Positions 1-64,000 of a stretch of 64,000 nucleotides of DNA are shown here, one piece after another (the first letter of the stretch is position 1; each line of letters opens with the position of its first letter). Below the pieces are notes generated by a model. That model was not told where the DNA came from, searched no databases, and worked only from the letters and a program-made list of their open reading frames with translations. The DNA comes from Rhodoferax ferrireducens (lineage in GTDB: Bacteria; Pseudomonadota; Gammaproteobacteria; Burkholderiales; Burkholderiaceae_C). Position numbers and translations under genes: made by a program. The stretch lies in NCBI RefSeq assembly GCF_003347515.1, contig NZ_QEII01000259.1, positions 1 through 64,000 on the forward strand. The letters run 5' to 3'.

Positions 1-2488
1 AATCGAGCAGCACTTCGGGCAGCGATATGGGCTCCAGCGACAGCGACAGTTTGCCGGACTCGATCAGGGCCAGATCCAGGATCTCGTTAATCAACTCCAG
101 CAGATACCAGCCGGCCTGCAGAATCTGCTCGATGCTGGCCCTCTGGCTGGGCGTGGGTGGGGGCGAACCCGACTCCATCAACTGGGCGAAGCCGAGGATG
201 GCATTGAGCGGGGAGCGCAACTCATGGCTCATGCTGGAGAGGAAATCCGACTTCGCGAGGTTGGCTTTGTCCGCCACCTGCCGGGCACTCTCGAGTTCGA
301 CGTTCTTCTCCTGCAACACCTGATCCAGACGTCTGCGTTCCGTAACATCGCGCGCCGCAGCAAAAACACCTTGCAGCTTCCGATCGCGGTCATAGAAGGT
401 GGTTGCGTTATAGGACACCACCGTTTCCTTGCCATCCCTGGCCCGCGCGGTGAGCTCGTAGTCAGTGACTTTCTTTTCACTCAGCACGAGCTTGATAGCG
501 GCTTCGGCCCGCTCGGGATCGGTGAAGTAATTTTTGAATGGCGCACCGATTAACTCGTCACGCGTGCAACCCGTGAGCGCCTCCATTTGCTTGTTGACGT
601 CGGTAATGATGCCGGACGGATCGGTGGTCATGATCGCATCGATGTTCGATTCGATCAGTGAGCGCGTGTAGAACTGCTGGTCGCGCAGACGCTGATCGAG
701 CTTCTTCTGCTCGGCTTCAACCTGCTTGCGCGCCGTATTATCGGTGCCAATCAGCAGGTAGCCAATGATCGTGTTTTGAGCATCGCGCAAGGCCGTGACC
801 GATACGACCGCCGGGAAACGGCTGCCGTCCTTGCGGATATACGTCAGTTCGTAGATGTCCTCGATGCCGCGCGAGGCCTTGAAGACCAAAGCCTCGAAGC
901 CCGGTGTAATTGGCGTGGAGAGTTCCACGCTCAAAGCCTTGGCGCGTGCGATCACTTCCTGCGGGTCGGAAATGTCGGCCGGGGTGATTTTGTTCATCAC
1001 GTCGGCGGCCGCGTATCCCAGCATGCGTTCCGCGCCAACGTTAAAGATCTGAATGACGCCTTTCGCGTCGGTGGCGATGCTTGAGAAATTGGCGCTGTTG
1101 AAAATCGCACTCTGCAACGCCCCGGCTTTGATCAGCGCCTCTTCGGCCTGCTTGCGCGCGGTGATATCACGCAAAATTCCGGTAAAGTAACGCTGGCCCC
1201 CCAGCCGCATCTCGCTGACCGCCATTTCCATCGGGAAAACGCTGCCGTCCTTGCGCCGACCCACGACCTCGCGGCCCAGTCCAATGGCCCGCGCCTCATC
1301 GCTGGCGCTGTAATATTCGAGCGAACCATTGCGCTGATCCTGATCAAGCTCGGGTATCAACAGACTGAAATTTTGGCCGACGACTTCTTCGGCGGTATAA
1401 CCAAACATCCGCTCAGCGGCCGGATTGACCGTCTCGACGATGCCGCCGCGGGCATGCAAAGTGATGATTCCGTCCACCACGGTATTGAGAATCGTCTGGA
1501 TGAGTGCCGCACTGTCGCGCAAGGCCTGCTGCGCGGCGTACTCTTCGGTGACATTGCGAAACACAAGCACAGCACCAACCACCCGACCATCGCGGTCACG
1601 AATCGGTGCGCAACTGTCGGCGATAGCGCACTCGCTGCCATCGCGCGCAATCAGTACGGTGTGGTTGGCCAGGCCCTGTATGGTGCCATGCGTCAAAGTT
1701 TCCATCACCGGGATGGCGGCGGGTTGACGGGTTTCCTGGTTGATAATTTGAAAAATTTCTTCCACCGGGCGACCGGTGGCTTGGGCCTGGGTCCAGCCGG
1801 TGAGTTTCTCGGCAAGGGGATTCAGCAGCGTCACACGTGCTTGCGCATCCGTGGCTATCACAGCATCGCCGATGGAGTTGAGCGTCACGGCAAGCTTTTC
1901 TTCGCTGTCCCGCAATGTGACATTGGCCTGTTGCAGTTGTTTATTGGTTTCCTTTTGAATCTCCAGCAAATGCTGGCGTTCTGCTTCGACCTGTTTGCGC
2001 GCGGTATTGTCGGTACCGATCAACAGGTAGCCAATGATGCCGCCTTGAGCATCGCGAAGCGCCGTGACGGACACGATGGCCGGGAAGCGGTGCCCGTCCT
2101 TGCGGATATAAGTCAACTCGTAGATGTCTTCGATGCCACGCGAGGCCTTGAACACCAGTGCTTCGAAGCCCGGCCTGATCGGCGTGGAAAGCTCGACGCT
2201 TAATGCCTTGGCACGCGCTATCACTTCCTGCGGATCGGAAATGTCGGCGGGGGTGATCTTGTTCAGTACATCGACGGCCGCGTAGCCGAGCATGCGTTCT
2301 GCGCCGACGTTAAAAATTTGAATAACGCCTTTTTCGTCGGTGGCAATACTCGAAAAATTAGCGCTATTGAGAATCGCATTTTGCAAGGCCCCGGTCTTGA
2401 GCAGGGCCTCCTGGCGCCGCACTTCGGTGATGCCATCCTCCTTGCCCGCATCATCGACATAAGTGCTGGCAGTTCCTGTTTCGGACAT
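1..2488 (-). CDS. Multi-PAS sensor histidine kinase (3' end outside window)
   Basis: The frame reads on the minus strand from ATG at 2486-2488 (upstream GGA about 8 nt away) and is still open at base 1, so at least 829 residues are present. Five PAS modules can be read in order: roughly residues 27-166, 197-310, 320-443, 450-589 and 600-717, each ending in a D-x-T-x-R-K/R type linker. A HisKA segment follows, with the H-box SHELRSPLNAILGFAQL near residue 755. The ATPase domain must lie beyond the window. No membrane segment is visible, so it is probably a cytosolic redox or ligand sensor. PAS modules 1 and 4 are recent duplicates of each other. The cognate regulator is not visible. Family call is secure, signal unknown. 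Confidence 0.9.
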   Translation of the reverse strand, partial: MSETGTASTYVDDAGKEDGITEVRRQEALLKTGALQNAILNSANFSSIATDEKGVIQIFNVGAERMLGYAAVDVLNKITPADISDPQEVIARAKALSVELSTPIRPGFEALVFKASRGIEDIYELTYIRKDGHRFPAIVSVTALRDAQGGIIGYLLIGTDNTARKQVEAERQHLLEIQKETNKQLQQANVTLRDSEEKLAVTLNSIGDAVIATDAQARVTLLNPLAEKLTGWTQAQATGRPVEEIFQIINQETRQPAAIPVMETLTHGTIQGLANHTVLIARDGSECAIADSCAPIRDRDGRVVGAVLVFRNVTEEYAAQQALRDSAALIQTILNTVVDGIITLHARGGIVETVNPAAERMFGYTAEEVVGQNFSLLIPELDQDQRNGSLEYYSASDEARAIGLGREVVGRRKDGSVFPMEMAVSEMRLGGQRYFTGILRDITARKQAEEALIKAGALQSAIFNSANFSSIATDAKGVIQIFNVGAERMLGYAAADVMNKITPADISDPQEVIARAKALSVELSTPITPGFEALVFKASRGIEDIYELTYIRKDGSRFPAVVSVTALRDAQNTIIGYLLIGTDNTARKQVEAEQKKLDQRLRDQQFYTRSLIESNIDAIMTTDPSGIITDVNKQMEALTGCTRDELIGAPFKNYFTDPERAEAAIKLVLSEKKVTDYELTARARDGKETVVSYNATTFYDRDRKLQGVFAAARDVTERRRLDQVLQEKNVELESARQVADKANLAKSDFLSSMSHELRSPLNAILGFAQLMESGSPPPTPSQRASIEQILQAGWYLLELINEILDLALIESGKLSLSLEPISLPEVLLD
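722..1140 (-). repeat. Internal duplication, copy encoding PAS module 4
   Basis: This stretch aligns without gaps to 1991-2409 at a constant offset of 1269 nt. In one 60-nt block compared by eye (841-900 against 2110-2169) 51 of 60 bases agree. It encodes the fourth PAS module of the sensor kinase. Confidence 0.85.
1991..2409 (-). repeat. Internal duplication, copy encoding PAS module 1
   Basis: Partner of 722-1140, ungapped over about 419 nt. The intervening 850 nt encode PAS modules 2 and 3, which are not part of the duplication. Many differences fall at third codon positions, as expected after duplication under protein-level selection. Confidence 0.85.
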
Positions 2489-2841
2489 GAATAGTTTCCG
2501 TGAAAATCGTATATCGAACCGGAGGAGGGCTGCGCTGGTGAATCGGCAGCCGAAGATTGCACCTCCACAGTCGAGGTCGAGCGCACCTCTGTTCGTGAGT
2601 GTAGATCATCACCGCCTAATCGACGAGCGTCTGTGCGCTAACGAACATAAGCCGTTCGATGAGCATGTTTTTGCTTGAATCGATGGCTTGTCGGACTGGT
2701 CGATTCTTCTTGAAAATTTCGTCATGTGTGCGCCGACGCACAGAATGACTCGATCAAAGAGGCAAGAATGAGATCTCGCCCGTGCCTGCGCGAATTGCGC
2801 TCCACGCCTTGAATCTTAGTATTGATTTGGAGAAATTTATC
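2489..2841. other. Divergent intergenic region with a short palindrome
   Basis: No credible gene is seen between the two divergent starts. The stretch must hold the promoters of both the sensor kinase and the glycine-zipper lipoprotein. A perfect inverted repeat TGTGCG-CCGA-CGCACA lies at 2727-2742, about 100 nt before the lipoprotein start. It could be an operator or a small hairpin. No regulator can be assigned. Confidence 0.4.
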
Positions 2842-3066
2842 ATGAACCAACTTAAACACCTCATCTCGGTTTTTCCAACTACCATACTGGTGTCAGTCGT
2901 GGCTCTGGGTGGTTGCGCCGGGATGACCGCGCAGGAGAAAGGGACTGCCACTGGCGCGGTTATAGGGGGCGTTGCGGGCAATGTCGTTGGTGGCGGCGTG
3001 CTGGGTACCGCAGCCGGGGCAGCCGTGGGAGGTGTCATTGGTCACGAGGTCACCAAGCAAAAGTAA
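2842..3066 (+). CDS. Small glycine-zipper outer-membrane lipoprotein
   Basis: A 74-residue protein. The start at 2842 is preferred over an in-frame ATG at 2782 because GGAGAAA precedes it and because it puts a type II signal peptide at the N-terminus, with lipobox VALGGC and Cys25 as lipidation site. The mature part is dominated by G-x-x-x-G repeats (ATGAVIGGVAGNVVGGG and a second set), the glycine-zipper pattern of YMGG/Rick_17kDa-type proteins that pack helices in the outer membrane. It stands alone, ahead of the transglutaminase-like gene on the same strand. Function is envelope-related by family; nothing more specific can be read. The composition resembles osmotically induced lipoproteins. 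Confidence 0.85.
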   Translation: MNQLKHLISVFPTTILVSVVALGGCAGMTAQEKGTATGAVIGGVAGNVVGGGVLGTAAGAAVGGVIGHEVTKQK

Positions 3067-3156
3067 TGCGCTGGCTGCGACGCAGCCGGCAGCGGCCGGC
3101 GTCGCCACTTTCCTTGGACTGGCGCCCGGTCTTGACCCATAGTATGGAGTAACACC

Positions 3157-4035
3157 GTGTCCATTTTCTTCGATATTACCCACACCACCCATTATCGTTA
3201 CGCGCAAGCGGTGAAGGTTGGCGAGCACCGGGTGCTGTTTCGTCCCCGCGACAGCCATGACCTGAGGGTGCTGGCGACCAATATGCAGGTCATCCCCACG
3301 CCGGTGGGCATCCGATTGATCCAGGACGCCTATTCCAACTCGGTTGCCCTTGTGCAACCTCAGAGTCCGGCCAACGAATTGAAAGTGGTATGTTTGTTTT
3401 CGGTTGAACATGCTGGCACACGTACGCTTGAGCTTCCGTTGAGTCCTGAAGCGATGAACTATCCGTTCGACTATGACGCCGAAGAACGATTGGTGCTTGC
3501 GCACTACCTGATGCCCTATTACGACGACCCCAACGGCGTGCTGCAGGCTTGGGCAAATCAATTTATTCGCGTCAGCGGTCTGACCGGGACGCGCGAACTG
3601 CTGGTGGAAATGACGCAATTCATCCGCGACACCCTGCAATACCAGGTCCGATTTGAAGAGGGGGTGCAAACGCCGCATGAGACCCTTGCGTTGCAGAGCG
3701 GCACCTGCCGTGATTTTGCGACATTGATGATTGAGGCGATTCGTCTTCTTGGCTATGCGGCACGTTTTGTCTCGGGCTATCTGTACACACCGTGGCTGGA
3801 CGACGGCATGCAGCAAGGTGTGGGCGCCACGCACGCCTGGGTTCAGGTCTATCTGCCCGGGGCTGGCTGGATTGCGTTCGACCCGACCAATAATCTCGTC
3901 GGAGGGACGAATCTGATTCGTGTCGGCGTGGCGCGGCACGCCAGCCTGGCGTCCCCTGTCAGCGGATCGTGGCACGGATCGGCGAGCGACTACCTCGGCA
4001 TGACGGTCGATGTGCAGGTGCTTCGGCGCCGTTGA
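3157..4035 (+). CDS. Transglutaminase-like cysteine protease/amidase family protein
   Basis: A 292-residue protein starting at GTG 3157, with GGAGT seven bases upstream. The N-terminal 80 residues (ITHTTHYRYAQAV, then the arginine-rich FRPRDSHDL) match the beta-barrel domain that precedes bacterial transglutaminase-like cores. The core carries the expected triad: Cys184 in SGTCRDFATL, His226 in GATHAWVQV and Asp242 in AFDPTN. There is no signal peptide, so it should act in the cytoplasm, presumably on peptides or isopeptide bonds. In other bacteria such genes sit beside circularly permuted ATP-grasp and alpha-E genes, which are absent here. The fold is secure; the substrate is unknown. Confidence 0.9.
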   Translation: MSIFFDITHTTHYRYAQAVKVGEHRVLFRPRDSHDLRVLATNMQVIPTPVGIRLIQDAYSNSVALVQPQSPANELKVVCLFSVEHAGTRTLELPLSPEAMNYPFDYDAEERLVLAHYLMPYYDDPNGVLQAWANQFIRVSGLTGTRELLVEMTQFIRDTLQYQVRFEEGVQTPHETLALQSGTCRDFATLMIEAIRLLGYAARFVSGYLYTPWLDDGMQQGVGATHAWVQVYLPGAGWIAFDPTNNLVGGTNLIRVGVARHASLASPVSGSWHGSASDYLGMTVDVQVLRRR

Positions 4036-4059
4036 TCACATTGGTTTTGACTTACGGTC

Positions 4060-4563
4060 TCATCCCACGGCAATGAGTCGTTCGGCACGTGCGGCATGTA
4101 GTACCGCTGTAGCATCCAGCATCAGTGTCTCGGCCGGAGTGCGGTCGGCCAGCCACGGGTTGGATTGCGAAAACCAGTCCGCCAGTTCCCAAGCATCGTA
4201 AACGGAGTTCAATTCCGCCAGCACTTGGGCGAGTCCCGTTTGCGGTGTCATGTCGATACGATTGAACTGGAACAAAGGAAGCCACAACTCCGACTGCCAC
4301 TCGAAGCTGATCACGTTTCCTTTGACAATCCATCGAGCCAGCGTTGCGAGATCGGACCCACAGTGGCGCTTGAATAGCGCGAGCACCTCCTGCGCGCGTG
4401 CCAGACCACCGCTGCATCGATAGGCACCGAGCATGGCGACGAACTGATGGTTGGCGCGAGACTCCTGCGCCCATTGAGAGGCAGAGTCTGTTGCGCAGGA
4501 TCCATGCCTGTGCATGGTTCTACCTTGCGACGACATAGGTCTGAGTTCGAGAACGTTTTGCAT
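4060..4563 (-). CDS. Orphan MbcA/ParS/Xre-type (DUF2384-like) protein
   Basis: A 167-residue protein. The start at 4561-4563 is chosen because TGGAGC lies seven bases upstream; an upstream in-frame Met at 4692 adds 43 residues that look like noncoding sequence. The middle (YRCSGGLARAQEVLALF, LARWIVKGNVISFEWQ) looks like a helical DNA-binding or regulatory region. The C-terminal 40 residues (WFSQSNPWLADRTPAETL, then HAARAERL) fit the toxin-binding DUF2384 module of MbcA/ParS antitoxins. No RES-domain toxin gene flanks it, so it is either an orphan antitoxin-like regulator or a member of a family with a different job. It converges on the transglutaminase gene with 24 nt between the stops. Confidence 0.7.
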   Translation of the reverse strand: MQNVLELRPMSSQGRTMHRHGSCATDSASQWAQESRANHQFVAMLGAYRCSGGLARAQEVLALFKRHCGSDLATLARWIVKGNVISFEWQSELWLPLFQFNRIDMTPQTGLAQVLAELNSVYDAWELADWFSQSNPWLADRTPAETLMLDATAVLHAARAERLIAVG

Positions 4564-4939
4564 GAAAGCTCCAAAATCGTAAGAACACGAAGTAAACATA
4601 CTGATAGGACCAATCTGGCCGGCGTAGTACAGCATGACACCGTCCATACGGTAGGGGATGCCGGGGTGGTGGTCTGTGCGTTCGCGTACCAAATGTGTGA
4701 ATAACGATCACCCAGGACGCGATCAGCCGACTTTTCGGATCCGGGTCCCTGCATGTATGAAAGGGTAAAAATTGTCTTGTGTGTGTTCGATAGCGCACAG
4801 AGCTTCTTGTGGTGAAACGCGACACTTAAATTAGTTAGGCGCTGCGCGAAAGCGTTTGCGCACAACGACCGCGTAAGCACTGACAGGGCGTCGGTTGGTT
4901 ACATCGACAGTTTTTTGAATCAGACATAAAGTGAAACAA
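4564..4939. other. Divergent intergenic region
   Basis: About 375 nt between the DUF2384-like gene and the ice-binding-type lipoprotein. No credible gene. A hairpin-capable stretch lies at 4843-4862 (TGCGC and GCGCA arms, with AAA/TTT inside). The 40 nt ahead of the lipoprotein are AT-rich (run of six T at about 4911-4917), and promoters for both genes must lie here. Confidence 0.4.
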
Positions 4940-6238
4940 ATGAACAAAATCAATAGTTGTTCCAGGGTCCTGCCATGGTTGATGGCATCGCTGCTAAGCC
5001 TTGTGCTTGCGGGATGCGGTGGCGGCGGTGGGCAAGACCCCATCCTGGGAACCGGTGCCGGAGTCAGCTTCGCTGCGCCCACCGGCGCAATCATTCCAGG
5101 CGCTGTATGTCCCGTCGCGAGCGCCACAAGTCCTGCCGTGATTACGTCGGACCCCACTGGGGGCAACCAGTTTGTGGCGACCAGCACCACGGGTGTTGCC
5201 AGCAATGGAAAATTGATCTCGGCCACCTTCAGTCTGGCAATGAACGCCGCAACGATCAATGCGGCAACATTTACTCTAGCGCCCTTGGGCGGCGCTCTCC
5301 TCGTTCCTGCGACGGTAAGTTACGACGCCGCCACCAAGGTCGCAACGCTGACGACTTCATCGGCTCTTGTTGCCTCCACTTCTTACACCGCAGTCATCCA
5401 CGCCGGCGCCACCAGCGCGACGGGTACCCCCGTTGGCTGCCCCTTCGCTTGGACCTTCAAGACTGCCACAGTCGCCGTTGCAAGCCCCGCAGTGATAGGT
5501 CTTGGATCCGCCTCGACTTTCGGAACGTTCGGCGGCACTGCCGGCATAACCAACGCGGGACTGCTCACGGTTGTCAATGGTGACATCGGCACAACCGCGG
5601 TCTCGACTGCGGTGACGGGATTCCACGATGCCGGGCCGGGATGTACCTATACGGAAACGACGCTTAACAGGGGAACGGTCAATGGTTTGATCTACACCGC
5701 TGCGCCACCGCCTACGGTTGCCTGCCCGACAGAAGGTACTGCCACTACTTTCGCGATTGCCACTCAGGCCCGTGCTGATGCGCTGGCCGCCTACAACGCA
5801 CTGGCGGCCATGCCAGTTGGTGCAAATCCTGGCGCCAACCTAGCTGGTCTGACGCTCGCTCCCGGCGTCTATACCGCGCCGAATGGCTCGTTCATGATGC
5901 AGGGTGGCGACTTGACCCTCGACGCTCAAGGTGATGCGAATGCCGTCTGGGTGTTTCAGATGGCAACCACGCTCACCGTGGGCGGTCCGGGCGCAGCAGC
6001 GCCGCAAAGCGTCATCCTGACTGGCGGCGCCCAGGCCAAGAATGTGTTTTGGCAAGTGGGTAGTGCCGCCACGATCAATGCAGGTGGCGGCGGCACCATG
6101 GTGGGAACCATCATCGCCCAGGCCGGTGCTGCGTTCTCCACGGCTGGCAATGTTGCCATCGTGACGCTTCAGGGCCGTGCCTTGTCCCTGGGCGCGTCGG
6201 TGACCCTTGTGAATACCGTCGTTAACGTGCCCCAGTAA
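4940..6238 (+). CDS. DUF3494 ice-binding-like lipoprotein with bacterial Ig-like domain
   Basis: A 432-residue exported protein. ATG 4940 is used; GTG at 4931 is possible and neither has a clear Shine-Dalgarno. The lipobox LVLAGC places the lipidated Cys at residue 26, followed by a glycine tract. Residues about 65-165 resemble an SbsA-type Ig-like module (GKLISATFSLAMNAATI, then the FAWTFKT end). Residues about 185-432 match the DUF3494 ice-binding fold: LGSASTFGTFGGTAGITNAG, the AAYNALAAMP segment, LTLAPGVYTAPNGSF, and the C-terminal AAAPQSVIL, VFWQVGSAATI and GTIIAQAGAAFSTA strands. In characterised members this beta-helix binds ice; in others it serves adhesion. Composition is Ala/Gly/Thr-rich. 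Surface display is inferred. Confidence 0.88.
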   Translation: MNKINSCSRVLPWLMASLLSLVLAGCGGGGGQDPILGTGAGVSFAAPTGAIIPGAVCPVASATSPAVITSDPTGGNQFVATSTTGVASNGKLISATFSLAMNAATINAATFTLAPLGGALLVPATVSYDAATKVATLTTSSALVASTSYTAVIHAGATSATGTPVGCPFAWTFKTATVAVASPAVIGLGSASTFGTFGGTAGITNAGLLTVVNGDIGTTAVSTAVTGFHDAGPGCTYTETTLNRGTVNGLIYTAAPPPTVACPTEGTATTFAIATQARADALAAYNALAAMPVGANPGANLAGLTLAPGVYTAPNGSFMMQGGDLTLDAQGDANAVWVFQMATTLTVGGPGAAAPQSVILTGGAQAKNVFWQVGSAATINAGGGGTMVGTIIAQAGAAFSTAGNVAIVTLQGRALSLGASVTLVNTVVNVPQ

Positions 6239-6325
6239 AGACCGAAGCATCCAGCCAAAGTCGGTGGCTACATCTCTGCCGGCCTTGAATGCGCAGTCCA
6301 AACAAATTCAAGTCATTGAAACCAT

Positions 6326-6360
6326 TCACCGGCACTCCGTCAGGTTAGGAGCGCCGGTGA
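6326..6360 (+). promoter_or_regulatory. Hairpin in the leader of the OmpA-family gene
   Basis: TCACCGGC at 6326-6333 pairs perfectly with GCCGGTGA at 6353-6360. After one mismatch, CTCC pairs with GGAG inside it, leaving a nine-base loop. No T-run follows; instead the AGGAGAAAG ribosome-binding site starts about ten bases on and the ATG follows at 6380. It may stabilise the mRNA, modulate translation, or mark the end of the upstream transcript. Confidence 0.5.
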
Positions 6361-6379
6361 CTCCTCCAGGAGAAAGAAC

Positions 6380-7534
6380 ATGAAATTAGCAAGCGCCAAA
6401 TTAGCAAGAGCCTCAGGGACGTTGGGTCTGCTGGCACTGGCTGTCATTGCCAGTCCATTCGCGGTAGCGCAAGACGATTCCGGCTGGTACGGAGGGGCCA
6501 ACATTGGCCAGTCACGAGCGACGATTGACGACGCGCGGATCACCAGCGGTTTGCTGGGAGGCGGGTTTAGCACAAGTTCGATCATCGATGAAGACCGTGA
6601 CCGTGGTTACAAGATCTTTGGTGGCTACCAGTTCAACAAGAATTTCGCCCTTGAAGGCGGCTACTTCGATCTCGGCAAGTTCGGTTTCACGGCGACCACG
6701 GTACCGGCGGGAAGCCTGAGCGGCAATATCCGGCTTAGAGGTCTGAATCTGGACGTCGTGGGCACGCTGCCCGTCAACGAAAGATTTTCTGTTTTTGGCC
6801 GCATTGGTGCCAACCATGCCGAAGCCAGAGATACCTTCGCTGGAATCGGGGCAGTCAGTGTGCTCAATCCCAACCCCAGCAAGCGCGATACGAACCTCAA
6901 GCTAGGTCTGGGGCTGCAATACGCATTCACGCCATCTCTCGCCATGCGCGCCGAGGTGGAGCGCTACCGCATCAACGACGCGGTCGGCAACAAAGGCGAC
7001 ATTGACCTGGTCTCCGTCGGCCTGGTCTACCGATTCGGCGCCAAAACGCAAGCGCCCGTCGCGCGCATGGCAGAGCCGGCACCGGCAGCTGTGGCGCTTG
7101 CCCCCGCAGCGCAGCCGGTCGTCGTCACGCCGCCTGCGCCTGTGCCCATGCCGATGAAAGTGACCCTCGCGGCCGATTCGCTTTTCGATTTCGACAAGGC
7201 GGTTGTGCTGCCTTCGGGCAAACAGCATCTCGACAAGTTTGTGGCCGACTTGCAGGGCGTTGACTTTGATGTCATCGCGGTCACGGGACATACCGATCGG
7301 ATCGGTACCCATGCCTACAACCTCAAGCTCTCGACGCGTCGAGCCGAGGCGGTCGGTGCCTATCTCGTGGAATCTGCGGGAGTCGCCGCCAACAAGATCG
7401 TGACCAAAGGCGTCAACGGCGCCGAGCCTGTGACCAAGCCTGGCGACTGCGTGGGCAGCAAGGTGAGCAAGCAACTGATTGCCTGCTTGCAGCCTGATCG
7501 CCGCGTCGAGCTCGAAGTCACCGGTACGCGCTGA
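6380..7534 (+). CDS. OmpA-family outer-membrane protein
   Basis: A 384-residue porin-like protein with a strong AGGAG site. A signal peptide is followed by cleavage near AVAQ (residue 30). Residues about 32-220 form an eight-stranded OmpA-type barrel (GWYGGANIGQS, IFGGYQFNKNFALEGGYFDL, and LVSVGLVYRFGA as last strand). A Pro/Ala-rich hinge follows at about 222-260. The C-terminal peptidoglycan-binding domain shows ADSLFDFDKAVVLPSGKQHL, VTGHTDRIG and the YNLKLSTRRAEAVGAYLV helix. The insertion GDCVGSKVSKQLIACLQPDR holds two Cys that could form the disulphide seen in many betaproteobacterial OmpA proteins. It anchors the outer membrane to peptidoglycan. Confidence 0.95.
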   Translation: MKLASAKLARASGTLGLLALAVIASPFAVAQDDSGWYGGANIGQSRATIDDARITSGLLGGGFSTSSIIDEDRDRGYKIFGGYQFNKNFALEGGYFDLGKFGFTATTVPAGSLSGNIRLRGLNLDVVGTLPVNERFSVFGRIGANHAEARDTFAGIGAVSVLNPNPSKRDTNLKLGLGLQYAFTPSLAMRAEVERYRINDAVGNKGDIDLVSVGLVYRFGAKTQAPVARMAEPAPAAVALAPAAQPVVVTPPAPVPMPMKVTLAADSLFDFDKAVVLPSGKQHLDKFVADLQGVDFDVIAVTGHTDRIGTHAYNLKLSTRRAEAVGAYLVESAGVAANKIVTKGVNGAEPVTKPGDCVGSKVSKQLIACLQPDRRVELEVTGTR

Positions 7535-7543
7535 TGCAGGTGC

Positions 7544-7575
7544 GGCGCGAACTAGCGGTCAGACCCGTTCGCGCC
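7544..7575 (+). terminator. Stem-loop after the OmpA-family gene
   Basis: Ten bases after the stop, GGCGCGAAC (7544-7552) pairs perfectly with GTTCGCGCC (7567-7575), and the loop contains a second GGTC/GACC pair. Only two T follow, so it is not a canonical intrinsic terminator. It could protect the 3' end or assist Rho-dependent termination. Confidence 0.5.
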
Positions 7576-7805
7576 TTAACTGAAACTGAAACGCATTCGA
7601 AAAGGCCCATTTCATTGAGCCAGTCGTACATCGCATGGAACTATTCCTACATGTGTCGGCGTGGTATCTGACATACATACAAACGCGTTTTTCGTAACAT
7701 ATTTTTATCTTGTTGCCGCTTGATTCACGAGATGAAAGCTGCAAGAAAAGTGGTGCATTTTTTTACTATTGCGATTGACTGTTGGGTTAATCATCTGGAG
7801 TTTTT

Positions 7806-8048
7806 ATGAACACGCATGTTGTGACTTCCCCGTCTTGGAGCACCGCATCGTTTGGTGATGCGGCGGACACATTACCACTGGATCTATCGGCGCTGGGAGA
7901 ACATCTGGACCTTTGCAGGAGATCACGCGGTCGCCTGTTCGCCCTGCATTGCGTCGCGCAATCCATGCACGGCTTTGTGGCCGGGCGCTTTGTGACGACG
8001 GTGGTGGCGATGTCGCTGGTCATCAGCCTTGTCTCCATGGTATTTTAG
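7806..8048 (+). CDS. Small membrane protein ahead of the glucan synthase
   Basis: An 80-residue protein with ATG 7806 preceded by CTGGAG at seven bases. The N-terminal 50 residues are polar; the C-terminal 20 (RFVTTVVAMSLVISLVSMVF) form one hydrophobic helix. The stop TAG ends two bases before the start codon of the cyclic glucan synthase, so the two are probably translationally coupled. I do not recognise the family. A role in membrane placement of the synthase, or simply a leader peptide setting its translation, are both possible. The 270-nt stretch before it (7535-7805) holds only the stem-loop after ompA and an AT-rich presumptive promoter. Confidence 0.6.
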   Translation: MNTHVVTSPSWSTASFGDAADTLPLDLSALGEHLDLCRRSRGRLFALHCVAQSMHGFVAGRFVTTVVAMSLVISLVSMVF

Positions 8049-8050
8049 GT

Positions 8051-11000
8051 ATGGAACAACCGGCGCTGCAGCATCTGATACCGGATGCGCCGCAGGCCTT
8101 GCTTGATATTCTGGACGCTTCCCGCGGCGCGGTGCAGCCACCGATTCGCTCGGAGATTTTCGGTCTTCAGCGTTTTGCGCAGCACGGCCGCAGCCTCGGT
8201 GAAACCCACCGCGCAGCGAGGGCGCGATCCCGCGCGGGGACATTCTTTCCCCGTCTGCGCAGCAATATTCAGACGCTGCGCGAAGCGCATCACTACATCG
8301 GCGTGCAATCGGCGACCGGCTACGACATCAGCCCGGCGGCCGAATGGCTGCTCGACAACTTTCACCTGATTGAAGCGCAGCTTGAGGAAATTCACGAAGG
8401 CTTGCCCAAAAGCTTCTTTCGTTCCCTGCCTGTCTTGCTAGACGAGCCCTTGGCGGGTCTGCCGCGCGTCTATGGCGTCGCCTGGGCCTTTGTGGCACAC
8501 ACCGATGGCGCGTTCGACGAAGACCTTCTGATGCATTTTCTGGGTGCCTATCAGGAGGCCCGGGAACTCAATCTCAATGAAATGTGGGCCTTGCCCACCA
8601 CTTTGCGCGTGGTGCTGATCGAAAACCTGCGTCGCCTGGCCGAACGGCTGGCCACCAACAAGGCGGCACGCGAGGTGGCTAACCTTTGTTGCGATCACAT
8701 TGAAGCCTTCACCTTGGGGACGCTCGACAAGTTACTTGCCTTGCTCAATCAGCGTGGCGTGGGTCGGGTTTTCCTGGCCCAGATGGCCCAACGCTTGCAG
8801 GACCGCCGAACGACTGAAAACGTCCAATACCATGACTGGCTGAATAACGCGCTGCCTGACCTGGCAGCGACCCAGAGCCAGCAAAGTGCCGACCGGGCCG
8901 CGGATAACCTGAGCGTTAGCAACGCGGTCACATCCTTGCGTGTCATTGGCGACGCCGACTGGCCCGAGATCGTCGCCCGCACCAGTGTGCTGATGCAACT
9001 GATGCTGACCTTGCCGGTGTTTGAAGCCGAACATGCGGTCACGCGCGACCAGACACTGCATGGCATCGAGCTGTTGGCCAGGCGCAGCGGCCGCAGCGAA
9101 GTGCTGGTGGCGCAAACGCTAATTGATCTGATGCACTCCGCCGAACCCGCTGACAGCGCCAGTGCGCTGGCCAGCCACTGGCTTCAGGGCGCCGGGCGGC
9201 CCGCATTGTTGCGCGCGCTGGGCTTGCACGAACGCGTGGCGATTTCCTGGCACACCGTCGCACGCCGCGCGGCCTTGCCCGTCTACCTGAGTTCGCTGCT
9301 ACTGGGCACCTTGGGCATCGTGGCGTGGTTGCTGCCGGGCCACGGTTCCGGGCTGACCGATGCCGGCGCTAACCTGTGGTTGACCCTGGCCGGCGCGGCG
9401 TTGATGATGTTTCCTGCGTCCGAGGCGGTGGTGGCGGTGATCAACCGGCTGATCAGCGAGTCGGCACGGCCCCAACACCTGCCCCGCCTGGCGTTGGCGC
9501 ATGGCATACCGCCGGAGCACCGGGTGCTGGTGGTCATCCCGGCCATGCTGACCAGCCTTGAGTCGACCCGCGAGCTGGTGCATCGCTTGCAGTTGCACTA
9601 CCTCGCCAACCCGGAACGCCATGCGCAGTTTGCACTGCTCACCGACTGGGTTGACGCCGACACGCCGCATTGCGCTGCCGACGCCGCGTTACTGGCGAGC
9701 GCGAGGCAACAGATCCGCGAGCTGAATACGCGCTATCCCGCTGAAGCCGAAGAGGTGGCCGGTGCACCGCGCTTCATCCTGCTGCACCGGGAGCGCCGCT
9801 TCAGCGACACGGAACAGCGCTGGATCGGCTGGGAGCGCAAGCGTGGCAAATTGGAGTTGCTCGTTGCTGCGTTGGCGGAAGGTGCGTCGGCGGCGTTTCT
9901 CGACTTGGGCGCGGACTCCCGCCTCGCAGCGAACATCCCCTACATCGTCACCCTTGACAGTGATACTCACTTGCCGCCTGGACGACTGCGTGAACTGGTG
10001 GGCGTGGCGGCGCATCCTGACAACATACCGCGACTTGACACGACCGGGCACAAGGTCGTGGGTGGCTACGGCATCTTGCAGCCTCGCGTCGCTACACCGC
10101 TGCCAGCGTCCAAAGACTTCACGCTCTACCACTGGCTGTTTGCCGGGCAGTGCGGTATCGACTCCTACAGCGTGCCCAGTTCGGAGATCTATCAGGATCT
10201 GTTTGGCGAAGGCACTTATACCGGTAAGGGCTTGCTCAACGTGCGCGCGATGCACGCCGTGTTGTCCGGGCGCTTGCCGGAGGACCAGGTATTGAGCCAC
10301 GATTTACTCGAAGGCTCGTTGGCCCGTTGCGCCGCAGTCAGCGACATCACCGTCATCGAGGATGCGCCGTTTCATTCCGATGTGGCCGCCATGCGCGTGC
10401 ATCGCTGGACTCGTGGCGACTGGCAGCTGTTGCCCTTTCTCCTCCAGCCCTTGCGCTATCGGTTTCGCATCATCAACCGCTGGAAGATGTTCGACAATTT
10501 GCGCCGTTCGCTCGTGGCGCCCATCTCCCTGGCCTTGCTGTTGCTGGCTTTGTCCGGCGCCGTGGTGTCGCCCTGGACGGCCTTGGGGCTGGTGATAGCC
10601 GCCTTTTCGGCTGGCCCCCTGATGGGTGCCGTGGCGGGCTTTTCCCCCAGTCGCGACGACTTGGCAAAACGCTATTTCTACCGTCAGGCGGCGATGGACC
10701 TGGCGCGCGCACTTTGGGGTGGTTTGTGGAATTTGGCGATGCTGTTGCAGCACGCCCTGATGGCTTCGGATGCCATTGGGCGGGCGCTTTACCGCATGAC
10801 CATCAGCCGGCGCCACCTGCTGCAGTGGACCACGGCAGCGATCGCCCAGGCCCAGGTGAAAACCGGCTTCGCAGCGCTGGTGCGTCAGCATTGGAGCCTG
10901 CCCGTGGTGGCGCTGATGCTGGTCGCGCTGCTCGCCGCCGCCGCGCCGCTGTCTGGACTGGCGTTGGTGCTGGGTCTGGTGTGGGCTGCATCGCCGGTCT

Positions 11001-14000
11001 GGACATGGTGGGTCAGCCGACCGAGCCCGGCGCGCAAGGATGGGATATTGGCGCCTGACGATCATGCGTATCTTGAGGGAATCGCGCGCGACACCTGGCG
11101 CTTTTTCGAGCGTTGCGTAGGCGCTGAAGATAATCACCTGCCGCCAGACAATTTGCAGGCGACCCCCCATGACATGGTGGCGCATCGCACCTCGCCGACC
11201 AACATCGGCCTGTACCTGTTGAGCGTGGCCTGCGCCCGGCAGTTCGGCTGGATCGGCACGCAGGAGTTGTTGACGAGGATGGAGGCGACGCTCGCCACGC
11301 TGGCCACCTTGCAGCGCCATCGCGGCCACTTCCTGAACTGGTACGACACGCAAAGCCGGGAACCGCTGCTGCCGATGTATGTGTCTGCCGTAGACAGCGG
11401 CAATCTCAGTGGCCACCTGCTCGCGGTGGCCCAGGCCTGTCTGGAGTTGGCAGGCAATCCGTATGACAGGGGCGCGGCGAAGCGTGCCATCCAGGCGTCA
11501 AGTCTACGGCTCGCCCCCATGCTTGCGCAGTGGGCCGACTTGCTGCCGACCTTGCTGAATGACTCGGCACTGGCGCGCCTGCTGGCCTTGTCGGATCCGC
11601 TCGCCGAAGGCCACCGAAATCCGGTGCCGTTCGGGCGCCTCTTGCGCGAGGCCGCCGAAGAGTTGGACGCGTTGTCGTCCAACCCGATGGACGCTGGGCC
11701 GCCCGGCCGGCCAACACCCCGGGATGAACTGATAGGGTGCCTGTTCGATCACGAGGCGACACTGCGCTCCGCCTGGCTGGACACGCAAGCGGTAACCCTG
11801 ATTCCCGCATCCGGAAAGTATGAAGCGACGCCGCGATTGCAGACGCTGGCCCATGACTTCAAAAAACTGGCTTGGCAGGCGGAATTCAGTTTTCTGTACC
11901 ACCGCAAGCGGCACCTCTTTCACATCGGCTACCGGGTAGCCGAACAGGAGCTCGATGCGGGTTTTTATGACTTGCTGGCGTCGGAATCGCGGTTGACCAG
12001 CCTGCTGGCGGTTGCCAGGGGCGATGTGCCCGTGCGCCATTGGACATCCCTGGGCCGGCTGTTCTATGCCGTCGGCGCAACCGTGGGCTTGCGTTCGTGG
12101 TCGGGTTCTATGTTCGAATACCTGATGCCCAGTCTGGTGCTCGATGAGCCGTATGGCAGCGTGTTGCGTGAGGCCTGCAATGCCGCACTGCGGGAGCAGA
12201 TTGCGTTCGCACGGGGGCTGGACGTGCCTTGGGGCATTTCGGAGTCGGCCTACGCGGGCAGCGACCACACGCTGGCCTACCAATACGCGCCCCAAGGGGT
12301 GCCGAGGCTGGCGTTGCGCCGCACGCCACCCGATGAACTGGTGATCGCGCCCTACGCCACGGCACTGGCGGCACAGATCGAGCCCCACCGCGCGCTGGTC
12401 AATTTCGCGGCGCTTGAAAAGCTCGGGGCGCGCGGCCGTTATGGTTTCATCGAAGCGCTTGACTTCTCCCCGGCGCGGCAGGCGAGTGGAGAGCTGTTCA
12501 CACCGGTGAATACCTTCATGTCGCACCACCAGGGGATGAGCATTGTGGCGCTGGCCAATGTGCTGCTGGGTGGCCCGGCGCAGCGCTGGGGCATGGCCAA
12601 TGCGCACATCGAAGCGGTCGCCTCGTTGTTGCACGAACGAGCGCCACGCGAGGTGTCGCTGCTGTATTCGCCCCCGGCGTTTCCATCGCTGCAGGCACGG
12701 CAAAGACGGCGTGTGCCGGGGCTGCTGCGCGAAGTATTGCCGGGCTCGACCGCGCTGGAGCCGACGCATGTGCTCTCAAACGGCCGCTATAGCGTGGCAT
12801 TGCGCGCCAATGGTGCCGGCTCGAGCCGCTGGGGTCAGACCGGTATCACGCGCTCGCGCGACGACGCCTTGCGCGATGCCCATGGGAGTTTCTTCTACTT
12901 GCGTTGGAATCCACTGCAGCGGCCGGTCTCCATCACCCAGCATCCGGCACCCGACCCGGCCGCGCAGTACCAGGCGACCTACCATGCCGATCGCGCGTGT
13001 TTTGACGCAGCCTGGCCCGAGTTGCAGGCCCACGTCACGGTGTGGGTCAGTCCCGAAGATGACATCGAGTTCCGGCGGGTCGAGTTGCGCAACCTGAGTG
13101 ATCGCCCGCTCGACATTGAACTGATCTCGGCCTTCGAAGTGACGCTGGCTGATCCGCGCGCGGATGAAGCACACCCTGCGTTTACAAATCTCTTCGTACG
13201 TGCCGAGTGGTTGGGAACGCACCAGGCGCTGTTGTTTGAACGCATGCCCCGCCTGCCGTCCGAGCAGCATTTGCAGGCCGCGCATTTCCTGGCCGAAACC
13301 GACGCCCAGGTGCTGGGGCTGCGTTTGTGCACGGACCGGCAGCAGTGGGGCGGGCGCAACCATGGCGCCAGCCAGCCGCTGGCCGCGTTCGCCCCTTTGC
13401 CGCAGACACCCCTTGATCAGTCTGCAAGACTGGATACCGGCCTCGACCCGGTTTGTGCCCTGGCGGTCCAGCTGCGCATTGCGCCCAACGCGAAAGCCCT
13501 GTTGACTTTCGCCACGGTGGCGTCAGATAACGGCGCTACCTTGCGTGCCGTGATCGACAAGTACCGGCAACACAGCCACATTCAACGTGCCTCGTTGATG
13601 TCCGCCACGCTGACCGGCATTCGGTTGCGCGCTCTGCGTATCAGCGGCGAGAATTTCGCGGCCATCCAGACGCTGACGACGGCGCTGGTGCTGAGCCTGA
13701 CACGCCCGCATGTGAGCGACGCCCGCGTCGAAGGCGCACCGCCCGAGGTTTGTGACCGGCGCCTGCTTTGGCGTTTCGGCATTTCAGGTGATCGTCCGCT
13801 CATCCTGGTCAAGGCCGGCGTGATGGAGGGTTTGGGCTTGCTGCGCTCCATGGCGCAGGCCCTGAGCCTGTGGTCGTGGGGCGGCGTCGCCTGCGACCTG
13901 GTCATCGTGAATGCCGAGCCCACGTCCTACCTGATGGCGCTGCACCGAGAGATTGCGGCCTTGCGCGAGCGCCATGTGGCCGACAGCGGCGTGCCCGCCG

Positions 14001-16744
14001 GCCCGGCTGTCACCGGCTTTCATATGCTGCGCGCTGAGGAGCTCTCGCCGGATGAACTGAGCACGCTGCAAGCCCATGCGCGCATCCGGCTTCATGCTGA
14101 CGGGCGCCCGCTGGTACGCCATGTGCAGGAATGGATTGCGTTGCATGAGCAGGCCTTCGAGCAACGCCACGACCAATCCACCACGGCAGTCACCGTCGCG
14201 TCGGGCGCTGTCGCAGCCGCTGCTGCACCGAGCGGCGAGTTTGATGCCGCCACGGGTGAATTTTATTTTGATGTCAGCGCCCATGTGCGTCCGACGCGGC
14301 CCTGGATCAATGTGCTGGCCAACCCGGCTTTCGGCGCCCAGATTTCGGAAGCTGGTGGTGGCTACACCTGGGCGCTGAACAGCCGTTTGAACCAGTTGAC
14401 CACGTGGTCGAACGACCCGGTGGCCGACCCGTTGTCCGAATGGTTCCTGTTGCAGGATCGCAAGACCATGGAGGTGTGGAGCGTGGCGCCAAACGCCTGC
14501 GGCGACGACGGCGCAAGCTACCGCGTGTCGCACGGGCAGGGCTACAGTGCCATCAGCCACCGCCGGGGGGATGTCGAGGTCACGGCGTCGTGGTGTGTGG
14601 ACGCACAGACATCCGTCAAGCAAGTCCAGCTGCAGCTGGTGAATCGCGGCTCCAGGACGCTGCAGTTGCGCGTGGTCGGCATCGCCGAATGGATGATGGG
14701 CGCGAACCGTGCCGACCGCAGCACGGTCCATACGGCCTTGTACCGTCAGCGCCTGCCCGACGTGCAGGATCCGATGATGAAGCCCGGTGTCATGCGCGGG
14801 CAGAAACTCACCGCGCTCCTTTGCACACAGCGGGAACGCTCGGCTGGCTTCGGCGACGGAACCGCATTTTTCGGCCTCGCCGGTGCAGCCGGCGAGACCG
14901 AGGACTGGACTTGCGACCGGCGCGAGTGTTTTGACGCACGCGGCCGCCTGGTTCTGCCAGACCACTTTGACCAGCGCAGCGGCAAGGGGCTCGATCCGTG
15001 CGCGGCGCTCTCGACGCGCATTGATTTGATCGCCGGCGAGTCGGCCGAGTGCGTGTTCCTGCTGGGTTATGCCGAAAATGAGCTCGCGGCCCGCCAGCTA
15101 GCCACCATGGCCGCGGTAACAGCCGCCGATCAGCGGGTGGAGCAGTTGCGCCGCACTTGGGATCAATTGCTGGGCGCCACCACCGTGAAGACCCCGGACC
15201 CCTTGTTCGATGCGATGGTCAACCGCTGGCTGCTGTACCAGACGGTGTCATGCCGCTTGTGGGCCAAGGCTGGTTTCTACCAAGCCGGGGGGGCCACCGG
15301 TTTTCGGGACCAGCTGCAGGATGCGATGGCCCTGGCCTGGGCTGCACCCGAGATGCTGCGCCAGCAGATCATGGTGGGCGCGTCACGTCAGTTCGCCGAG
15401 GGCGATGTCCAGCATTGGTGGCACGCGCCCTTGGGCGCCGGGGTGCGTACCCATTTTTCCGATGACCTGCTGTGGCTGGCGCACGCCTGTGTGCACTACC
15501 TGCGAGTGACCGGCGACGCTACGCTGCTCGATCAGCGGGTGCCTTTCATCGAAGGGGCGGCTATTCCCGAAGGCGCCGAGGATGCGTACTACACGCCGAC
15601 CGTCAGTGCCCAGGAGGCCTCGGTTTTTGAACATGCCGCATTGGCCATCGATCGGAGCTTGCGTGTGGGTGCGCATGGCTTGCCCCTGATGGGCACGGGT
15701 GACTGGAACGACGGCATGAACCGCGTAGGCAGTGAGGGGCGCGGCGAGTCGGTATGGCTGGGCTGGTTCCTGGTTCAGTTGGTCGCTGACTTTGCGCCGC
15801 TGGCGCGCGCACGCGGCGAGGAGGAGCGCGCGCTTCGCTGGGAGCTTGCTGCCCAAGGCTGGAAGGCGGCATTGAATGGCGTTGCCTGGGACGGGCAATG
15901 GTTCAAGCGTGCGTTTTTCGACGACGGTCAAGCGCTGGGTTCGCAGGTCAATCCGGAGGCCCGTATCGACTTGATCGCGCAGGCCTGGGCGGTGCTGTCC
16001 AAGGCGGCACCCCCCGACTTGCAAGGCATGGCGCTGGCGGCGGTGGAGACGCATCTGGTGGACCATGAGGCTGGGTTGATCAAGCTGCTCGACCCGCCAC
16101 TGGCGCATGCGGTCCCGAGTGCCGGCTATATCCAGGCTTACCCGCCGGGTGTGCGGGAAAACGGGGGGCAGTATTCGCACGCCGGCGTTTGGGCGCTGAT
16201 GGCCCAGGCCCAGTCCGACCCGGCGATCAATGGCGCAGGTTTATCCCACGGTTGCGAGGTCGCCTACCGCTACTTCACCTACCTGAGCCCGGCGCATCGT
16301 GCCCAACACCCCACGCATGGCGCGGCGTATGGCATCGAACCCTACGTGATGGCTGGCGATGTGTACACCCAGCCACCCTATGTCGGACGGGGCGGTTGGA
16401 GCTGGTACACGGGTGCTGCGGCATGGATGCACCGCGCGGCCATCGAGTCGATTTTTGGCTTGCGGCAAGGTCCGCAAGCCTTGAGTTTTGTGCCTTGCCT
16501 GCCGTCGCATTGGCCCCAGGCCGAACTGACACTGGAGCGCGAGGGTCGCACCATGCGTTTCATCCTGATCCGCGCCGGCACAACGGCGGCGCTGGCAGCA
16601 ACTGCCCACTTGCAAGCCCGGCTATTGCACTCCGGCCAAGCCTTGCATTGGCTTGATCTTGCATCGGACACCTGCTTCGTGATTCCCCTGTTGAATGAAG
16701 TCGCCTCGCCGGATGTGGGCGCTACCGCTGCCGTGCCCGCATGA
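8051..16744 (+). CDS. ndvB: Cyclic beta-1,2-glucan synthase (NdvB/ChvB type)
   Basis: A giant protein of 2897 residues, close to the usual 2830-2870. The frame is open from 7913, but ATG 8051 is the sensible start because the upstream part overlaps the 80-residue gene. It makes cyclic glucan from UDP-glucose in the inner membrane. Membrane helices appear near residues 420-470, 820-860 and 950-990. The glycosyltransferase region lies between them, with the acidic motif TLDSDTHLPPGRL near residue 632. A glucoamylase-like domain follows (WGISESAY, MSHHQGMSIVALANVL). The C-terminal third is a GH94 phosphorylase module with the catalytic Asp in GTGDWNDGMN near residue 2550, thought to set ring size. 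No ndvA exporter is in the window. Periplasmic glucan fits osmoadaptation, as do the stress genes around it. Confidence 0.95.
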   Translation: MEQPALQHLIPDAPQALLDILDASRGAVQPPIRSEIFGLQRFAQHGRSLGETHRAARARSRAGTFFPRLRSNIQTLREAHHYIGVQSATGYDISPAAEWLLDNFHLIEAQLEEIHEGLPKSFFRSLPVLLDEPLAGLPRVYGVAWAFVAHTDGAFDEDLLMHFLGAYQEARELNLNEMWALPTTLRVVLIENLRRLAERLATNKAAREVANLCCDHIEAFTLGTLDKLLALLNQRGVGRVFLAQMAQRLQDRRTTENVQYHDWLNNALPDLAATQSQQSADRAADNLSVSNAVTSLRVIGDADWPEIVARTSVLMQLMLTLPVFEAEHAVTRDQTLHGIELLARRSGRSEVLVAQTLIDLMHSAEPADSASALASHWLQGAGRPALLRALGLHERVAISWHTVARRAALPVYLSSLLLGTLGIVAWLLPGHGSGLTDAGANLWLTLAGAALMMFPASEAVVAVINRLISESARPQHLPRLALAHGIPPEHRVLVVIPAMLTSLESTRELVHRLQLHYLANPERHAQFALLTDWVDADTPHCAADAALLASARQQIRELNTRYPAEAEEVAGAPRFILLHRERRFSDTEQRWIGWERKRGKLELLVAALAEGASAAFLDLGADSRLAANIPYIVTLDSDTHLPPGRLRELVGVAAHPDNIPRLDTTGHKVVGGYGILQPRVATPLPASKDFTLYHWLFAGQCGIDSYSVPSSEIYQDLFGEGTYTGKGLLNVRAMHAVLSGRLPEDQVLSHDLLEGSLARCAAVSDITVIEDAPFHSDVAAMRVHRWTRGDWQLLPFLLQPLRYRFRIINRWKMFDNLRRSLVAPISLALLLLALSGAVVSPWTALGLVIAAFSAGPLMGAVAGFSPSRDDLAKRYFYRQAAMDLARALWGGLWNLAMLLQHALMASDAIGRALYRMTISRRHLLQWTTAAIAQAQVKTGFAALVRQHWSLPVVALMLVALLAAAAPLSGLALVLGLVWAASPVWTWWVSRPSPARKDGILAPDDHAYLEGIARDTWRFFERCVGAEDNHLPPDNLQATPHDMVAHRTSPTNIGLYLLSVACARQFGWIGTQELLTRMEATLATLATLQRHRGHFLNWYDTQSREPLLPMYVSAVDSGNLSGHLLAVAQACLELAGNPYDRGAAKRAIQASSLRLAPMLAQWADLLPTLLNDSALARLLALSDPLAEGHRNPVPFGRLLREAAEELDALSSNPMDAGPPGRPTPRDELIGCLFDHEATLRSAWLDTQAVTLIPASGKYEATPRLQTLAHDFKKLAWQAEFSFLYHRKRHLFHIGYRVAEQELDAGFYDLLASESRLTSLLAVARGDVPVRHWTSLGRLFYAVGATVGLRSWSGSMFEYLMPSLVLDEPYGSVLREACNAALREQIAFARGLDVPWGISESAYAGSDHTLAYQYAPQGVPRLALRRTPPDELVIAPYATALAAQIEPHRALVNFAALEKLGARGRYGFIEALDFSPARQASGELFTPVNTFMSHHQGMSIVALANVLLGGPAQRWGMANAHIEAVASLLHERAPREVSLLYSPPAFPSLQARQRRRVPGLLREVLPGSTALEPTHVLSNGRYSVALRANGAGSSRWGQTGITRSRDDALRDAHGSFFYLRWNPLQRPVSITQHPAPDPAAQYQATYHADRACFDAAWPELQAHVTVWVSPEDDIEFRRVELRNLSDRPLDIELISAFEVTLADPRADEAHPAFTNLFVRAEWLGTHQALLFERMPRLPSEQHLQAAHFLAETDAQVLGLRLCTDRQQWGGRNHGASQPLAAFAPLPQTPLDQSARLDTGLDPVCALAVQLRIAPNAKALLTFATVASDNGATLRAVIDKYRQHSHIQRASLMSATLTGIRLRALRISGENFAAIQTLTTALVLSLTRPHVSDARVEGAPPEVCDRRLLWRFGISGDRPLILVKAGVMEGLGLLRSMAQALSLWSWGGVACDLVIVNAEPTSYLMALHREIAALRERHVADSGVPAGPAVTGFHMLRAEELSPDELSTLQAHARIRLHADGRPLVRHVQEWIALHEQAFEQRHDQSTTAVTVASGAVAAAAAPSGEFDAATGEFYFDVSAHVRPTRPWINVLANPAFGAQISEAGGGYTWALNSRLNQLTTWSNDPVADPLSEWFLLQDRKTMEVWSVAPNACGDDGASYRVSHGQGYSAISHRRGDVEVTASWCVDAQTSVKQVQLQLVNRGSRTLQLRVVGIAEWMMGANRADRSTVHTALYRQRLPDVQDPMMKPGVMRGQKLTALLCTQRERSAGFGDGTAFFGLAGAAGETEDWTCDRRECFDARGRLVLPDHFDQRSGKGLDPCAALSTRIDLIAGESAECVFLLGYAENELAARQLATMAAVTAADQRVEQLRRTWDQLLGATTVKTPDPLFDAMVNRWLLYQTVSCRLWAKAGFYQAGGATGFRDQLQDAMALAWAAPEMLRQQIMVGASRQFAEGDVQHWWHAPLGAGVRTHFSDDLLWLAHACVHYLRVTGDATLLDQRVPFIEGAAIPEGAEDAYYTPTVSAQEASVFEHAALAIDRSLRVGAHGLPLMGTGDWNDGMNRVGSEGRGESVWLGWFLVQLVADFAPLARARGEEERALRWELAAQGWKAALNGVAWDGQWFKRAFFDDGQALGSQVNPEARIDLIAQAWAVLSKAAPPDLQGMALAAVETHLVDHEAGLIKLLDPPLAHAVPSAGYIQAYPPGVRENGGQYSHAGVWALMAQAQSDPAINGAGLSHGCEVAYRYFTYLSPAHRAQHPTHGAAYGIEPYVMAGDVYTQPPYVGRGGWSWYTGAAAWMHRAAIESIFGLRQGPQALSFVPCLPSHWPQAELTLEREGRTMRFILIRAGTTAALAATAHLQARLLHSGQALHWLDLASDTCFVIPLLNEVASPDVGATAAVPA

Positions 16745-16885
16745 CCTTCCGACAAGGCCGCGCGGCGCCGTCCTACATTGGAAGGCGGTGGGCTCCGATA
16801 GGGGCCGGGATGCCGTGCTTTTACAGTTGTTACATCAGCTTGATGCGCCAGCGCAGCAGGCAAGTCACATTAACGAGGAAACCCC

Positions 16886-17458
16886 ATGGTCGCGAAAAAT
16901 GAACCCACCAACATCAAGCACCTTGCAGCGAACGACACTAAGCGCATGGTGTTGAATGATGCGGCTATCGATGCCGCAAAACGCAGCCTGGACCAGGGCG
17001 CCGTGACACCCAGCTACGGTCCGTGGCGTGAGGACATCATCAAGCTACTCAACGATTCTCTGGCCACTGAGCTGGTGTGCGTGCTGCGCTACAAGCGGCA
17101 TCATTTCACCGCGCAAGGCTTGGCGTCAGCGAAGATCGCCGAAGAGTTTCTCGTTCATGCGAACGATGAGTCGGCCCATGCGGACCGGCTGGCCCAACGC
17201 ATCGTGCAGCTCGGTGGTGAACCTGACTTCTCGCCGGACTCGCTGACCAAGCGCAGTCACGCCGCCTACGACGATTCGCCGGACTTGAAAGCAATGATCA
17301 AAGCCAATCTGATTGCCGAGCGCGTGGCCATTGAGAGCTACAGCCAGATCATTGCTTTGATCGGCGACAAGGACTCCACGACCCGACGCCTGCTCGAAGA
17401 CATTCTGAGCGTTGAACAAGAACATGCCGAAGAGCTGAAGGACTGGCTTGCCGACTGA
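16886..17458 (+). CDS. Ferritin-like (bacterioferritin/Dps-type) protein
   Basis: A 190-residue four-helix protein with GAGGAA seven bases before the ATG. After a 45-residue N-terminal extension, the helices carry iron-ligand patterns: LLNDSLATELVCVLRYKRHH, then EEFLVHANDESAHADRLAQRI, LIAERVAIESYSQII and LLEDILSVEQEHAEELKDWL. The E-x-x-H pairs fit a di-iron ferroxidase site. The length exceeds bacterioferritin (about 158) and fits the ferritin-like group often labelled DUF892/bacterioferritin-related. It probably stores iron or protects against peroxide. It opens a run of three stress-type genes (BON, CsbD) on the same strand, spaced 88 and 54 nt. The 141 nt before it hold no other feature I can name. 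Confidence 0.85.
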   Translation: MVAKNEPTNIKHLAANDTKRMVLNDAAIDAAKRSLDQGAVTPSYGPWREDIIKLLNDSLATELVCVLRYKRHHFTAQGLASAKIAEEFLVHANDESAHADRLAQRIVQLGGEPDFSPDSLTKRSHAAYDDSPDLKAMIKANLIAERVAIESYSQIIALIGDKDSTTRRLLEDILSVEQEHAEELKDWLAD

Positions 17459-17546
17459 AGCTCTCGCAACTTTCCGCCCAGGGGTGGTGGGGTCCTTCAC
17501 CATCCGCTTGAATTCAAGCAACTATCAACTTTAACTGGAGATTTTT

Positions 17547-17861
17547 ATGTACATCCGAACCACACTTGCCGCCGCCATGACTGCCGTCGTTTTGCTTACC
17601 GCCGCCGGCTGCGCCGTCACGCGCGGCCAGGAAACCGTTGGTGCGTACGTTGACGACACCACCATCACAACGCGCGTCAAGGCGCGTTTTGTCGAAAACA
17701 CCTACGTTGACGCATCCAGCATCCGGGTCGAAACCCTCAATGGCACGGTCATGCTGTCGGGCTTTGCCAAGAGCCTGACTGAGAAAAATTCCGCCGAGGG
17801 CCTCGCGCGTGGCGTTCCCGGCGTGAAGGCGATCAAGAACGAAATCGCGATCCGCCCTTAA
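17547..17861 (+). CDS. BON-domain lipoprotein
   Basis: A 104-residue protein with CTGGAG seven bases upstream. It has a signal peptide and a lipobox-like LTAAGC with Cys24 at the predicted lipidation site. Residues 35-104 form a single BON domain (DDTTITTRVKARFVENTYVD, IRVETLNGTVMLSGFAKS, the conserved V-x-G-V-K-x-I-x-N end). BON domains bind membranes or polysaccharide, and the OsmY group is induced by osmotic stress. Half the length of OsmY, which has two such domains. Periplasmic face of the envelope is inferred. Confidence 0.9.
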   Translation: MYIRTTLAAAMTAVVLLTAAGCAVTRGQETVGAYVDDTTITTRVKARFVENTYVDASSIRVETLNGTVMLSGFAKSLTEKNSAEGLARGVPGVKAIKNEIAIRP

Positions 17862-17915
17862 AGTTTTCGCGCCATCCAAGCCGTAATTCTTGATACATCC
17901 TCGAAGGAGATCTAT

Positions 17916-18137
17916 ATGAACTGGGACCAAATACAAGGTAACTGGAAACAAGTCATTGGCCAGGCCAAGGAGCAATGGGGCAAGCTGACTGACGATGACT
18001 TTGACGTCGTCGCCGGTCGCCGCGACCAACTCGCTGGCAAGATCCAGGAACGCTACGGCGTGGCCAAGGACGAGGCCGAAAAACAGGTTACCGAGTGGCA
18101 ACGCAAGGCGAGCGATTCGTGGTTCAAAAAGGACTAG
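17916..18137 (+). CDS. CsbD-family stress protein
   Basis: A 73-residue protein behind a very strong site (GAAGGAGATCTAT). It shows the CsbD signature MNWDQIQGNWKQVIGQAKEQWGKL, the repeat-like GRRDQLAGKIQERYG, and a charged tail ending in WFKKD. CsbD proteins are abundant general-stress proteins of unknown mechanism, here grouped with BON and ferritin-like genes. Its last 14 bases overlap, on the opposite strand, the end of the pseudouridine synthase gene, an unusually tight convergent pair. Confidence 0.92.
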   Translation: MNWDQIQGNWKQVIGQAKEQWGKLTDDDFDVVAGRRDQLAGKIQERYGVAKDEAEKQVTEWQRKASDSWFKKD

Positions 18138-18771
18138 AACTGACGAAGCGCATGGGCTGGGCCGTCACCGGGTGACTCAGTTCAATTGAGCACGCATGCA
18201 GCAGCAAGCGGTCCGCCATGGCGTGGACTTGCTGGCTGCCGTACAGTGCATCCCCGAGAATCGCATGTCCCATGGCCAGCAAGTGCACGCGCAGCTGGTG
18301 GGACCGTCCCGTCACGGGTTCCAGTTCGACCCGGGTGGTATTCAGGGCCGTGTCATGTGACAGCACGCACCAGCGTGTCATGCTGGGCTTGCCGGTCTGG
18401 TGGTCAATCACACGGCGTGGCCGGTTGGGCCAATCCACGATGATGGGCAAGTCAATCACTCCCCAGGTTTCAGGGGGCGCAGCCAGATGCCCCTCCACAA
18501 TGGCGATGTAGCGTTTGGTCACGGCACGGCTGGCAAAAGCATGATTCAAGATGCGTTGTACCGCCGCTCCACGCGCCAGCACCATCACACCCGAGGTCGC
18601 CATGTCGAGCCGGTGCACGATTAGCGCATCTGGGTGAAGACCCTGTGCCCGTGCACTCAGGCAGTCTTGTTTGTCCTCACCGCGACCAGGCACCGACAGC
18701 AGACCCGCGGGCTTGTCCAGCACCAGCATGGCGTCGTCGGCGTACAGGACCGTGAGCTCAGCAGGGTGCAT
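18124..18771 (-). CDS. rluA: RNA pseudouridine synthase RluA
   Basis: A 215-residue enzyme that isomerises uridine in RNA; in E. coli RluA acts on 23S rRNA and some tRNAs. The ATG at 18769-18771 gives the family N-terminus (LYADDAMLVLDKPAGLLSVPG); an upstream in-frame Met at 18804 would lie within the kinase gene. The catalytic motif HRLDMATSGVMVLA places Asp at residue 56. The segment DLPIIVDWPNRPR and the TGRSHQLRVHLLAMGHAILGD block are typical of RluA rather than RluC/D. There is no S4 domain, also as in RluA. The start overlaps the end of the hybrid kinase by 14 nt, so it is probably translated by coupling. Confidence 0.92.
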   Translation of the reverse strand: MHPAELTVLYADDAMLVLDKPAGLLSVPGRGEDKQDCLSARAQGLHPDALIVHRLDMATSGVMVLARGAAVQRILNHAFASRAVTKRYIAIVEGHLAAPPETWGVIDLPIIVDWPNRPRRVIDHQTGKPSMTRWCVLSHDTALNTTRVELEPVTGRSHQLRVHLLAMGHAILGDALYGSQQVHAMADRLLLHACSIELSHPVTAQPMRFVSSSPF

Positions 18772-20854
18772 CGCTGATTTGCAGGAGCCGCTGCAAGGTC
18801 TCACACATCTCGTCCACGTCGTTGGGTTTGTGAATCAGTGCCCGCGCACCTTCTGCCAGCGCGCTTTGCTCAATCTCGGGGGTGACATAGCCGGAAGCCA
18901 GTGCCACCGGAAGCTCGGGGCGAATCAGGCGCGCCTCGCGTAAGAGTTCGACGCCGCTGTAGCCCGGCATGTTGTAGTCGGTCACCACCAGGTCGAAGTC
19001 CAGCGGGTGAGCCCGCAACGCGGCGACCGCGAGTCGGGGGTCCGTGAAGGTGCTCACCTCGAAGCCCCGTCGCGTGAGTGTGCGGTCCACCAGAAACACC
19101 AGCGCCTCGTCGTCATCAACATACATGACGTGTTTGCCCATGCCATCCACGGTCTTCGGCTTCGGTGTTTCCACTGGAACGGGTAGGACAGCGTCGCTGG
19201 CGACAGGAAAATAAAGGGTAAAAACGCTACCTGTATCGGGTGTGCTCTGCACGTCAACCGTGCCCTGGTGGGTGCGCATGACACCGTGAACCACGGCCAG
19301 ACCCAAGCCCGTTCCCTGTCCCACGGGCTTGGTGGTGAAGAAGGGCTCGAAAACACGTTGCAGCGTATCGGCGTCGATGCCGCTGCCGGTGTCACGAACC
19401 GACAACCTGACATGCGGGCCCCGGGCTCCGCCCCGGCGCTCGACTGCCCCGGCACCCGTCGGCAGGTAGTAGCCGAGCTCGATGCTGACCGTGCCCCGGT
19501 GGGCGCCAATCGCGTGGATGGCGTTGGTACAAAGATTGAGCAGCGCCTGTTCCACCTGCGTGGCATCGGCCAGTACCGGCGGCGTGTCCGGGTCAATACT
19601 GACCAGCATTTCCACCGTCGGTGGTAGGGCAACCTTCATTAAATTGACAGTTTCTGCCACGACATCCGCCAATTGAATCGGAACCCGTTTCGGTGACTCA
19701 TTGCGGCTGAAGGTCAGAATTTGCCGCACCAGATCGCGTGCCCGCCGACCGGCCTTGTCGATCTCGTTAAGGCTGACAAGCGCTGGTGACTGCGCTCCGG
19801 CGTCCTGCCGGGCGAGTTCCACGTTGCCAAGAATGGCGCTGATGATGTTGTTGAAATCGTGCGCGATGCCGCCCGCCATGGTTCCCACGGCCTGCATCTT
19901 GTGGGACTCCCGTAGCTGGGATTCCAGGGCATTGCGATGCGCCTCAATTTTTTTGCGGGCGGTGAGATCGCGGGCAAAAATGGTGGTGGTGTCGCCCTCC
20001 GGGTGATGCTCGAACGACACACTGGCTTCAATGGTGACTGTTCTTCCGCCCGCCGTGAGGGCCGTCATTTCGCCCAGCTGCGCATGGGTGGTGAGTTGGG
20101 CGTAGGTCAGTGTTCGAGGCGCGTCCGGCAGGAATCGTTCAAGTTGACTGCCCAGCGCTTCGGCGGGCGTGCACTGGAACAGCGCCGCAGCGGTGGGGTT
20201 GAAGATGGTGATGCAGTTTTCCTGGTCCACGCAAATGATCGCGTCGAGAGAGGAATTGATGATGGACGCCAAGCGGTTTTTGCTGAGCTGGAGTTCCTCA
20301 TTGCGTTCCTGCAACTCTACTGCGCTGGTCTGCAAGGCGCGCCGCTGGGTCAGCAAGGGTCCCTGGTCAATGATGGCGCAAATAAAGTGCGCCAGTTCGT
20401 CTTGCGCATTTTCGATTCGGGCGATATGCAGGTCCCCGGTGAAAACACCGCCAGAACCACACGAAAATACCACTTCGGTGGTTTCACTGGTTCCCGCATC
20501 TTTGGCACTGGAGAAAGCCTGTGCGACATTGTCGACTTGCTCGGCGCTGACCAGTGGCAACAGGAAATTCAGCGGCGGATCATGCTCGAGAGGGCGAAAA
20601 AGACGCAACGCCATGGCATTGCTCTCCAGTACCAAGCCGTTTTCGTCCACCACCATCAGGGCCAGAGGCACGTTGGAAAAAAGGGTCAAGAAGCGTTCGG
20701 ATGCGCCTTCTGCTGCGACCTGGCTGTACCGCAGTGCCTTGTTTTGTGACTCCAGTTCGGCCTGGTAGCTGCGCAGATCCTGAACGATTTGCGGCAGTGG
20801 CGACTTTCTACCCTTGGCCGGACTCCTCTTGGATGCAATCGCTTTCGGTTTCAA
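18758..20854 (-). CDS. PAS hybrid sensor kinase with C-terminal receiver
   Basis: A 698-residue soluble protein. The only available start is TTG at 20852-20854, because a TAA lies two codons upstream. A basic N-terminus and a coiled coil (residues 20-50) lead to two PAS modules (about 55-165 and 195-310). The HisKA box is GIAHDFNNIISAILGNVELA with His332, the type seen in NtrB-like kinases. The ATPase domain shows LNLCTNAIHAIG, DTGSGID and GQGTGLGLAVVHG. The receiver has VDDDEALV and the phosphoacceptor Asp626 in VVTDYNMPG. A lysine follows late (LIHKPN). Partner proteins are not adjacent apart from rluA, with which it overlaps. Confidence 0.92.
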   Translation of the reverse strand: MKPKAIASKRSPAKGRKSPLPQIVQDLRSYQAELESQNKALRYSQVAAEGASERFLTLFSNVPLALMVVDENGLVLESNAMALRLFRPLEHDPPLNFLLPLVSAEQVDNVAQAFSSAKDAGTSETTEVVFSCGSGGVFTGDLHIARIENAQDELAHFICAIIDQGPLLTQRRALQTSAVELQERNEELQLSKNRLASIINSSLDAIICVDQENCITIFNPTAAALFQCTPAEALGSQLERFLPDAPRTLTYAQLTTHAQLGEMTALTAGGRTVTIEASVSFEHHPEGDTTTIFARDLTARKKIEAHRNALESQLRESHKMQAVGTMAGGIAHDFNNIISAILGNVELARQDAGAQSPALVSLNEIDKAGRRARDLVRQILTFSRNESPKRVPIQLADVVAETVNLMKVALPPTVEMLVSIDPDTPPVLADATQVEQALLNLCTNAIHAIGAHRGTVSIELGYYLPTGAGAVERRGGARGPHVRLSVRDTGSGIDADTLQRVFEPFFTTKPVGQGTGLGLAVVHGVMRTHQGTVDVQSTPDTGSVFTLYFPVASDAVLPVPVETPKPKTVDGMGKHVMYVDDDEALVFLVDRTLTRRGFEVSTFTDPRLAVAALRAHPLDFDLVVTDYNMPGYSGVELLREARLIRPELPVALASGYVTPEIEQSALAEGARALIHKPNDVDEMCETLQRLLQISDAPC

Positions 20855-20900
20855 GCCTTAAACCTCAAACCGACTGCATTCAATTGACCGCTTGCTGCTT

Positions 20901-21050
20901 TTAGCGGGTTGGGGCATTTTTCAGCTTCCCGCGCACCGGCACCACCGTGGTAACAGTGGGGCGCACCGCGTCAGGCGACACCGGTTTGGGCGGGGCAGTG
21001 TCCTTTTTTGGCTTTTTGACCATCTTGTTGCTTTGCTGACCTTTTGCCAT
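20901..21050 (-). CDS. 49-residue lysine/proline-rich microprotein
   Basis: ATG at 21048-21050 is preceded by AGGAG on the minus strand at seven bases, and the frame ends at TAA 20901-20903. The product is very basic: MAKGQQSNKMVKKPKKD at the start, a Pro/Thr/Val-rich middle, and a VPVRGKLKNAP end. I recall similar small MAKGQ-type proteins annotated as hypothetical in Burkholderiales. The charge suggests nucleic-acid or ribosome contact, but this is inference. The kinase start lies 46 nt downstream on the same strand, so they may share a transcript. Confidence 0.72.
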   Translation of the reverse strand: MAKGQQSNKMVKKPKKDTAPPKPVSPDAVRPTVTTVVPVRGKLKNAPTR

Positions 21051-21104
21051 TTTGGGCTCCTAAGTTACATGCCCAGCCATTCGAATTGAGACTGGAACAC
21101 ATGA

Positions 21105-22742
21105 TTATCTACGCACGACGGCGTCGCCTGGTTCCAGGTCAGATGCCTTTAGCGGACTGTTGGCCGTGACGTAGGCACGCAGCACATCGGCATCCACGAA
21201 GCCGCTGTTCACAAAGCTCGGGTGACCTGTCAGCTTGGGGTAACCGTCACCACCTGCTGCCTGGAAGTTGTTGACCGCCATGCGGTAGGTCTTTGTCGCC
21301 TCTAGGGGGGCATTCCTGATACTGGCGCTGCTGACGGCGCCAGCCGTGATGACCAGTTTGATGCCTGCGAACTGGGGGAAGGCCCCCGAGCCGGCTGACA
21401 TTTTGGCGGCTGCGTTCAGATAGTCCATCACCTCGGCGCCGGACAAGTCGACGGTGACCACGGTGTTGCCGAAGGGCTGCACCTTGAGCACATCCTTGTA
21501 GGTGATCTTGCCCGCCGCCAGCGAGTCACGCACGCCGCCGGCGTTCAGCACGGCAAAGTCGGCCCTGGTTTTATCCATCATGGCGCGAGCAATCAAGACC
21601 CCCATCGCGGCAGGCTTGGCGCGCACCACGGCGCGGTCGCCTTCCAGTCGGGCGTCGGTGGCGCCGATTTCCATGCCGAGCTTTTCCTGACCAAAGGACT
21701 GGTAGGGCGACAGCAGCGCCAGCATCTCCTTGTCTTCGACAATTTCCTGGGCATAGGGCAGCAAGCTGGTCTTGCCGTCCGCCGCCTTGACCGGTTTTTT
21801 CAGGTTGATGGGGATGAGCGCGTATTTCACCAGTTTGAACTCGCCATTGCGGTATTCAAAGTCGGCCCGACCCACATACTTTCCCCATTCATGGGCCTGC
21901 ACAATCCAGGTCCCATTCTGGCGGTCAGGCTGGCAGGGCGTGCCCGGTACATAGGCCCGGTCCAGCACATTCTCGGCCTTCATGCAGGCCGGATTCTGGG
22001 TGTGGCCACCGACCACCAGGTCGATGCCCTTGACGGTGCGCGCCATCTCCACGTCGCCAGCGGACTGGGTGCCATGCCTGCCGTCTTCATAGTGGCCCAT
22101 GTGCGTGGCGGCAATCACCACATCGGCCTGGCGGCGCAGCTCCGGCATCACCTTGGTGGCTTCGGCAATCGCGCTGCGAAACTCGATGTTTTTCACGTTG
22201 TCCGGGTGCACCAGCTTGTAAGTGTCTTCGGTGGTCAGGCCCATCACACCGACGCGCACGCCGCCCAGTGAGAAGACCTTGTAGGGCGCAAACATGCGTT
22301 CGCCGCGCTCGTAGATGTTGGCCGACAGCATGGGGAACTGGGCCAGGTCGCGCTGCATCTTCAGCACCGGCAGCGGTTTGTCGAACTCATGGTTGCCGAC
22401 AGCCATGGCCTGGTAACCGAGCAGGTTCATGCCCTTGAAGTCGGGCACGGCGTTTTGCAGGTCCGACTCGGGCACGCCGGTGTTGACATCGCCACCATCG
22501 AGCAGCAGGCTGTACCCGCCACTGGCGGCAACTTCATTTCGAATGCCGTCAATCACCGTTTTGCGCGCCGACATGCCATATTCGCCATCGCTGTTTCTCC
22601 AGAAGCGGCCATGGTGATCATTGGTGTGCATCACGGTGATGCGGTAGGTTTTGTCTTTCTCCGGGCCCGCAGTGGGGGAGATGGCACAGCCTGCCACGGA
22701 GGCAGCAATGAGCAGATAGACGGCGGGCCGGGAGAAGTTCAT
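21105..22742 (-). CDS. ushA: Periplasmic 5'-nucleotidase / UDP-sugar hydrolase (lipoprotein)
   Basis: A 545-residue protein. The start at 22740-22742 is chosen because it gives a signal peptide with lipobox SVAGC; an upstream in-frame Met adds 21 improbable residues. The metallophosphatase domain carries TVMHTNDHHGRF, LLLDGGDVNTG, MAVGNHEFDKP, ATHMGHYEDG and VGGHTQNPAC, which together supply the dimetal ligands. The C-terminal nucleotide-binding domain shows LNAGGVRDSLAAG, VQPFGNTVV and VNNFQAAGGDGYP. It hydrolyses nucleotides and UDP-sugars in the periplasm for scavenging. The cytochrome gene ends 43 nt upstream on the same strand, so joint transcription is likely though no functional link is evident. 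Confidence 0.93.
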   Translation of the reverse strand: MNFSRPAVYLLIAASVAGCAISPTAGPEKDKTYRITVMHTNDHHGRFWRNSDGEYGMSARKTVIDGIRNEVAASGGYSLLLDGGDVNTGVPESDLQNAVPDFKGMNLLGYQAMAVGNHEFDKPLPVLKMQRDLAQFPMLSANIYERGERMFAPYKVFSLGGVRVGVMGLTTEDTYKLVHPDNVKNIEFRSAIAEATKVMPELRRQADVVIAATHMGHYEDGRHGTQSAGDVEMARTVKGIDLVVGGHTQNPACMKAENVLDRAYVPGTPCQPDRQNGTWIVQAHEWGKYVGRADFEYRNGEFKLVKYALIPINLKKPVKAADGKTSLLPYAQEIVEDKEMLALLSPYQSFGQEKLGMEIGATDARLEGDRAVVRAKPAAMGVLIARAMMDKTRADFAVLNAGGVRDSLAAGKITYKDVLKVQPFGNTVVTVDLSGAEVMDYLNAAAKMSAGSGAFPQFAGIKLVITAGAVSSASIRNAPLEATKTYRMAVNNFQAAGGDGYPKLTGHPSFVNSGFVDADVLRAYVTANSPLKASDLEPGDAVVRR

Positions 22743-22785
22743 GGAGCATCCTGTTGTCGGTGGGGGTGGGACGGGGTGAGGACGA

Positions 22786-24714
22786 TTATGGCTGCCCACG
22801 CGCACGATTAACGTTGAGTTCTGTCACCTGCGGCGCGGTATTGCCCCAGGCGTTGCGGATGTAAGTCAACACGGCGGCCGTCTCTTTGTCGTTCAGTTTC
22901 AGAACAAAAGGCGGCATGCCAAAGGGGCGTGGGTTGCCCGCCGTGGCAGGCGCATAGCCGCCAAACAAGAGCATCTGCACCAGGTTGGATGTATCGGCCA
23001 GGGTCACGGCGCGGTTGTTAGCCAGCGGCGGGTAGGCGCCATTGACCCCTTCTCCCTGCGCGCCGTGGCATTGCACGCAATGGGTCTCGTAAAGCTTGGC
23101 GCCATTGCCCGGCACCGGCCTGGCCGTCTCGCTGTGGGGCGCCGCCGGCCTCGTGTCTTGAAGCGAGGGAGTTACCAAGGACTTCAGATAGACTGTCATC
23201 GCGCTCAGGTCACTGTTGGACAGGTATTGCGTGCTGTTGCGCACCACCTCCGCCATGGGTCCCGTGGCCGATCCATTTGGCGACAGCCCCGTCTTGAGCA
23301 GGGCCACGACATGCTGCGTGTTCCCGCCCGCCACGCCGGCTTCAAGCGGGGAGCGCAATGAAGGGGCATAGCCGTTTTGCATCGGCATCATGCCGCCCGC
23401 CAGATCAAACCCACTCTTGGCGGCCCCCAATGCGTTTCGCGGGGTGTGGCAGGCACCGCAATGGCCCAAACCGCGCACCAGGTAGGCGCCCCGGTTCCAG
23501 CTGGCGGGCTTGGCGGTGTTGGCCTGGTAAACCCCCGGCGTGAAGTAGAGGGCGCGCCATATGACCAAGGCTGTCTGCGTCCCAAATGGCCAGCGCAACG
23601 CGTGGTCGGCATTGGGTTGCCGGCTGGGCGGCAGCGATTGCAGGTAGGCGAAGAGGGCGTCCGAGTCCGCCCGCGTGACTTGGGTGAAGCTGGCGTAGGG
23701 AAAAGCCGGATTCAGCAAACGCCCATCTTTGGCGCGGCCGTCGTGCATGGCCTGCCAGAAATCATTCGACGACCAACTGCCAAGGCCCGTGCTTGTGTCG
23801 GATGTCAGGTTGCTGGAATACACCGTGCCAAAGGGTGTCTCGATGCCGCGCCCGCCCGCAAATGGAGTCCCGCCCCGCGCCGTGTGGCAGGCCATGCAGT
23901 TGCCGGCCCGGGCCAGGTAGGCACCCTGGGCGACCTGCGCAGCCGCCGGGCCGACCCGGTTTGCTGGTATGGGCGTTGTCGCTGTTTTGTTCGTCGCCAC
24001 AGGGACGGGGGCGCTGCCGCAACTCTGGCGCTGTGCGCCCGGAGGCACGGGTGGCAGGCTGGAGGCCGGTTTGGTGTTGGCCGGCAAGGCTTGCGAGGCC
24101 AGCCAGTGCGCCACGGCCGCCACGTCCTGGGGCGTGAGTTGCCCCGCGATGTGCGCCATGCAGTCGGGTGCCTGCGCGCGGCGCTGTCGGGTTTGCCAGG
24201 CCCCGAGCTGGGCGTTCAGGTAGTCGCGCGACAGCCCCAGCAGGCCGGGGATGTTGGGCGTCACGCCCGTCAGTGCCTGGCCATGGCACTGGCTGCAGGC
24301 GGGTATTTTTTTGCCCGCGTCGCCCTGCGTCACCAGCAGCTGGCCCCGCGCCAGCAGCTCTTTCGGCGCCAGGGCGGGCTGGGGCGGCGGATAGGGCAGG
24401 TCCAGCCGGGAGAAGTGCTGTGCGATCTCCATCAGATAGGCATCCGTCAGCGGATCGACCAGGCCCGTCATCAAGCCATAGTGGCGCCTGCCATCCCGAA
24501 AATTGAGCAACTGGTTATAGAGGTAGCCGGCCGGCTTGCCCGCCAGTCGCGGGTAGTAGCCGTCCGGGCCGGCCCGACCTTCTTTGCCGTGACAGGCGAC
24601 ACAGGCGAGGGTGCGCTGGGCCATGGTGTCTTCAAACTGCGGAGCCGCCGAGGTGTGTAAAGGCAGCCAGCCGAACAGGGCGATGGTCAGGAGGCGAGCG
24701 AAAAATGGAAACAT
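22786..24714 (-). CDS. Five-haem cytochrome c (c4-like plus ADH-type subunit fusion)
   Basis: A 642-residue exported protein (signal peptide ending near HTSAAPQ). Five CxxCH haem sites are present: CVACH at residue 38, CSQCH near 139, CMACH near 273, CGACH near 418 and CVQCH near 545. The first 210 residues look like a dihaem cytochrome c4-type module. The rest looks like the three-haem cytochrome subunit of membrane alcohol/aldehyde dehydrogenases (GGRGIETPFGTVYSSNLTSD, YLVRGLGHCGACHTPRNALG, YPPLANNRAV). A Pro/Ala-rich linker near residues 213-260 joins the two. No dehydrogenase large subunit is beside it, so its electron donor is unknown. It likely passes electrons toward a terminal oxidase in the periplasm. 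Confidence 0.9.
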   Translation of the reverse strand: MFPFFARLLTIALFGWLPLHTSAAPQFEDTMAQRTLACVACHGKEGRAGPDGYYPRLAGKPAGYLYNQLLNFRDGRRHYGLMTGLVDPLTDAYLMEIAQHFSRLDLPYPPPQPALAPKELLARGQLLVTQGDAGKKIPACSQCHGQALTGVTPNIPGLLGLSRDYLNAQLGAWQTRQRRAQAPDCMAHIAGQLTPQDVAAVAHWLASQALPANTKPASSLPPVPPGAQRQSCGSAPVPVATNKTATTPIPANRVGPAAAQVAQGAYLARAGNCMACHTARGGTPFAGGRGIETPFGTVYSSNLTSDTSTGLGSWSSNDFWQAMHDGRAKDGRLLNPAFPYASFTQVTRADSDALFAYLQSLPPSRQPNADHALRWPFGTQTALVIWRALYFTPGVYQANTAKPASWNRGAYLVRGLGHCGACHTPRNALGAAKSGFDLAGGMMPMQNGYAPSLRSPLEAGVAGGNTQHVVALLKTGLSPNGSATGPMAEVVRNSTQYLSNSDLSAMTVYLKSLVTPSLQDTRPAAPHSETARPVPGNGAKLYETHCVQCHGAQGEGVNGAYPPLANNRAVTLADTSNLVQMLLFGGYAPATAGNPRPFGMPPFVLKLNDKETAAVLTYIRNAWGNTAPQVTELNVNRARGQP

Positions 24715-25047
24715 GGGCAGGACGTGAATGCTAAAGGGGCACGTTCCGCAGCATAAAGAATGACGGGGGGCTGTTAAACGCGATTCTGGAATCGAAGGAT
24801 TATGAGCGACGTGCAGCCACCCAGTCCTGGCCTCACCTGAGGCTCGACAACAACTTCTCCCTCGTTCCCCGCAACACTGTCCCTGCGTTTGAATTTATTC
24901 AATAATTTGAACAAAACAAGCCTCTAGCCCTCGTGGCATAAGCGCATGAAGCTATTTAATATATAGCAAATAAATGCGCTGTCCATGAGGGACAGCGATC
25001 CGGTCTGGCGATTCAGGCGCTTTTGAATGTGTCTGCGTGGCATCGCG
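24715..25047. other. Intergenic region with three small palindromes and a repeat copy
   Basis: No gene is seen. It separates the decarboxylase stop from the cytochrome start, both on the minus strand. Perfect short palindromes occur at 24781-24794 (CGATTC-TG-GAATCG), 24830-24843 (GCCTCA-CC-TGAGGC) and 24889-24902 (TTGAAT-TT-ATTCAA). The first two lie 67 and 116 nt from the cytochrome start and may be operators. One copy of the interspersed repeat lies at 24919-24973. Confidence 0.5.
24919..24973 (+). repeat. Interspersed ~50-nt repeat, copy A
   Basis: Reads CCTCTAGCCC, then GCATAAGCGC, then GCTAT-7-ATAGC and AAA. Intergenic, between two minus-strand genes. The terminal GCTAT/ATAGC arms form a five-pair hairpin. 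Confidence 0.85.
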
Positions 25048-26670
25048 TCATTTGACGGCGTTGAGCCGTTTGACACCCGCAACAAAACGCACCAGCGTCG
25101 CCGAGAGTACGCCGCGCGGGATTGTCGCCTCGATCAGCTGGAAACGCCCCCTCGTGACCCTGGCCTTGTCCAGCGCTGCCTTCAGTTCGGTCCGCGTTCC
25201 CACCCGAATGCCATCGCCACCCAGGCCTGCCGCCATCTCGGCAAAGCCCCAATGCCCCAGGTCGGTGAACGTGGACTCCGGCTGGAAGGTGCGCAGCATC
25301 TCCCAGCTGGCGTTGTTGAACACCAGCACGATTGGGTCCCAGCCGTAGCGCTTGCAGTTGCCCAGCTCCCAGCCAGTCATCTGAAATGCGCCGTCACCCA
25401 CCAGAATCAGCGGGCGCTGACCGGTGGCGGCCTGCAGACCCAGGCCGGCCGGCACGCCAAAGCCCATGGTCGCGTAGTAGCCCGGTGCCACCAGCGCCGT
25501 GTGCTCGATCTCCATCGCCGTGAACAGGCAGTCGCCCATGTCCGAGGCAATCGGCATCTTGCCGTGTTCGAGCATCAAGTCATTGACCGCGGTGGCGATG
25601 TCGGTTGGCGTGATCGTTGCCGAATCGGCCACCATGCCATACGCAAAAGCCTGGCGCTTCACGGAAAACACCTTTTCTTCGGTACCAAGACACAGCAGCA
25701 GGCGATCAACCACCGCGGCCAGCGGCAATTGCGAGTAGGTGTGATAACCGATGGAGACCCGGCCATCGAGCGCCTGAATCGTCTTGCGCATGTCGATCTT
25801 GGTTTCGGACACGGCGAAATTGGTGTCGCAAATAATCTCGCCGAGCAGGAACAGCCCATCCGAGCTTTCGACCAGTTGGGTCACTTCCGGAAAACCGGCG
25901 ACACCCATGTAGGTGCCAAGCAGTGGCGCATCCTGGTCGGCCAGCAAACCGCGGCCCATGAAGCTGGTCACCACCGGAATGCCGAGGCGTCGTGACAACA
26001 CCGCGACTTTGTCTTCGAGTCCGTAACGGCGCACTTCGACGCCCGCCATCAATACCGGTGACTTGGCCTGGGCCAGTCGTTGAAGAATCTCATCCACGCA
26101 GGCATTGAGCGCGTCCTGATCAACCGGCAGGGCGAGCTCGGCTAGCACTGGCTGACAGGGCACAGCCACCATATCGCGGGGAATCTCGATGTAGACCGGT
26201 TCGGATTTACGCAGGCAACTGGCCAGTACGCGGGCGATGTCCGCGGGCGCGCGCTCGGCGTCATCGAGTCGCACCTGATCGCAGGTGATTTCCTTGAAGA
26301 TCTGAAACTGCGAATCGAGTGTCTTGGCCTGATGGTGTAGCAGCAGGCCGGAACGCGACTCGCCCTTGCCGGGTCCGCCGGAGAGCACGACCAGCGGGGA
26401 CTTCTCGGCAAAGGCCGCAGCCACCGCGTTGACCATGTTCAGCGCACCGGCGCCGTAGGTCACAGCGGCCACACCGAGACCGCAGTTGATGCGCGCCGAT
26501 GCGTCGGCGGCAAAACCAACACCGGGTTCGTGCGACAGGGTGTAGAGCGGCAGAATCTGCGATTCTTCGATGACGCGGAAATAAGGCAGCGCGAAGTCAC
26601 CGGGGATGCCAAAGATTTGGCGCGCGCCGTGCGCCTTGAGGGCGTGCAGCAAGGATTCAGTGAGATTCAT
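25048..26670 (-). CDS. ipdC: Indolepyruvate/phenylpyruvate decarboxylase (ThDP enzyme)
   Basis: A 540-residue thiamine-diphosphate enzyme that decarboxylates aromatic 2-oxo acids to aldehydes, a step of the Ehrlich pathway and of indole-3-acetate synthesis. ATG at 26668-26670 is chosen because GGAG lies nine bases upstream, whereas the Met seven codons earlier has no such site. The N-terminal domain gives GIPGDFALPYF and the activating Glu48 in LSHEPGVGFAADA. The cofactor motif is GDGAFQMTGWELGN, with NN about 28 residues after GDG. The sequence follows the Azospirillum-type phenylpyruvate decarboxylase rather than the enterobacterial IpdC. No aldehyde dehydrogenase is adjacent. Substrate preference cannot be decided here. 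Confidence 0.85.
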   Translation of the reverse strand: MNLTESLLHALKAHGARQIFGIPGDFALPYFRVIEESQILPLYTLSHEPGVGFAADASARINCGLGVAAVTYGAGALNMVNAVAAAFAEKSPLVVLSGGPGKGESRSGLLLHHQAKTLDSQFQIFKEITCDQVRLDDAERAPADIARVLASCLRKSEPVYIEIPRDMVAVPCQPVLAELALPVDQDALNACVDEILQRLAQAKSPVLMAGVEVRRYGLEDKVAVLSRRLGIPVVTSFMGRGLLADQDAPLLGTYMGVAGFPEVTQLVESSDGLFLLGEIICDTNFAVSETKIDMRKTIQALDGRVSIGYHTYSQLPLAAVVDRLLLCLGTEEKVFSVKRQAFAYGMVADSATITPTDIATAVNDLMLEHGKMPIASDMGDCLFTAMEIEHTALVAPGYYATMGFGVPAGLGLQAATGQRPLILVGDGAFQMTGWELGNCKRYGWDPIVLVFNNASWEMLRTFQPESTFTDLGHWGFAEMAAGLGGDGIRVGTRTELKAALDKARVTRGRFQLIEATIPRGVLSATLVRFVAGVKRLNAVK

Positions 26671-26865
26671 GCGCGGGTGCTCCGGGTTCATGTGATGAAA
26701 AAATTATGGAGCGAACCCGTCGCACGAAGCCGTCGAAATTCAGCCTGTCACGGCCCCGCTGCACACGTTTCGTGCGCTTTCCCGGCGCGGGTGCCGGCAC
26801 ACCCCGAAAACCCTGACCACGCAGCAGACCTCAAGGTCGCGCGATATTCTCTCGGGCGGAGAAGG

Positions 26866-27231
26866 CTAGCCAGCGTTGGCGTCGACCAGGCCAGGTCGCA
26901 GCCCCCGCAACACGGCATGTGCGTTGAGTGAGCGGATCGGGATGCTGACATCGCTGGGGATGCGCTGCTCCACCTGCAAGGTCCGGTAACGTAGGCAGGA
27001 CACGCGCAAGAAACTTGAAAAATTGGGGATATCGCCGCGGTGTTCCAGCAGTTCATCGTAGAGCCTGGAGAGCAGTTGCGGCACCGTCATGCCGTCGCGG
27101 GCGCCGATTTCCTCCAGCGTGTCCCAAAACAGGTTTTCCAGCCGGACACTGGTGACCACGCCGTGCAGGCGGATGCTGCGCGTGGTGGCTTCATAGCTTT
27201 GCGGATTGGCGCGGACAAAAATTTGACACAT
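26866..27231 (-). CDS. Ribbon-helix-helix domain protein
   Basis: A 121-residue protein. The first 75 residues match the RHH_4-type domain: RSIRLHGVVTSVRLENLFWD gives the strand and first helix, and GMTVPQLLSRLYDELLEHRG the second. This class is a predicted DNA-binding protein and is often misannotated as an arylsulfate sulfotransferase. The C-terminal 40 residues (YRTLQVEQRIPSDVSIPI) are of unknown role. The DJ-1 family gene lies upstream on the same strand, separated by a terminator, so it probably has its own promoter in the 62-nt gap. The 195 nt downstream to the decarboxylase start hold nothing I recognise. Confidence 0.82.
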   Translation of the reverse strand: MCQIFVRANPQSYEATTRSIRLHGVVTSVRLENLFWDTLEEIGARDGMTVPQLLSRLYDELLEHRGDIPNFSSFLRVSCLRYRTLQVEQRIPSDVSIPIRSLNAHAVLRGLRPGLVDANAG

Positions 27232-27250
27232 GCCGGTCTCCTTCGCGTAT

Positions 27251-27285
27251 CAAAAAAGTAGCCCCAAAGCATAAGCGCCGGGGCT
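27251..27285 (-). terminator. Rho-independent terminator after the DJ-1 family gene
   Basis: On the minus strand AGCCCC (27285-27280) pairs with GGGGCT (27265-27260), extended inward by two G-U and two G-C pairs, and is followed by ACTTTTTT. It begins 9 nt after the DJ-1 stop. Read on the + strand, the TAGCCCC and GCATAAGCGC words recall the interspersed repeat, so it may be a co-opted copy. Confidence 0.8.
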
Positions 27286-27293
27286 GCTTGTGG

Positions 27294-27875
27294 CTAGTGG
27301 GTAATTTTCGTACCCAGCAAGGCCATGAACTGCGACAGCCAGGCGGGGTGCGCCGGCCAGGCGGGCGCGGTGACGTATTGACCGTCGGTGACGGCGGCGT
27401 CGATGGCAATCTCGGCAAAGATGGCGCCCGCCAGCTCTACCTCCGGCCGGCAGGCCGGGTAGGCGCTGATGCGCTTGCCCCGGATGATGCCGGGCACGGC
27501 GGCCAGCAGTTGGGCGCCGTGGCACACGGCCGCAATCGGCTTGCCGGCGTCGGCAAACTCTTTGGTGATCGCCAGCACACGGGGGTTGAGCCGCAAATAC
27601 TCGGGGCCGCGTCCGCCGGGGATCAGCAGCGCGTCATAGTTGGCGGTGTTGACCTCGGCAAAGCTGAAGTTCAGGCCAAAGTGGTGGCCCGGTTTTTCGC
27701 TGTAGGTCTGCGCCCCTTCGAAGTCGTGAATTGCGGTCATGACGTAGTCGCCGGCTTTCTTGTCCGGACACACCGCGTGCACGGTGTGGCCGACGGCGAG
27801 CAGGGTCTGGAAGGGCACCATGGTTTCGTAGTCTTCACCATAGTCGCCGCACAGCATCAGAATTTTCTTGGCCAT
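27294..27875 (-). CDS. DJ-1/PfpI family protein
   Basis: A 193-residue protein with AAGGAG six bases before the ATG at 27873-27875; the GTG one codon earlier is also in frame but less likely. It has the flavodoxin-like core of the class I glutamine amidotransferase-like superfamily. The nucleophile elbow is [10 protein letters not shown] with Cys118, and the acidic partner lies in GDYGEDYE near the N-terminus. [13 protein letters not shown] marks the preceding turn. Family members act as glyoxalases, deglycases, chaperones or peptidases; this sequence does not settle which. It is followed by a clear terminator, so it is transcribed alone or with the small gene upstream. Confidence 0.9.
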
Positions 27876-27960
27876 CACAGTCTCCTTGAAAGTTGGAGCG
27901 GCCAGTGTGCGGCGTCGGCTCCCCGTATGGGTAACAGCGCATTACTACGGCACTAAGCGT

Positions 27961-28110
27961 TTACCCCAGTAGCACGCTGTGGGCTTCGCTTTTGGCGTTT
28001 GTGCGCCGGCCCAGCAAGCGGGAGCGCTGCAGGGCGAAGAATTCGAGCACACCCCAGACCAGGCAGGCCGGAATGGCGAGTGCGCGAAAAAAAGCGGCTT
28101 TGTGCAACAT
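27961..28110 (-). CDS. 49-residue membrane microprotein
   Basis: The frame runs from ATG 28108-28110 to TAA 27961-27963. The product begins MLHKAAFFRALAIPACLVWG and continues VLEFFALQRSRLL, giving one hydrophobic helix flanked by positive residues, then a polar tail (GRRTNAKSEAHSVLLG). Two other frames cover the same stretch, but neither has membrane-protein composition. No strong Shine-Dalgarno is visible. It resembles small inner-membrane proteins annotated as hypothetical in Comamonadaceae. The DJ-1 start lies 85 nt downstream on the same strand. In the 179 nt before it, a TGACA-N6-TGTCA inverted repeat lies at 28167-28182. Confidence 0.55.
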   Translation of the reverse strand: MLHKAAFFRALAIPACLVWGVLEFFALQRSRLLGRRTNAKSEAHSVLLG

Positions 28111-28289
28111 GGTGTGAGAGCCTGAAGGCCCGTAGTTGGATGAACAGACAAGTTAGTCGCATCCTGTGACAGCTTCGTGTCAGTGCCGAATTACGACGCC
28201 GGCATACGCACGAGTTGCGCTTGCGGTGTTACCGACGGTATGCTTGCCCGCGATGCTTTTAGCCCTGCAACCACCGCCCCAAGGTCGTC

Positions 28290-29303
28290 GTGACCGCACT
28301 TAAGTTGCCCGAACTGGACGCGCTGGAGCGCATCATTGAATTGGGCGCCGGCCGGTTGGAGTCGCGCGTGGTCTGTGAAGTGAATTTGCCGGGCGGCGGC
28401 GCCTACCCGGTGCATGTGATCACGCTGGGCAACCCGGCGCGCGAGGTGCCGGCCGTGGGTTATTTTGGCGGTGTTCATGGCCTGGAGCGCATCGGTGCCG
28501 GTGTGGTGATTGCCTACCTGCAAAGCCTGGTCATGCGCCTGCAATGGGACAGCACGCTGCACAAACAGCTCGAATCGGTGCGGCTGGTGTTCATGCCCAT
28601 TGTCAACCCCGGCGGCATGGCGCTCGGCACGCGGGCCAATCCCCACGGCGTGGACCTGATGCGCAACGCGCCCGTGGAGGCAAGCGATCCCGTGCCTTTT
28701 CTGGTGGGCGGTCAGCGCCTCAGCGCCGGCTTGCCCTGGTACCGCGGCCCCAAGTCCAAACCGATGGAAATCGAGAACCAGGCGGTGTGTGATGTGGTGA
28801 ACACCGAACTGCTGTCGCGTGACTTCAGCCTGTCGGTGGACTGCCATTCGGGCTTCGGCGCCCGCGACCGTATCTGGTTTCCCTATGCGCACAAGCGTGC
28901 GCCCATCACGCACCTGGCCGAGATGCATGCGCTGAAGAGCATTTTTGTCCAGTCGAACAGCCACCACCGCTACATCATCGAGCCGCAAAGCCTGCAGTAC
29001 CTGGCGCATGGCGATATTTGGGACTATTTGTACCTGCAATCCTGTGTCCAGCCGCAGCGCGTGTTTTTGCCGCTCACGCTGGAGATGGGCTCCTGGCTCT
29101 GGGTCAAGAAGAATCCGCGTCAGCTGTTCACGCGCCACGGCATTTTTAACCCCTTGATTGAACACCGGCAGCAGCGCGTGTTGCGCCAGCATCAGCTCTT
29201 GCTGGATTTCCTGTCGCGCGCCGCCTGCGGCCACCCGCTTTGGTTGCCGGGGAGCGAAACCCGCGCCCAGCACCATGCGCAGGCGCTGCAAGACTGGTAC
29301 TGA
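28290..29303 (+). CDS. M14-family zinc carboxypeptidase/deacylase-like protein
   Basis: A 337-residue protein starting at GTG 28290 with AAGG five bases upstream. It has the zinc signature of the M14/succinylglutamate-desuccinylase fold: His63 and Glu66 in GGVHGLERIG, His186 in SVDCHSGFG, and a candidate catalytic Glu265 in LTLEMGSW. FMPIVNPGGMALGTRANPHGVDLMRN is the typical substrate-binding stretch. No signal peptide, so cytoplasmic. It lies 6 nt ahead of an alpha/beta hydrolase and probably shares its transcript. Substrate unknown; peptide or acyl-amino-acid hydrolysis is likely. Confidence 0.85.
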   Translation: MTALKLPELDALERIIELGAGRLESRVVCEVNLPGGGAYPVHVITLGNPAREVPAVGYFGGVHGLERIGAGVVIAYLQSLVMRLQWDSTLHKQLESVRLVFMPIVNPGGMALGTRANPHGVDLMRNAPVEASDPVPFLVGGQRLSAGLPWYRGPKSKPMEIENQAVCDVVNTELLSRDFSLSVDCHSGFGARDRIWFPYAHKRAPITHLAEMHALKSIFVQSNSHHRYIIEPQSLQYLAHGDIWDYLYLQSCVQPQRVFLPLTLEMGSWLWVKKNPRQLFTRHGIFNPLIEHRQQRVLRQHQLLLDFLSRAACGHPLWLPGSETRAQHHAQALQDWY

Positions 29304-29309
29304 GGTCGC

Positions 29310-30104
29310 ATGAACGCCGATAGTTACACCTCATTCACCTGGATTTTCCTGCGCGGCTTGACACGCGAGAGCCGGCACTGGGGCGACTTTGTCGGGCAAT
29401 TTCAGCAGGCGCTGCCGGACAGCCGGGTCGTGACGCTGGACCTGCCCGGCAACGGCCAGCTGAACCAGCAACGCAGCCCGCTGCGCGTGCAGGACATGGT
29501 GGCCCACTGTCGCGCCCAGCTCGCCGCACGCCAGATCGCGCCGCCCTACCATGTGCTGGCCATGTCGCTCGGTGCCATGGTGGCCGCGGCCTGGGCGCAA
29601 GCATATCCGCAAGAGTTGGCTGCCAACGTGCTCATCAATACCAGCATGCGACCCTTCAACCCGATTTGGCAGCGCCTTCGTCCCTCCAACTATGGCGTTT
29701 TGGCGAAACTGGTTCTGTTGGGCGGAACGCCCGAGGTGTGGGAGCGCAGCATCCTGCGCATTACGAGCAACCACGCCATCGACGACGTATTGCCACGCTG
29801 GCTGGCGCTGCGACGAGACCGGCCCGTGTCACGCGGCAATGCGCTGCGGCAACTGGTCGCCGCCGCCGGTTTTCGTGCGTCCGGCGTCAAGCCGCTGGTC
29901 CCCACACTGCTGCTGGCCAGCGCGCAGGATCATCTGGTTTCGGTTGAATGCTCCAAAACGCTGGCTCGGCACTGGCAGTGCGATCTGCGCCTGCACCCCA
30001 GCGCGGGTCACGATCTGCCGCTGGACGACGGTCCGTGGGTGGCGGCGCAGGTTCGGGTCTGGCTGTTTGACAGCGCCGCGTACACTGCCAGCGCCCATGA
30101 ATGA
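29310..30104 (+). CDS. Alpha/beta hydrolase
   Basis: A 264-residue alpha/beta-fold hydrolase. The nucleophile is Ser86 in LAMSLGAMVAAAWA. The acid is probably Asp207 in LLASAQDHLV and the His is His234 in SAGHDLPLDD. FLRGLTRESRHWGDF forms the oxyanion-side loop and DLPGNG the turn before it. It lies in a three-gene run with the M14 protein (6 nt gap) and a small membrane protein (8 nt overlap). It resembles BioH/MenH-type esterases in layout but the substrate cannot be named. Confidence 0.88.
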   Translation: MNADSYTSFTWIFLRGLTRESRHWGDFVGQFQQALPDSRVVTLDLPGNGQLNQQRSPLRVQDMVAHCRAQLAARQIAPPYHVLAMSLGAMVAAAWAQAYPQELAANVLINTSMRPFNPIWQRLRPSNYGVLAKLVLLGGTPEVWERSILRITSNHAIDDVLPRWLALRRDRPVSRGNALRQLVAAAGFRASGVKPLVPTLLLASAQDHLVSVECSKTLARHWQCDLRLHPSAGHDLPLDDGPWVAAQVRVWLFDSAAYTASAHE

Positions 30105-30342
30105 ACTCAAGTCTCTGGAAACCCTCGGCATCACCCTGCCAGGCCCGATGTATATGCTGGGCGCCATCGTCTTTGGCATCGTGGGTTATGCGGCGTACCG
30201 GTACGGCAAGAAAGCCGCGCTGCCCGCACCCAAATGGATAGGGGTCGCACTCATGCTCTACCCGTATGCCATTTCAGCGACCTGGTTGCTGTATGCCGTC
30301 GGGGCTGCCCTGTGCCTTGGGCTCTACGTTTACCGGAAATAA
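30097..30342 (+). CDS. Small inner-membrane protein
   Basis: An 81-residue protein. ATG 30097 lies within the end of the hydrolase gene (ATGAATGA overlap), so it is probably translated by coupling; the longer open frame upstream is an artefact of the hydrolase gene. Two or three membrane helices are visible: MYMLGAIVFGIVGYAAYRYG, WIGVALMLYPYAI and TWLLYAVGAALCLGLYVY. A short basic loop (GKKAALPAPK) lies between. It matches small conserved hypothetical membrane proteins; no function is known. Confidence 0.82.
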   Translation: MNELKSLETLGITLPGPMYMLGAIVFGIVGYAAYRYGKKAALPAPKWIGVALMLYPYAISATWLLYAVGAALCLGLYVYRK

Positions 30343-30412
30343 AGGGCATGGGGATTGCGGCGACAATCTAGCTCCAATTTTCACTATTCGTTTGGCCCAC
30401 CAAACATTTTTC

Positions 30413-30940
30413 ATGTCCAGTACGTCCAACTTTGAGGTCCGGCCCGCAACACTGCGCGATGCCAAGGCAATTGCCGAAATTCATGTCAGTGCCAGCCAGG
30501 CTGCATTCAAGAGCGTCGTTCCCGGTGAACAGATGCCTGCCATCCCCGTCGACAAAAGCCAGGCCTACTGGCGCGACGCCATTGAGTTCAACGAACCCCA
30601 GGTTTATGTAGCGGTCGATGAGGGGCAAGTCGTCGGCTTTGTCGGTTTCGACCGTTCGCGTGACAAGGGCACGCCCAACACCATGGGTGAAATCTGGGCG
30701 ATCTATGCCGCCACGTCGCATTGGGGACAGGGCGTTGGCCTGGCACTGTGGGACGCCGCCCGCGACGGTTTGCTGGAAGAGGGCTGCACCAAAGTCACGC
30801 TGTGGGTCCCCTTGGGTAACGAGCGCGCCCTGCGTTTTCACGATCTGGCCGGCTTCAAACGGGAGATGACCAGCATCAAGACCGTGGCCATCGGCACCGT
30901 CAAAGTGGAAGAAATCCGGATGAAACGCGACCTGAGCTGA
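30413..30940 (+). CDS. GNAT-family N-acetyltransferase
   Basis: A 175-residue protein. ATG 30413 gives the usual GNAT start (FEVRPATLRDAKAIAEIHV); the 49 residues upstream in frame overlap the preceding gene and are not typical. There is no good Shine-Dalgarno. The acetyl-CoA site is HWGQGVGLALWDAARDGL, a Q/R-x-x-G-x-G/A type motif. VYVAVDEGQVVGFVGFDRS and NERALRFHDLAGFKRE complete the fold. It ends directly against the convergent FabH-like gene, with no bases between the two stop codons. Substrate is unknown. Confidence 0.9.
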   Translation: MSSTSNFEVRPATLRDAKAIAEIHVSASQAAFKSVVPGEQMPAIPVDKSQAYWRDAIEFNEPQVYVAVDEGQVVGFVGFDRSRDKGTPNTMGEIWAIYAATSHWGQGVGLALWDAARDGLLEEGCTKVTLWVPLGNERALRFHDLAGFKREMTSIKTVAIGTVKVEEIRMKRDLS

Positions 30941-32059
30941 TCAAGTGCGGCGCAGCACCACGCTGCCTATCGAATAGCCGGCCCCGAAGGAGCAGATCAC
31001 GCCCACTTCGCCGGCCTGGATGTCATCGTGGTGGCGGTGAAAGGCGATGATCGAGCCCGCTGAGGCCGTGTTGGCAAATTCGTCCAGAATCACCGGTGCG
31101 TCGTCGCGCGAAGCATCGCGTCCCAGCAGTTTTCGGCCAATCAGCTGGTTCATGGCCAAGTTGGCCTGATGCAACCAGAAGCGGCGTACCCCGGCGGGCG
31201 TCAGACCATGTTCCGCGAGGTGATGGGTGATGTGCTCGGCCGCCATCGGACACACTTCCTTGAAGACTTTGCGGCCCTCCTGGTAGAACAGCTGATCGCG
31301 GTCCTCTGGATTCCGGTCTTCACTGCGCGACATATAGCCTGCGTTGTTGCGAATGTTGTTGGAGAACGTGGTGAGCAAGCGTGTGCCGATGATCTCAAAC
31401 GCGCCGGCGGGCGCGTTCTCCAATCGCTCAACCAGGATGGCGGTACAGACATCGCCAAAGATGAAATGGCAGTCCCGGTCTTTCCAGGCCAGATGGGGCG
31501 AGGTGATTTCCGGATCAACCACCAAAATGGCGCGGGCCGAGCCGGTCTTGACGGCGTTGACCGCCATCTCAATGGCAAAGGTGGCCGATGAACAGGCCAC
31601 ATTCATGTCAAAGCCGAAGCCCTTGATGCCCAGCGCCGTCTGGATTTCCACCGCCATGGCCGGGTAGGCCCGCTGCATATTGGCGCAAGCGCAAATCACG
31701 CCGTCAATATCCTCGGCCTGTTTGCCAGCGCGTGCCAGCGCATCCCGCGCCGCAGCCACGCCAATTTCAGCCATCAGGGAAATTTCGGTATCGGGGCGGG
31801 CTTGCAGGCGCGGCCGCATGCGCTTGGGATCGAGTACACCGGTTTTTTCCATCACGTAGCGTTGCTTGATGCCCGAGGCTTTCTCGATGAACTCGACGCT
31901 TGAGGGCGGGATGGCGCGGCGCGTGCCTGCTTCAATGTCGCCCGCATGGCTGGCGTTTTCCAGCTCGGCGAAGCTGTTGAAGGCTGCAACCAGCTCTTCA
32001 TTGCTGATGACCTCAGGCGGGGTATAAAGTCCGGTACTGCTGATGGCGACACGATGCAT
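30941..32059 (-). CDS. Beta-ketoacyl-ACP synthase III (atypical FabH)
   Basis: A 372-residue thiolase-fold enzyme, about 55 residues longer than canonical FabH. ATG at 32057-32059 has AGGA nine bases upstream. The catalytic triad is Cys156 in MNVACSSATFAIE, His297 in FWLHQANLAMN and Asn330 in DEFANTASAGS. The extra length lies mainly in residues 25-95, including HAGDIEAGTRRAIPPSS and DPKRMRPRLQARPD. It is a lone gene away from any fatty-acid cluster. Long FabH2-type enzymes are known to use medium-chain acyl-CoA from beta-oxidation as primer; such a role here is inference. Confidence 0.88.
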   Translation of the reverse strand: MHRVAISSTGLYTPPEVISNEELVAAFNSFAELENASHAGDIEAGTRRAIPPSSVEFIEKASGIKQRYVMEKTGVLDPKRMRPRLQARPDTEISLMAEIGVAAARDALARAGKQAEDIDGVICACANMQRAYPAMAVEIQTALGIKGFGFDMNVACSSATFAIEMAVNAVKTGSARAILVVDPEITSPHLAWKDRDCHFIFGDVCTAILVERLENAPAGAFEIIGTRLLTTFSNNIRNNAGYMSRSEDRNPEDRDQLFYQEGRKVFKEVCPMAAEHITHHLAEHGLTPAGVRRFWLHQANLAMNQLIGRKLLGRDASRDDAPVILDEFANTASAGSIIAFHRHHDDIQAGEVGVICSFGAGYSIGSVVLRRT

Positions 32060-32218
32060 AGCGATTGTCCTGAAAAGTAGGGGGTTGGAGCGGTCCAACA
32101 AAGCGGCGATTATCGGCCGAGTCGCCCTGGCTTCCCGGCCATGGATGTTCGACCCGCCTGGACTGCGGCGACAATCTCGCTTTGCCCGATGGCACCCAAC
32201 CCCAGAAAGCTCCAACCT

Positions 32219-33145
32219 ATGGCCAGCAGCCTGCTCGCACTGATTGACGACATTGCCACCGTACTGGACGACGTGGCCCTTTTGACCAAAGTGGCCGCCA
32301 AGAAAACCGCCGGTGTACTGGGGGATGATCTGGCCCTGAACGCCCAGCAGGTCGCGGGTGTCAAAGCCGACCGTGAGCTACCGGTGGTCTGGGCGGTGTG
32401 CAAAGGCTCATTCGTCAACAAGGCGATTCTGGTGCCGTCGGCGATTGCCATCAGCGCGCTGGCGCCCTGGGCGGTGACGCCGCTGTTGATGGTGGGTGGC
32501 GCTTATTTGTGCTTTGAGGGTTTCGAAAAACTGGCGCACAAGTTCTTGAGCAACAGCGCCGAGGAGGCGCGTCACCGTGCCCAACTGGTGCAGGCGCTGG
32601 CCAACCCGTCGATCGACCTGGTGGCGCTGGAGAAGGAAAAAATCAAGGGCGCCGTACGAACCGATTTCATCCTGTCGGCCGAGATCATTGCCATCACGCT
32701 GGGCACGGTGCAGAGCAGCCCGCTGGCCACGCAAGTAAGCGTCCTGAGTGGCATCGCCGTGCTAATGACGGTCGGCGTCTATGGCCTGGTGGCGTGCATT
32801 GTCAAGCTGGACGATGGCGGGCTCTACCTCAGTCAACAAGCGGGTGACGATGTCGCGGCTCGGATTCGGCGCCGTGTGGGGCGGGGCATTCTCAGGTTTG
32901 CACCTTACCTCATGAAGGGCTTGTCTATTGCCGGAACCGCGGCCATGTTTCTGGTTGGGGGAGGCATCTTGACGCATGGTATTCCCGCGGTGCATCATGC
33001 GATTGAGCAATGGAGCTCGGGCGTGGGCACAGCCCTGCAATCGCTTGTTCCCTTGCTGCTGGATGCGGTCGCCGGCATTTTGGCCGGCGCGGCGGTATTG
33101 GCCTGCGTGGCAGTGGTGAAACGGGTGAGGCAAGGTTTTTCTTGA
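32219..33145 (+). CDS. yedI: DUF808 (YedI-type) inner-membrane protein
   Basis: A 308-residue membrane protein. ATG 32219 gives the family N-terminus MASSLLALIDDIATVLDDVA and KVAAKKTAGVLGDDLALNAQQ. Helices are visible at about 75-95, 165-215, 245-265 and 285-300. The conserved central block is GAYLCFEGFEKLAHKF. A DFILSAEIIAITLG motif follows. The family is widespread and uncharacterised. It is separated by 159 nt from the divergent FabH-like gene. A repeat copy follows its stop. Confidence 0.92.
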   Translation: MASSLLALIDDIATVLDDVALLTKVAAKKTAGVLGDDLALNAQQVAGVKADRELPVVWAVCKGSFVNKAILVPSAIAISALAPWAVTPLLMVGGAYLCFEGFEKLAHKFLSNSAEEARHRAQLVQALANPSIDLVALEKEKIKGAVRTDFILSAEIIAITLGTVQSSPLATQVSVLSGIAVLMTVGVYGLVACIVKLDDGGLYLSQQAGDDVAARIRRRVGRGILRFAPYLMKGLSIAGTAAMFLVGGGILTHGIPAVHHAIEQWSSGVGTALQSLVPLLLDAVAGILAGAAVLACVAVVKRVRQGFS

Positions 33146-33151
33146 TTATTC

Positions 33152-33204
33152 TGGCCACTAGCCCATATGGAATAAGCGCTTTAAGCTATTGAATATATAG
33201 CAAA
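33152..33204 (+). repeat. Interspersed ~50-nt repeat, copy B
   Basis: Reads GGCCACTAGCCC, then TGGAATAAGCGC, then GCTAT-7-ATAGC and AAA. It begins 7 nt after the yedI stop, ahead of the HD-GYP gene. The hairpin arms are identical to copy A while loop and flanks differ. Confidence 0.85.
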
Positions 33205-33287
33205 TTGAATGTACTGACGGAAGTGGATTGTTCTTGTTTCACAGCATCACATGAACGCCCTGAGACCCGATTGGAGGCGGATTGATT

Positions 33288-34463
33288 ATGAAAATGTTGA
33301 GACTGCCGCGCTCGAAAGTCCAGATCGGTACGCCCTTGCCATGGAACGTGCGTGACGCCGAGGGCCTGCTGTTGCTGTCGAGGGGGCATGTCGTCGAGAG
33401 CGAGCATCAGCTTGAACTCCTGCTCCAGCGTGGCGCCTTTGTGGATGCGGAAGAAGTCAGGCTGGTAGAGCGCAATGCCGAGCCAGAACAAGCCAAGGCC
33501 CCCGTAGCACCGCCCAATCTTTTTGGTTTGTGGGAGCAGACGGCGGAAGGTTTGAAAAAACTGCTGACTGACGTGACCCAACAGCCTGATTTTGCCGAAC
33601 GTGTGGATCAGTTTGCGCATCACGTTCTGGAACTTGTCGACCTCAACCCGGACGTCGGCATTTACCGCAGTGTGCGCCAGGACAATGCCAAGAATTTTTA
33701 TTACGGTTACAGCCATTCGGTGCATACCGCCGTGCTGTGCATTTTGATGTCCCGTCATCTGCGCTGGCCCACGGAGCGCGTGATGAGCCTGGTCAAGGCG
33801 GCGCTCACCATGAACATAACGATTCTGGACCTGCAGGGACAAATGGCGGGGCAGGATGTACCCATGAAGGACAAACAGCGGGCCGCCATTCAAGCGCATC
33901 CCGCTCAATCCGTTGAATTGCTGGAGAAGGCCGGTGTGACCGATAGCGACTGGCTGGCCGCCGTCGCGCAGCACCATGAGCGACCCGATGGAAGCGGCTA
34001 TCCGCTTGGGCGCGAGGATGTCTGCGAGATGGCCGTCGCGCTGCGGGTGGCGGATGTGTTCATGGCAAAAATAAGCCCTCGTGCCCTGCGCGCGGCATTG
34101 TCACCGCAAGAGGCGGTTCGTGAGCTCTATCGCGAGGACAAGGGCGGTGTCCTGTCGACAACCGTCATCAAAGAGTTTGGAATCTATCCGCCCGGTGATT
34201 TTGTCAAACTCGCCTCAGGCGAGCTGGGCGTCGTGGTTCAGCGGACCGGGAACGCACGGGCACCCATCGTGGCCGCCATCACGGACACCGCCGGGCGTCC
34301 CGTCGCCCGGACCGTACGTCATGACACGGGACAAGCTGCCTTTGCAATTGTGGGCAATGTGGCTGACAAAGCGATGCTGATGCGTTTGCCGCCTGAACGT
34401 TTGTACGGCTTCTCCGCCGCACCGCCTGCCCAGGAGACGCCGCCTACCGCCCAGTCGCATTGA
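33288..34463 (+). CDS. HD-GYP-type protein lacking the HD metal pair
   Basis: A 391-residue protein; ATG 33288 has GGAGG ten bases upstream. HD-GYP proteins hydrolyse c-di-GMP. Residues 1-60 resemble the DUF3391-like N-terminal module (VQIGTPLPWNVRDAEGLLLL). The HD-GYP domain keeps the first His143 (YSHSVHTAVL), His204 (AHPAQSVELL), HHE at 229-231 and DGSGYP at 234-239. The second motif, normally LLHDIGK, reads ALTMNITILDLQ, so His and Asp are replaced by Met175 and Asn176. A C-terminal region (FVKLASGELGVVVQ) follows. It may bind c-di-GMP without cleaving it. A solo gene. Confidence 0.88.
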   Translation: MKMLRLPRSKVQIGTPLPWNVRDAEGLLLLSRGHVVESEHQLELLLQRGAFVDAEEVRLVERNAEPEQAKAPVAPPNLFGLWEQTAEGLKKLLTDVTQQPDFAERVDQFAHHVLELVDLNPDVGIYRSVRQDNAKNFYYGYSHSVHTAVLCILMSRHLRWPTERVMSLVKAALTMNITILDLQGQMAGQDVPMKDKQRAAIQAHPAQSVELLEKAGVTDSDWLAAVAQHHERPDGSGYPLGREDVCEMAVALRVADVFMAKISPRALRAALSPQEAVRELYREDKGGVLSTTVIKEFGIYPPGDFVKLASGELGVVVQRTGNARAPIVAAITDTAGRPVARTVRHDTGQAAFAIVGNVADKAMLMRLPPERLYGFSAAPPAQETPPTAQSH

Positions 34464-34498
34464 GCCGTAAGCGCTGGCGCCCTGCAGTCGCTGCCGGA

Positions 34499-34969
34499 TC
34501 AGGCCTCGCCACCAAAGCGCTGGGTCAGATTGTCGATGTACTGCTCAATCATTTTTTCGAACTCCGACTCCACCACGGGCGCCACCACCATTTTCATCAG
34601 GCCGGGCAGGGGAATGCTGAGGTCACCCGTGATTTGCAGCACGATGTGTGTGGATTTCTTCTTGTCGCTAATCTTCCAGCTGCCCGACACCAGTGCGTTT
34701 CCTTCGCCTTTGACCGGTGTCCAGACGACCGTGCCTTTGGCGCTGTCGGACACATACTTCGACGCGTAGATGGTTTGCAGGTGGATCTGCGCGATCCCGA
34801 TTTTTGCCATTTCCCAACGATAAGTGCCGTCCCCGAGGTCGACCAGTTTGTCCACCTTGGGAAAGAAGCTGGCCGAGGTGGGGACATCAGAAAGAACGTC
34901 AAAGACGTCTTTGGCACTGGCTTTGACTTCAAATTCGTAGCCAAGATCGATGTTTACGTTGATGGTCAT
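34499..34969 (-). CDS. SRPBCC (CoxG/polyketide cyclase-like) protein
   Basis: A 156-residue single-domain START/SRPBCC protein. The first strand and helix are YEFEVKASAKDVFDVLSDVP, then SFFPKVDKLVDLGDGTYRWEM, and the long C-terminal helix is MVVAPVVESEFEKMIEQYIDNLTQRF. Such domains form a hydrophobic ligand cavity; the closest named group is CoxG, but no CO-dehydrogenase genes are near. It converges on the HD-GYP gene with a 35-nt gap. Ligand unknown. Confidence 0.85.
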   Translation of the reverse strand: MTINVNIDLGYEFEVKASAKDVFDVLSDVPTSASFFPKVDKLVDLGDGTYRWEMAKIGIAQIHLQTIYASKYVSDSAKGTVVWTPVKGEGNALVSGSWKISDKKKSTHIVLQITGDLSIPLPGLMKMVVAPVVESEFEKMIEQYIDNLTQRFGGEA

Positions 34970-35050
34970 GGGCAGCTCGCGTGAGTTATTGATGGGCAGT
35001 CGCGAGGCAATGGTACACGCCTGAAATCAAGCCGTGTACCATCCGCTGTC

Positions 35051-35590
35051 ATGAAAGTTGATCCCGCCATTGTTCAAATTTTTGCCGAAAACGTTCGGGC
35101 AGAAATTATTGTGCGTCCGACAGGTATCAAGCTTGACCCGGCCATCATTCAAAAAATCAAGCAACAGGTTCCGATTTTCAAGGGCATGACGCCCGACTGC
35201 CTGATGCGAACCCTGGCGGTCGCCGAATACTATCCGGTCAAGGCTGGGGAGGTCGTTTTCAACGAGCGGGACATTGGTGATTCTTTTTTTGTCCTGATCG
35301 CCGGTGAGGTGCTGGTTGAAAAACTCAGGAATGGCCAGGTGGTTGAACTGGCCCGGCTCAGCGCGGGCCACTGTTTTGGCGAGATGGCGCTGGTCGGCAA
35401 CCACCTGCGATCTGCCACAGTGCGCGCGACGCGTGACGCCATGACCATGCGCTTTTACAGGGAACTCATTGATGCGCACCCCGAAAGTGCGCATGTCATC
35501 TACCGCAATATTGCCAGCATTCTCGCCAATCGTCTGGACGAGTCCAGCGTGATGCTGGCCGACCTGGTCGGGCAGACGAGGGTCACTTAG
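35051..35590 (+). CDS. Cyclic-nucleotide-binding domain protein
   Basis: A 179-residue protein with one cNMP-binding domain at residues 45-160: PIFKGMTPDCLMRTLAVAEY, GEVVFNERDIGDSFFVLIAG and the cassette GHCFGEMALVGNHLRSATVRA, where the Arg that contacts the cyclic phosphate is replaced or shifted. There is no HTH domain, so it is not a CRP-type regulator. The N-terminal 40 residues are unassigned. It may act as a stand-alone sensor or adaptor. The last four bases overlap the convergent gene. Confidence 0.85.
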   Translation: MKVDPAIVQIFAENVRAEIIVRPTGIKLDPAIIQKIKQQVPIFKGMTPDCLMRTLAVAEYYPVKAGEVVFNERDIGDSFFVLIAGEVLVEKLRNGQVVELARLSAGHCFGEMALVGNHLRSATVRATRDAMTMRFYRELIDAHPESAHVIYRNIASILANRLDESSVMLADLVGQTRVT

Positions 35591-35973
35591 GTCAGCATGC
35601 GGTCTTTTGCGACGAAATATTTGCGTGCGTAGGCGACCAGTTGTCCATCACTCGGATGGTCCACGGTTTCCACGCCGACCACCTTGTCCGACATGGCGGG
35701 GTCGTGCGTGTGAATATGTTTGACTAGCTGCAATTTTGCCTGCGCCGGGCCGACCACCAGAATCTCTTGTGCGCCTTTCAATGCCTCGACGACGGCGTGA
35801 TAATAGTCTTTGTCTTCGGGTTGGCGTCCAGAGCCTATGCTGCCACTTTTGGCGTGCAAATGAGCATGCGGCTTGGTGGGGAGAACAAGCGATTTCTCCA
35901 CCTCTCCCGCTGTGATGTGCATGACATGGGCTTCAGATTGGTCGAGCCAGACAACAGCGTGATAGTGCGACAT
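35587..35973 (-). CDS. eRF1-domain-like (host-attachment/translational machinery type) protein
   Basis: A 128-residue protein starting MSHYHAVVWLDQSEAHVMHI and rich in His (KPHAHLHAKSGSIGSG). The second half, YYHAVVEALKGAQEILVVG then AKLQLVKHIHTHDPAMSDK, fits the eRF1/pelota domain 3-like fold. Many genomes label it a translational machinery protein without experimental support. It overlaps the cNMP-binding gene by four bases at the 3' ends. Function unknown. Confidence 0.78.
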   Translation of the reverse strand: MSHYHAVVWLDQSEAHVMHITAGEVEKSLVLPTKPHAHLHAKSGSIGSGRQPEDKDYYHAVVEALKGAQEILVVGPAQAKLQLVKHIHTHDPAMSDKVVGVETVDHPSDGQLVAYARKYFVAKDRMLT

Positions 35974-36005
35974 GTTTTCCTTTTGGGTTTGTTAAGCCAT
36001 CAGCT

Positions 36006-36027
36006 TATGCTCTTGCCTAAGGGCATA
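36006..36027 (+). promoter_or_regulatory. Short hairpin between divergent genes
   Basis: TATGCTCTT and AAGGGCATA pair over nine positions (one G-T) around a GCCT loop. It lies about 60 nt before dusC and 33 nt from the divergent start. Possible operator or leader hairpin; no assignment. Confidence 0.35.
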
Positions 36028-36086
36028 TATTGATGAAGGTCAAAATTGCCTGATTCACACCCGCCATTGCTTTTGCCGCATTTTTC

Positions 36087-37130
36087 ATGACCATTCTTCT
36101 CGCGCCCATGGAGGGCCTGCTGGACTTTGTGCTGCGCGACATTCTGACCCGGGTGGGCGGGGTGGACCGCTGCGTCTCGGAGTTCATCCGCGTCACCAAT
36201 ACCTTGTTGCCTGATCGGGTTTTTTTCCGTGTCGTGCCTGAGTTGCTCAATGGCGGGCGCACTTTCGCCGGCGTCCCGGTGCGGGGGCAGTTGCTGGGTT
36301 CAGACCCGGTCTGCCTCGCGGAAAACGCCGCCTGCCTGGCGGCCCTGGGGCCCACCGGCGTTGACCTGAATTTTGGCTGCCCGGCCAAGGTGGTGAATCG
36401 CCATGGCGGCGGCGCCGCCTTGCTGGACGACCCCGAGCTTCTTTTGACCATCGTGTCGGCGGTACGCCGCGCCGTGCCGGCCCACCTGCCGGTGTCGGCC
36501 AAGATGCGCCTGGGCTTTAACGACGATTCGCGTGCCGTGGAATGTGCGCTGGCCATTGAAGGCGGTGGCGCGACCGAGCTGGTGGTGCACGCTCGTACCA
36601 AGGCAGATGCTTACCGCCCTCCGGCCTACTGGGAACGCATTGTGGATATTCGTGCGGCGGTGCGCATTCCGGTGGTGGCCAATGGCGAGATATGGACAGT
36701 GCAGGACGCCTTGCGTTGTCGCGAGGTGTCAGGCTGCGACACGCTGATGCTGGGTCGCGGTATGGTCACCGACCCGGGACTGGCGTTGGCGATCAAGGCG
36801 GCCATCGCCCACCCTGAGCGCCAGCCGTGGGGGACTTCACTGCTGGATTCGCCGTCCAGTGCCGGTGCGTCCATGCATCCTGCCGTGTCCTGGCAGACGC
36901 TGCTGCCGCTGATTTCCGATTTCTGGCGCCTGGTGTGTGCCCGGCTGGAGCGCCGCCAGCAGGCCGGGCGACTCAAGCAGTGGCTCAATTTTTTGCGTCG
37001 CAGTTACCCGGAAGCCGAGCTGGCCTATATGGCCTTGCGCACCCTCAACGAACCGGCGGCCATTGACCAATGGTTGGCCTGCGCCGGCTTTTGTGCCGAT
37101 GTCCGCGTCGACTTATGGGAACCTCTGTAA
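36087..37130 (+). CDS. dusC: tRNA-dihydrouridine synthase C
   Basis: A 347-residue FMN enzyme that reduces uridine in the tRNA D-loop (U16 in E. coli DusC). The N-terminus LLAPMEGLLDFVLRDIL and the catalytic Cys98 in GVDLNFGCPAKVVNRHGGGA are diagnostic. VSAKMRLGFND, LVVHARTKADAY, IPVVANGEIW and LMLGRGMVTDP line the barrel. The EFIRV and REL-type features follow DusC rather than DusA or DusB. It has its own promoter region, and is followed by a perfect inverted repeat. Confidence 0.93.
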   Translation: MTILLAPMEGLLDFVLRDILTRVGGVDRCVSEFIRVTNTLLPDRVFFRVVPELLNGGRTFAGVPVRGQLLGSDPVCLAENAACLAALGPTGVDLNFGCPAKVVNRHGGGAALLDDPELLLTIVSAVRRAVPAHLPVSAKMRLGFNDDSRAVECALAIEGGGATELVVHARTKADAYRPPAYWERIVDIRAAVRIPVVANGEIWTVQDALRCREVSGCDTLMLGRGMVTDPGLALAIKAAIAHPERQPWGTSLLDSPSSAGASMHPAVSWQTLLPLISDFWRLVCARLERRQQAGRLKQWLNFLRRSYPEAELAYMALRTLNEPAAIDQWLACAGFCADVRVDLWEPL

Positions 37131-37142
37131 ATTCACATTTTT

Positions 37143-37205
37143 GTCATTGCGAGCGCAGCGCGGCAATCCAGGGGACTTGGATTGCCGCGCTGCGCTCGCA
37201 ATGAC
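37143..37205. repeat. 63-nt perfect inverted repeat (MITE/REP-like)
   Basis: Two exactly complementary 28-nt arms (37143-37170 and 37178-37205) flank a seven-base loop, GGGGACT. Each arm starts GTCATTGCGAGCGCAGCGCG at its outer end. It begins 12 nt after the dusC stop. Elements with GTCATTGCGAGCGCAG termini recur in many proteobacterial genomes as noncoding repeats. It could act as a bidirectional terminator, though no T-run follows. Confidence 0.92.
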
Positions 37206-37299
37206 GAACTTATAGTCATGTCCTTATGCTTCGAATCGGGCGACTCCAATAGCTGCTCTCAGCGTTACAGTATTTTTATTTTTGATCGAGGAAACTTCC

Positions 37300-38418
37300 A
37301 TGAAAACCAAAGCCGCCGTCGCCTGGAAAGCAGGCCAACCCCTGACCATCGAAACCGTGGACCTGCAAGGCCCCAAGTTTGGTGAAGTGCTGGTCGAGAT
37401 CAAGGCCACCGGCATTTGCCACACCGACTACTACACGCTCTCCGGCGCCGACCCGGAAGGCATCTTCCCGGCCATCCTGGGCCATGAAGGCGCCGGCATC
37501 GTGGTCGACGTCGGTCCCGGCGTCACCACGCTGCAAAAAGGCGACCACGTCATCCCGCTCTACACGCCCGAATGCCGGCAATGCAAGTTCTGCCTGTCGC
37601 GCAAGACCAATTTGTGCCAGCTGATCCGCGGCACCCAGGGCAAGGGCCTGATGCCCGACGCCACCAGCCGCTTCAGCCTGAATGGCGAGCCGATCTTTCA
37701 TTACATGGGCACCAGCACCTTCAGCAACTACACCGTGGCGCCCGAGATTTCGCTGGCCAAGATCCGCAAGGACGCGCCGTTTGACAAGGTCTGCTACATC
37801 GGCTGCGGCGTCACCACCGGTATCGGCGCCGTGCTGTTCACGGCCAAGGTCGAGGCCGGCGCCAACGTCGTGGTGTTCGGCCTGGGCGGCATCGGCTTGA
37901 ACGTGATCCAGGGCGCGAAGATGGTGGGCGCCGACAAGATCATCGGCGTCGACCTGAACCCGGCGCGCGAAGCGATGGCGCGCAAGTTCGGCATGACGCA
38001 CTTCCTGAACCCGAAAGACATCGAGGCGGCGGGCGGCAACATCGTGGACGCTATTCAGCAGCTCACCGACGGCGGCGCCGACTACAGCTTTGAGTGCATC
38101 GGCAACACCCGGGTCATGCGCCAGGCGCTGGAGTGCACGCACAAAGGCTGGGGCCGCTCCATCATCATCGGCGTGGCCGAAGCCGGCGCCGAGATCAGTA
38201 CCCGGCCGTTCCAGTTGGTGACCGGGCGCAAATGGGAAGGCTCGGCCTTCGGCGGTGCGCGCGGGCGCACCGATGTGCCAAAAATCGTGGACTGGTACAT
38301 GGAAGGCAAGATCAACATCGACGACCTGATCACCCACACCATGCCGCTGGAAGACATCAACAAGGGCTTCGAACTGATGAAGAGCGGCGAATCCATTCGT
38401 GGTGTCGTGATTTATTGA
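37300..38418 (+). CDS. frmA: S-(hydroxymethyl)glutathione dehydrogenase (class III ADH)
   Basis: A 372-residue zinc enzyme that oxidises S-hydroxymethylglutathione to S-formylglutathione, the first enzymatic step of formaldehyde detoxification. ATG 37300 has GAGGAAA nearby; the in-frame Met six codons upstream is less likely. Catalytic zinc ligands lie in GICHTDYYTLSG and GHEGAG, and the structural zinc in ECRQCKFCLSRKTNLC. The NAD site is GLGGIGLNVIQGAKM. The FRPFQLVTGRKW-like region (STRPFQLVTGRKWEG) is typical of class III. It forms a pair with frmB, with a repeat copy between. No frmR repressor gene is seen. Confidence 0.97.
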   Translation: MKTKAAVAWKAGQPLTIETVDLQGPKFGEVLVEIKATGICHTDYYTLSGADPEGIFPAILGHEGAGIVVDVGPGVTTLQKGDHVIPLYTPECRQCKFCLSRKTNLCQLIRGTQGKGLMPDATSRFSLNGEPIFHYMGTSTFSNYTVAPEISLAKIRKDAPFDKVCYIGCGVTTGIGAVLFTAKVEAGANVVVFGLGGIGLNVIQGAKMVGADKIIGVDLNPAREAMARKFGMTHFLNPKDIEAAGGNIVDAIQQLTDGGADYSFECIGNTRVMRQALECTHKGWGRSIIIGVAEAGAEISTRPFQLVTGRKWEGSAFGGARGRTDVPKIVDWYMEGKINIDDLITHTMPLEDINKGFELMKSGESIRGVVIY

Positions 38419-38423
38419 TGAAA

Positions 38424-38477
38424 TTGGCCTCTATCGCTCTAGGAATAAGCGCTAATAGCTATCAAATAAGTAGCTAA
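38424..38477 (+). repeat. Interspersed ~50-nt repeat, copy C (abuts frmB start)
   Basis: Reads TTGGCCTCTATCG, GGAATAAGCGC, AGCTATC and TAGCTAA. It fills almost the whole frmA-frmB gap, and its last base directly precedes the frmB ATG. The 3' arms are GCTA and TAGC. It takes the place where a Shine-Dalgarno would be expected. Confidence 0.82.
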
Positions 38478-39353
38478 ATGAACACTGCTTCCCTTGAAAT
38501 TCTGAGCGAGCATGCCTGCTTTGGCGGTGTGCAGCGCTTTTACCAGCACGCCTCCGTCGAGATCGGGCTGCCGATGCGCTTCTCGGTTTACCTGCCACCG
38601 CGGGCGGCGATCGACCGGGCTGGCGGTAAAGTGCCGGCCCTGCTGTATCTGGCCGGGCTGACCTGCAATGAAGAAACCTTCATGGCCAAGGCCGGGGCGC
38701 AACGCATGGCGGCCGAGCTCGGCCTGGCGCTGATTGCCCCCGACACCAGCCCGCGCGGCGCCGGTGTACCCGGCGAGACCGAGAGTTGGGACTTTGGTGT
38801 CGGCGCCGGTTTTTATCTGGATGCGACGCAAGCGCCCTGGTCACAGCACTACCGCATGGAGAGTTACATCGTCTTGGAGCTGGTGCCGCTGCTGGCGAAA
38901 ACCTTACCCGTTGACGTAGAGCGGCTGGGCATTTTGGGTCATTCCATGGGCGGCCATGGCACCTTGACGCTGGCGCTCAGGCATCCCCGCCTGTTCAAGT
39001 CAGTGTCCGCGTTTGCGCCGATCTGTGCGCCCACCCAATGTCCGTGGGGGCACAAGGCGTTCTCGGGTTACCTGGGCGCCGACACGGCGCAGTGGGCGAT
39101 CCACGATGCCAGCGCACTGATGGGCAAATGCGCCAACGCGCCGTACCCGGCCGGCATCCTGATCGACCAGGGACTGGCCGACAAGTTCTTGCCCACGCAA
39201 CTGAATCCGCAGCTGTTTGAAGCCGCCTGCGCCCAGGCAGGGCAGCCATTGACGCTGCGCCGCCATGCCGGTTACGACCACGGGTATTACTTCATCTCGA
39301 CCTTCATGGCCGACCATCTGGCGCATCACGCGCAAACGCTGCTGGCCGGTTGA
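38478..39353 (+). CDS. frmB: S-formylglutathione hydrolase
   Basis: A 291-residue esterase that hydrolyses S-formylglutathione to formate and glutathione. Ser156 lies in LGILGHSMGGHGTL, and the acid and His lie in the DQGLADKF and YDHGYYFI segments. YLAGLTCNEETFMAKAGAQ and PDTSPRGAGVPGE are family marks. Paired with frmA 59 nt upstream. No ribosome-binding site is visible ahead of the ATG, because the repeat copy occupies the place; translation may depend on coupling or on a leaderless-like mode. Confidence 0.96.
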   Translation: MNTASLEILSEHACFGGVQRFYQHASVEIGLPMRFSVYLPPRAAIDRAGGKVPALLYLAGLTCNEETFMAKAGAQRMAAELGLALIAPDTSPRGAGVPGETESWDFGVGAGFYLDATQAPWSQHYRMESYIVLELVPLLAKTLPVDVERLGILGHSMGGHGTLTLALRHPRLFKSVSAFAPICAPTQCPWGHKAFSGYLGADTAQWAIHDASALMGKCANAPYPAGILIDQGLADKFLPTQLNPQLFEAACAQAGQPLTLRRHAGYDHGYYFISTFMADHLAHHAQTLLAG

Positions 39354-39471
39354 ACCCCAAGCCAGGGCGCTGCCGCCATGGAGCCGCCACGCGCGGCGCC
39401 GGATGGGTAGTGACCTTTGCGCAAAAACCTGCCCCCACGATGCCCGGTGATCGCCAGGCTTAACGTGAAAG

Positions 39472-39873
39472 TCAGAGCCACATGCCGCTGTGGGGCATGT
39501 GGATGGTTTGCGACGGACTGCCGCTGAGCACGAACGAGCCGATCACAAAGCTGAGCACGGCGATGAAAATGCTGGCAAAAAAGGCGGTCCAGAAACTGGA
39601 GACCGTGAAGCCCCGGACCACCGACGAGACCAGCAAGATCATCAGGGCATTGATCACCAGCAGGAACAGTCCGAAGGTCAAAAATGTCAGCGGCAAAGTC
39701 AGGACGACGAGCAACGGCTTGATGATGGCGTTCGCAAAGCCAAGCAGCAGCGCCGAGATGATCAACGATGCCGTGTCGGTGAATTTGATGCCGCTGAAAA
39801 TGTGACTGGCCACCCAGAGCGACAGCGCGGTGATAGCCCAATGCAGAACGAAGGGCGTGAGGTTATCAAGCAT
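39472..39873 (-). CDS. Phage-holin-superfamily-IV-like membrane protein
   Basis: A 133-residue protein with four membrane helices: LHWAITALSLWVASHIF, ASLIISALLLGFANAIIKPL, LTFLTFGLFLLVINALMILL and FWTAFFASIFIAVLSFVIG. The motif GFANAIIKPLLVVLTLPLTF is the hallmark of the 4TMS holin-like family, common in bacterial chromosomes away from prophage. Function unknown, possibly membrane integrity. It starts 18 nt after the gcvP stop on the same strand, so it is probably the last gene of that transcript. Confidence 0.88.
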   Translation of the reverse strand: MLDNLTPFVLHWAITALSLWVASHIFSGIKFTDTASLIISALLLGFANAIIKPLLVVLTLPLTFLTFGLFLLVINALMILLVSSVVRGFTVSSFWTAFFASIFIAVLSFVIGSFVLSGSPSQTIHMPHSGMWL

Positions 39874-39891
39874 GTCAGGTGGCCTGGTGTG

Positions 39892-42798
39892 TTACCGGTA
39901 ATCGCTGACCGGCACGCAGGAGCACTGCAGATTGCGGTCACCGTACACGTTGTCCACGCGGCCCACCGGCGGCCAGTACTTGACCTGTTTCAGCGTCGCC
40001 AGCGGGAAGCCGCCGACTTCGCGCGAGTAGGGTCTGTCCCACTCGGTCCCCATCAAGGAAGCGGCGGTATGCGGTGCGTGCTTGAGCGGGTTGTTGTCCT
40101 GCGGCCATTCACCGCGTTCGACTTTGGCAATTTCCTCGCGGATGGCGATCATGGCGTTGATGAAACGGTCCAGCTCGTCCAGTGTTTCGCTCTCGGTCGG
40201 TTCCACCATCAGCGTGCCGGGCACCGGAAAACTCAACGTCGGCGCATGAAAACCGTAGTCCATCAGGCGCTTGGCCACATCTTCGGCCGAAATGCCGTTG
40301 GCGCCGCCACTGCTTTCCTTCAAGGGCCGCAAGTCCAGAATGCACTCGTGCGCCACATGGCCGTTGGCGCTGGCGTAGAGGGTGGGGTAGTGGTCTTTCA
40401 GGCGAGCGCTGATGTAGTTGGCGCTCAGGATGGCGACCTCGGTCGCCGCCTGCAGGCCCTCGGCGCCCATCATGCGGCAGTACATCCAGCTGATCGGCAG
40501 CACGGCCGCATTGCCCAAGGGCGCGGCCGAGATGGCGCCCACGCCATTGACCGGAAGTCCCCCCGTGGCGTGGCCCGGCAGGTAAGGCACCAGGTCAGCC
40601 ACCACACAGACGGGGCCGACACCGGGGCCGCCACCGCCGTGCGGAATGCAGAAAGTCTTGTGCAGGTTCAGGTGGCTGACGTCGCCGCCGAATTCGCCGG
40701 GGGCGGCCACGCCGACCAGCGCATTCATGTTGGCGCCGTCCACATAGACGCGGCCACCGTGGGAATGCACCAGGGCGCACAGCTCCTTGACGCTGGTCTC
40801 AAATACGCCGTGCGTGCTGGGGTAGGTGATCATCACCGCCGCCAGATGCTGGCTGTGCTGTTCGCACTTGGCCTGCAGGTCGGCGATGTCGACATTGCCT
40901 TGCGCGTCGCAGGCCGTGACCACCACGGTCAGGCCCGCCATGTGGGCGCTGGCCGGGTTGGTGCCGTGGGCGCTGGAGGGAATCAGGCAGATATTGCGGT
41001 GGCCCTGGCCATTCGCTTCATGGTAGGCCTTGATCACCAGCAGTCCGGCATATTCGCCTTGCGAACCGGCGTTGGGCTGCAGGCTGATGCCGGCATAACC
41101 CGTCGCCTGGCACAGCCAGGCGCGCAATTGCTCGTCCAGCTCGCGGTAGCCTTGCAACTGCTCGTGCGGCGCAAACGGGTGCAGGGATGCAAACTCCGGC
41201 CAGGTGATGGGGATCATCTCGCTGGTGGCATTGAGCTTCATAGTGCAGCTGCCCAGCGGGATCATGCTGCGGTCCAGCGCCAGGTCCTTGTCGCTCAGGC
41301 GCCGGATGTAGCGCAGCATGCCGGTCTCGGAGTGGTGCGTGTTGAAGACTGGGTGCGTCAAAAAGGGGCTGGCGCGGCGCAAGGCGGTGGGGATCAGGGA
41401 CTCCACGCCCATCTCGAAATCGCTGACCTGCGGCAGCGTTTGCCCGTCCTTGGCGAAAAAGCCCCAGAGTTGCTCCAGGTTGTCGCGGGTGGTGGTCTCG
41501 TCCAGCGATACGCTCAGGCTGGTTTTTGAGGTAAATCGGAGGTTAGCCCCCGTAGAACGTGCGCGAGTAGCTATTGAATCTGTAGCATCTTCGGTGTTGA
41601 CGGTCAGGGTGTCAAACGCACTGGCGTTGCCGAGGGCGTAACCCATGTCCTGCAGACCGCGCGCCAGGATCGCGGTGTAGGTCGCGACGCGCTGGGCAAT
41701 GCGTTTGAGGCCTTGCGGGCCGTGGTAGACCGCATACATGCTGGCCACCACCGCGGGCAAGACCTGCGCGGTGCAGATGTTGGAAGTCGCTTTTTCCCGG
41801 CGAATGTGTTGTTCGCGCGTTTGCAGCGCCAGCCGGTAAGTGGGCTGGCCGTGCACGTCGATGCTCACGCCCACCAGACGGCCGGGCATGGAGCGCTTGA
41901 ATTCGTCACGGCACGCCAGGTAGGCCGCGTGCGGGCCGCCGTTGCACATCGGCATGCCAAAGCGCTGCGTGGTGCCGACCACGATGTCGGCATTCCATTC
42001 ACCGGGAGGGGCCAGCAAGGTCAGCGCCAGCAAATCGGCGGCCACGATGAAGGCCGCCTGTTTGGCGTGCACCGTGGCCACGTCGGGGCGCATGTCTTCA
42101 ATCGAGCCGCTGCTGGACGGGTACTGAATCAGCACCGCAAAGTAGTCGCGATTCGCCAGCCAGCCATTCCACTGCTCGGCTGACTGCGCGACCAGCACCT
42201 CAATGCCCAGTGGCGCCGCGCGCGTCTGAATGACTTCAATCGTTTGCGGATGGCAGTCGCCGGCCACGATAAAAGTGTTGCTTTTGCTCTTGACGCTGCG
42301 TTTGGCCAGCGTCATGGCTTCGGCCGCTGCCGTGGCTTCGTCCAGCATGGAGGCGTTGGCCATCGGCATGCCGGTGAGGTCCGCGATCATGGTCTGGAAA
42401 TTCACCAGCGCTTCCATGCGGCCCTGACTGATCTCGGCCTGGTAGGGCGTGTAGGCGGTGTACCAGGCGGGATTTTCCAGAATGTTGCGCAGAATCACGC
42501 CCGGCGTGTGGGTGTCGTAATAACCCTGGCCGATATAGCTTTTGAAAACCTGATTTTTGGATGCAATCGCCTTGAGCTCAGCCAGTGCCGCTGCCTCGGT
42601 GATCGCCGCCGGAATATCCATGCGGCTGTGGCGGGCGATAGAGCGGGGCACGATACCGTCGATCAGCTCGCGGCGTGAACTCGATCCCACGACCTTGAGC
42701 ATCAAGGCCTCGTCGGTCTCGTCCACGCCAATGTGGCGGGCGACGAATTCGCTGGCGTTCTCCAGCTCGTCCAGGGGTTTGGCGGATTGCATCAACAT
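39892..42798 (-). CDS. gcvP: Glycine dehydrogenase (decarboxylating), P protein
   Basis: A 968-residue PLP enzyme that decarboxylates glycine and passes the aminomethyl group to the lipoyl arm of GcvH. The N-terminus reads [19 protein letters not shown]. The cofactor Lys is in [18 protein letters not shown] near residue 714. It is the single-chain form with both halves. A repeat copy lies within the frame, encoding the stretch between VNTEDA and ANLRF, with no obvious loss of length against the family. It lies downstream of gcvT and gcvH, and a terminator stands in the 87-nt gap after gcvH. Confidence 0.97.
41541..41588 (+). repeat. Interspersed repeat, copy G, inside gcvP (antisense to the gene)
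   Basis: On the + strand reads GTTAGCCCCCGTAGAAC, GCGCGAG and AGCTATTGAATCTGTAGCA; arms GCTA and TAGC. Read in the gcvP frame it gives a polar stretch, [17 protein letters not shown], at a variable position of the protein. Flanking family motifs are intact on both sides. Confidence 0.7.
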
Positions 42799-42833
42799 AA
42801 TTTTTTCCAGCTAGAGGGGAGGATGGGGACGGC

Positions 42834-42879
42834 AATTTTTCGACGGGCCGCCCCTAGAAAAATTAGCCCCCTCGGGGGC
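42834..42879. terminator. Terminator in the gcvH-gcvP gap
   Basis: On the minus strand, six nt after the gcvH stop, GCCCCC-GA-GGGGGC (42879-42866) is followed by TAATTTTTC. This is a good intrinsic terminator. A second nested inverted repeat, AATTTTTC (42834-42841) and GAAAAATT (42857-42864), surrounds a GC-rich core. It should reduce readthrough from gcvTH into gcvP or require a separate gcvP promoter. Confidence 0.8.
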
Positions 42880-42885
42880 ACATCT

Positions 42886-43257
42886 TTAGGCGTTGGCGGC
42901 GAAGCTGGTGTAGCTGGTCTCGTCCATCAGGGCGTCCAGCTCGGCGGGGGCGGCCAGTTTGACCTTGAAGAACCAGCCCGCGCCCAGCGGGTCGGAGTTG
43001 GCCAGGGAAGGGTCAGCGCGCAGGGCCTCGTTCACCTCGGTGACTTCGCCGCTGACGGGCATGTAGACGTCAGCAGCGGCCTTGACCGACTCGACCACGC
43101 CGGCGATGTCTTTGGCCGCCAGGGTCGCGCCCACTTCCGGCAGGTCCACAAATACGACATCGCCCAGGGCGTCTTGCGCGTGGTGGGTGATGCCCACGAT
43201 GGCTGTGTCGCCGTCAACTTTGAGCCATTCATGGTCGGGGGTGTATTTGATCGTCAT
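42886..43257 (-). CDS. gcvH: Glycine cleavage system H protein
   Basis: A 123-residue lipoyl carrier that shuttles the aminomethyl group between GcvP, GcvT and the L protein. It starts [20 protein letters not shown] with GGAG upstream. The lipoylated Lys59 lies in [18 protein letters not shown]. The tail ends in SYTSFAANA. It lies 42 nt after gcvT on the same strand. The length is slightly short of E. coli GcvH (129). Confidence 0.97.
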
Positions 43258-43299
43258 GAGGTGTTCTCCTGAAAAAGTTATAGCAATGAAATTAAAAAA

Positions 43300-44457
43300 T
43301 TAACCGCGGTAGTAGCGGGTGGGCACAAAAGGCATGGCCACCACTTCCATCGGCACCGGTTTGCCGCGCACGATGGCGTTGATCCGGGTGCCCAGTGTCG
43401 CCAATTCAGGTGTCACATAACCCATGGCCACCGGCTGGTTGATCGTGGGCCCAAGCAGGCCGCTGGTGACTTCGCCGATGCGCTGGCCGGACAGGTCTTG
43501 CAGCTCGGTATGATCGCGCACGGGAATCCGCTCCAGCGCCACCAGTCCAACACGTTTTCGGGCTATAGCCCCCGTATCACCTGCGAGTTTCGCTAGTATT
43601 TTCGTAGCACCAGGATAACCGCCGGCACGCGCGCCGTCGGCCCGCCGCACTTTCTGCAGGGCCCAGTTCAGGCCGGCTTCAACCGGTGTGGTGGTTGTGT
43701 CAATGTCGTTGCCGTACAGACACAGGCCGGACTCCAGGCGCAGCGAATTGCGGGCACCCAAGCCGACTGGTTTGACTTCGGGCTGTGCCAGCAAGGCCTT
43801 TGCCAGTATTTCGGCCTGCGATGCCTCCACCGAAATCTCGAATCCATCTTCACCGGTATAGCCGCTGCGGGTGATAAAACACGGCACGGCATGTCCGTCG
43901 CAAGCCACATCAAATTGCCCGCCGGTCATGAACACCAGTTTCTCGATGCCGGGACACAGGCGCTGCAGTGCCGTCACGGCTTGCGGACCCTGCAATGCCA
44001 GCAAGGCTTTCTCGGGCATGGGGATGACCTGGCAGCGCGCACCGATTTTGGCCTGGATGTGCGCAATATCACCGACCTTGCAGGCGCCGTTGACGATCAC
44101 AAAAATGTCGCCGCCGTGGGCATAGTCGCGGTTCACGAACATCAGGTCGTCGATGATGCCGCCGTCCTCATTGAGCAGCAGGCCGTAGCGCTGCTTGCCG
44201 ACGGCCAGGTCGATCACGTCCACCGGCATCAGGCTCTCAAACGCGGCCGCCGCATCGGGCCCGACCAGGCGCAACTGGCCCATGTGCGACACGTCAAACA
44301 GGCCGGCGGCCGTGCGCGTGTGCTGGTGCTCGGCCATCAGGCCAGCGGGGTATTGCACCGGCATGGAATAGCCGGCAAACGGCACCATGCGGGCGCCCAG
44401 CGACACATGCAGATCGTTGAGCGGTACTTTGAGAAGGTTGTCGGGCGTGATGGACAT
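43300..44457 (-). CDS. gcvT: Aminomethyltransferase (glycine cleavage T protein)
   Basis: A 385-residue enzyme that transfers the methylene group from GcvH to tetrahydrofolate. ATG at 44455-44457 has GGAG about nine bases upstream; the in-frame Met at 44505 would add 16 residues not seen in the family. LFDVSHMGQLRLVGPDA, YTGEDGFEI and LGARNSLRLESGLCLYGNDI are diagnostic, with the catalytic Asp in the VSHMGQ region's fold. A repeat copy is embedded in the segment GATKILAKLAGDTGAIARK. It is the first gene of the operon, and a tandem glycine riboswitch lies immediately upstream. Confidence 0.97.
   Translation of the reverse strand: MSITPDNLLKVPLNDLHVSLGARMVPFAGYSMPVQYPAGLMAEHQHTRTAAGLFDVSHMGQLRLVGPDAAAAFESLMPVDVIDLAVGKQRYGLLLNEDGGIIDDLMFVNRDYAHGGDIFVIVNGACKVGDIAHIQAKIGARCQVIPMPEKALLALQGPQAVTALQRLCPGIEKLVFMTGGQFDVACDGHAVPCFITRSGYTGEDGFEISVEASQAEILAKALLAQPEVKPVGLGARNSLRLESGLCLYGNDIDTTTTPVEAGLNWALQKVRRADGARAGGYPGATKILAKLAGDTGAIARKRVGLVALERIPVRDHTELQDLSGQRIGEVTSGLLGPTINQPVAMGYVTPELATLGTRINAIVRGKPVPMEVVAMPFVPTRYYRG
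43558..43612 (+). repeat. Interspersed repeat, copy H, inside gcvT (antisense to the gene)
   Basis: On the + strand reads GGGCTATAGCCCCCGTATCAC, split here as GGGCTATAGCCC and CCGTATCAC, then CTGCGAG and GCTAGTATTTTCGTAGC. Arms GCTA and TAGC. In the gcvT frame it encodes ATKILAKLAGDTGAIAR, at a position that is variable in the family. Confidence 0.62.
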
Positions 44458-44544
44458 CAGCGAACTCCAGAGAGAGAAAAGGGTAAAGCGCAGGAGGCAA
44501 GTCAAATTCCATGAGCTTGAGCGACGTCAAAATCATGGCTTGCC

Positions 44545-44790
44545 CCCGCTGTCCGCTTTACCTGAGAGATTCGCCGGGTCTGCGTGGCCTTGCTGGCTGC
44601 AGACTGCGGTTTGCTCCTTCGGTGGGTCAAAGCGGTTGTAAATGCCGGCTTGACCTCTCTCCAGTGGGGATACGTTGGGTGGTCTTGCGACCGGCCAACG
44701 TTTGTCAGTCCTTTTGCCTGAGCGTTCAAACTGCTGCAATCAGCAGTCCTGCGCCTTCGGCGGCCTCCTCAAGGGGAGGCTCTCTCCTGA
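44545..44790 (-). promoter_or_regulatory. Tandem glycine riboswitch upstream of gcvT
   Basis: Two glycine aptamers stand in tandem on the minus strand. The first (about 44788-44700) has GGAGAGAGCC, GCCGAAGGCGCAG and GCTCAGGCAAAAGGAC. The second (about 44664-44548) has GGAGAGAGG, CACCGAAGGAGCAA and CTCTCAGGTAAAGCGGACAG. These are the conserved cores of the family. Glycine binding typically switches on gcv expression. About 90 nt separate the second aptamer from the gcvT start, room for an expression platform. Confidence 0.95.
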
Positions 44791-44851
44791 ACAAATCAAT
44801 TCTACTATTTCACGCCAAGCCCATCGCGCAGGCCCCGGCGTCCGTCCGGAA

Positions 44852-46546
44852 TTACATGCCGGCGTAATTCGGTCCACCCCCGCCCTCAGGGGTTACCCAG
44901 ACGATGTTCTGGGTCGGGTCCTTGATGTCGCAGGTCTTGCAGTGCACACAGTTCTGCGCGTTGATCTGCAGGCGGTCGCTGTTGTCCTCGTTCTTGACAA
45001 ACTCATAAACCCCGGCCGGGCAGTAACGGGCTTCCGGGCCGGCGTACTTGGCCAGATTGATGAGCACCGGTACGGCAGCGTCCTTCAAGGTCAAATGCGC
45101 GGGCTGCTGCTCTTCATGGTTGGTGTTGCTGATGAACACGCTGCTCAAACGGTCAAAGGTCAGCTTGCCGTCCGGCTTGGGGTAGGTGATGGGTTGGCAC
45201 TCGGCGGCCGGCTTCAGGTAGGCGTGGTCGGGCTTGTCGCGTCGCAGCGTCCAGGGCACGTTGCCTTTCAGCAGATACTGTTCCACGCCGGTCATCAAGG
45301 TGCCCACGGTCAGGCCTTTCTTGAACCAGGCCTTGAAGTTGCGCGACTTGTTGAGCTCGGTATAGAGCCAGCTTTTCTCGAAGGCGGCCGGGTAGGCGCT
45401 CAGTTCGTCATGCTGGCGCCCGCCGGTGACGGCGTCATAGGCGGCTCCGGCCGCCAGCATGCCGGTCTTGATGGCGGCGTGGCTGCCCTTGATACGGCTC
45501 ACGTTCAGGTAACCGGCGTCACAGCCGACCAGGGCGCCACCGGGGAACACGGTTTTTGGCAGGGACAGCAGGCCGCCGGCGGTGATGGCGCGGGCGCCGT
45601 AGCCCAGGCGTTTGGCGGGTTTGAGACCCTGCTCCTGGCCTTCAAAGTAATAACGGATATTGGGATGGGTTTTCCAGCGCTGGAACTCTTCAAACGGGCT
45701 AAGATAAGGGTTGGCATAGTCGAGCCCGGTGATGAAGCCCAGGGCGACCTTGTTGTCTTCCATGTGGTACAGGAACGAGCCGCCATAGGTGCTGCTGTCC
45801 ATCGGCCAGCCGGCGGTGTGCATGACAAAACCGGGCTGATGGCGGGCCGGGTCGATCTCCCACAGCTCCTTGATGCCCAGGCCATAGGTTTGCGGGTCGC
45901 AACCCTCGTCGAGTTTGTACTTGGCAATGATTTGCTTGCCCAGATGGCCACGCGCGCCTTCGGCAAAAATGGTGTATTTGCCGTGCAGCTCCATGCCGAT
46001 CTGGAAGTTTTCGCCCGGTTCGCCGTCCTTGCCGACACCCAGATTGCCGGTGGCGACGCCCTTGACAGAACCGTCTTCGTTGTAGAGCACTTCGGCAGCG
46101 GCGAAGCCGGGGAATATTTCCACCCCCAGGTTTTCCGCCTGCTGCGCCATCCAGCGCGTCACCGCGCCCAGGCTGACGATGTAGTTGCCGTGGTTGTGAA
46201 AGCATTCGGGCAGAAAAAACTTGGGTGTGCGAAAGCCGGTGTTTTCACCCAGAAATACCATGGCGTCGTCGGTTACCGGCTGGTTCAGCGGCGCACCCAT
46301 GGCTTTCCAGTCGGGAAACAGCTCGTTCATGGCGATCGGATCCATGATGGCGCCCGAGAGAATGTGGGCGCCGGGCTCGGAGCCTTTCTCCAGCACCACG
46401 ACCGAGACATCCTTGCCTTTTTCAACGGCCAATTGTTTCAGGCGGATGGCGGTGGCCAAGCCGCCGGGGCCGCCACCGACGACGACCACGTCGTATTCCA
46501 TCGCTTCACGGGGGCCGAACTGGGCCAAGATTTCCTGGTTGGTCAT
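44852..46546 (-). CDS. Electron-transfer flavoprotein:ubiquinone oxidoreductase
   Basis: A 564-residue inner-membrane-associated flavoprotein that carries electrons from ETF to ubiquinone, linking beta-oxidation and amino-acid breakdown to respiration. The FAD site is DVVVVGGGPGGLATAIRLKQ, followed by GSEPGAHILSGAIMDP. The C-terminal 4Fe-4S cluster uses Cys in RYCPAGVYEF and NCVHCKTCDIKDPTQNI. Length is typical. It lies just upstream of the glycine riboswitch on the same strand. The 3' end is 62 nt from the first aptamer; whether it reads through is not visible. Confidence 0.97.
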   Translation of the reverse strand: MTNQEILAQFGPREAMEYDVVVVGGGPGGLATAIRLKQLAVEKGKDVSVVVLEKGSEPGAHILSGAIMDPIAMNELFPDWKAMGAPLNQPVTDDAMVFLGENTGFRTPKFFLPECFHNHGNYIVSLGAVTRWMAQQAENLGVEIFPGFAAAEVLYNEDGSVKGVATGNLGVGKDGEPGENFQIGMELHGKYTIFAEGARGHLGKQIIAKYKLDEGCDPQTYGLGIKELWEIDPARHQPGFVMHTAGWPMDSSTYGGSFLYHMEDNKVALGFITGLDYANPYLSPFEEFQRWKTHPNIRYYFEGQEQGLKPAKRLGYGARAITAGGLLSLPKTVFPGGALVGCDAGYLNVSRIKGSHAAIKTGMLAAGAAYDAVTGGRQHDELSAYPAAFEKSWLYTELNKSRNFKAWFKKGLTVGTLMTGVEQYLLKGNVPWTLRRDKPDHAYLKPAAECQPITYPKPDGKLTFDRLSSVFISNTNHEEQQPAHLTLKDAAVPVLINLAKYAGPEARYCPAGVYEFVKNEDNSDRLQINAQNCVHCKTCDIKDPTQNIVWVTPEGGGGPNYAGM

Positions 46547-46696
46547 GGTGTGTCTCGTTTGAGGGGTGTCACTTGATAATGGAGTTGTGGCCGGTATTCA
46601 AACCATGACCAGGGGCTGTCAGCCGTGCGGCCGATTTTATTCGGTGAATTGGCACAATCAGACGGTCGTACTTCTTGTTTTGTGGAGACTCTCAAA

Positions 46697-47479
46697 ATGG
46701 CTTACAGCATTGATCTTTCCGGCCGGGTGGCTTTTGTTACCGGTGCGTCCAGCGGCTTGGGCGCCCAGTTTGCCAGAACCCTGTCGCGCGCGGGCGCCGC
46801 CGTGGTGCTGGCGAGTCGCCGGGTTGACAGGCTAAAGGACCTGCGCGCCCAGATTGAAGGCGAGGGCGGTGACGCCCATGTGATTGAGCTGGATGTAACC
46901 GACATCGATTCCATCAAGTCGGCGGTGGCGCACGCCGAAACCGAAGTCGGCTCGATCGACATTCTGGTCAACAACGCGGGCGTGGCCAGCACGCAGCGCA
47001 TCCAGGAAGTGTCGGAAGACAACTACGACTACATGTTCAACGCCAACGTCAAAGGCGCTTTTTTTGTCGCGCAGGAGGTTGGCAAGCGCATGCTGGCGCG
47101 GGCCAAAGGCGCTGCGCCCGGTAGCTATACCGGTGGGCGCATTGTCAACATTGCGTCTGTGGCAGGCTTGCGGGTGTTTTCCCGCAACGCGGTCTACGGC
47201 ATGAGCAAGGCAGCCGTCGTACATATGACCAAAGCCATGGCGCTGGAGTGGGGCAAGTACGGCATTAACGTCAATGCCATTTGCCCGGGCTATATCGATA
47301 CTGAAATCAACCACCACCACTGGCAGACCGGGCAGGGCCAGAAGCTGGTGCAGATGTTGCCGCGCAAACGGGTCGGCCAGCCCAAAGACCTGGATGCTGT
47401 GTTGATCATGCTGTGTGCCGACGAGAGCCACTTCATCAACGGGGCCGTGATTTCGGCCGACGATGGCTTTGGTGCCTGA
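46697..47479 (+). CDS. Short-chain dehydrogenase/reductase
   Basis: A 260-residue NAD(P)-dependent oxidoreductase. ATG 46697 has GGAG nine bases upstream; an earlier in-frame Met at 46625 overlaps the promoter region. Cofactor motif VTGASSGLGAQFA; the NNAG motif is ILVNNAGVAS; the catalytic Tyr and Lys are in VYGMSKAAVVHM near 168-172; the Ser is in VNIASVAGL. The basic SRRVDR after beta-2 suggests NADP(H). DAVLIMLCADESHFINGAV closes the classical fold. First of a run with EamA, ubiC and a thioesterase, 6 nt before the next gene. Confidence 0.92.
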   Translation: MAYSIDLSGRVAFVTGASSGLGAQFARTLSRAGAAVVLASRRVDRLKDLRAQIEGEGGDAHVIELDVTDIDSIKSAVAHAETEVGSIDILVNNAGVASTQRIQEVSEDNYDYMFNANVKGAFFVAQEVGKRMLARAKGAAPGSYTGGRIVNIASVAGLRVFSRNAVYGMSKAAVVHMTKAMALEWGKYGINVNAICPGYIDTEINHHHWQTGQGQKLVQMLPRKRVGQPKDLDAVLIMLCADESHFINGAVISADDGFGA

Positions 47480-47485
47480 GCGGGC

Positions 47486-48385
47486 ATGCTGACGGGAATC
47501 CTGGCCGGACTGGCCGCCGGCGCCCTGTGGGGACTGGTCTTTGTGGTGCCGCGCATGACACCCGGTCTGTCGTCGGTGGACCTGACCGCCGGCCGTTTTG
47601 TCAGCTACGGCGGCATGGCTGTGCTGGTGATGCTGTTCAGCTGGCGATCACACCGCTTGCCCACTGCCCGCCAAGCGCTGACGGCCCTGGGGCTGAGCCT
47701 GCTGGGCGCGACCGGCTACTACCTGCTGCTGGCCTTGGCGATTCAAAACGCCGGCACCGAGGTGCCCACGCTCATCATTGGCACCATTCCCATCTGGGTG
47801 ACCTTGCTGGGCAAGCCCATGGGCCTGAAATGGTCAGCGCTGTTGCCCGGGCTGGTGCTGACCAGTGCTGGTCTGCTGCTCATGATGAACGCCATGGAAT
47901 CGAAGCTGTTGGCGGTTGAAACCGGGGGTGCTCACTTCTGGTGGGGTGTGGCACTCGCGACGGCTGCCATGGTGTGCTGGACGGCATTCGCCATCCTCAA
48001 TGCGGCCTGGCTCAAGCGCCACCCCGAGGTGAGCGCCACCGAATGGTCGAACTGGATCGGCATTGCGACGGGCCTGGGCGCCGTAGCCCTCTGGCTGGTC
48101 GCGGGTTCGGAGTCAAAACAGCTTCTAGCCCTCGATAACATTGCGCTTCTAGCTATCATTTGTATAGTAACTGGCGTTGGCTCGGCGTGGGCCGCCAGCA
48201 TTTTATGGAACATCGCCAGCCAACGCCTGAGCGGCAGCCTGTGTGGCCAGCTGATTGTGAGTGAGACCTTGTTTGCCTTGCTGTACTCCTTCGTGTGGGA
48301 CCAGGCCTGGCCCGGTGCGCTCCAGCTGCTCGCCGCCGGGCTGTTCACGCTGGGCATTCTGGCGTCCATCCGGGCGCATCGCTGA
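47486..48385 (+). CDS. EamA/DMT-family transporter
   Basis: A 299-residue ten-helix permease of the drug/metabolite transporter superfamily. GILAGLAAGALWGLVFVVPRM is the first helix of the first EamA repeat, and LATAAMVCWTAFAILNAAWL starts the second. The conserved late block SAWAASILWNIASQRLSGSL and LIVSETLFALLYSFVWD is typical. A repeat copy lies in frame and encodes the eighth helix region (LLALDNIALLAIICIVTG). Its stop overlaps the ubiC start (TGATG). Substrate unknown, probably efflux of a small metabolite. Confidence 0.9.
   Translation: MLTGILAGLAAGALWGLVFVVPRMTPGLSSVDLTAGRFVSYGGMAVLVMLFSWRSHRLPTARQALTALGLSLLGATGYYLLLALAIQNAGTEVPTLIIGTIPIWVTLLGKPMGLKWSALLPGLVLTSAGLLLMMNAMESKLLAVETGGAHFWWGVALATAAMVCWTAFAILNAAWLKRHPEVSATEWSNWIGIATGLGAVALWLVAGSESKQLLALDNIALLAIICIVTGVGSAWAASILWNIASQRLSGSLCGQLIVSETLFALLYSFVWDQAWPGALQLLAAGLFTLGILASIRAHR
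48116..48170 (+). repeat. Interspersed repeat, copy F, inside the EamA gene (sense)
   Basis: Reads CAGCTTCTAGCCCTCGAT, ACATTGCGC, TTCTAGCTATCATTTGTATAG. Arms CTAT and ATAG. In frame it encodes a hydrophobic stretch that works as a membrane helix. Confidence 0.8.
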
Positions 48386-48975
48386 TGCGGTGGACGACGC
48401 GAAACATGTACCGCGGCGATGTGCGGCGCTGGCTGGGCGCTTCCGGCTCGCTGAGTGCGCGGCTGGCCGGCGCGGGGCAGAAATTCAGTGTTCAGGTGCT
48501 GGCCCAAGGGCGGCAAAGACTGCATCCGGAAGAGGCCCGGGCCCTGGGCTTGCCCGGAGGTCAGTCCGGCTATGTGCGCGAGGTGTTGCTGCGGGTGGAC
48601 GGTATTGCCGTGGTGTTCGCCCGCAGCGTGACGGCGCATGCCCACTCGTTGGGGCCGTGGCGCTCGATCCGGGGCCTGGGCACGCGGCCACTGGCCGATG
48701 TGCTGTTCAAGCGCATGGGGCTGGCACGCACACCTTTGGAGTTTTGCAAATTGAAGCCTGCCAGCCGTGTGCGACGCCATGCAGCACGGGCGTGGCAACA
48801 AGCGACCGGCGAGGTCGTGGCGGCAAGGTCTTTGCCGGCGCGTCGATCGGTGTTCACGCGGCGCGGTGCGCCTTTGCTGGTGATGGAAGTGTTTGCGGAC
48901 GGGCGCCTGCCCTGGTGCTGGCCCGCAGGCCACCAAGCTGACTGGACCCTCCCTGTTTTCAAGGAAAAAGAATGA
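48385..48975 (+). CDS. ubiC: Chorismate--pyruvate lyase
   Basis: A 196-residue enzyme that cleaves chorismate to 4-hydroxybenzoate and pyruvate, the first committed step of ubiquinone synthesis. ATG 48385 overlaps the previous stop by one base; longer frames upstream lie in the transporter gene. It shows REVLLRVDGIAVVFARSV, GPWRSIRGLGTRPLADVLF and the late FTRRGAPLLVMEVFADGRLPW, matching UbiC. Its end overlaps the thioesterase start (ATGA). The pairing with an SDR and a transporter does not point to ubiquinone as such. Confidence 0.85.
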   Translation: MRWTTRNMYRGDVRRWLGASGSLSARLAGAGQKFSVQVLAQGRQRLHPEEARALGLPGGQSGYVREVLLRVDGIAVVFARSVTAHAHSLGPWRSIRGLGTRPLADVLFKRMGLARTPLEFCKLKPASRVRRHAARAWQQATGEVVAARSLPARRSVFTRRGAPLLVMEVFADGRLPWCWPAGHQADWTLPVFKEKE

Positions 48976-49391
48976 AGATCGAGATTCCCGAGAAGAAAAA
49001 ACTGGTCTACCAGATGGCTATCCCCATTCGCTGGGGCGACATGGACGCCATGAACCACGTCAACAACACCGTTTATTTCCGCTATCTGGAGAGCTGCCGC
49101 ATTGACTGGATGCACTCCATCGGTTGTCTGCCCGACCCCCAGGGTGAGGGTCCGGTGATCGTCAATGCGTTTTGCAACTTCTACAAACAGCTCGAATATC
49201 CCGGCGACGTGCTGGTGAAGATGTATGTCAGCGACCCCGGCCGCACCACCTTCGAGAGCTGGGGCACGATGGAGCGGGCCGACCAGCCGGGCGTGGTCTA
49301 CGCCGCCGGCGGCGCCACCACCATCTGGGTCGATTTTCCGAAGCAGAAGGCGACGACGCTACCCGACTGGATGCGGGAACTGGTGAGCTGA
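48972..49391 (+). CDS. Hotdog-fold acyl-CoA thioesterase (4HBT family)
   Basis: A 139-residue hotdog-fold enzyme. The signature IRWGDMDAMNHVNNTVYFRY carries the catalytic Asp (candidate Asp23 or Asp25) and the conserved HVNN. FYKQLEYPGDVLVKMYVSD and VVYAAGGATTIWVDFPKQK complete the sheet. AAGGAAAAAG precedes the ATG, which overlaps the ubiC stop by four bases. It hydrolyses an acyl-CoA of unknown chain, and its coupling to ubiC recalls 4-hydroxybenzoyl-CoA chemistry only by name. Confidence 0.9.
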   Translation: MKIEIPEKKKLVYQMAIPIRWGDMDAMNHVNNTVYFRYLESCRIDWMHSIGCLPDPQGEGPVIVNAFCNFYKQLEYPGDVLVKMYVSDPGRTTFESWGTMERADQPGVVYAAGGATTIWVDFPKQKATTLPDWMRELVS

Positions 49392-49410
49392 CGGTACCGG
49401 CGTTGCGCCC

Positions 49411-50403
49411 TTATTCGAGCTTGATCCCCTTCTTGGCGATCAGGTCGCCATAGATGGCGGTGTCGCTCTTGATGCGTTGCGCCAGGGCGGCGGGAGAGCT
49501 GTCGTCAACCTTCCAGCCCTGCAAGAACAGCTTTTGCCGGATCTCGCGCGAGCCGAGGATCTTGCCCAGCTCGCTGCTCAGGCGCGCCTGGTGGGCGGCC
49601 GGCATTTTGGCCGGCGCCATGAAGGCGTTCCACACTTCGATGTTGACGCCGCTGGCGCCGATCTCCTGCATCGAGGGCAGGTCGGGCGCCAGCGGACTGC
49701 GCTTGGCCGAGGTCACTGCCACGGCCGTCAGTTTGCCGGCCTGCACCAGCGGCGCGACGGTCACGGCCGGCAGCAAGGTCATATGGACCTGGCCGCCCAT
49801 CATGGCGTTGAGGATGGGCGGCCCCCCGTTGAAGGGCACATGCAGCGGCTTGATGCCCAGCTGCTCCTTGACCAGTTCCATGCCCAGATGGCCACCCGAG
49901 CCGGCACCGACCGAGCCGTAGGCGAGCGTGTCACCGCTGGCACGCGTCTGTTTGATGTAGTCGCTGACCGAGCCCGTGACCGCCGACTTGGGTGCCACCC
50001 AGACCAGCGGCGCGGTGCCGATGAGGGCGATCGGCGCCAAATCCTTCAGCGGGTCGTAGGGCAGTTTGGCGTAAAGGAATTTGGAGCTGGTCAGCGGGCC
50101 ATTGCCGATGACGCCGATGGTGTGGCCATCGTCGGCCTTGGCCGTGATGTCGGCGCCAATGTTGCCGCTGGCGCCGGGTTTGTTGTCCACCACGACCGGC
50201 TGGCCCAGTGCCCGGGCCAGGGGCTCGGCCAGCAGGCGCGCCTGGACGTCGGGCGACGAGCCGGCCGGGTAGCCGACCACGATGCGCAGCGCCTTGCTCG
50301 GCCACGGTGCCGGCGCCTGGGCGCTGGCCGCCAGTGGCAGCAGGGCGAGGCTGAGGGTGCTCAGCGTGGCGCGGGCGAGGAAGGAACGTTTGGTGGGGGT
50401 CAT
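49411..50403 (-). CDS. Bug-family (TctC) periplasmic solute-binding protein
   Basis: A 330-residue exported receptor. The signal peptide (SFLARATLSTLSLALLPLAA) ends near SAQA. The mature start WPSKALRIVVGYPAGSSPDV is the Bug hallmark, then PVVVDNKPGASGNIGADITA and YGSVGAGSGGHLGMELVKEQ. Bug proteins bind carboxylates for TctAB-type carriers, though in Burkholderiales most are orphan. The start overlaps the EthD-like gene by four bases, so it is the third gene of the ADH operon. Confidence 0.95.
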   Translation of the reverse strand: MTPTKRSFLARATLSTLSLALLPLAASAQAPAPWPSKALRIVVGYPAGSSPDVQARLLAEPLARALGQPVVVDNKPGASGNIGADITAKADDGHTIGVIGNGPLTSSKFLYAKLPYDPLKDLAPIALIGTAPLVWVAPKSAVTGSVSDYIKQTRASGDTLAYGSVGAGSGGHLGMELVKEQLGIKPLHVPFNGGPPILNAMMGGQVHMTLLPAVTVAPLVQAGKLTAVAVTSAKRSPLAPDLPSMQEIGASGVNIEVWNAFMAPAKMPAAHQARLSSELGKILGSREIRQKLFLQGWKVDDSSPAALAQRIKSDTAIYGDLIAKKGIKLE

Positions 50404-51167
50404 GCGATGTCTCCGGTTTGGTATGTTTTAAATAGATCCAGGCGTGCAGGTTGGCGCGAGCTTAAGGGGTGGCTCAGTTCGTCCTGGCGGACCTGACTCA
50501 GCAGTTCGAAAAACACCGGGCTTGAGACCGCCGTGGCCACCGGTGCCAGCGCCTGCACCAGCGCCTGCGTGTGACGGCGCAGGGCGTCGCGGTCCAGGCC
50601 CTGCAGCATCAGGACAAAGTCGCGCGTCGGGCGTTCGGACGTGCTGGTGGGCAGGGCGGCCGTGGTGTGGTTGGCAATCGGAAAATCTTCCAAGACTTCG
50701 GCCGTTCCCCAGTGGCCGCAGAGGATGGCCGCCTGATGTACCAGGCGCGCGATCCGGGCGTCGGCCTGGGTCGCAAAACGGGTCGCGTCGCCGCGCAAGT
50801 GCACGGTGGCCAACTGGCTGGCCGTGGACTGGCCGCAGGCGCCGGACAGGGTGCAGGGCAGGCGCACGAACTCGCGCAGCTCCGGGCGCATGCGCGCCGA
50901 CCAGGGCGTGGGATGGGCCACCACTTCACGGTACTGCGCCGTGTTCAGGGCCTGCAGAGAACTCAGCCAGTAGCAGGTGAAGTAGCGCGGCGGTTGCCCG
51001 GCCGGGTCCGCGTGCGTGCGGTAGCGCCGCGCTTCGATGAAGCCCGGCAGGCCCACGCGCTCAGGCACATGCTCGACGCTGTGCCAAGTCTCGTACTCCG
51101 GCTGCAGCGGCGCACTGCTGATGCTGTTCCACAAGACCAGAAAGGCCTGGGCGGTGGGGCGTGTCAT
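50400..51167 (-). CDS. EthD-like / dimeric alpha-beta barrel protein
   Basis: A 255-residue protein. The first half, FLVLWNSISSAPLQPEYETW then HSVEHVPERVGLPGFIEARRY, resembles EthD-type ferredoxin-like barrels in which the E-x-x-x-H-x-x-H-V-P-E motif is typical. The second half (RDFVLMLQGLDRDALRRHTQ, SSPVFFELLSQV) looks like a second copy of the fold. It overlaps both neighbours by four bases. Its role may be isomerisation or decarboxylation of the alcohol dehydrogenase product; inference only. Confidence 0.7.
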   Translation of the reverse strand: MTRPTAQAFLVLWNSISSAPLQPEYETWHSVEHVPERVGLPGFIEARRYRTHADPAGQPPRYFTCYWLSSLQALNTAQYREVVAHPTPWSARMRPELREFVRLPCTLSGACGQSTASQLATVHLRGDATRFATQADARIARLVHQAAILCGHWGTAEVLEDFPIANHTTAALPTSTSERPTRDFVLMLQGLDRDALRRHTQALVQALAPVATAVSSPVFFELLSQVRQDELSHPLSSRQPARLDLFKTYQTGDIA

Positions 51168-52216
51168 GGGGTAGTTTCAGGTTCGGCTTGCACCATGACC
51201 TTGGTCGCCACCTTGCTGCGCGCCAGCGCGAAGCCTTCGTAGGCTCGGGCCAGCGGCACCCGGTGCGTGATCATGTGGCGCAGGGTTTCCTGATGGCTGC
51301 GCATGAATTCCACCACCTCCGGCCAGGCGCGCTCCGGGGCGCGGTAGGAGCCGCGGATCTGCTGGTGCTGGCGCACCAACGCGGTCAGGTCAATGGCCAC
51401 CGGTGCGGCATGGATGCCGGTGATCACCAGAATGCCGTGTGTCTTGAGGGCGCGCAGCGCCGGCTCGATGACGGCGGCCGCGCCCGTGGCCTCGATCACC
51501 ACATCGAACTTGCCGCTCTGCAGATAGGGTGCCAGGCCGGCTTCCATGCCGGTGGCGGCGAAGTCAATCAGCTCCTTGAAACCCATCTTGCGCAACACCT
51601 CGAAGCGCGCCGCGTCGCCATGGCCCGCCACCACCACCTGGCGCGCACCGGCGGCGCGGGCGAAGATGGCAATGCCCTGGCCGATGTTGCCGGGGCCCAG
51701 CACCAGCACGCGGTCACCCTGCTGCACGTTGCCGGTGCGCACCGCCTCGTGGCTCACGGTCAGGGGTTCGGTCAGGGCCGCCACCTCGGCGTCCACACCG
51801 GCGGGAATGGGCACGCAGTTGCGCGCCGGCACCAGCACCCAGGGTGCAAAGCCGCCGTCGCGCGTCACGCCAATGCCGCGCCGCGTGACGCAGGCATCGG
51901 CTTGTCCGGCCCGGCAGGCCTCGCACTGGCCGCAGACCACCGAGGGCCGCACGGCGACCAGCTGCTGCACGGTCAGCCCGGCCACGCCCTCGCCCAGCGC
52001 GGCGATCTCGCCGCTGAACTCGTGGCCGACGGTGACCGGCAGCGCGGCCGTGACAAAGTGGTAGCTGGCGGTCCATTCGTCGATGTGCAGGTCGGTGCCG
52101 CAGACGCCGGTGGATTTGACCTTTAGCAGCACCTCGCCCGGGCCGGGGGCACAGGGAGTGGCGACGTCCTGGAGGTCGAGGCCGCGGCCGGGGTGGAGCT
52201 TGCGAAGAGATTGCAT
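51164..52216 (-). CDS. Zinc-dependent alcohol dehydrogenase (MDR)
   Basis: A 350-residue medium-chain dehydrogenase. The ATG at 52214-52216 gives the family length; longer frames run through the divergent promoter and the LysR gene. Zinc ligands: GVCGTDLHIDEW, GHEFSGE, and the four-Cys structural site CGQCEACRAGQADAC. The NAD site is VLVLGPGNIGQGIAIFARAA. Closest to threonine/sorbitol dehydrogenases rather than ethanol dehydrogenases. First gene of a three-gene set with four-base overlaps, divergent from a LysR regulator that probably controls it. Confidence 0.9.
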   Translation of the reverse strand: MQSLRKLHPGRGLDLQDVATPCAPGPGEVLLKVKSTGVCGTDLHIDEWTASYHFVTAALPVTVGHEFSGEIAALGEGVAGLTVQQLVAVRPSVVCGQCEACRAGQADACVTRRGIGVTRDGGFAPWVLVPARNCVPIPAGVDAEVAALTEPLTVSHEAVRTGNVQQGDRVLVLGPGNIGQGIAIFARAAGARQVVVAGHGDAARFEVLRKMGFKELIDFAATGMEAGLAPYLQSGKFDVVIEATGAAAVIEPALRALKTHGILVITGIHAAPVAIDLTALVRQHQQIRGSYRAPERAWPEVVEFMRSHQETLRHMITHRVPLARAYEGFALARSKVATKVMVQAEPETTP

Positions 52217-52297
52217 GGTGGGCGCATCGGGGTGAGTGGAGCCTGCAGTGTCGGCGCCCGAGACGCATACGTCAAAGACTGTATTGGTATCTAAAAT

Positions 52298-52312
52298 ATA
52301 TTTATAAAATAT
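52298..52312. promoter_or_regulatory. Candidate LysR operator (T-N11-A palindrome)
   Basis: ATATTT-ATA-AAATAT is a perfect 15-bp inverted repeat and contains a T-N11-A arrangement, the classical LysR half-site rule. It lies 28 nt before the lysR start and 82 nt from the divergent dehydrogenase start, in an AT-rich patch within high-GC sequence. Confidence 0.6.
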
Positions 52313-52339
52313 GGCAGATGGCTTGAACAAGGACTGTCC

Positions 52340-53308
52340 ATGGAACTGCGGCATTTGCGATATTTCGTTGGCGTGGCCGAGTTCGGCAGCGTCAGCCGGG
52401 CGGCCGAAAAATTGTTCATCGCGCAACCGGCGCTGTCGGCCCAGATCCGCCAGCTCGAAGAAGAGGTGGGCGCCAGCCTGTTCGTGCGCCTGCCGCGTGG
52501 CGTGCGGCTGACGCAGGCCGGTGAGTCCTTCCTGGAAGACGCCCGCGCGATCCTGGCGCGCGCCCAGCAGGCCACGGTGCGTGCGCGTGAGCGCCAATCC
52601 GGCCAGCGTGCCACCTTGCGCCTGGGGCTGGTGCCGTCCACCACGCACTCGGTGTTGCCGGGTTTGCTCCAGCGCCTGCGGGACTCCGGCCTGAGCGCCC
52701 GTATTGAAGCGCGCGAGATGATCACCTCGCGCCAGCTGCAGGCTTTGCGCAATGACGAGATTGATCTGGGCTTCGCGCGCCCGGGCGAGGGCAGCACACC
52801 GGCGGAAACCGTCGCCGCCATTGACGACCCCTACTGCCTGGCCCTGCCGGCGGGCAACCCGCTGGCTGCGGCCAAGGGGCCGCTGGCGCTGAAGCTGGCC
52901 GCGCACGAACACTTTGTGAGTTTTTCGCGCTACCAGGAGGCCGACTACTTTGACCGCACCGCCGCGCTGTGCCAGGAAGCTGGTTTCACGCCCGACATTC
53001 GCCATGAAGCCGGCCAGTTTGTGAACGTGCTGGCCCTGGTCGCCTGTGGTCTCGGGGTGGCCATCGTGCCGGCCTCGTTTGCCACCCTGCCATTTGGCCC
53101 GGTGGTGTTCCGGCGACTCGGCGCGTCGCGCTTCAAGAGCCAGCTGGTCATCCTGCGCGCCCAGCGGCAGGTGCCGGACGACTGGTCCTTGCAGGTCAGC
53201 AGCCTGGCGGTGGCCGAACTCACGGGTCTGGCGGATCGGCTGGCGGCGGGACTCGATGGCAGCGAAGCCGGTGTTTTTGGCCAGTTTAATGGTGTTTTAG
53301 GCCTCTAG
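52340..53308 (+). CDS. LysR-family transcriptional regulator
   Basis: A 322-residue regulator with AGGA six bases before the ATG. The winged HTH is MELRHLRYFVGVAEFGSVS, RAAEKLFIAQPALSAQIRQL, EEEVGASLFVRLPRGVRLTQ. The effector domain follows from residue 90 (TLRLGLVPSTTHSVLPGLLQ). It faces the dehydrogenase operon across 123 nt. The last codons and the stop lie inside a repeat copy, so the repeat defines its C-terminus. Inducer unknown. Confidence 0.95.
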   Translation: MELRHLRYFVGVAEFGSVSRAAEKLFIAQPALSAQIRQLEEEVGASLFVRLPRGVRLTQAGESFLEDARAILARAQQATVRARERQSGQRATLRLGLVPSTTHSVLPGLLQRLRDSGLSARIEAREMITSRQLQALRNDEIDLGFARPGEGSTPAETVAAIDDPYCLALPAGNPLAAAKGPLALKLAAHEHFVSFSRYQEADYFDRTAALCQEAGFTPDIRHEAGQFVNVLALVACGLGVAIVPASFATLPFGPVVFRRLGASRFKSQLVILRAQRQVPDDWSLQVSSLAVAELTGLADRLAAGLDGSEAGVFGQFNGVLGL

Positions 53309-53353
53309 CCCTTATGGAATGAGCGTAAGTAGCTATTAAGGTAATAGCGAAAA
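53298..53353 (+). repeat. Interspersed repeat, copy D (supplies the LysR stop codon)
   Basis: Reads TTAGGCCTCTAGCCCTTAT, GGAATGAGCG, then GCTATT-5-AATAGC, GAAAA. The LysR stop TAG is the TAG of CTCTAGCCC. Six-pair hairpin arms. Confidence 0.85.
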
Positions 53354-53383
53354 TGTTGTCCGTTTCAGGTATCTCCCTCCGAT

Positions 53384-53956
53384 TCACTTCGGCTTCGGCA
53401 CCCGCCCCATCAGATAGAACTCGGGATTCGGCAGCATGTTGCTGAACGAGGCCATGCGGTTGGACAGGCCAAAGAAGGCCGTGATGGCGGCGATATCCCA
53501 GGCGTCTTCGTCATTGAAGCCGTGGACCTGCAGGGCGGCAAAGTCGGCGTCTTCGATCTCGTCGGATTTCAGGCAGACCTTCATCGCAAAATCCAGCATG
53601 GCACGCTGGCGCGGCGTGATGTCGGCCTTGCGGTAGTTCACCGCTACCTGGTCGGCCACCAGGGGTTTTTTCTCGTAGATGCGCAGGATCGCGCCGTGCG
53701 CCACCACGCAATACAGGCACTTGTTGGCGGCGCTGGTGGTGGTGACGATCATCTCGCGGTCACCTTTGGTGAGGCCCGAGTCTTCCTTGAGCATCAGGGC
53801 GTCGTGGTAGGCAAAAAAGGCGCGCCACTCGGCCGGTCGGCGCGCCAGCGCCAGAAACACGTTGGGCACGAAGCCGGCCTTCTCTTGCACCTCCAGCACT
53901 TTGGCGCGGATGTCTTCGGGCAGGTCCTTCAGTTCCGGGGCAGGGTAGCGGGTCAT
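53384..53956 (-). CDS. AhpD-like peroxidase-related protein
   Basis: A 190-residue protein of the carboxymuconolactone decarboxylase/AhpD superfamily. The redox motif is CLYCVVAHGA with Cys80, Cys83 and His87, preceded by LTKGDREMIVTTTSAANK. It matches the group annotated as peroxidase-related enzymes. GGAG lies before the ATG. The C-terminal DAWDIAAITAFFGLSNRMA helix is conserved in the group. It faces the gamma-carboxymuconolactone decarboxylase-like gene across 77 nt. Confidence 0.9.
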   Translation of the reverse strand: MTRYPAPELKDLPEDIRAKVLEVQEKAGFVPNVFLALARRPAEWRAFFAYHDALMLKEDSGLTKGDREMIVTTTSAANKCLYCVVAHGAILRIYEKKPLVADQVAVNYRKADITPRQRAMLDFAMKVCLKSDEIEDADFAALQVHGFNDEDAWDIAAITAFFGLSNRMASFSNMLPNPEFYLMGRVPKPK

Positions 53957-54033
53957 GGTGTCTCCTGGTTGAATGGGATGTTGGCGTTATTCTGTGCCAA
54001 TTTCGTCATTCATATTCTCAGGAGAAACAAGAC

Positions 54034-54405
54034 ATGGATTCCCAATTCGACAAGGGCCTGGCCACCCGCAAGCAGGTGATGGGCGAGGATTTTGTGGCCA
54101 AGGCCCTGGGCCATGCCACCGAGTTCACGCGGCCGATGCAGCAGTACATCACCCGCAATGCCTGGGGCGACGTGTGGCAGCGTGAGGGGCTGGATCTGAA
54201 AACCCGCAGCCTGATCACCGTGGCCATGCTCACCGCCTTGGGCAAACAGCACGAGCTCAAGGGCCATGTGCGCGGGGCACTGAACAACGGCGCCACCGTG
54301 GCCGAGATTCAGGAGGTGCTGCTGCACGCCAGCATTTACTGCGGCGTGCCGGCGGCGGTGGAGGCGTTTCGTGCGGCGGCGGAAATCGTGGATGGGCAGG
54401 GCTAA
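54034..54405 (+). CDS. 4-carboxymuconolactone decarboxylase-like protein
   Basis: A 123-residue protein. The family motif is VWQREGLDLKTRSLITVAML, then ELKGHVRGALNNGATVAEIQ, then HASIYCGVPAAVEAFRAAAE. In PcaC this fold decarboxylates 4-carboxymuconolactone in the beta-ketoadipate pathway, but no other pathway genes are here, so the true substrate is open. A strong AGGAG precedes the ATG. A repeat copy follows the stop by 9 nt. Confidence 0.9.
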   Translation: MDSQFDKGLATRKQVMGEDFVAKALGHATEFTRPMQQYITRNAWGDVWQREGLDLKTRSLITVAMLTALGKQHELKGHVRGALNNGATVAEIQEVLLHASIYCGVPAAVEAFRAAAEIVDGQG

Positions 54406-54413
54406 GCCCGAAA

Positions 54414-54468
54414 TTGGCCTCCAGCCCGCGTGAAATATTCGCAGGTAGCTATCTAAAAGATAGTGCTA
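54414..54468 (+). repeat. Interspersed repeat, copy E (overlaps response regulator stop)
   Basis: Reads TTGGCCTCCAGCCC, GAAATATTCGC, GTAGCTATC-5-GATAG, TGCTA. Arms CTATC and GATAG, a compensated change against other copies. The last three bases are the complement of the stop codon of the minus-strand receiver gene. Confidence 0.8.
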
Positions 54469-54831
54469 CCCGACCAGCGTATCTCGCACCACCTTCAGGA
54501 ACTCCTGGTAGCGAATCGGCTTGGCGACGTACCCGTCGCAGCCGGCAGCCTCGATCTTTTCGCGGTCGCCGTTCATGGCAAAGGCGGTGACGGCTACGAC
54601 CTTGATATCGCGCGTCGCTGCATCGCCCTTGAGCAGGCGTGTGGCCGTCAGGCCATCCATGCCGGGCAGCTGCACATCCATCAGAATCAGGTCCGGCAGC
54701 CGTTCGCGCGCGAGGCGGATGCCCTCTTCGGCGTCAAGCGCCTGGAGAACTTCGTGGCCTTCCTTTCCCAGTAGAAATACTGCCAGTTTCATGTTGGGCG
54801 CGTTGTCCTCGATCACCAGGATGCGCGCCAT
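54466..54831 (-). CDS. Single-domain response regulator (CheY/DivK type)
   Basis: A 121-residue receiver with no output domain. The acidic pair is in MARILVIEDNAPNMK, the phosphoacceptor is Asp52 in LILMDVQLPGMDG, and Lys104 lies in YVAKPIRYQEF. It is the last gene of the four-gene operon, one base after the hybrid kinase stop. DivK-like receivers of this kind relay phosphate or bind partners. Its stop codon lies within a repeat copy. Confidence 0.94.
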   Translation of the reverse strand: MARILVIEDNAPNMKLAVFLLGKEGHEVLQALDAEEGIRLARERLPDLILMDVQLPGMDGLTATRLLKGDAATRDIKVVAVTAFAMNGDREKIEAAGCDGYVAKPIRYQEFLKVVRDTLVG

Positions 54832-54832
54832 G

Positions 54833-57800
54833 TCACTGACCCTTGCCGGTCATGGCCCGCCTGACCTCGCCGATGAAACGACCATGGTTGAAGTCCGACT
54901 TCTCGATCACCTTGAGCACGGCGCCGTTGAGCCGGGTGCGGTCCTCGGCGGTGATCTGCTTTGCCGTGACGACGATGATGGGTATGCTTGCCGTTGCGGC
55001 GTCCCGCTTCAAGGCCTCCACGACGTCGAAGCCGTTGACCTCCGGCATCATCAAGTCGAGCACGATCAGGTCCACCGGTTGGCGCCGCGCCACGTCGATG
55101 CCCTCTTGTCCGCCAAAGGCGGGGAGCACCCGGTAGCCGCCCGGATCGAGATAGGTGCTGATCAGCTGCACGGCCTTCGGGTCATCGTCCACCACCAGCA
55201 CGGTGCGGTGCTCCCCGTCGGCGCTGGCGGGGAAACCGACCGCCGCCAGGGCGCGCGCCAGTTCCTCGCGGCCGACCGGCTTTTGCAGCACCTGGGCGGC
55301 ACCCAGGGATGAGCCGCGATTGCGGTCGGCAACAATGGAAATGATCACCACCGGCACCGCGGCGAACTGGGGGTGTTGCTTGAAACGCTCCAGGAATTCC
55401 CAGCCATCCATGCCGGGCAGCATGATGTCCAAGGTGATCAGGTCAGGGCACTCCTGCGTTGCCAGCTCCAGCGCAGACTCGGCCGTGATGGCGCGAACGA
55501 TGCGAAATCCGGCACCCACCAGTTGCAGGCGCAAAAGCTCCGCCGCCTTGTCGTCGTCCTCAATGACCAAGGCCAGGGGTTGTCCGGCGCCGACCGTGCC
55601 ATAGGAAGCAGACGGGGCCGTGCCTTCGCGCATGCTCGTGGGCGCCAGCACCACATCGGAGGCCTCCGCCTTATCCTCTGCCGAGCGCCACGGCAGCCAC
55701 ACCGTGAACGTCGAGCCTTGGCCTGGCGTACTGTGCAGGGCCACCGTGCCGCCGTGCAATTCGGTCAGGCGCTTGACCATGACCAGACCGAGCCCGGTGC
55801 CTTCGTGGCGGCGTGCCAGAGTGCTGTCGATTTGCGTGAAGGGCCGGAACAGCTGCGCCTGATCCTCGGCGGAGATGCCGATGCCGGTGTCGCGTACGGC
55901 CAGTTCGAGGTAGTTTGCAAAGCTGCCGCCCGGCACCGCCTCGCGCGCGACGCGCCTGGCCGTGACATGCACTTCGCCGCCCTCCGGTGTGAACTTGACG
56001 GCGTTCGAGAGCAGGTTGTAGAGAATCTGTTTGACCTTGCGCGCGTCGAGCCAGACCTCGCCCAGATCGCTGGCGACCTCCACGGTCAGGCGCTGGCGGT
56101 TCGCCATGGCCTTCTCGCGCACCACTTGCAGGCCGGCCTGCACCAGCGTCGCCGCAGGTAGCGGTTCGAGCTCCAGGGTCATCCTGCCGGCTTCCACTTT
56201 CGAGAGATCCAGGATGTCATTGATCAGCGACAGCAGGTGGCCACCGCTGGTGAAAATATCGTTGACGTATTCCTTCTGCTGTGGCGACAGCTCACCCATC
56301 AGACCGTCCCTGAGAACTTCGGAGAAACCGATGATGGCGTTCAGCGGGGTTCTCAGCTCATGCGACATGTTGGAGAGGAACTCGGACTTCATCCGGCTCG
56401 CCTCCTCAAGTTGCAGGTTCTTGGCGGCAATGACATCGCTGCTGGCCCGCAACTGCTCCGCCAACTGCTTAAGATCGCTGTATTGGCGCAGGTTGTGCAG
56501 GGCGACACCGAGCTGCGCCGCCAGCCGGTCGAGAAACACCCGGTCACCGTCGTCGAGTGCGCTGCTTGCGGCCAGCACCAGCACCGCGAGACGCCGGTCC
56601 TGATAACTGACGGGAATCATCAGCACCTGCGTCGGCGTGAAATCGGCCAGCCCGGTTTGCAGTGTCAGGCTGGCGGCATCGAGCACGATTGTTTTCCCTG
56701 ACTGCGCCGCCTGGCCGAGCAGGCCCTCGCCGAGCGCGAATTCGCGCGGTGCGGCGCCGTCCAGACCATGAGCCGCCTCGCGGCGAAAACGCCCGCTCCA
56801 TTCGTCGAAACCGTACAGCGCAGAAACCGGGAACGCCTGCTGCTGCGCCAGCAGCGCCAACAGGCCATCGAGAATCCGGCGGCGGTCGAAGCTGGCGGCG
56901 AACAGGGCCAGTGCCTGCCCTTGCGTTTCGTCGAAGCGAGCCGCTGCGCGCAACTGCCGCTCAGTGCGCTTGAACGCGGTCACGTCCACATGGGCGACGA
57001 CGCCGCCGACGATGCGACCCGCGACATCGCGGATCGGCATGGAGCTGTTCGTGATGGTCTTGCGGCTGCCGTCAAAGCAGCGGATGTCGACCAGCTCGTC
57101 GCGGATGGTTTCACCGGCCTTCAGCGTGCGCGCCATGGCCCACTCGTCGACGGCCAGAGGCTTGCCGGTATCAGGCCACCACCCCTGTTGTTCGCCATGA
57201 TGTTCGAGGCCGGTGCTGCGTTCGCCAGCCCAGATGGCCCGACCGGCGGGGTTGACCTGGGTCAGATGCCCGGCGGCATTGGCGACGAACACTCCCACCG
57301 GCAGCAGTTCGAGAATCTGTTTGAGCAACTGTTCGCTCTCAAGCACGGCAGACTCGGCCGCCTGCCGTACCCGCACCTCGCGCCGCGTCCGCCGCCACAG
57401 CAGGAAGAATCCCACCATGGCGATCACCACCAACAGCGCGCCGACCGCCAGCGCCTGATTGGCATTGCGTTCGACCTGATCGCTGCGTTGCTTAAGCAGG
57501 GTGCGCTCCTCTTCATCCATGGCATCGATCTGTTTGACAAGCGCTTCCATGCTGGCATGTGAGACACCGGTCTGCATGCGTTCGCGCGCCTTCTCGAAGC
57601 CCTCGGCGCGATACTCCGCAAGGGACTTGTCCAGTAGTTGAAAGCGCGCGTCTGCCAGTTGTGACAGCGCGGCGCTGCGCAACTGCTGGCGCGGGTTATC
57701 GACAGTGAGCTGCCCGATCCGGGTCAGCGCCGAGCGGATCCGGCCCGCCTCCCGTTCGCGCTCGGCAAGAAAAAACTCTTTGCCGGTGATGATGTAGGCC

Positions 57801-58000
57801 CGCTGCCCGCTCTCCTGTTCGCGCATGCCTGAGGCCACCGCCTCGAGATCGCCCCGTACCTGGTAGGTGTGTACCACCCAGTCCGAGGTGTTTTTGTACT
57901 CCTGGAGCGAACGGTACATCTGCCCGCCCGCCAGAAGTAGCAGTACCAGCGCGATGGCAAAGCCGCCGATGAGCCGGGATTCGATGGTGAGTTTTTTCAT
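54833..58000 (-). CDS. CHASE3-PAS-GAF hybrid histidine kinase with two receivers
   Basis: A 1055-residue inner-membrane kinase. TM1 is at 13-28 and TM2 at about 183-203, bracketing a periplasmic CHASE3 domain (YKNTSDWVVHTYQVRGDLEA, EQESGQRAYIITGKE). PAS at about 220-350 (ILELLPVGVFVANAAGHLTQ); GAF at about 370-510. HisKA box FLSNMSHELRTPLNAIIGFS with His547. ATPase motifs are NLLSNAVKFTPEGG, DTGIGI and HEGTGLGLVMVKRL. Two receivers follow, with Asp in LITLDIMLPGMDG and LIVLDLMMPEVNG, about 810-925 and 932-1050. Overlaps the upstream regulator by four bases. Confidence 0.95.
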   Translation of the reverse strand: MKKLTIESRLIGGFAIALVLLLLAGGQMYRSLQEYKNTSDWVVHTYQVRGDLEAVASGMREQESGQRAYIITGKEFFLAEREREAGRIRSALTRIGQLTVDNPRQQLRSAALSQLADARFQLLDKSLAEYRAEGFEKARERMQTGVSHASMEALVKQIDAMDEEERTLLKQRSDQVERNANQALAVGALLVVIAMVGFFLLWRRTRREVRVRQAAESAVLESEQLLKQILELLPVGVFVANAAGHLTQVNPAGRAIWAGERSTGLEHHGEQQGWWPDTGKPLAVDEWAMARTLKAGETIRDELVDIRCFDGSRKTITNSSMPIRDVAGRIVGGVVAHVDVTAFKRTERQLRAAARFDETQGQALALFAASFDRRRILDGLLALLAQQQAFPVSALYGFDEWSGRFRREAAHGLDGAAPREFALGEGLLGQAAQSGKTIVLDAASLTLQTGLADFTPTQVLMIPVSYQDRRLAVLVLAASSALDDGDRVFLDRLAAQLGVALHNLRQYSDLKQLAEQLRASSDVIAAKNLQLEEASRMKSEFLSNMSHELRTPLNAIIGFSEVLRDGLMGELSPQQKEYVNDIFTSGGHLLSLINDILDLSKVEAGRMTLELEPLPAATLVQAGLQVVREKAMANRQRLTVEVASDLGEVWLDARKVKQILYNLLSNAVKFTPEGGEVHVTARRVAREAVPGGSFANYLELAVRDTGIGISAEDQAQLFRPFTQIDSTLARRHEGTGLGLVMVKRLTELHGGTVALHSTPGQGSTFTVWLPWRSAEDKAEASDVVLAPTSMREGTAPSASYGTVGAGQPLALVIEDDDKAAELLRLQLVGAGFRIVRAITAESALELATQECPDLITLDIMLPGMDGWEFLERFKQHPQFAAVPVVIISIVADRNRGSSLGAAQVLQKPVGREELARALAAVGFPASADGEHRTVLVVDDDPKAVQLISTYLDPGGYRVLPAFGGQEGIDVARRQPVDLIVLDLMMPEVNGFDVVEALKRDAATASIPIIVVTAKQITAEDRTRLNGAVLKVIEKSDFNHGRFIGEVRRAMTGKGQ

Positions 58001-58818
58001 GAAACGCTCCCTTGGACAACGACCGCCTGTTTCACCAGCGGCGCTGGCGCGAACGCGATCAGCGTGCCGGCGGCGATCTCCAGCACGACGTAGTCGAGCC
58101 GTCCGTGGTCAGGAAGTCGGTGCTTCATGCGCTGCCTGCGCGGCGCGATGAACGCGTCCGCGACCAGTGCGGCAAGTGCCGCCGGCAGGTCGGCCACGGC
58201 GACGCCCGCCAGCGCCGACAGCCCGAGCGCGGCCAGAAAGCGCTGCGCTGCAGGGTTGACAAGCACCATGGCGCCATCTCGCAACAACAGGGTACCGACC
58301 GGCAGATCGTGGATTGCCTCGGCGTTCATGTCCGAATGCGCCGAGTGCGCCAGCGCGGCGAGTACGTGAACGGCGTGGCCGCGCTCGGCGTGGGTGCGGA
58401 TGCTGCTGTATTCGTCGATCAGCCGGTCGCGCTTGCGGTTAAGCGCGTACTGTTCGAAGGCGAGTTTCACCGTCGCCAGCAGTTCGCCGTTGAGCCAGGG
58501 CTTGGTCAGCAGTTTGAAAGGATGGGCTTCGTTGACCGCCTTGAGTACGCTGCTCATGTCCGGGTAGCCGGTGAGGATCACACGCACGACGCTCGGATGG
58601 CGTTCGCGCGCCTCAATGAAAAAGTCGGCGAGTCCGCTGTCACGCGGCTCGCCGACAATGACGCCGACTTCGTGCCGCTTTAGCAGCCCGCCCGCCTCTC
58701 GGGCGGTGGACGCGGTGAGTAGCGGCCGGCGCGTCGGGCGCAGCACGCGGACGATGGCATTCCGAAGCGATTCGTCGTCATCAACGAGCAGGACATGGGC
58801 GCGAGGCGTATCACTCAT
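57997..58818 (-). CDS. Receiver protein with Glu at the phosphorylation site, PAS-like tail
   Basis: A 273-residue protein. The receiver has the acidic motif LLVDDDESLRNAI and Lys106 in KLLTKPW, but the acceptor position reads VIVGEPRDSG, where Glu57 aligns with the usual D of D-x-R-x-P-G. Residues about 165-265 resemble a degenerate PAS (VGTLLLRDGAMVLVNPAAQR). A coiled segment (FEQYALNRKRDRLIDEYSS) links them. Glu may mimic constant phosphorylation. Second gene of the operon, overlapping both neighbours (8 and 4 bases). Confidence 0.88.
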   Translation of the reverse strand: MSDTPRAHVLLVDDDESLRNAIVRVLRPTRRPLLTASTAREAGGLLKRHEVGVIVGEPRDSGLADFFIEARERHPSVVRVILTGYPDMSSVLKAVNEAHPFKLLTKPWLNGELLATVKLAFEQYALNRKRDRLIDEYSSIRTHAERGHAVHVLAALAHSAHSDMNAEAIHDLPVGTLLLRDGAMVLVNPAAQRFLAALGLSALAGVAVADLPAALAALVADAFIAPRRQRMKHRLPDHGRLDYVVLEIAAGTLIAFAPAPLVKQAVVVQGSVS

Positions 58819-59872
58819 CTACGTGCTGGTCGTAGATGGCGGCGAAATGATCTGCCTGCCCGACGAAACACGCCAGCACCGCCGGGTCGAAATGTTCGGG
58901 CCGGGTACGGCCGTCACCTTGGGTGATGATCTCGATCACTCGCGCGTGGTCGATGGGCGGCTTGTAGGGCCGCTGACTACGCAGCGCATCGTAGACGTCG
59001 CAAATCTGCATGATCCGTGCCGCGAGCGGAATGGCCTCGCCCTGGATGCCGTTCGGGTAGCCGCTGCCGTCCCAGCGCTCGTGGTGATTGAGCGCGATCT
59101 CGGCGCCCATGCGGGTGTAGGGCGAGGTGCCACTGGCCAGGATGCTGGCACCCAGTGCGCTGTGGGTCTTCATGATGCTCCATTCCTCGGGTGTGAAGCC
59201 GCCCGGCTTGAGCAGCACATGGTCGGGAATGCCGATCTTGCCGATGTCGTGCATCGGGCTGGCGAGGAATATCTCGTCCTGGAAATCGATCGGGAGCTTC
59301 ATGGCTTCGGCCAGCACCCGGCAATAATGGCTGATGCGCCGGACATGCTGGCCAGTTTCCTCGTCCTTGTGCTCGGCGGCGCGCACCAAGGTGAACAGGG
59401 TGTCGCGATAGGCCTCTTCGAGTTGCGCAGTGCGTTCTCTGACCTGTTCATCGAGAGAGTGATTGTGATCGGCGAGAAAGTCGCTGTATTCCTTGATCCG
59501 CAGCAGGTTGCGCACGCGCACGCGCAAGTCTGATCGATCAATTGGCTTGGAAAGGAATTCTTCGGCGCCTGCTTCCAGCGCGCGCAGCTTGGATTTTCGG
59601 TCGTTCAGCGCGGTGATCATGATGACCGGTACCTGCTGCGTGTGCGGATCGGCTTTCAGCTGCGCCACGGTCTCGAAACCGTCCATGTCCGGCATCATGA
59701 TGTCGAGCAGGATCAGGTCGGGTTTTTCTACAGCCGCCAGGGCCAATGCATCGCGGCCACTGCCGGCGGATAGTGTTGTATAGCCTTCGGCATGCAGCAG
59801 CGCCTCCAGCAACTTGACGTTACGTTCCTCATCGTCGACGATGAGAATTCTGGCTCGTATATTCGAGTTCAT
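58811..59872 (-). CDS. Response regulator with HD-GYP output (c-di-GMP phosphodiesterase)
   Basis: A 353-residue protein; the ATG at 59870-59872 is preferred because AGGGG lies nine bases upstream and earlier in-frame Mets have no site. Receiver: ILIVDDEERNVKLLEALL and Asp57 in LILLDIMMPDMDG. HD-GYP: HVRRISHYCRVLAEAM, HDIGKIGIPDHVLLKPG with the intact HD pair, HHERWDGSGYPNG. It should hydrolyse c-di-GMP under phosphorelay control. First gene of the operon, and the contrast with the degenerate HD-GYP at 33288 is striking. Confidence 0.95.
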   Translation of the reverse strand: MNSNIRARILIVDDEERNVKLLEALLHAEGYTTLSAGSGRDALALAAVEKPDLILLDIMMPDMDGFETVAQLKADPHTQQVPVIMITALNDRKSKLRALEAGAEEFLSKPIDRSDLRVRVRNLLRIKEYSDFLADHNHSLDEQVRERTAQLEEAYRDTLFTLVRAAEHKDEETGQHVRRISHYCRVLAEAMKLPIDFQDEIFLASPMHDIGKIGIPDHVLLKPGGFTPEEWSIMKTHSALGASILASGTSPYTRMGAEIALNHHERWDGSGYPNGIQGEAIPLAARIMQICDVYDALRSQRPYKPPIDHARVIEIITQGDGRTRPEHFDPAVLACFVGQADHFAAIYDQHVDE

Positions 59873-60036
59873 CTGGTATTTCCCCTGGGTCATTTTTGGA
59901 CTTGAGTTAGATGATGACACACTGGCGGGCCGTCGAGAATTTGACGCATCAAGCGTGCCAACTGGATTCAAACGGCGCGGTGGCTGATTGAGCCGGGCGA
60001 CTCAAGGCGGGGTCTGTGCGCTGCTAAGCTCGACCC

Positions 60037-61248
60037 ATGCCGGAAAAAAGTCTCTCAAAACTGTTCGCACAACGTCAATTCATCCGTTTCTGGCTGGCCC
60101 GCCTGGTCGGTATCACGGCCAACCAGATGCTCATGGTGGCGGTGGCCTGGCATATGTACGACATCACTTCCCGTGCCTGGGATCTTGGCCTGGTCGGCCT
60201 GTTCCAGTTCGTGCCCGCGCTGCTGATGACCCTGCCCGCCGGCCATGTGGCCGACCGGCTGCACCGGGGGCGCATCTTCGCCGCCTGCATGTTGGCGCAG
60301 GCGGCTGTGGCCCTGCTGCTGGTGAGCGCGACCCACGGTGGCTTTGCCTCGCGCGAGCTGATTTTGGCGGTATCGGTTGTGCTGGGCATGGCACGCGCCT
60401 TCCAGATGCCGGCCCAGCAGGCGCTGACGCCCTTGCTGGTGCCGCCGGAACTGCTGCTGCGTGCCATTGCCCTGAGCTCCAGCGGCGTGCAGGCCGCCAT
60501 TGTGTGCGGACCGGCGCTGGGCGGCGTGCTCTACGCGGCGGGCGCCACAACCGTCTACGTCAGCTGCGCGGGGTTGCTATTGCTGTCCTGCGCGCTCACG
60601 CTGACGGTGCACTATCGCCACCAGCCCTCGACGCTGGCCGCGACCTGGGGCACCGTGCTGGCGGGCGTGGCCTTTGTCTGGCGCGCCAAGATATTGCTAG
60701 GCGCAACCTCGCTGGATCTGTTCGCGGTGCTGCTGGGCGGCGCCACCGCGCTGCTGCCGATTTATGCGCGCGACATCCTGCACACCGGCCCCGAGGGCCT
60801 GGGTCTGCTGCGCGCGGCGCCGGCGTTCGGGGCGCTGGCGATGTCGCTGGTGTTGATCCGCTGGCCGCTGCAGCGCCGGGTCGGCGGCCGCTTATTGGCG
60901 GCCGTTGGCGTGTTTGGCCTGGCCACGGTGGTGTTTGGTCTTTCCACCCATTTCGGACTGTCGCTGCTGGCACTGGCGGTCACCGGTGCCGCCGACAACA
61001 TCAGCGTGGTCACACGCCAGACCCTGGTGCAACTGGAGACGCCCAACGAGATGCGCGGCCGGGTCTCGGCGGTCAATTCCATCTTTATCGGCGCGTCCAA
61101 TCAGCTCGGCGAATTCGAATCCGGCGCCACGGCGGCGCTGTTGGGTCCGGTCGGCTCCGTGGTGCTCGGCGGTGTCGGTACCGTGCTGGTGGCAGCAATG
61201 TGGTTGCGCCTGTTCCCGGCGCTGGCGCGGCGTGACCGCATGGTTTGA
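60037..61248 (+). CDS. MFS transporter (EntS-like exporter)
   Basis: A 403-residue twelve-helix permease. The early helix is FWLARLVGITANQMLMVAVA, followed by FVPALLMTLPAGHVADRLHR, the loop motif A-like segment with D-R. Late helices include LLGGATALLPIYARDILHTG and SLLALAVTGAADNISVVTRQ. The layout matches enterobactin-exporter-type MFS proteins with TLVQLETPNEMRGRVSAVNS. No siderophore genes are nearby, so export of another hydrophobic compound is as likely. No Shine-Dalgarno is visible. Confidence 0.9.
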   Translation: MPEKSLSKLFAQRQFIRFWLARLVGITANQMLMVAVAWHMYDITSRAWDLGLVGLFQFVPALLMTLPAGHVADRLHRGRIFAACMLAQAAVALLLVSATHGGFASRELILAVSVVLGMARAFQMPAQQALTPLLVPPELLLRAIALSSSGVQAAIVCGPALGGVLYAAGATTVYVSCAGLLLLSCALTLTVHYRHQPSTLAATWGTVLAGVAFVWRAKILLGATSLDLFAVLLGGATALLPIYARDILHTGPEGLGLLRAAPAFGALAMSLVLIRWPLQRRVGGRLLAAVGVFGLATVVFGLSTHFGLSLLALAVTGAADNISVVTRQTLVQLETPNEMRGRVSAVNSIFIGASNQLGEFESGATAALLGPVGSVVLGGVGTVLVAAMWLRLFPALARRDRMV

Positions 61249-61299
61249 TTCGGTTGCGGCGAGTGGGCGGTTCAGAACACGCTGCTAAACTAGACGGGT

Positions 61300-61438
61300 C
61301 ACTGGGGAGTAGCCGCCTCTCGCTTTCGAGAGGGCTTGCGTCAACATACTTGATCGGTCGATCATGGTGCAAGCGGTTTTTGACTTGGCAAGACCTTTGA
61401 CTGCGCAACTTCGGATTGGCCGGGGAGATGCGCAGTCA
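61300..61438 (+). promoter_or_regulatory. yybP-ykoY (manganese) riboswitch
   Basis: The leader of the UPF0016 gene holds CTGGGGAGTAGCC at about 61302, a hairpin (CCTCTCG/CGAGAGG), and GGCAAGACCTTTG near 61387-61399, the hallmarks of the yybP-ykoY family that senses Mn2+. The last element, TGACTGCGCA (61398-61407) with TGCGCAGTCA (61429-61438), is a perfect ten-pair stem followed by TTGTTCTTGT, a plausible expression platform. The gene start is 30 nt downstream. Confidence 0.85.
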
Positions 61439-61467
61439 TTGTTCTTGTCTGGCCTCGGAACCCCTTC

Positions 61468-62043
61468 ATGGAAGCACTCTTCATTTCAACCGGCGTGGTC
61501 GCTCTCGCGGAAATCGGCGATAAAACCCAGTTGCTCGCCTTCATCCTGGCGGCGCGCTTCAAAAAACCTCTCCCGATCATTGTCGGCATCCTGTGCGCTA
61601 CGCTGGTCAATCACGGCCTGGCGGGCGCCTTGGGCGCCTGGATTACCTCGGTTGTGAGCCCCGAGTCCATGCGCTGGGCGCTGGGGCTGTCATTCATCGG
61701 CATGGCGATCTGGACCATGATCCCGGACAAGATCGAGGAAGAGGAAACTCAGGTGGCGAAACACCTGGGTGTCTTCGGCGCAACGTTCATCACATTTTTT
61801 CTCGCCGAGATGGGCGACAAGACCCAGATTGCAACTGTTGCGCTGGCTGCGCACTATGGCGCTCCATTGCTGGTCATTGCCGGCACGACATTGGGCATGT
61901 TGGTGGCAGATGTGCCGGCTGTTTTTCTCGGCAACAAGTTCGCCGAAAAAATTCCCATGAAGCTCGTGCACTCGATCGCAGCCGGTATTTTCGCGGTGAT
62001 GGGGGTGCTGACGCTGCTCAAGGTTGAAAAGCTGTTTCAGTAG
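61468..62043 (+). CDS. UPF0016/GDT1-family manganese exporter
   Basis: A 191-residue six-helix protein with two copies of the family motif, VALAEIGDKTQLLAFILAAR and FFLAEMGDKTQIATVALAAH. Such proteins (TMEM165, Gdt1, MneA, Mnx) transport Mn2+ and Ca2+ and protect cells against manganese. The upstream yybP-ykoY leader supports a manganese role. ATG 61468 follows the leader; no clear Shine-Dalgarno is visible, which would suit control by leader folding. Confidence 0.92.
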   Translation: MEALFISTGVVALAEIGDKTQLLAFILAARFKKPLPIIVGILCATLVNHGLAGALGAWITSVVSPESMRWALGLSFIGMAIWTMIPDKIEEEETQVAKHLGVFGATFITFFLAEMGDKTQIATVALAAHYGAPLLVIAGTTLGMLVADVPAVFLGNKFAEKIPMKLVHSIAAGIFAVMGVLTLLKVEKLFQ

Positions 62044-62070
62044 GCACAAACGACCCTACCGTTGACTGGC

Positions 62071-62619
62071 TCAACCCGCCATCAGCTTGTGCACCAGATC
62101 GCCGGTGTTGGAGGCCTTGTATTTGCGCATCAGACGGGCGCGGTAAATCTCAACCGTGCGGTGGCTGATCGTGAGCGCCTTGCCGATTTCCTTGGAGGTC
62201 AGCCCGTCCATCAGGTGAGCAGCGACCTCGCGTTCGCGTGCGGTCAGCTCGGCCTTGACCGGGCGGCGCGAGCTCAGGTCTTCAAAGGTCCAGATGCCGG
62301 CCTCGTGGGGCGTGTTGGGGTTGAGGGCCCGCCCGGTCACGTGGCACCAGAAGGTTTCACCGCTGGCGCGTTTCATGATGCGGTCATCGGCGTAAGTGCC
62401 GTTGCGGTTCAGAATCGGCGCAATGCGCGAGCCGGTGCGCTCGAACTCGATGGCGCTGGGGTATAGCACCTGAAACGACTGGCCCACCAGCAGTTCACGC
62501 GAGGCGCCAAACATTTCACACAAGTGGCGATTGCAGTCCAGCATTTGCCGGTTGCTGGAAAGGGCCAGTCCGACCGGTGCCAGCTCGAATGCAAGACGGT
62601 AATCAATATCGATGTTCAT
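62071..62619 (-). CDS. PAS-LuxR transcriptional regulator
   Basis: A 182-residue regulator. A PAS domain covers residues about 5-120 (AFELAPVGLALSSNRQMLDC, CEMFGASRELLVGQSFQVLY, GETFWCHVTGRALNPNTPHE). A LuxR-type HTH is at about 123-180 (LTAREREVAAHLMDGLTSKE, IGKALTISHRTVEIYRARLM). The PAS domain replaces the receiver of FixJ-type proteins, so it probably senses a ligand directly. It is divergent from the CoA-transferase genes and likely controls them. Confidence 0.92.
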   Translation of the reverse strand: MNIDIDYRLAFELAPVGLALSSNRQMLDCNRHLCEMFGASRELLVGQSFQVLYPSAIEFERTGSRIAPILNRNGTYADDRIMKRASGETFWCHVTGRALNPNTPHEAGIWTFEDLSSRRPVKAELTAREREVAAHLMDGLTSKEIGKALTISHRTVEIYRARLMRKYKASNTGDLVHKLMAG

Positions 62620-62664
62620 TTATTGTGTAAAAGTAAGGCATTAGGGTTTGTACCTTAAGAAAAA

Positions 62665-62684
62665 CTACGTATTTTTATACGTAG
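62665..62684. promoter_or_regulatory. 20-bp palindrome, candidate operator of the PAS-LuxR regulator
   Basis: CTACGTAT-TTTT-ATACGTAG is a perfect inverted repeat in the 104-nt divergent gap, with a further CGTACG at 62688-62693. It lies 40 nt before the CoA-transferase start and 46 nt from the regulator start, an ideal place to control both. Confidence 0.7.
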
Positions 62685-62723
62685 TATCGTACGTGAAATA
62701 TTTCTTAACAGGAGATGGATCAA

Positions 62724-63431
62724 GTGAACAAGATTTACCCAAGCGCAGCCAAGGCGCTCGAAGGCATTGTCAAAGACGGCCAACTGATGGCCGTTGGCGG
62801 CTTCGGCCTGTGCGGCATTCCCGAGGCCCTGATTGATGCGCTGCGCGACAGCGGCGTCAAAGATCTCACCGTCATCTCCAACAACGCCGGTGTTGACGGC
62901 TTTGGCCTGGGCAAGCTGTTGGAAACGCGCCAGATCAAAAAAATGATCTCCAGCTATGTGGGAGAAAACAAGGAGTTCGAGCGGCAATACCTCGCCGGTG
63001 AGTTGCAGCTTGAGTTCACACCGCAAGGCACGCTGGCTGAAAAACTGCGAGCCGGCGGTGCTGGCATCCCTGCGTTCTACGTTCGAACCGGCGTGGGCAC
63101 GCTGGTGGCCGAGGGCAAGGAAACCCGCGAATTTGACGGCCACACCTACATACTGGAGCACGCGTTGGTCCCCGAGGTGTCACTGGTCAAGGCCTGGAAG
63201 GCGGACAAGAGCGGCAATCTGCTGTTCCGGCGTACCGCGCGCAATTTCAACCCGGCAGTGGCGATGGCCGGCAAGATCACGGTGGTCGAGGTCGAAGAGA
63301 TCGTGGAAACCGGCACCTTCGATCCGGATTCAGTACATCTGGCCGGTATTTATGTGCACCGGATTGTGCTCAATGCGACGCCCGAGAAGCGGATTGAGAA
63401 AAGAACCATCACTGAGAAAGCAGGAGTCTGA
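62724..63431 (+). CDS. scoA: 3-oxoacid CoA-transferase subunit A
   Basis: A 235-residue subunit. GTG 62724 is chosen because AGGAG (62710-62714) lies nine bases before it, whereas the ATG at 62715 directly abuts that site. The product begins with the family start (V/M)[33 protein letters not shown] is the CoA-binding glycine-rich loop, and [14 protein letters not shown] follows. It transfers CoA between succinyl-CoA and acetoacetate in ketone-body and poly-hydroxybutyrate use. The B subunit starts two bases after its stop. Confidence 0.93.
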
Positions 63432-63433
63432 TC

Positions 63434-64000
63434 ATGGCCTGGACACACGACCAAATGGCGGCCAAAGCGGCTGAAGAATTGAAAGACGGTTATTACGTCA
63501 ACCTGGGCATTGGCTTGCCCACCATGGTGGCGAACTTCGTCAATCCGGACATTGAGGTCTGGCTGCAAAGTGAAAACGGCATGCTGGGCATTGGCCCGTT
63601 TCCCACCGAAGATCAGGTCGATGCCGACCTGATCAACGCTGGCAAACAGACCGTGACGACCATTCCCGGGTCTTCCATTTTTGGCAGCCACGACAGCTTT
63701 GCCATGATTCGTGGCGGCAAGATCAACCTGAGCATTCTGGGCGCCATGCAGGTGAGTGAAAAAGGCGATCTGGCCAACTGGATGATTCCCGGCAAGATGG
63801 TCAAGGGCATGGGCGGGGCAATGGACCTGGTGGGTGGCGTCAAGAGCGTGGTGGTGTTGATGGAACACGTTGCCAAGAAGAAAGATGGCACAGTTGACTT
63901 GAAGATACTGCCCAGTTGCACGCTGCCATTGACAGGCGTGGGCGTGGTGGACCGCATCATCACCGACTTGGCCGTGCTGGATGTGACGCCGCATGGCCTG
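63434..64000 (+). CDS. scoB: 3-oxoacid CoA-transferase subunit B (truncated by window end)
   Basis: The frame is open at the window end, with 189 residues seen. AGGAG precedes ATG 63434. The catalytic Glu is in [15 protein letters not shown], and [18 protein letters not shown] and [18 protein letters not shown] are family marks. It forms the active heterodimer with the upstream subunit, and the tight spacing supports equal production. Confidence 0.95.

Follow-up and report, generated by a model that had tools for sequence, protein, structure and literature searches.

A ~55 bp repeat in genes and intergenic gaps of Rhodoferax ferrireducens and other Comamonadaceae, possibly an uptake-type DNA signal

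The uptake sequences DUS of Neisseriaceae and USS of Pasteurellaceae are 9–12 bp long and are present in hundreds of copies on both strands, in coding and intergenic regions and in place at orthologous sites; they form dialects and have been lost in some lineages. REP/BIME elements with their RAYT transposase are short, hairpin-forming and mostly extragenic. According to the available text of the source, the Rickettsia palindromic elements (RPE) of ~150 bp are insertions that occupy many unrelated genes in an open frame (PMC10969869). The BRE, which are 75–91 bp long, have 69% GC and often occur in tandem, are described, in the part of the paper available, as scattered over the genomes of Bordetella and Comamonadaceae, mostly between genes and without alignment to the replication fork (PMC3110155). 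For Acidovorax ebreus TPSY the available text of a further paper gives 114 copies of the motif GCTTAT(N)5AAGCG, 107 of them intergenic, near gene ends and often between convergent genes, and the same table contains ATAGCT(N)22CAAAAG of Polaromonas naphthalenivorans, which is possibly the same repeat as the present one (PMC5217627).

The repeat analysed here is ~55 bp long and was found in the genome of Rhodoferax ferrireducens in at least 251 copies, on both strands, between genes and inside genes. Like the DUS and USS it is present several hundred times, lies on both strands and within genes as well as between them, recurs in place at orthologous sites, forms dialects and has been lost in some lineages, but it is longer (~55 bp), mostly intergenic and a discrete fill at one intergenic site. 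Like REP/BIME it is short, hairpin-forming and mostly extragenic, but it occurs also inside genes, a flanking RAYT was not found at the one neighbourhood read (L132), and the occurrence of RAYT-like genes is unrelated to that of the motif. The RPE, as far as described in the available text, are also short palindromic repeats in open-frame genes, whereas the present motif has only ~55 bp and its best-studied coding copies are in place. The BRE are likewise dispersed and usually intergenic, and were set apart by their description in the available text. The Acidovorax consensus of the repeat, GCGCTTaTccaacAAGCGC, contains GCTTAT(N)5AAGCG, and part of the motif is already published; in the available text of that paper (PMC5217627) it is a 16-nt part in one genome, and the second half, coding copies, family range and gain or loss do not appear. 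The whole repeat was not found described in the literature on Comamonadaceae repeats, RAYT, RPE, Burkholderiales palindromes and uptake sequences; the coding copies, the family-wide range and the gain and loss go beyond the published part.

Eight copies lie in the 64,000-nt stretch that was analysed (the window). It was verified that all eight are real and on the + strand, as the initial annotation had stated; its starts for copies D and F (41541 and 48116) were refined to 41537 and 48118, and the other starts, also on the + strand, agree. The copies and two of the host genes are:

Copy A, 24919..24971, + strand: intergenic, 3′ of a − strand gene (25048–26691).
Copy B, 33152..33205, + strand: intergenic, 7 nt past the stop codon of gene 32219–33145 (+).
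Copy C, 38424..38478, + strand: fills the 59-nt gap between genes 37300–38418 (+) and 38478–39353 (+).
gcvP (TIGR00461), 39892..42798, − strand: host gene of copy D.
Copy D, 41537..41590, + strand: within gcvP, encodes an 18-residue stretch.
gcvT (TIGR00528, NF010093), 43300..44457, − strand: host gene of copy E.
Copy E, 43559..43612 (start ~43558), + strand: within gcvT, encodes GATKILAKLAGDTGAIAR.
Copy F, 48118..48172, + strand: within transporter gene 47486–48385 (+), encodes KQLLALDNIALLAIICIV.
Copy G, 53298..53352, + strand: intergenic, between genes 51164–53005 (−) and 53384–53956 (−).
Copy H, 54414..54467, + strand: amid the convergent genes 54034–54405 (+) and 54466–54831 (−).

The location of copies D, E and F inside genes had been absent from the initial annotation. 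Copy E is the weakest of the eight (24.5 bits, core model), the host gene of copy F matches TIGR00950 weakly, and the motif of copy B is also present in genome G091.

A sequence-only model of the eight copies yielded at least 150 matches in the genome, all with E < 5e-7 and including the window copies, whose own scores are inflated because the model was built from them; it was applied to 150 of the 1076 candidates from a first look. With a 199-copy model, 24 matches of at least 40 bits were found in the real genes (1129 genes, 1.28 Mb), while the maximum in codon-shuffled genes was 8.5 bits. A chance origin of the motif family is excluded, and such a non-random family needs an explanation by function or propagation, as had initially been argued. 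In its own dialect the + strand, as in the window, reads AAATnGGCCTCTAGCCC, 4–8 variable bases and an A/T-rich core with GCGCA, followed by AGCTATTAA, 5–6 variable bases and TAGCAAA. The motif includes one hairpin in its 5′ part and one in its 3′ part.

Strand and gene context were determined in 1.65 Mb that had been chosen around copies, and the density therein is thus not genome-wide. Among the 196 copies with gene context, 61 lie in predicted genes and 135 between genes, numbers that are approximate because the genes were called by a codon-score script; 14 of the 210 copies are without gene context. The intergenic copies are flanked by 170 gene 3′ ends at a median distance of 13 nt, and 44 of them lie between convergent genes, compared with 20.9 expected. 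The orientation of the copies is random with respect to the genes (tandem pairs: 39 same, 43 opposite; inside genes: 30 of 61 on the same strand), and gene strand was rejected as a cause of copy orientation, since no relation was seen. Inside genes only few reading frames are used, namely those that the motif leaves open, and the encoded peptides NKALAPVxxAQxAIxxIA and NAIxSIATxAxSTGARGQ recur (48 copies, each over 150 nt away from the gene ends).

The motif was seen in seven named genera of Comamonadaceae, in dialects that differ slightly from genus to genus. The own-dialect model R1, which misses other dialects, matched in 17 of 59 other genera and 45 of 59 congeners, and Acidovorax temperans DSM 7270 accounted for 5 of 80 listed motif loci. 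When one Acidovorax copy was used as a probe of low sensitivity, it matched 3 of 72,556 plasmid records, all from Comamonadaceae, and none of 50,697 phage records. Genomes were divided into rich and poor ones at a limit of 12 matches, which was chosen after the counts were known, the counts being those among the matches listed (at most 94 per genome). Rich and poor lineages interleave on the tree, with 7 changes, at least 5 of them on well supported branches, compared with a mean of 13.6 after shuffling.

The coding sites were compared across relatives. The length is unchanged at the gcvP site in 26 of the 28 relatives compared, the other two being 6 nt longer; for gcvT the length is equal in 26 of 29, and three are 3–6 nt shorter; and at the transporter site (copy F) none of six relatives showed a net length difference. 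The motif was found at the exact gcvP site in 14 of the 28 relatives (19–36 bits) and at the exact gcvT site in 8 of the 29 (E up to 0.004), with two more that are weaker. Sorted by motif number, the gcvP site carries the motif in 15/15 rich and 0/14 poor genomes (own genome included; G073 lacks the stretch), and the site in the gene of the CCA-adding enzyme in 13/15 rich and 1/15 poor genomes. All four independent rich/poor pairs agree in their gcvP motif state, too few for p < 0.05. PDB homologues have no motif-length insertion at the copy site of GcvP or at that of MutL (L114:10861–10912). In the poor genomes G117 and G065 the CCA loop has the same length and lacks the motif; that the CCA copy had been inserted as 18 residues (versus PDB 1vfg) was rejected because of such same-length, motif-free loops in congeners. 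The loop length also varies among rich genomes, and in five poor genomes it is 12 residues shorter. Comparison of these sequences indicates that in genes the motif can arise or vanish by substitution with the length unchanged. Two coding copies have a different appearance, as 13 residues of the acyl-CoA dehydrogenase copy are missing from the homologue 5idu and 26 residues of the MoeA copy from a 40%-identical MoeA, and some coding copies, including these, may be insertions.

Synonymous-codon identity at the motif was 0.64 (gcvP), 0.70 (gcvT) and 0.70 (CCA) in rich genomes, compared with 0.63, 0.61 and 0.61 elsewhere, and 0.45, 0.40 and 0.46 in poor genomes, compared with ~0.60 elsewhere. In the rich genomes, 389 of 916 other windows were as high for gcvP, 33 of 309 for gcvT and 27 of 373 for CCA, and the gcvP motif codons were no more conserved than other windows.

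The same coding sites carry the motif in rich congeners and lack it in poor ones, which gives it the appearance of a signal that is maintained across the genome. It is tentatively proposed that the repeat is a DNA signal kept by a trans-acting process, most likely of the uptake-sequence type. A trans-acting factor would hold the copies near the consensus in rich lineages, and several lineages would have lost it, whereupon their copies eroded. In natural transformation with a sequence preference, cells would favour the uptake of motif-bearing DNA, and its recombination would spread and refresh motif alleles in place. As for uptake sequences, the copies are dispersed in both orientations over coding (61) and intergenic (135) sites; the same-length coding sites, the genus dialects and the scarcity on plasmids and phages also speak for the proposal. 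Type IV pilus-dependent transformation is described for Verminephrobacter eiseniae, Acidovorax temperans and A. facilis are transformable, transformation between Acidovorax species failed, and competition suggested a sequence preference, for which the available text gives no sequence (PMC4212676). Against an uptake signal speak the length, far above that of DUS or USS, the discrete indel at copy C, the many intergenic copies in short gaps as for a mobile element, the possible insertions in acyl-CoA dehydrogenase and MoeA, the gcvP motif codons that are no better conserved, the 64% leading-strand excess of the source genome, which it leaves unexplained, and ComEC (PF03772), which does not track the motif. 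ComEC was found in the source genome and in 56 of 60 genomes, including poor ones, and was not found in two rich genomes, G106 (nominally complete) and G082; as a gene separating rich from poor genomes it was rejected, as no correspondence was seen over the 60 genomes. A more specific version, a ~55 bp self-recognition signal for natural transformation across Comamonadaceae in genus dialects, is possible but quite uncertain. Such a signal would overwrite codons of essential genes in place and fill stop-start junctions, and each loss of its receptor in a lineage would bring about the loss and erosion of the signal there.

Intergenic site C differs from the gcvP, gcvT, transporter, MutL and CCA sites, where the comparisons fit an origin by substitution. 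A clean fill of 58–59 nt is present at the copy C junction in seven genomes, and four congeners are gapless with overlapping stop and start, which is a discrete presence or absence of ~58 nt (57–66 nt insertion or loss). This would fit a mobile palindromic element (RPE/REP-like), an explanation that appears somewhat doubtful. Such a short hairpin DNA would owe its mobility to an enzyme from another locus and would land between genes, and in genes where the frame stays open. Many intergenic gaps of motif size (26 of 35 copies of a filtered list lie in gaps of at most 90 nt), the few frames and recurring peptides, and the two hairpins, of which the 5′ one is perfect over 9 bp in Acidovorax, are in line with it, and a lack of covariation would be expected for decaying copies of a master. 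However, the gcvP, gcvT, transporter and MutL copies are without an indel, the motif at the gcvP site is retained by every rich congener and has been lost from the poor ones, and a target duplication could not be defined. The source genome has two Y1_Tnp genes; the neighbourhood of the one that was read (L132) contains no flanking consensus copies and only diverged copy-like stretches, and rich as well as poor genomes have a RAYT-like gene. RAYT was rejected as the mover, because Y1_Tnp is present in 53 of 60 congeners irrespective of motif number.

It is unlikely that the repeat is bound by a protein that organises the chromosome, or by another DNA-binding protein, and is maintained by selection chromosome-wide. 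Fixed sites maintained by a trans factor, the rarity on plasmids and phages (one probe) and some strand coherence in the source genome would agree with it, but the whole set was lost repeatedly within one genus, which is hard to fit to an essential site, and three relatives lack a consistent strand or replichore pattern.

The uniform + orientation in the window had been taken to suggest a tie to replication direction. In the source genome the strands are balanced (105 + and 105 −; 210 copies in 1.65 Mb), neighbouring copies share their strand in 69 of 103 pairs, above the mean of 51 after shuffling (p 0.0006), and there is a modest leading-strand excess of 132:74 (132 of 206, 64%); without the window contig it is 124 of 198. 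The leading strand was assigned from GC skew and from the counts of GGGNAGGG, which is split 32:2 between the strands of contig C324. No such excess was found in three relatives with single-contig genomes, namely G069 (complete, same genus; 70 leading and 80 lagging, 47% leading, 150 matches), G057 (35:40 among the 75 listed of 125 matches) and G013 (39:36 among the 75 listed of 136), the latter two with the origin assumed at coordinate 1. This excludes a strict tie to replication and limits a weak one to the source genome; with 64% and 47% on the leading strand, a strong bias of the KOPS/Chi type was not seen. A motif for segregation or recombination that is oriented by replication and has a conserved hairpin, as initially proposed, is thus highly improbable in spite of the eight + copies and the excess in the source genome, the more so as the hairpin does not covary.

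The arms of the 3′ hairpin had been thought to co-vary, which did not hold up against shuffled copies. For its six pairs, pairing was no different after the columns were shuffled (z −1.8 to 1.7; 210 own and 68 other-genome copies); the stem is conserved, its variable pairs change independently, and compensatory base changes, the criterion for structured RNA, were not found in it. In the 5′ hairpin one of nine pairs reached z 3.0 to 3.1, in other genera only, and mutual information over 210 copies let no hairpin pair stand out. An RNA-level element, be it a terminator, attenuator or small RNA, would suit the closeness to stop codons and the double enrichment between convergent genes, but is scarcely to be expected given the random orientation to genes, the lack of covariation and the Rfam search of the window, which gave no match at the gathering threshold and three riboswitch matches, none of them at a copy.

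If the repeat is a mobile palindrome, Comamonadaceae would join Rickettsia as a second lineage whose conserved enzymes receive peptides from a repeat, here GcvP, MutL, TruB and the CCA-adding enzyme. Should it instead be an uptake signal, it would exceed all known uptake sequences in length and be the first from a family other than Neisseriaceae and Pasteurellaceae, and it would explain why Acidovorax species failed to be transformed with each other's DNA. A large environmental family would then allow the study of sequence-controlled gene exchange, with the repeated gain or loss within one genus as a natural experiment. Under either reading, ~50 matches of at least 25 bits lie inside 1129 genes (199-copy model), so that the annotation of proteins in this family and the rates at which they evolve are affected.

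The eight window copies of the ~55-bp interspersed repeat (A-H, 24919-54467) were verified to be present and in register, and 8/8 lay on the + strand. The one-way orientation proposed in the initial annotation did not hold beyond them. An HMM found 210 copies in 1.65 Mb of own-genome sequence (the window plus 80 stretches surrounding matches), 105 on the + and 105 on the - strand. A sequence-only model yielded at least 150 matches in the whole assembly (6.87 Mb in 324 contigs), 74 + and 76 - among the matches listed. With 41 matches outside the 1.65 Mb, the genome contains at least 251 motifs. No copy was found at window positions 1-24900, where about three were expected at the density of copy-rich stretches; an 8.7-kb predicted gene (8051-16744) lies inside this region.

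Of the suggested tie to replication direction, a weak form was seen, in the own genome only. The leading strand was set per contig by GGGNAGGG, with concordant GC skew in 17/17 contigs, and one ambiguous contig (C226, four copies) was excluded. The leading strand carried 132/206 copies, and 124/198 without the window contig (contig-bootstrap interval 0.57-0.68). In the congener G069, where skew puts the origin near 0 and the terminus near 2.35 Mb, the counts were 40 + / 41 - on one side of 2.5 Mb and 39 + / 30 - on the other, and a strand split was also absent from G057 and G013.

The own-dialect model (E up to 1e-5) matched 45/59 congeners, own genome excluded, and 17/59 family genomes of other genera. 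A pattern scan of named genomes gave at least 80 loci; those listed belonged to Rhodoferax, Acidovorax, Diaphorobacter, Polaromonas, Giesbergeria, Simplicispira and Curvibacter, and also included unnamed MAGs, one titled Gammaproteobacteria and one Pseudomonadota. Acidovorax and Giesbergeria share the dialect CTAGCGCTT...AAGCGCTAG with a perfect 5' stem; in Rhodoferax and the own genome the dialect reads CTAGCcC...tGCGCaAG, and C-C and A-A mismatches interrupt that stem. The window dialect is presumably the Rhodoferax one. Part of the motif is listed as a potential novel motif of Acidovorax ebreus in PMC5217627 (2017); a description of the whole repeat was not found in the literature searched, subscription papers being mostly outside reach.

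A conserved stem was confirmed, and the co-varying arms claimed with it were not. The 3' hairpin paired at 0.83 in own copies versus 0.16-0.56 with one side slid; pair by pair, pairing equaled that of column shuffles without compensatory excess, showing that conservation, not compensation, makes the pairing. Of the nine pairs that form the 5' hairpin, a single one exceeded shuffles in other genera (z 3.0); in the Acidovorax group this pair reached z 3.1 and another 2.3.

Gene context was available for 196 copies, 61 in predicted genes and 135 intergenic. The latter comprised 82 tandem, 44 convergent and 9 divergent sites, where intergenic lengths predict 70.8, 20.9 and 43.3. The median distance to a flanking gene 3' end was 13 nt, and the motif avoids promoter regions. 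Orientation within genes was even (30 same, 31 opposite). Other window features were:

37140-37208, near-perfect 31-bp inverted repeat TTTGTCATTGCGAGCGCAGCGCGGCAATCCA with a 7-nt loop, between two genes
42822-42878, second interspersed repeat, unrelated to the motif, between gcvP and gcvH
44539-44799, - strand, tandem glycine riboswitch aptamers upstream of gcvT
61292-61464, + strand, Mn2+ (yybP-ykoY) riboswitch

The second repeat had one copy in the 1.65 Mb; in congeners, including those with few motif matches, numerous stretches were 86-100% identical to it.

Forty-eight coding copies, each separated from either end of its gene by more than 150 nt, used the few frames that stay open. Identified host proteins included GcvP, GcvT, CCA-adding enzyme, MutL, RlmD, MoeA, a heptosyltransferase and TruB. 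Element length was equal in 26/28 relatives for copy D in gcvP (6 nt longer in two), in 26/29 for copy E in gcvT (3-6 nt shorter in three) and in 6/6 for copy F in a transporter gene. An inserted block of motif length was not found in GcvP and MutL compared with PDB homologues, and the TruB copy differed from its homologue by four residues. Counted against an in-place origin were an acyl-CoA dehydrogenase copy 13 residues longer than 5idu and a MoeA copy 26 residues longer than a 40%-identical homologue.

The strongest point in favor of a mobile palindrome came from intergenic copy C (38424-38478), where gain or loss is discrete. The motif lay between stop and start in the own genome, G091, G115, G082, G069, G114 and G063, with a spacer of 58-59 nt in the five genomes with both gene ends fully aligned and a similar one in G115 and G082. 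G095 had a longer spacer containing a motif-like stretch. The spacer was zero, with the stop overlapping the start, in G106, G101, G099 and G065; G106 is motif-rich. A RAYT-like Y1 transposase gene (234 aa, G000:C236:84157-84486, locus L132) lies just upstream of a long gene; it looks domesticated, because most of the 60 genomes of the genus carry a similar single match.

The gcvP site scored 19-36 bits in 14/28 relatives. With rich genomes defined as having at least 12 matches, a limit set after seeing the counts (a count of 94 means at least 94), it was occupied in 15/15 rich and 0/14 poor genomes, and the CCA-adding enzyme site in 13/15 and 1/15. On a protein-based tree of 40 genomes, motif codons removed, the rich/poor state required seven changes, at least five of them on well supported branches. 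In rich genomes synonymous identity at the gcvP, gcvT and CCA sites was at or above the gene average; in poor genomes it was among the lowest windows (893/916, 305/305 and 359/373 windows as high or higher, respectively). We read this as erosion after a trans-acting upkeep was lost. That every rich lineage gained the motif separately, at identical codons, seems less likely, and ancestral presence with repeated loss agrees with the family-wide range.

Uptake sequences are marked by fixed sites, dialects, joint loss and copies that exist in place. The motif resembles them in the first three respects, and in the fourth at coding sites such as those in gcvP and gcvT, not at intergenic copy C. ComEC was present in 56/60 genomes and missing from the rich G106 and G082, and does not decide the matter. 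Transformation with species preference, tied to no known sequence, is documented in the family (PMC4212676). Taken together, these marks, the published transformation and the indecisive ComEC distribution make an uptake-type signal of natural transformation the leading but tentative reading, somewhat less likely than not, with a mobile element only slightly less probable.
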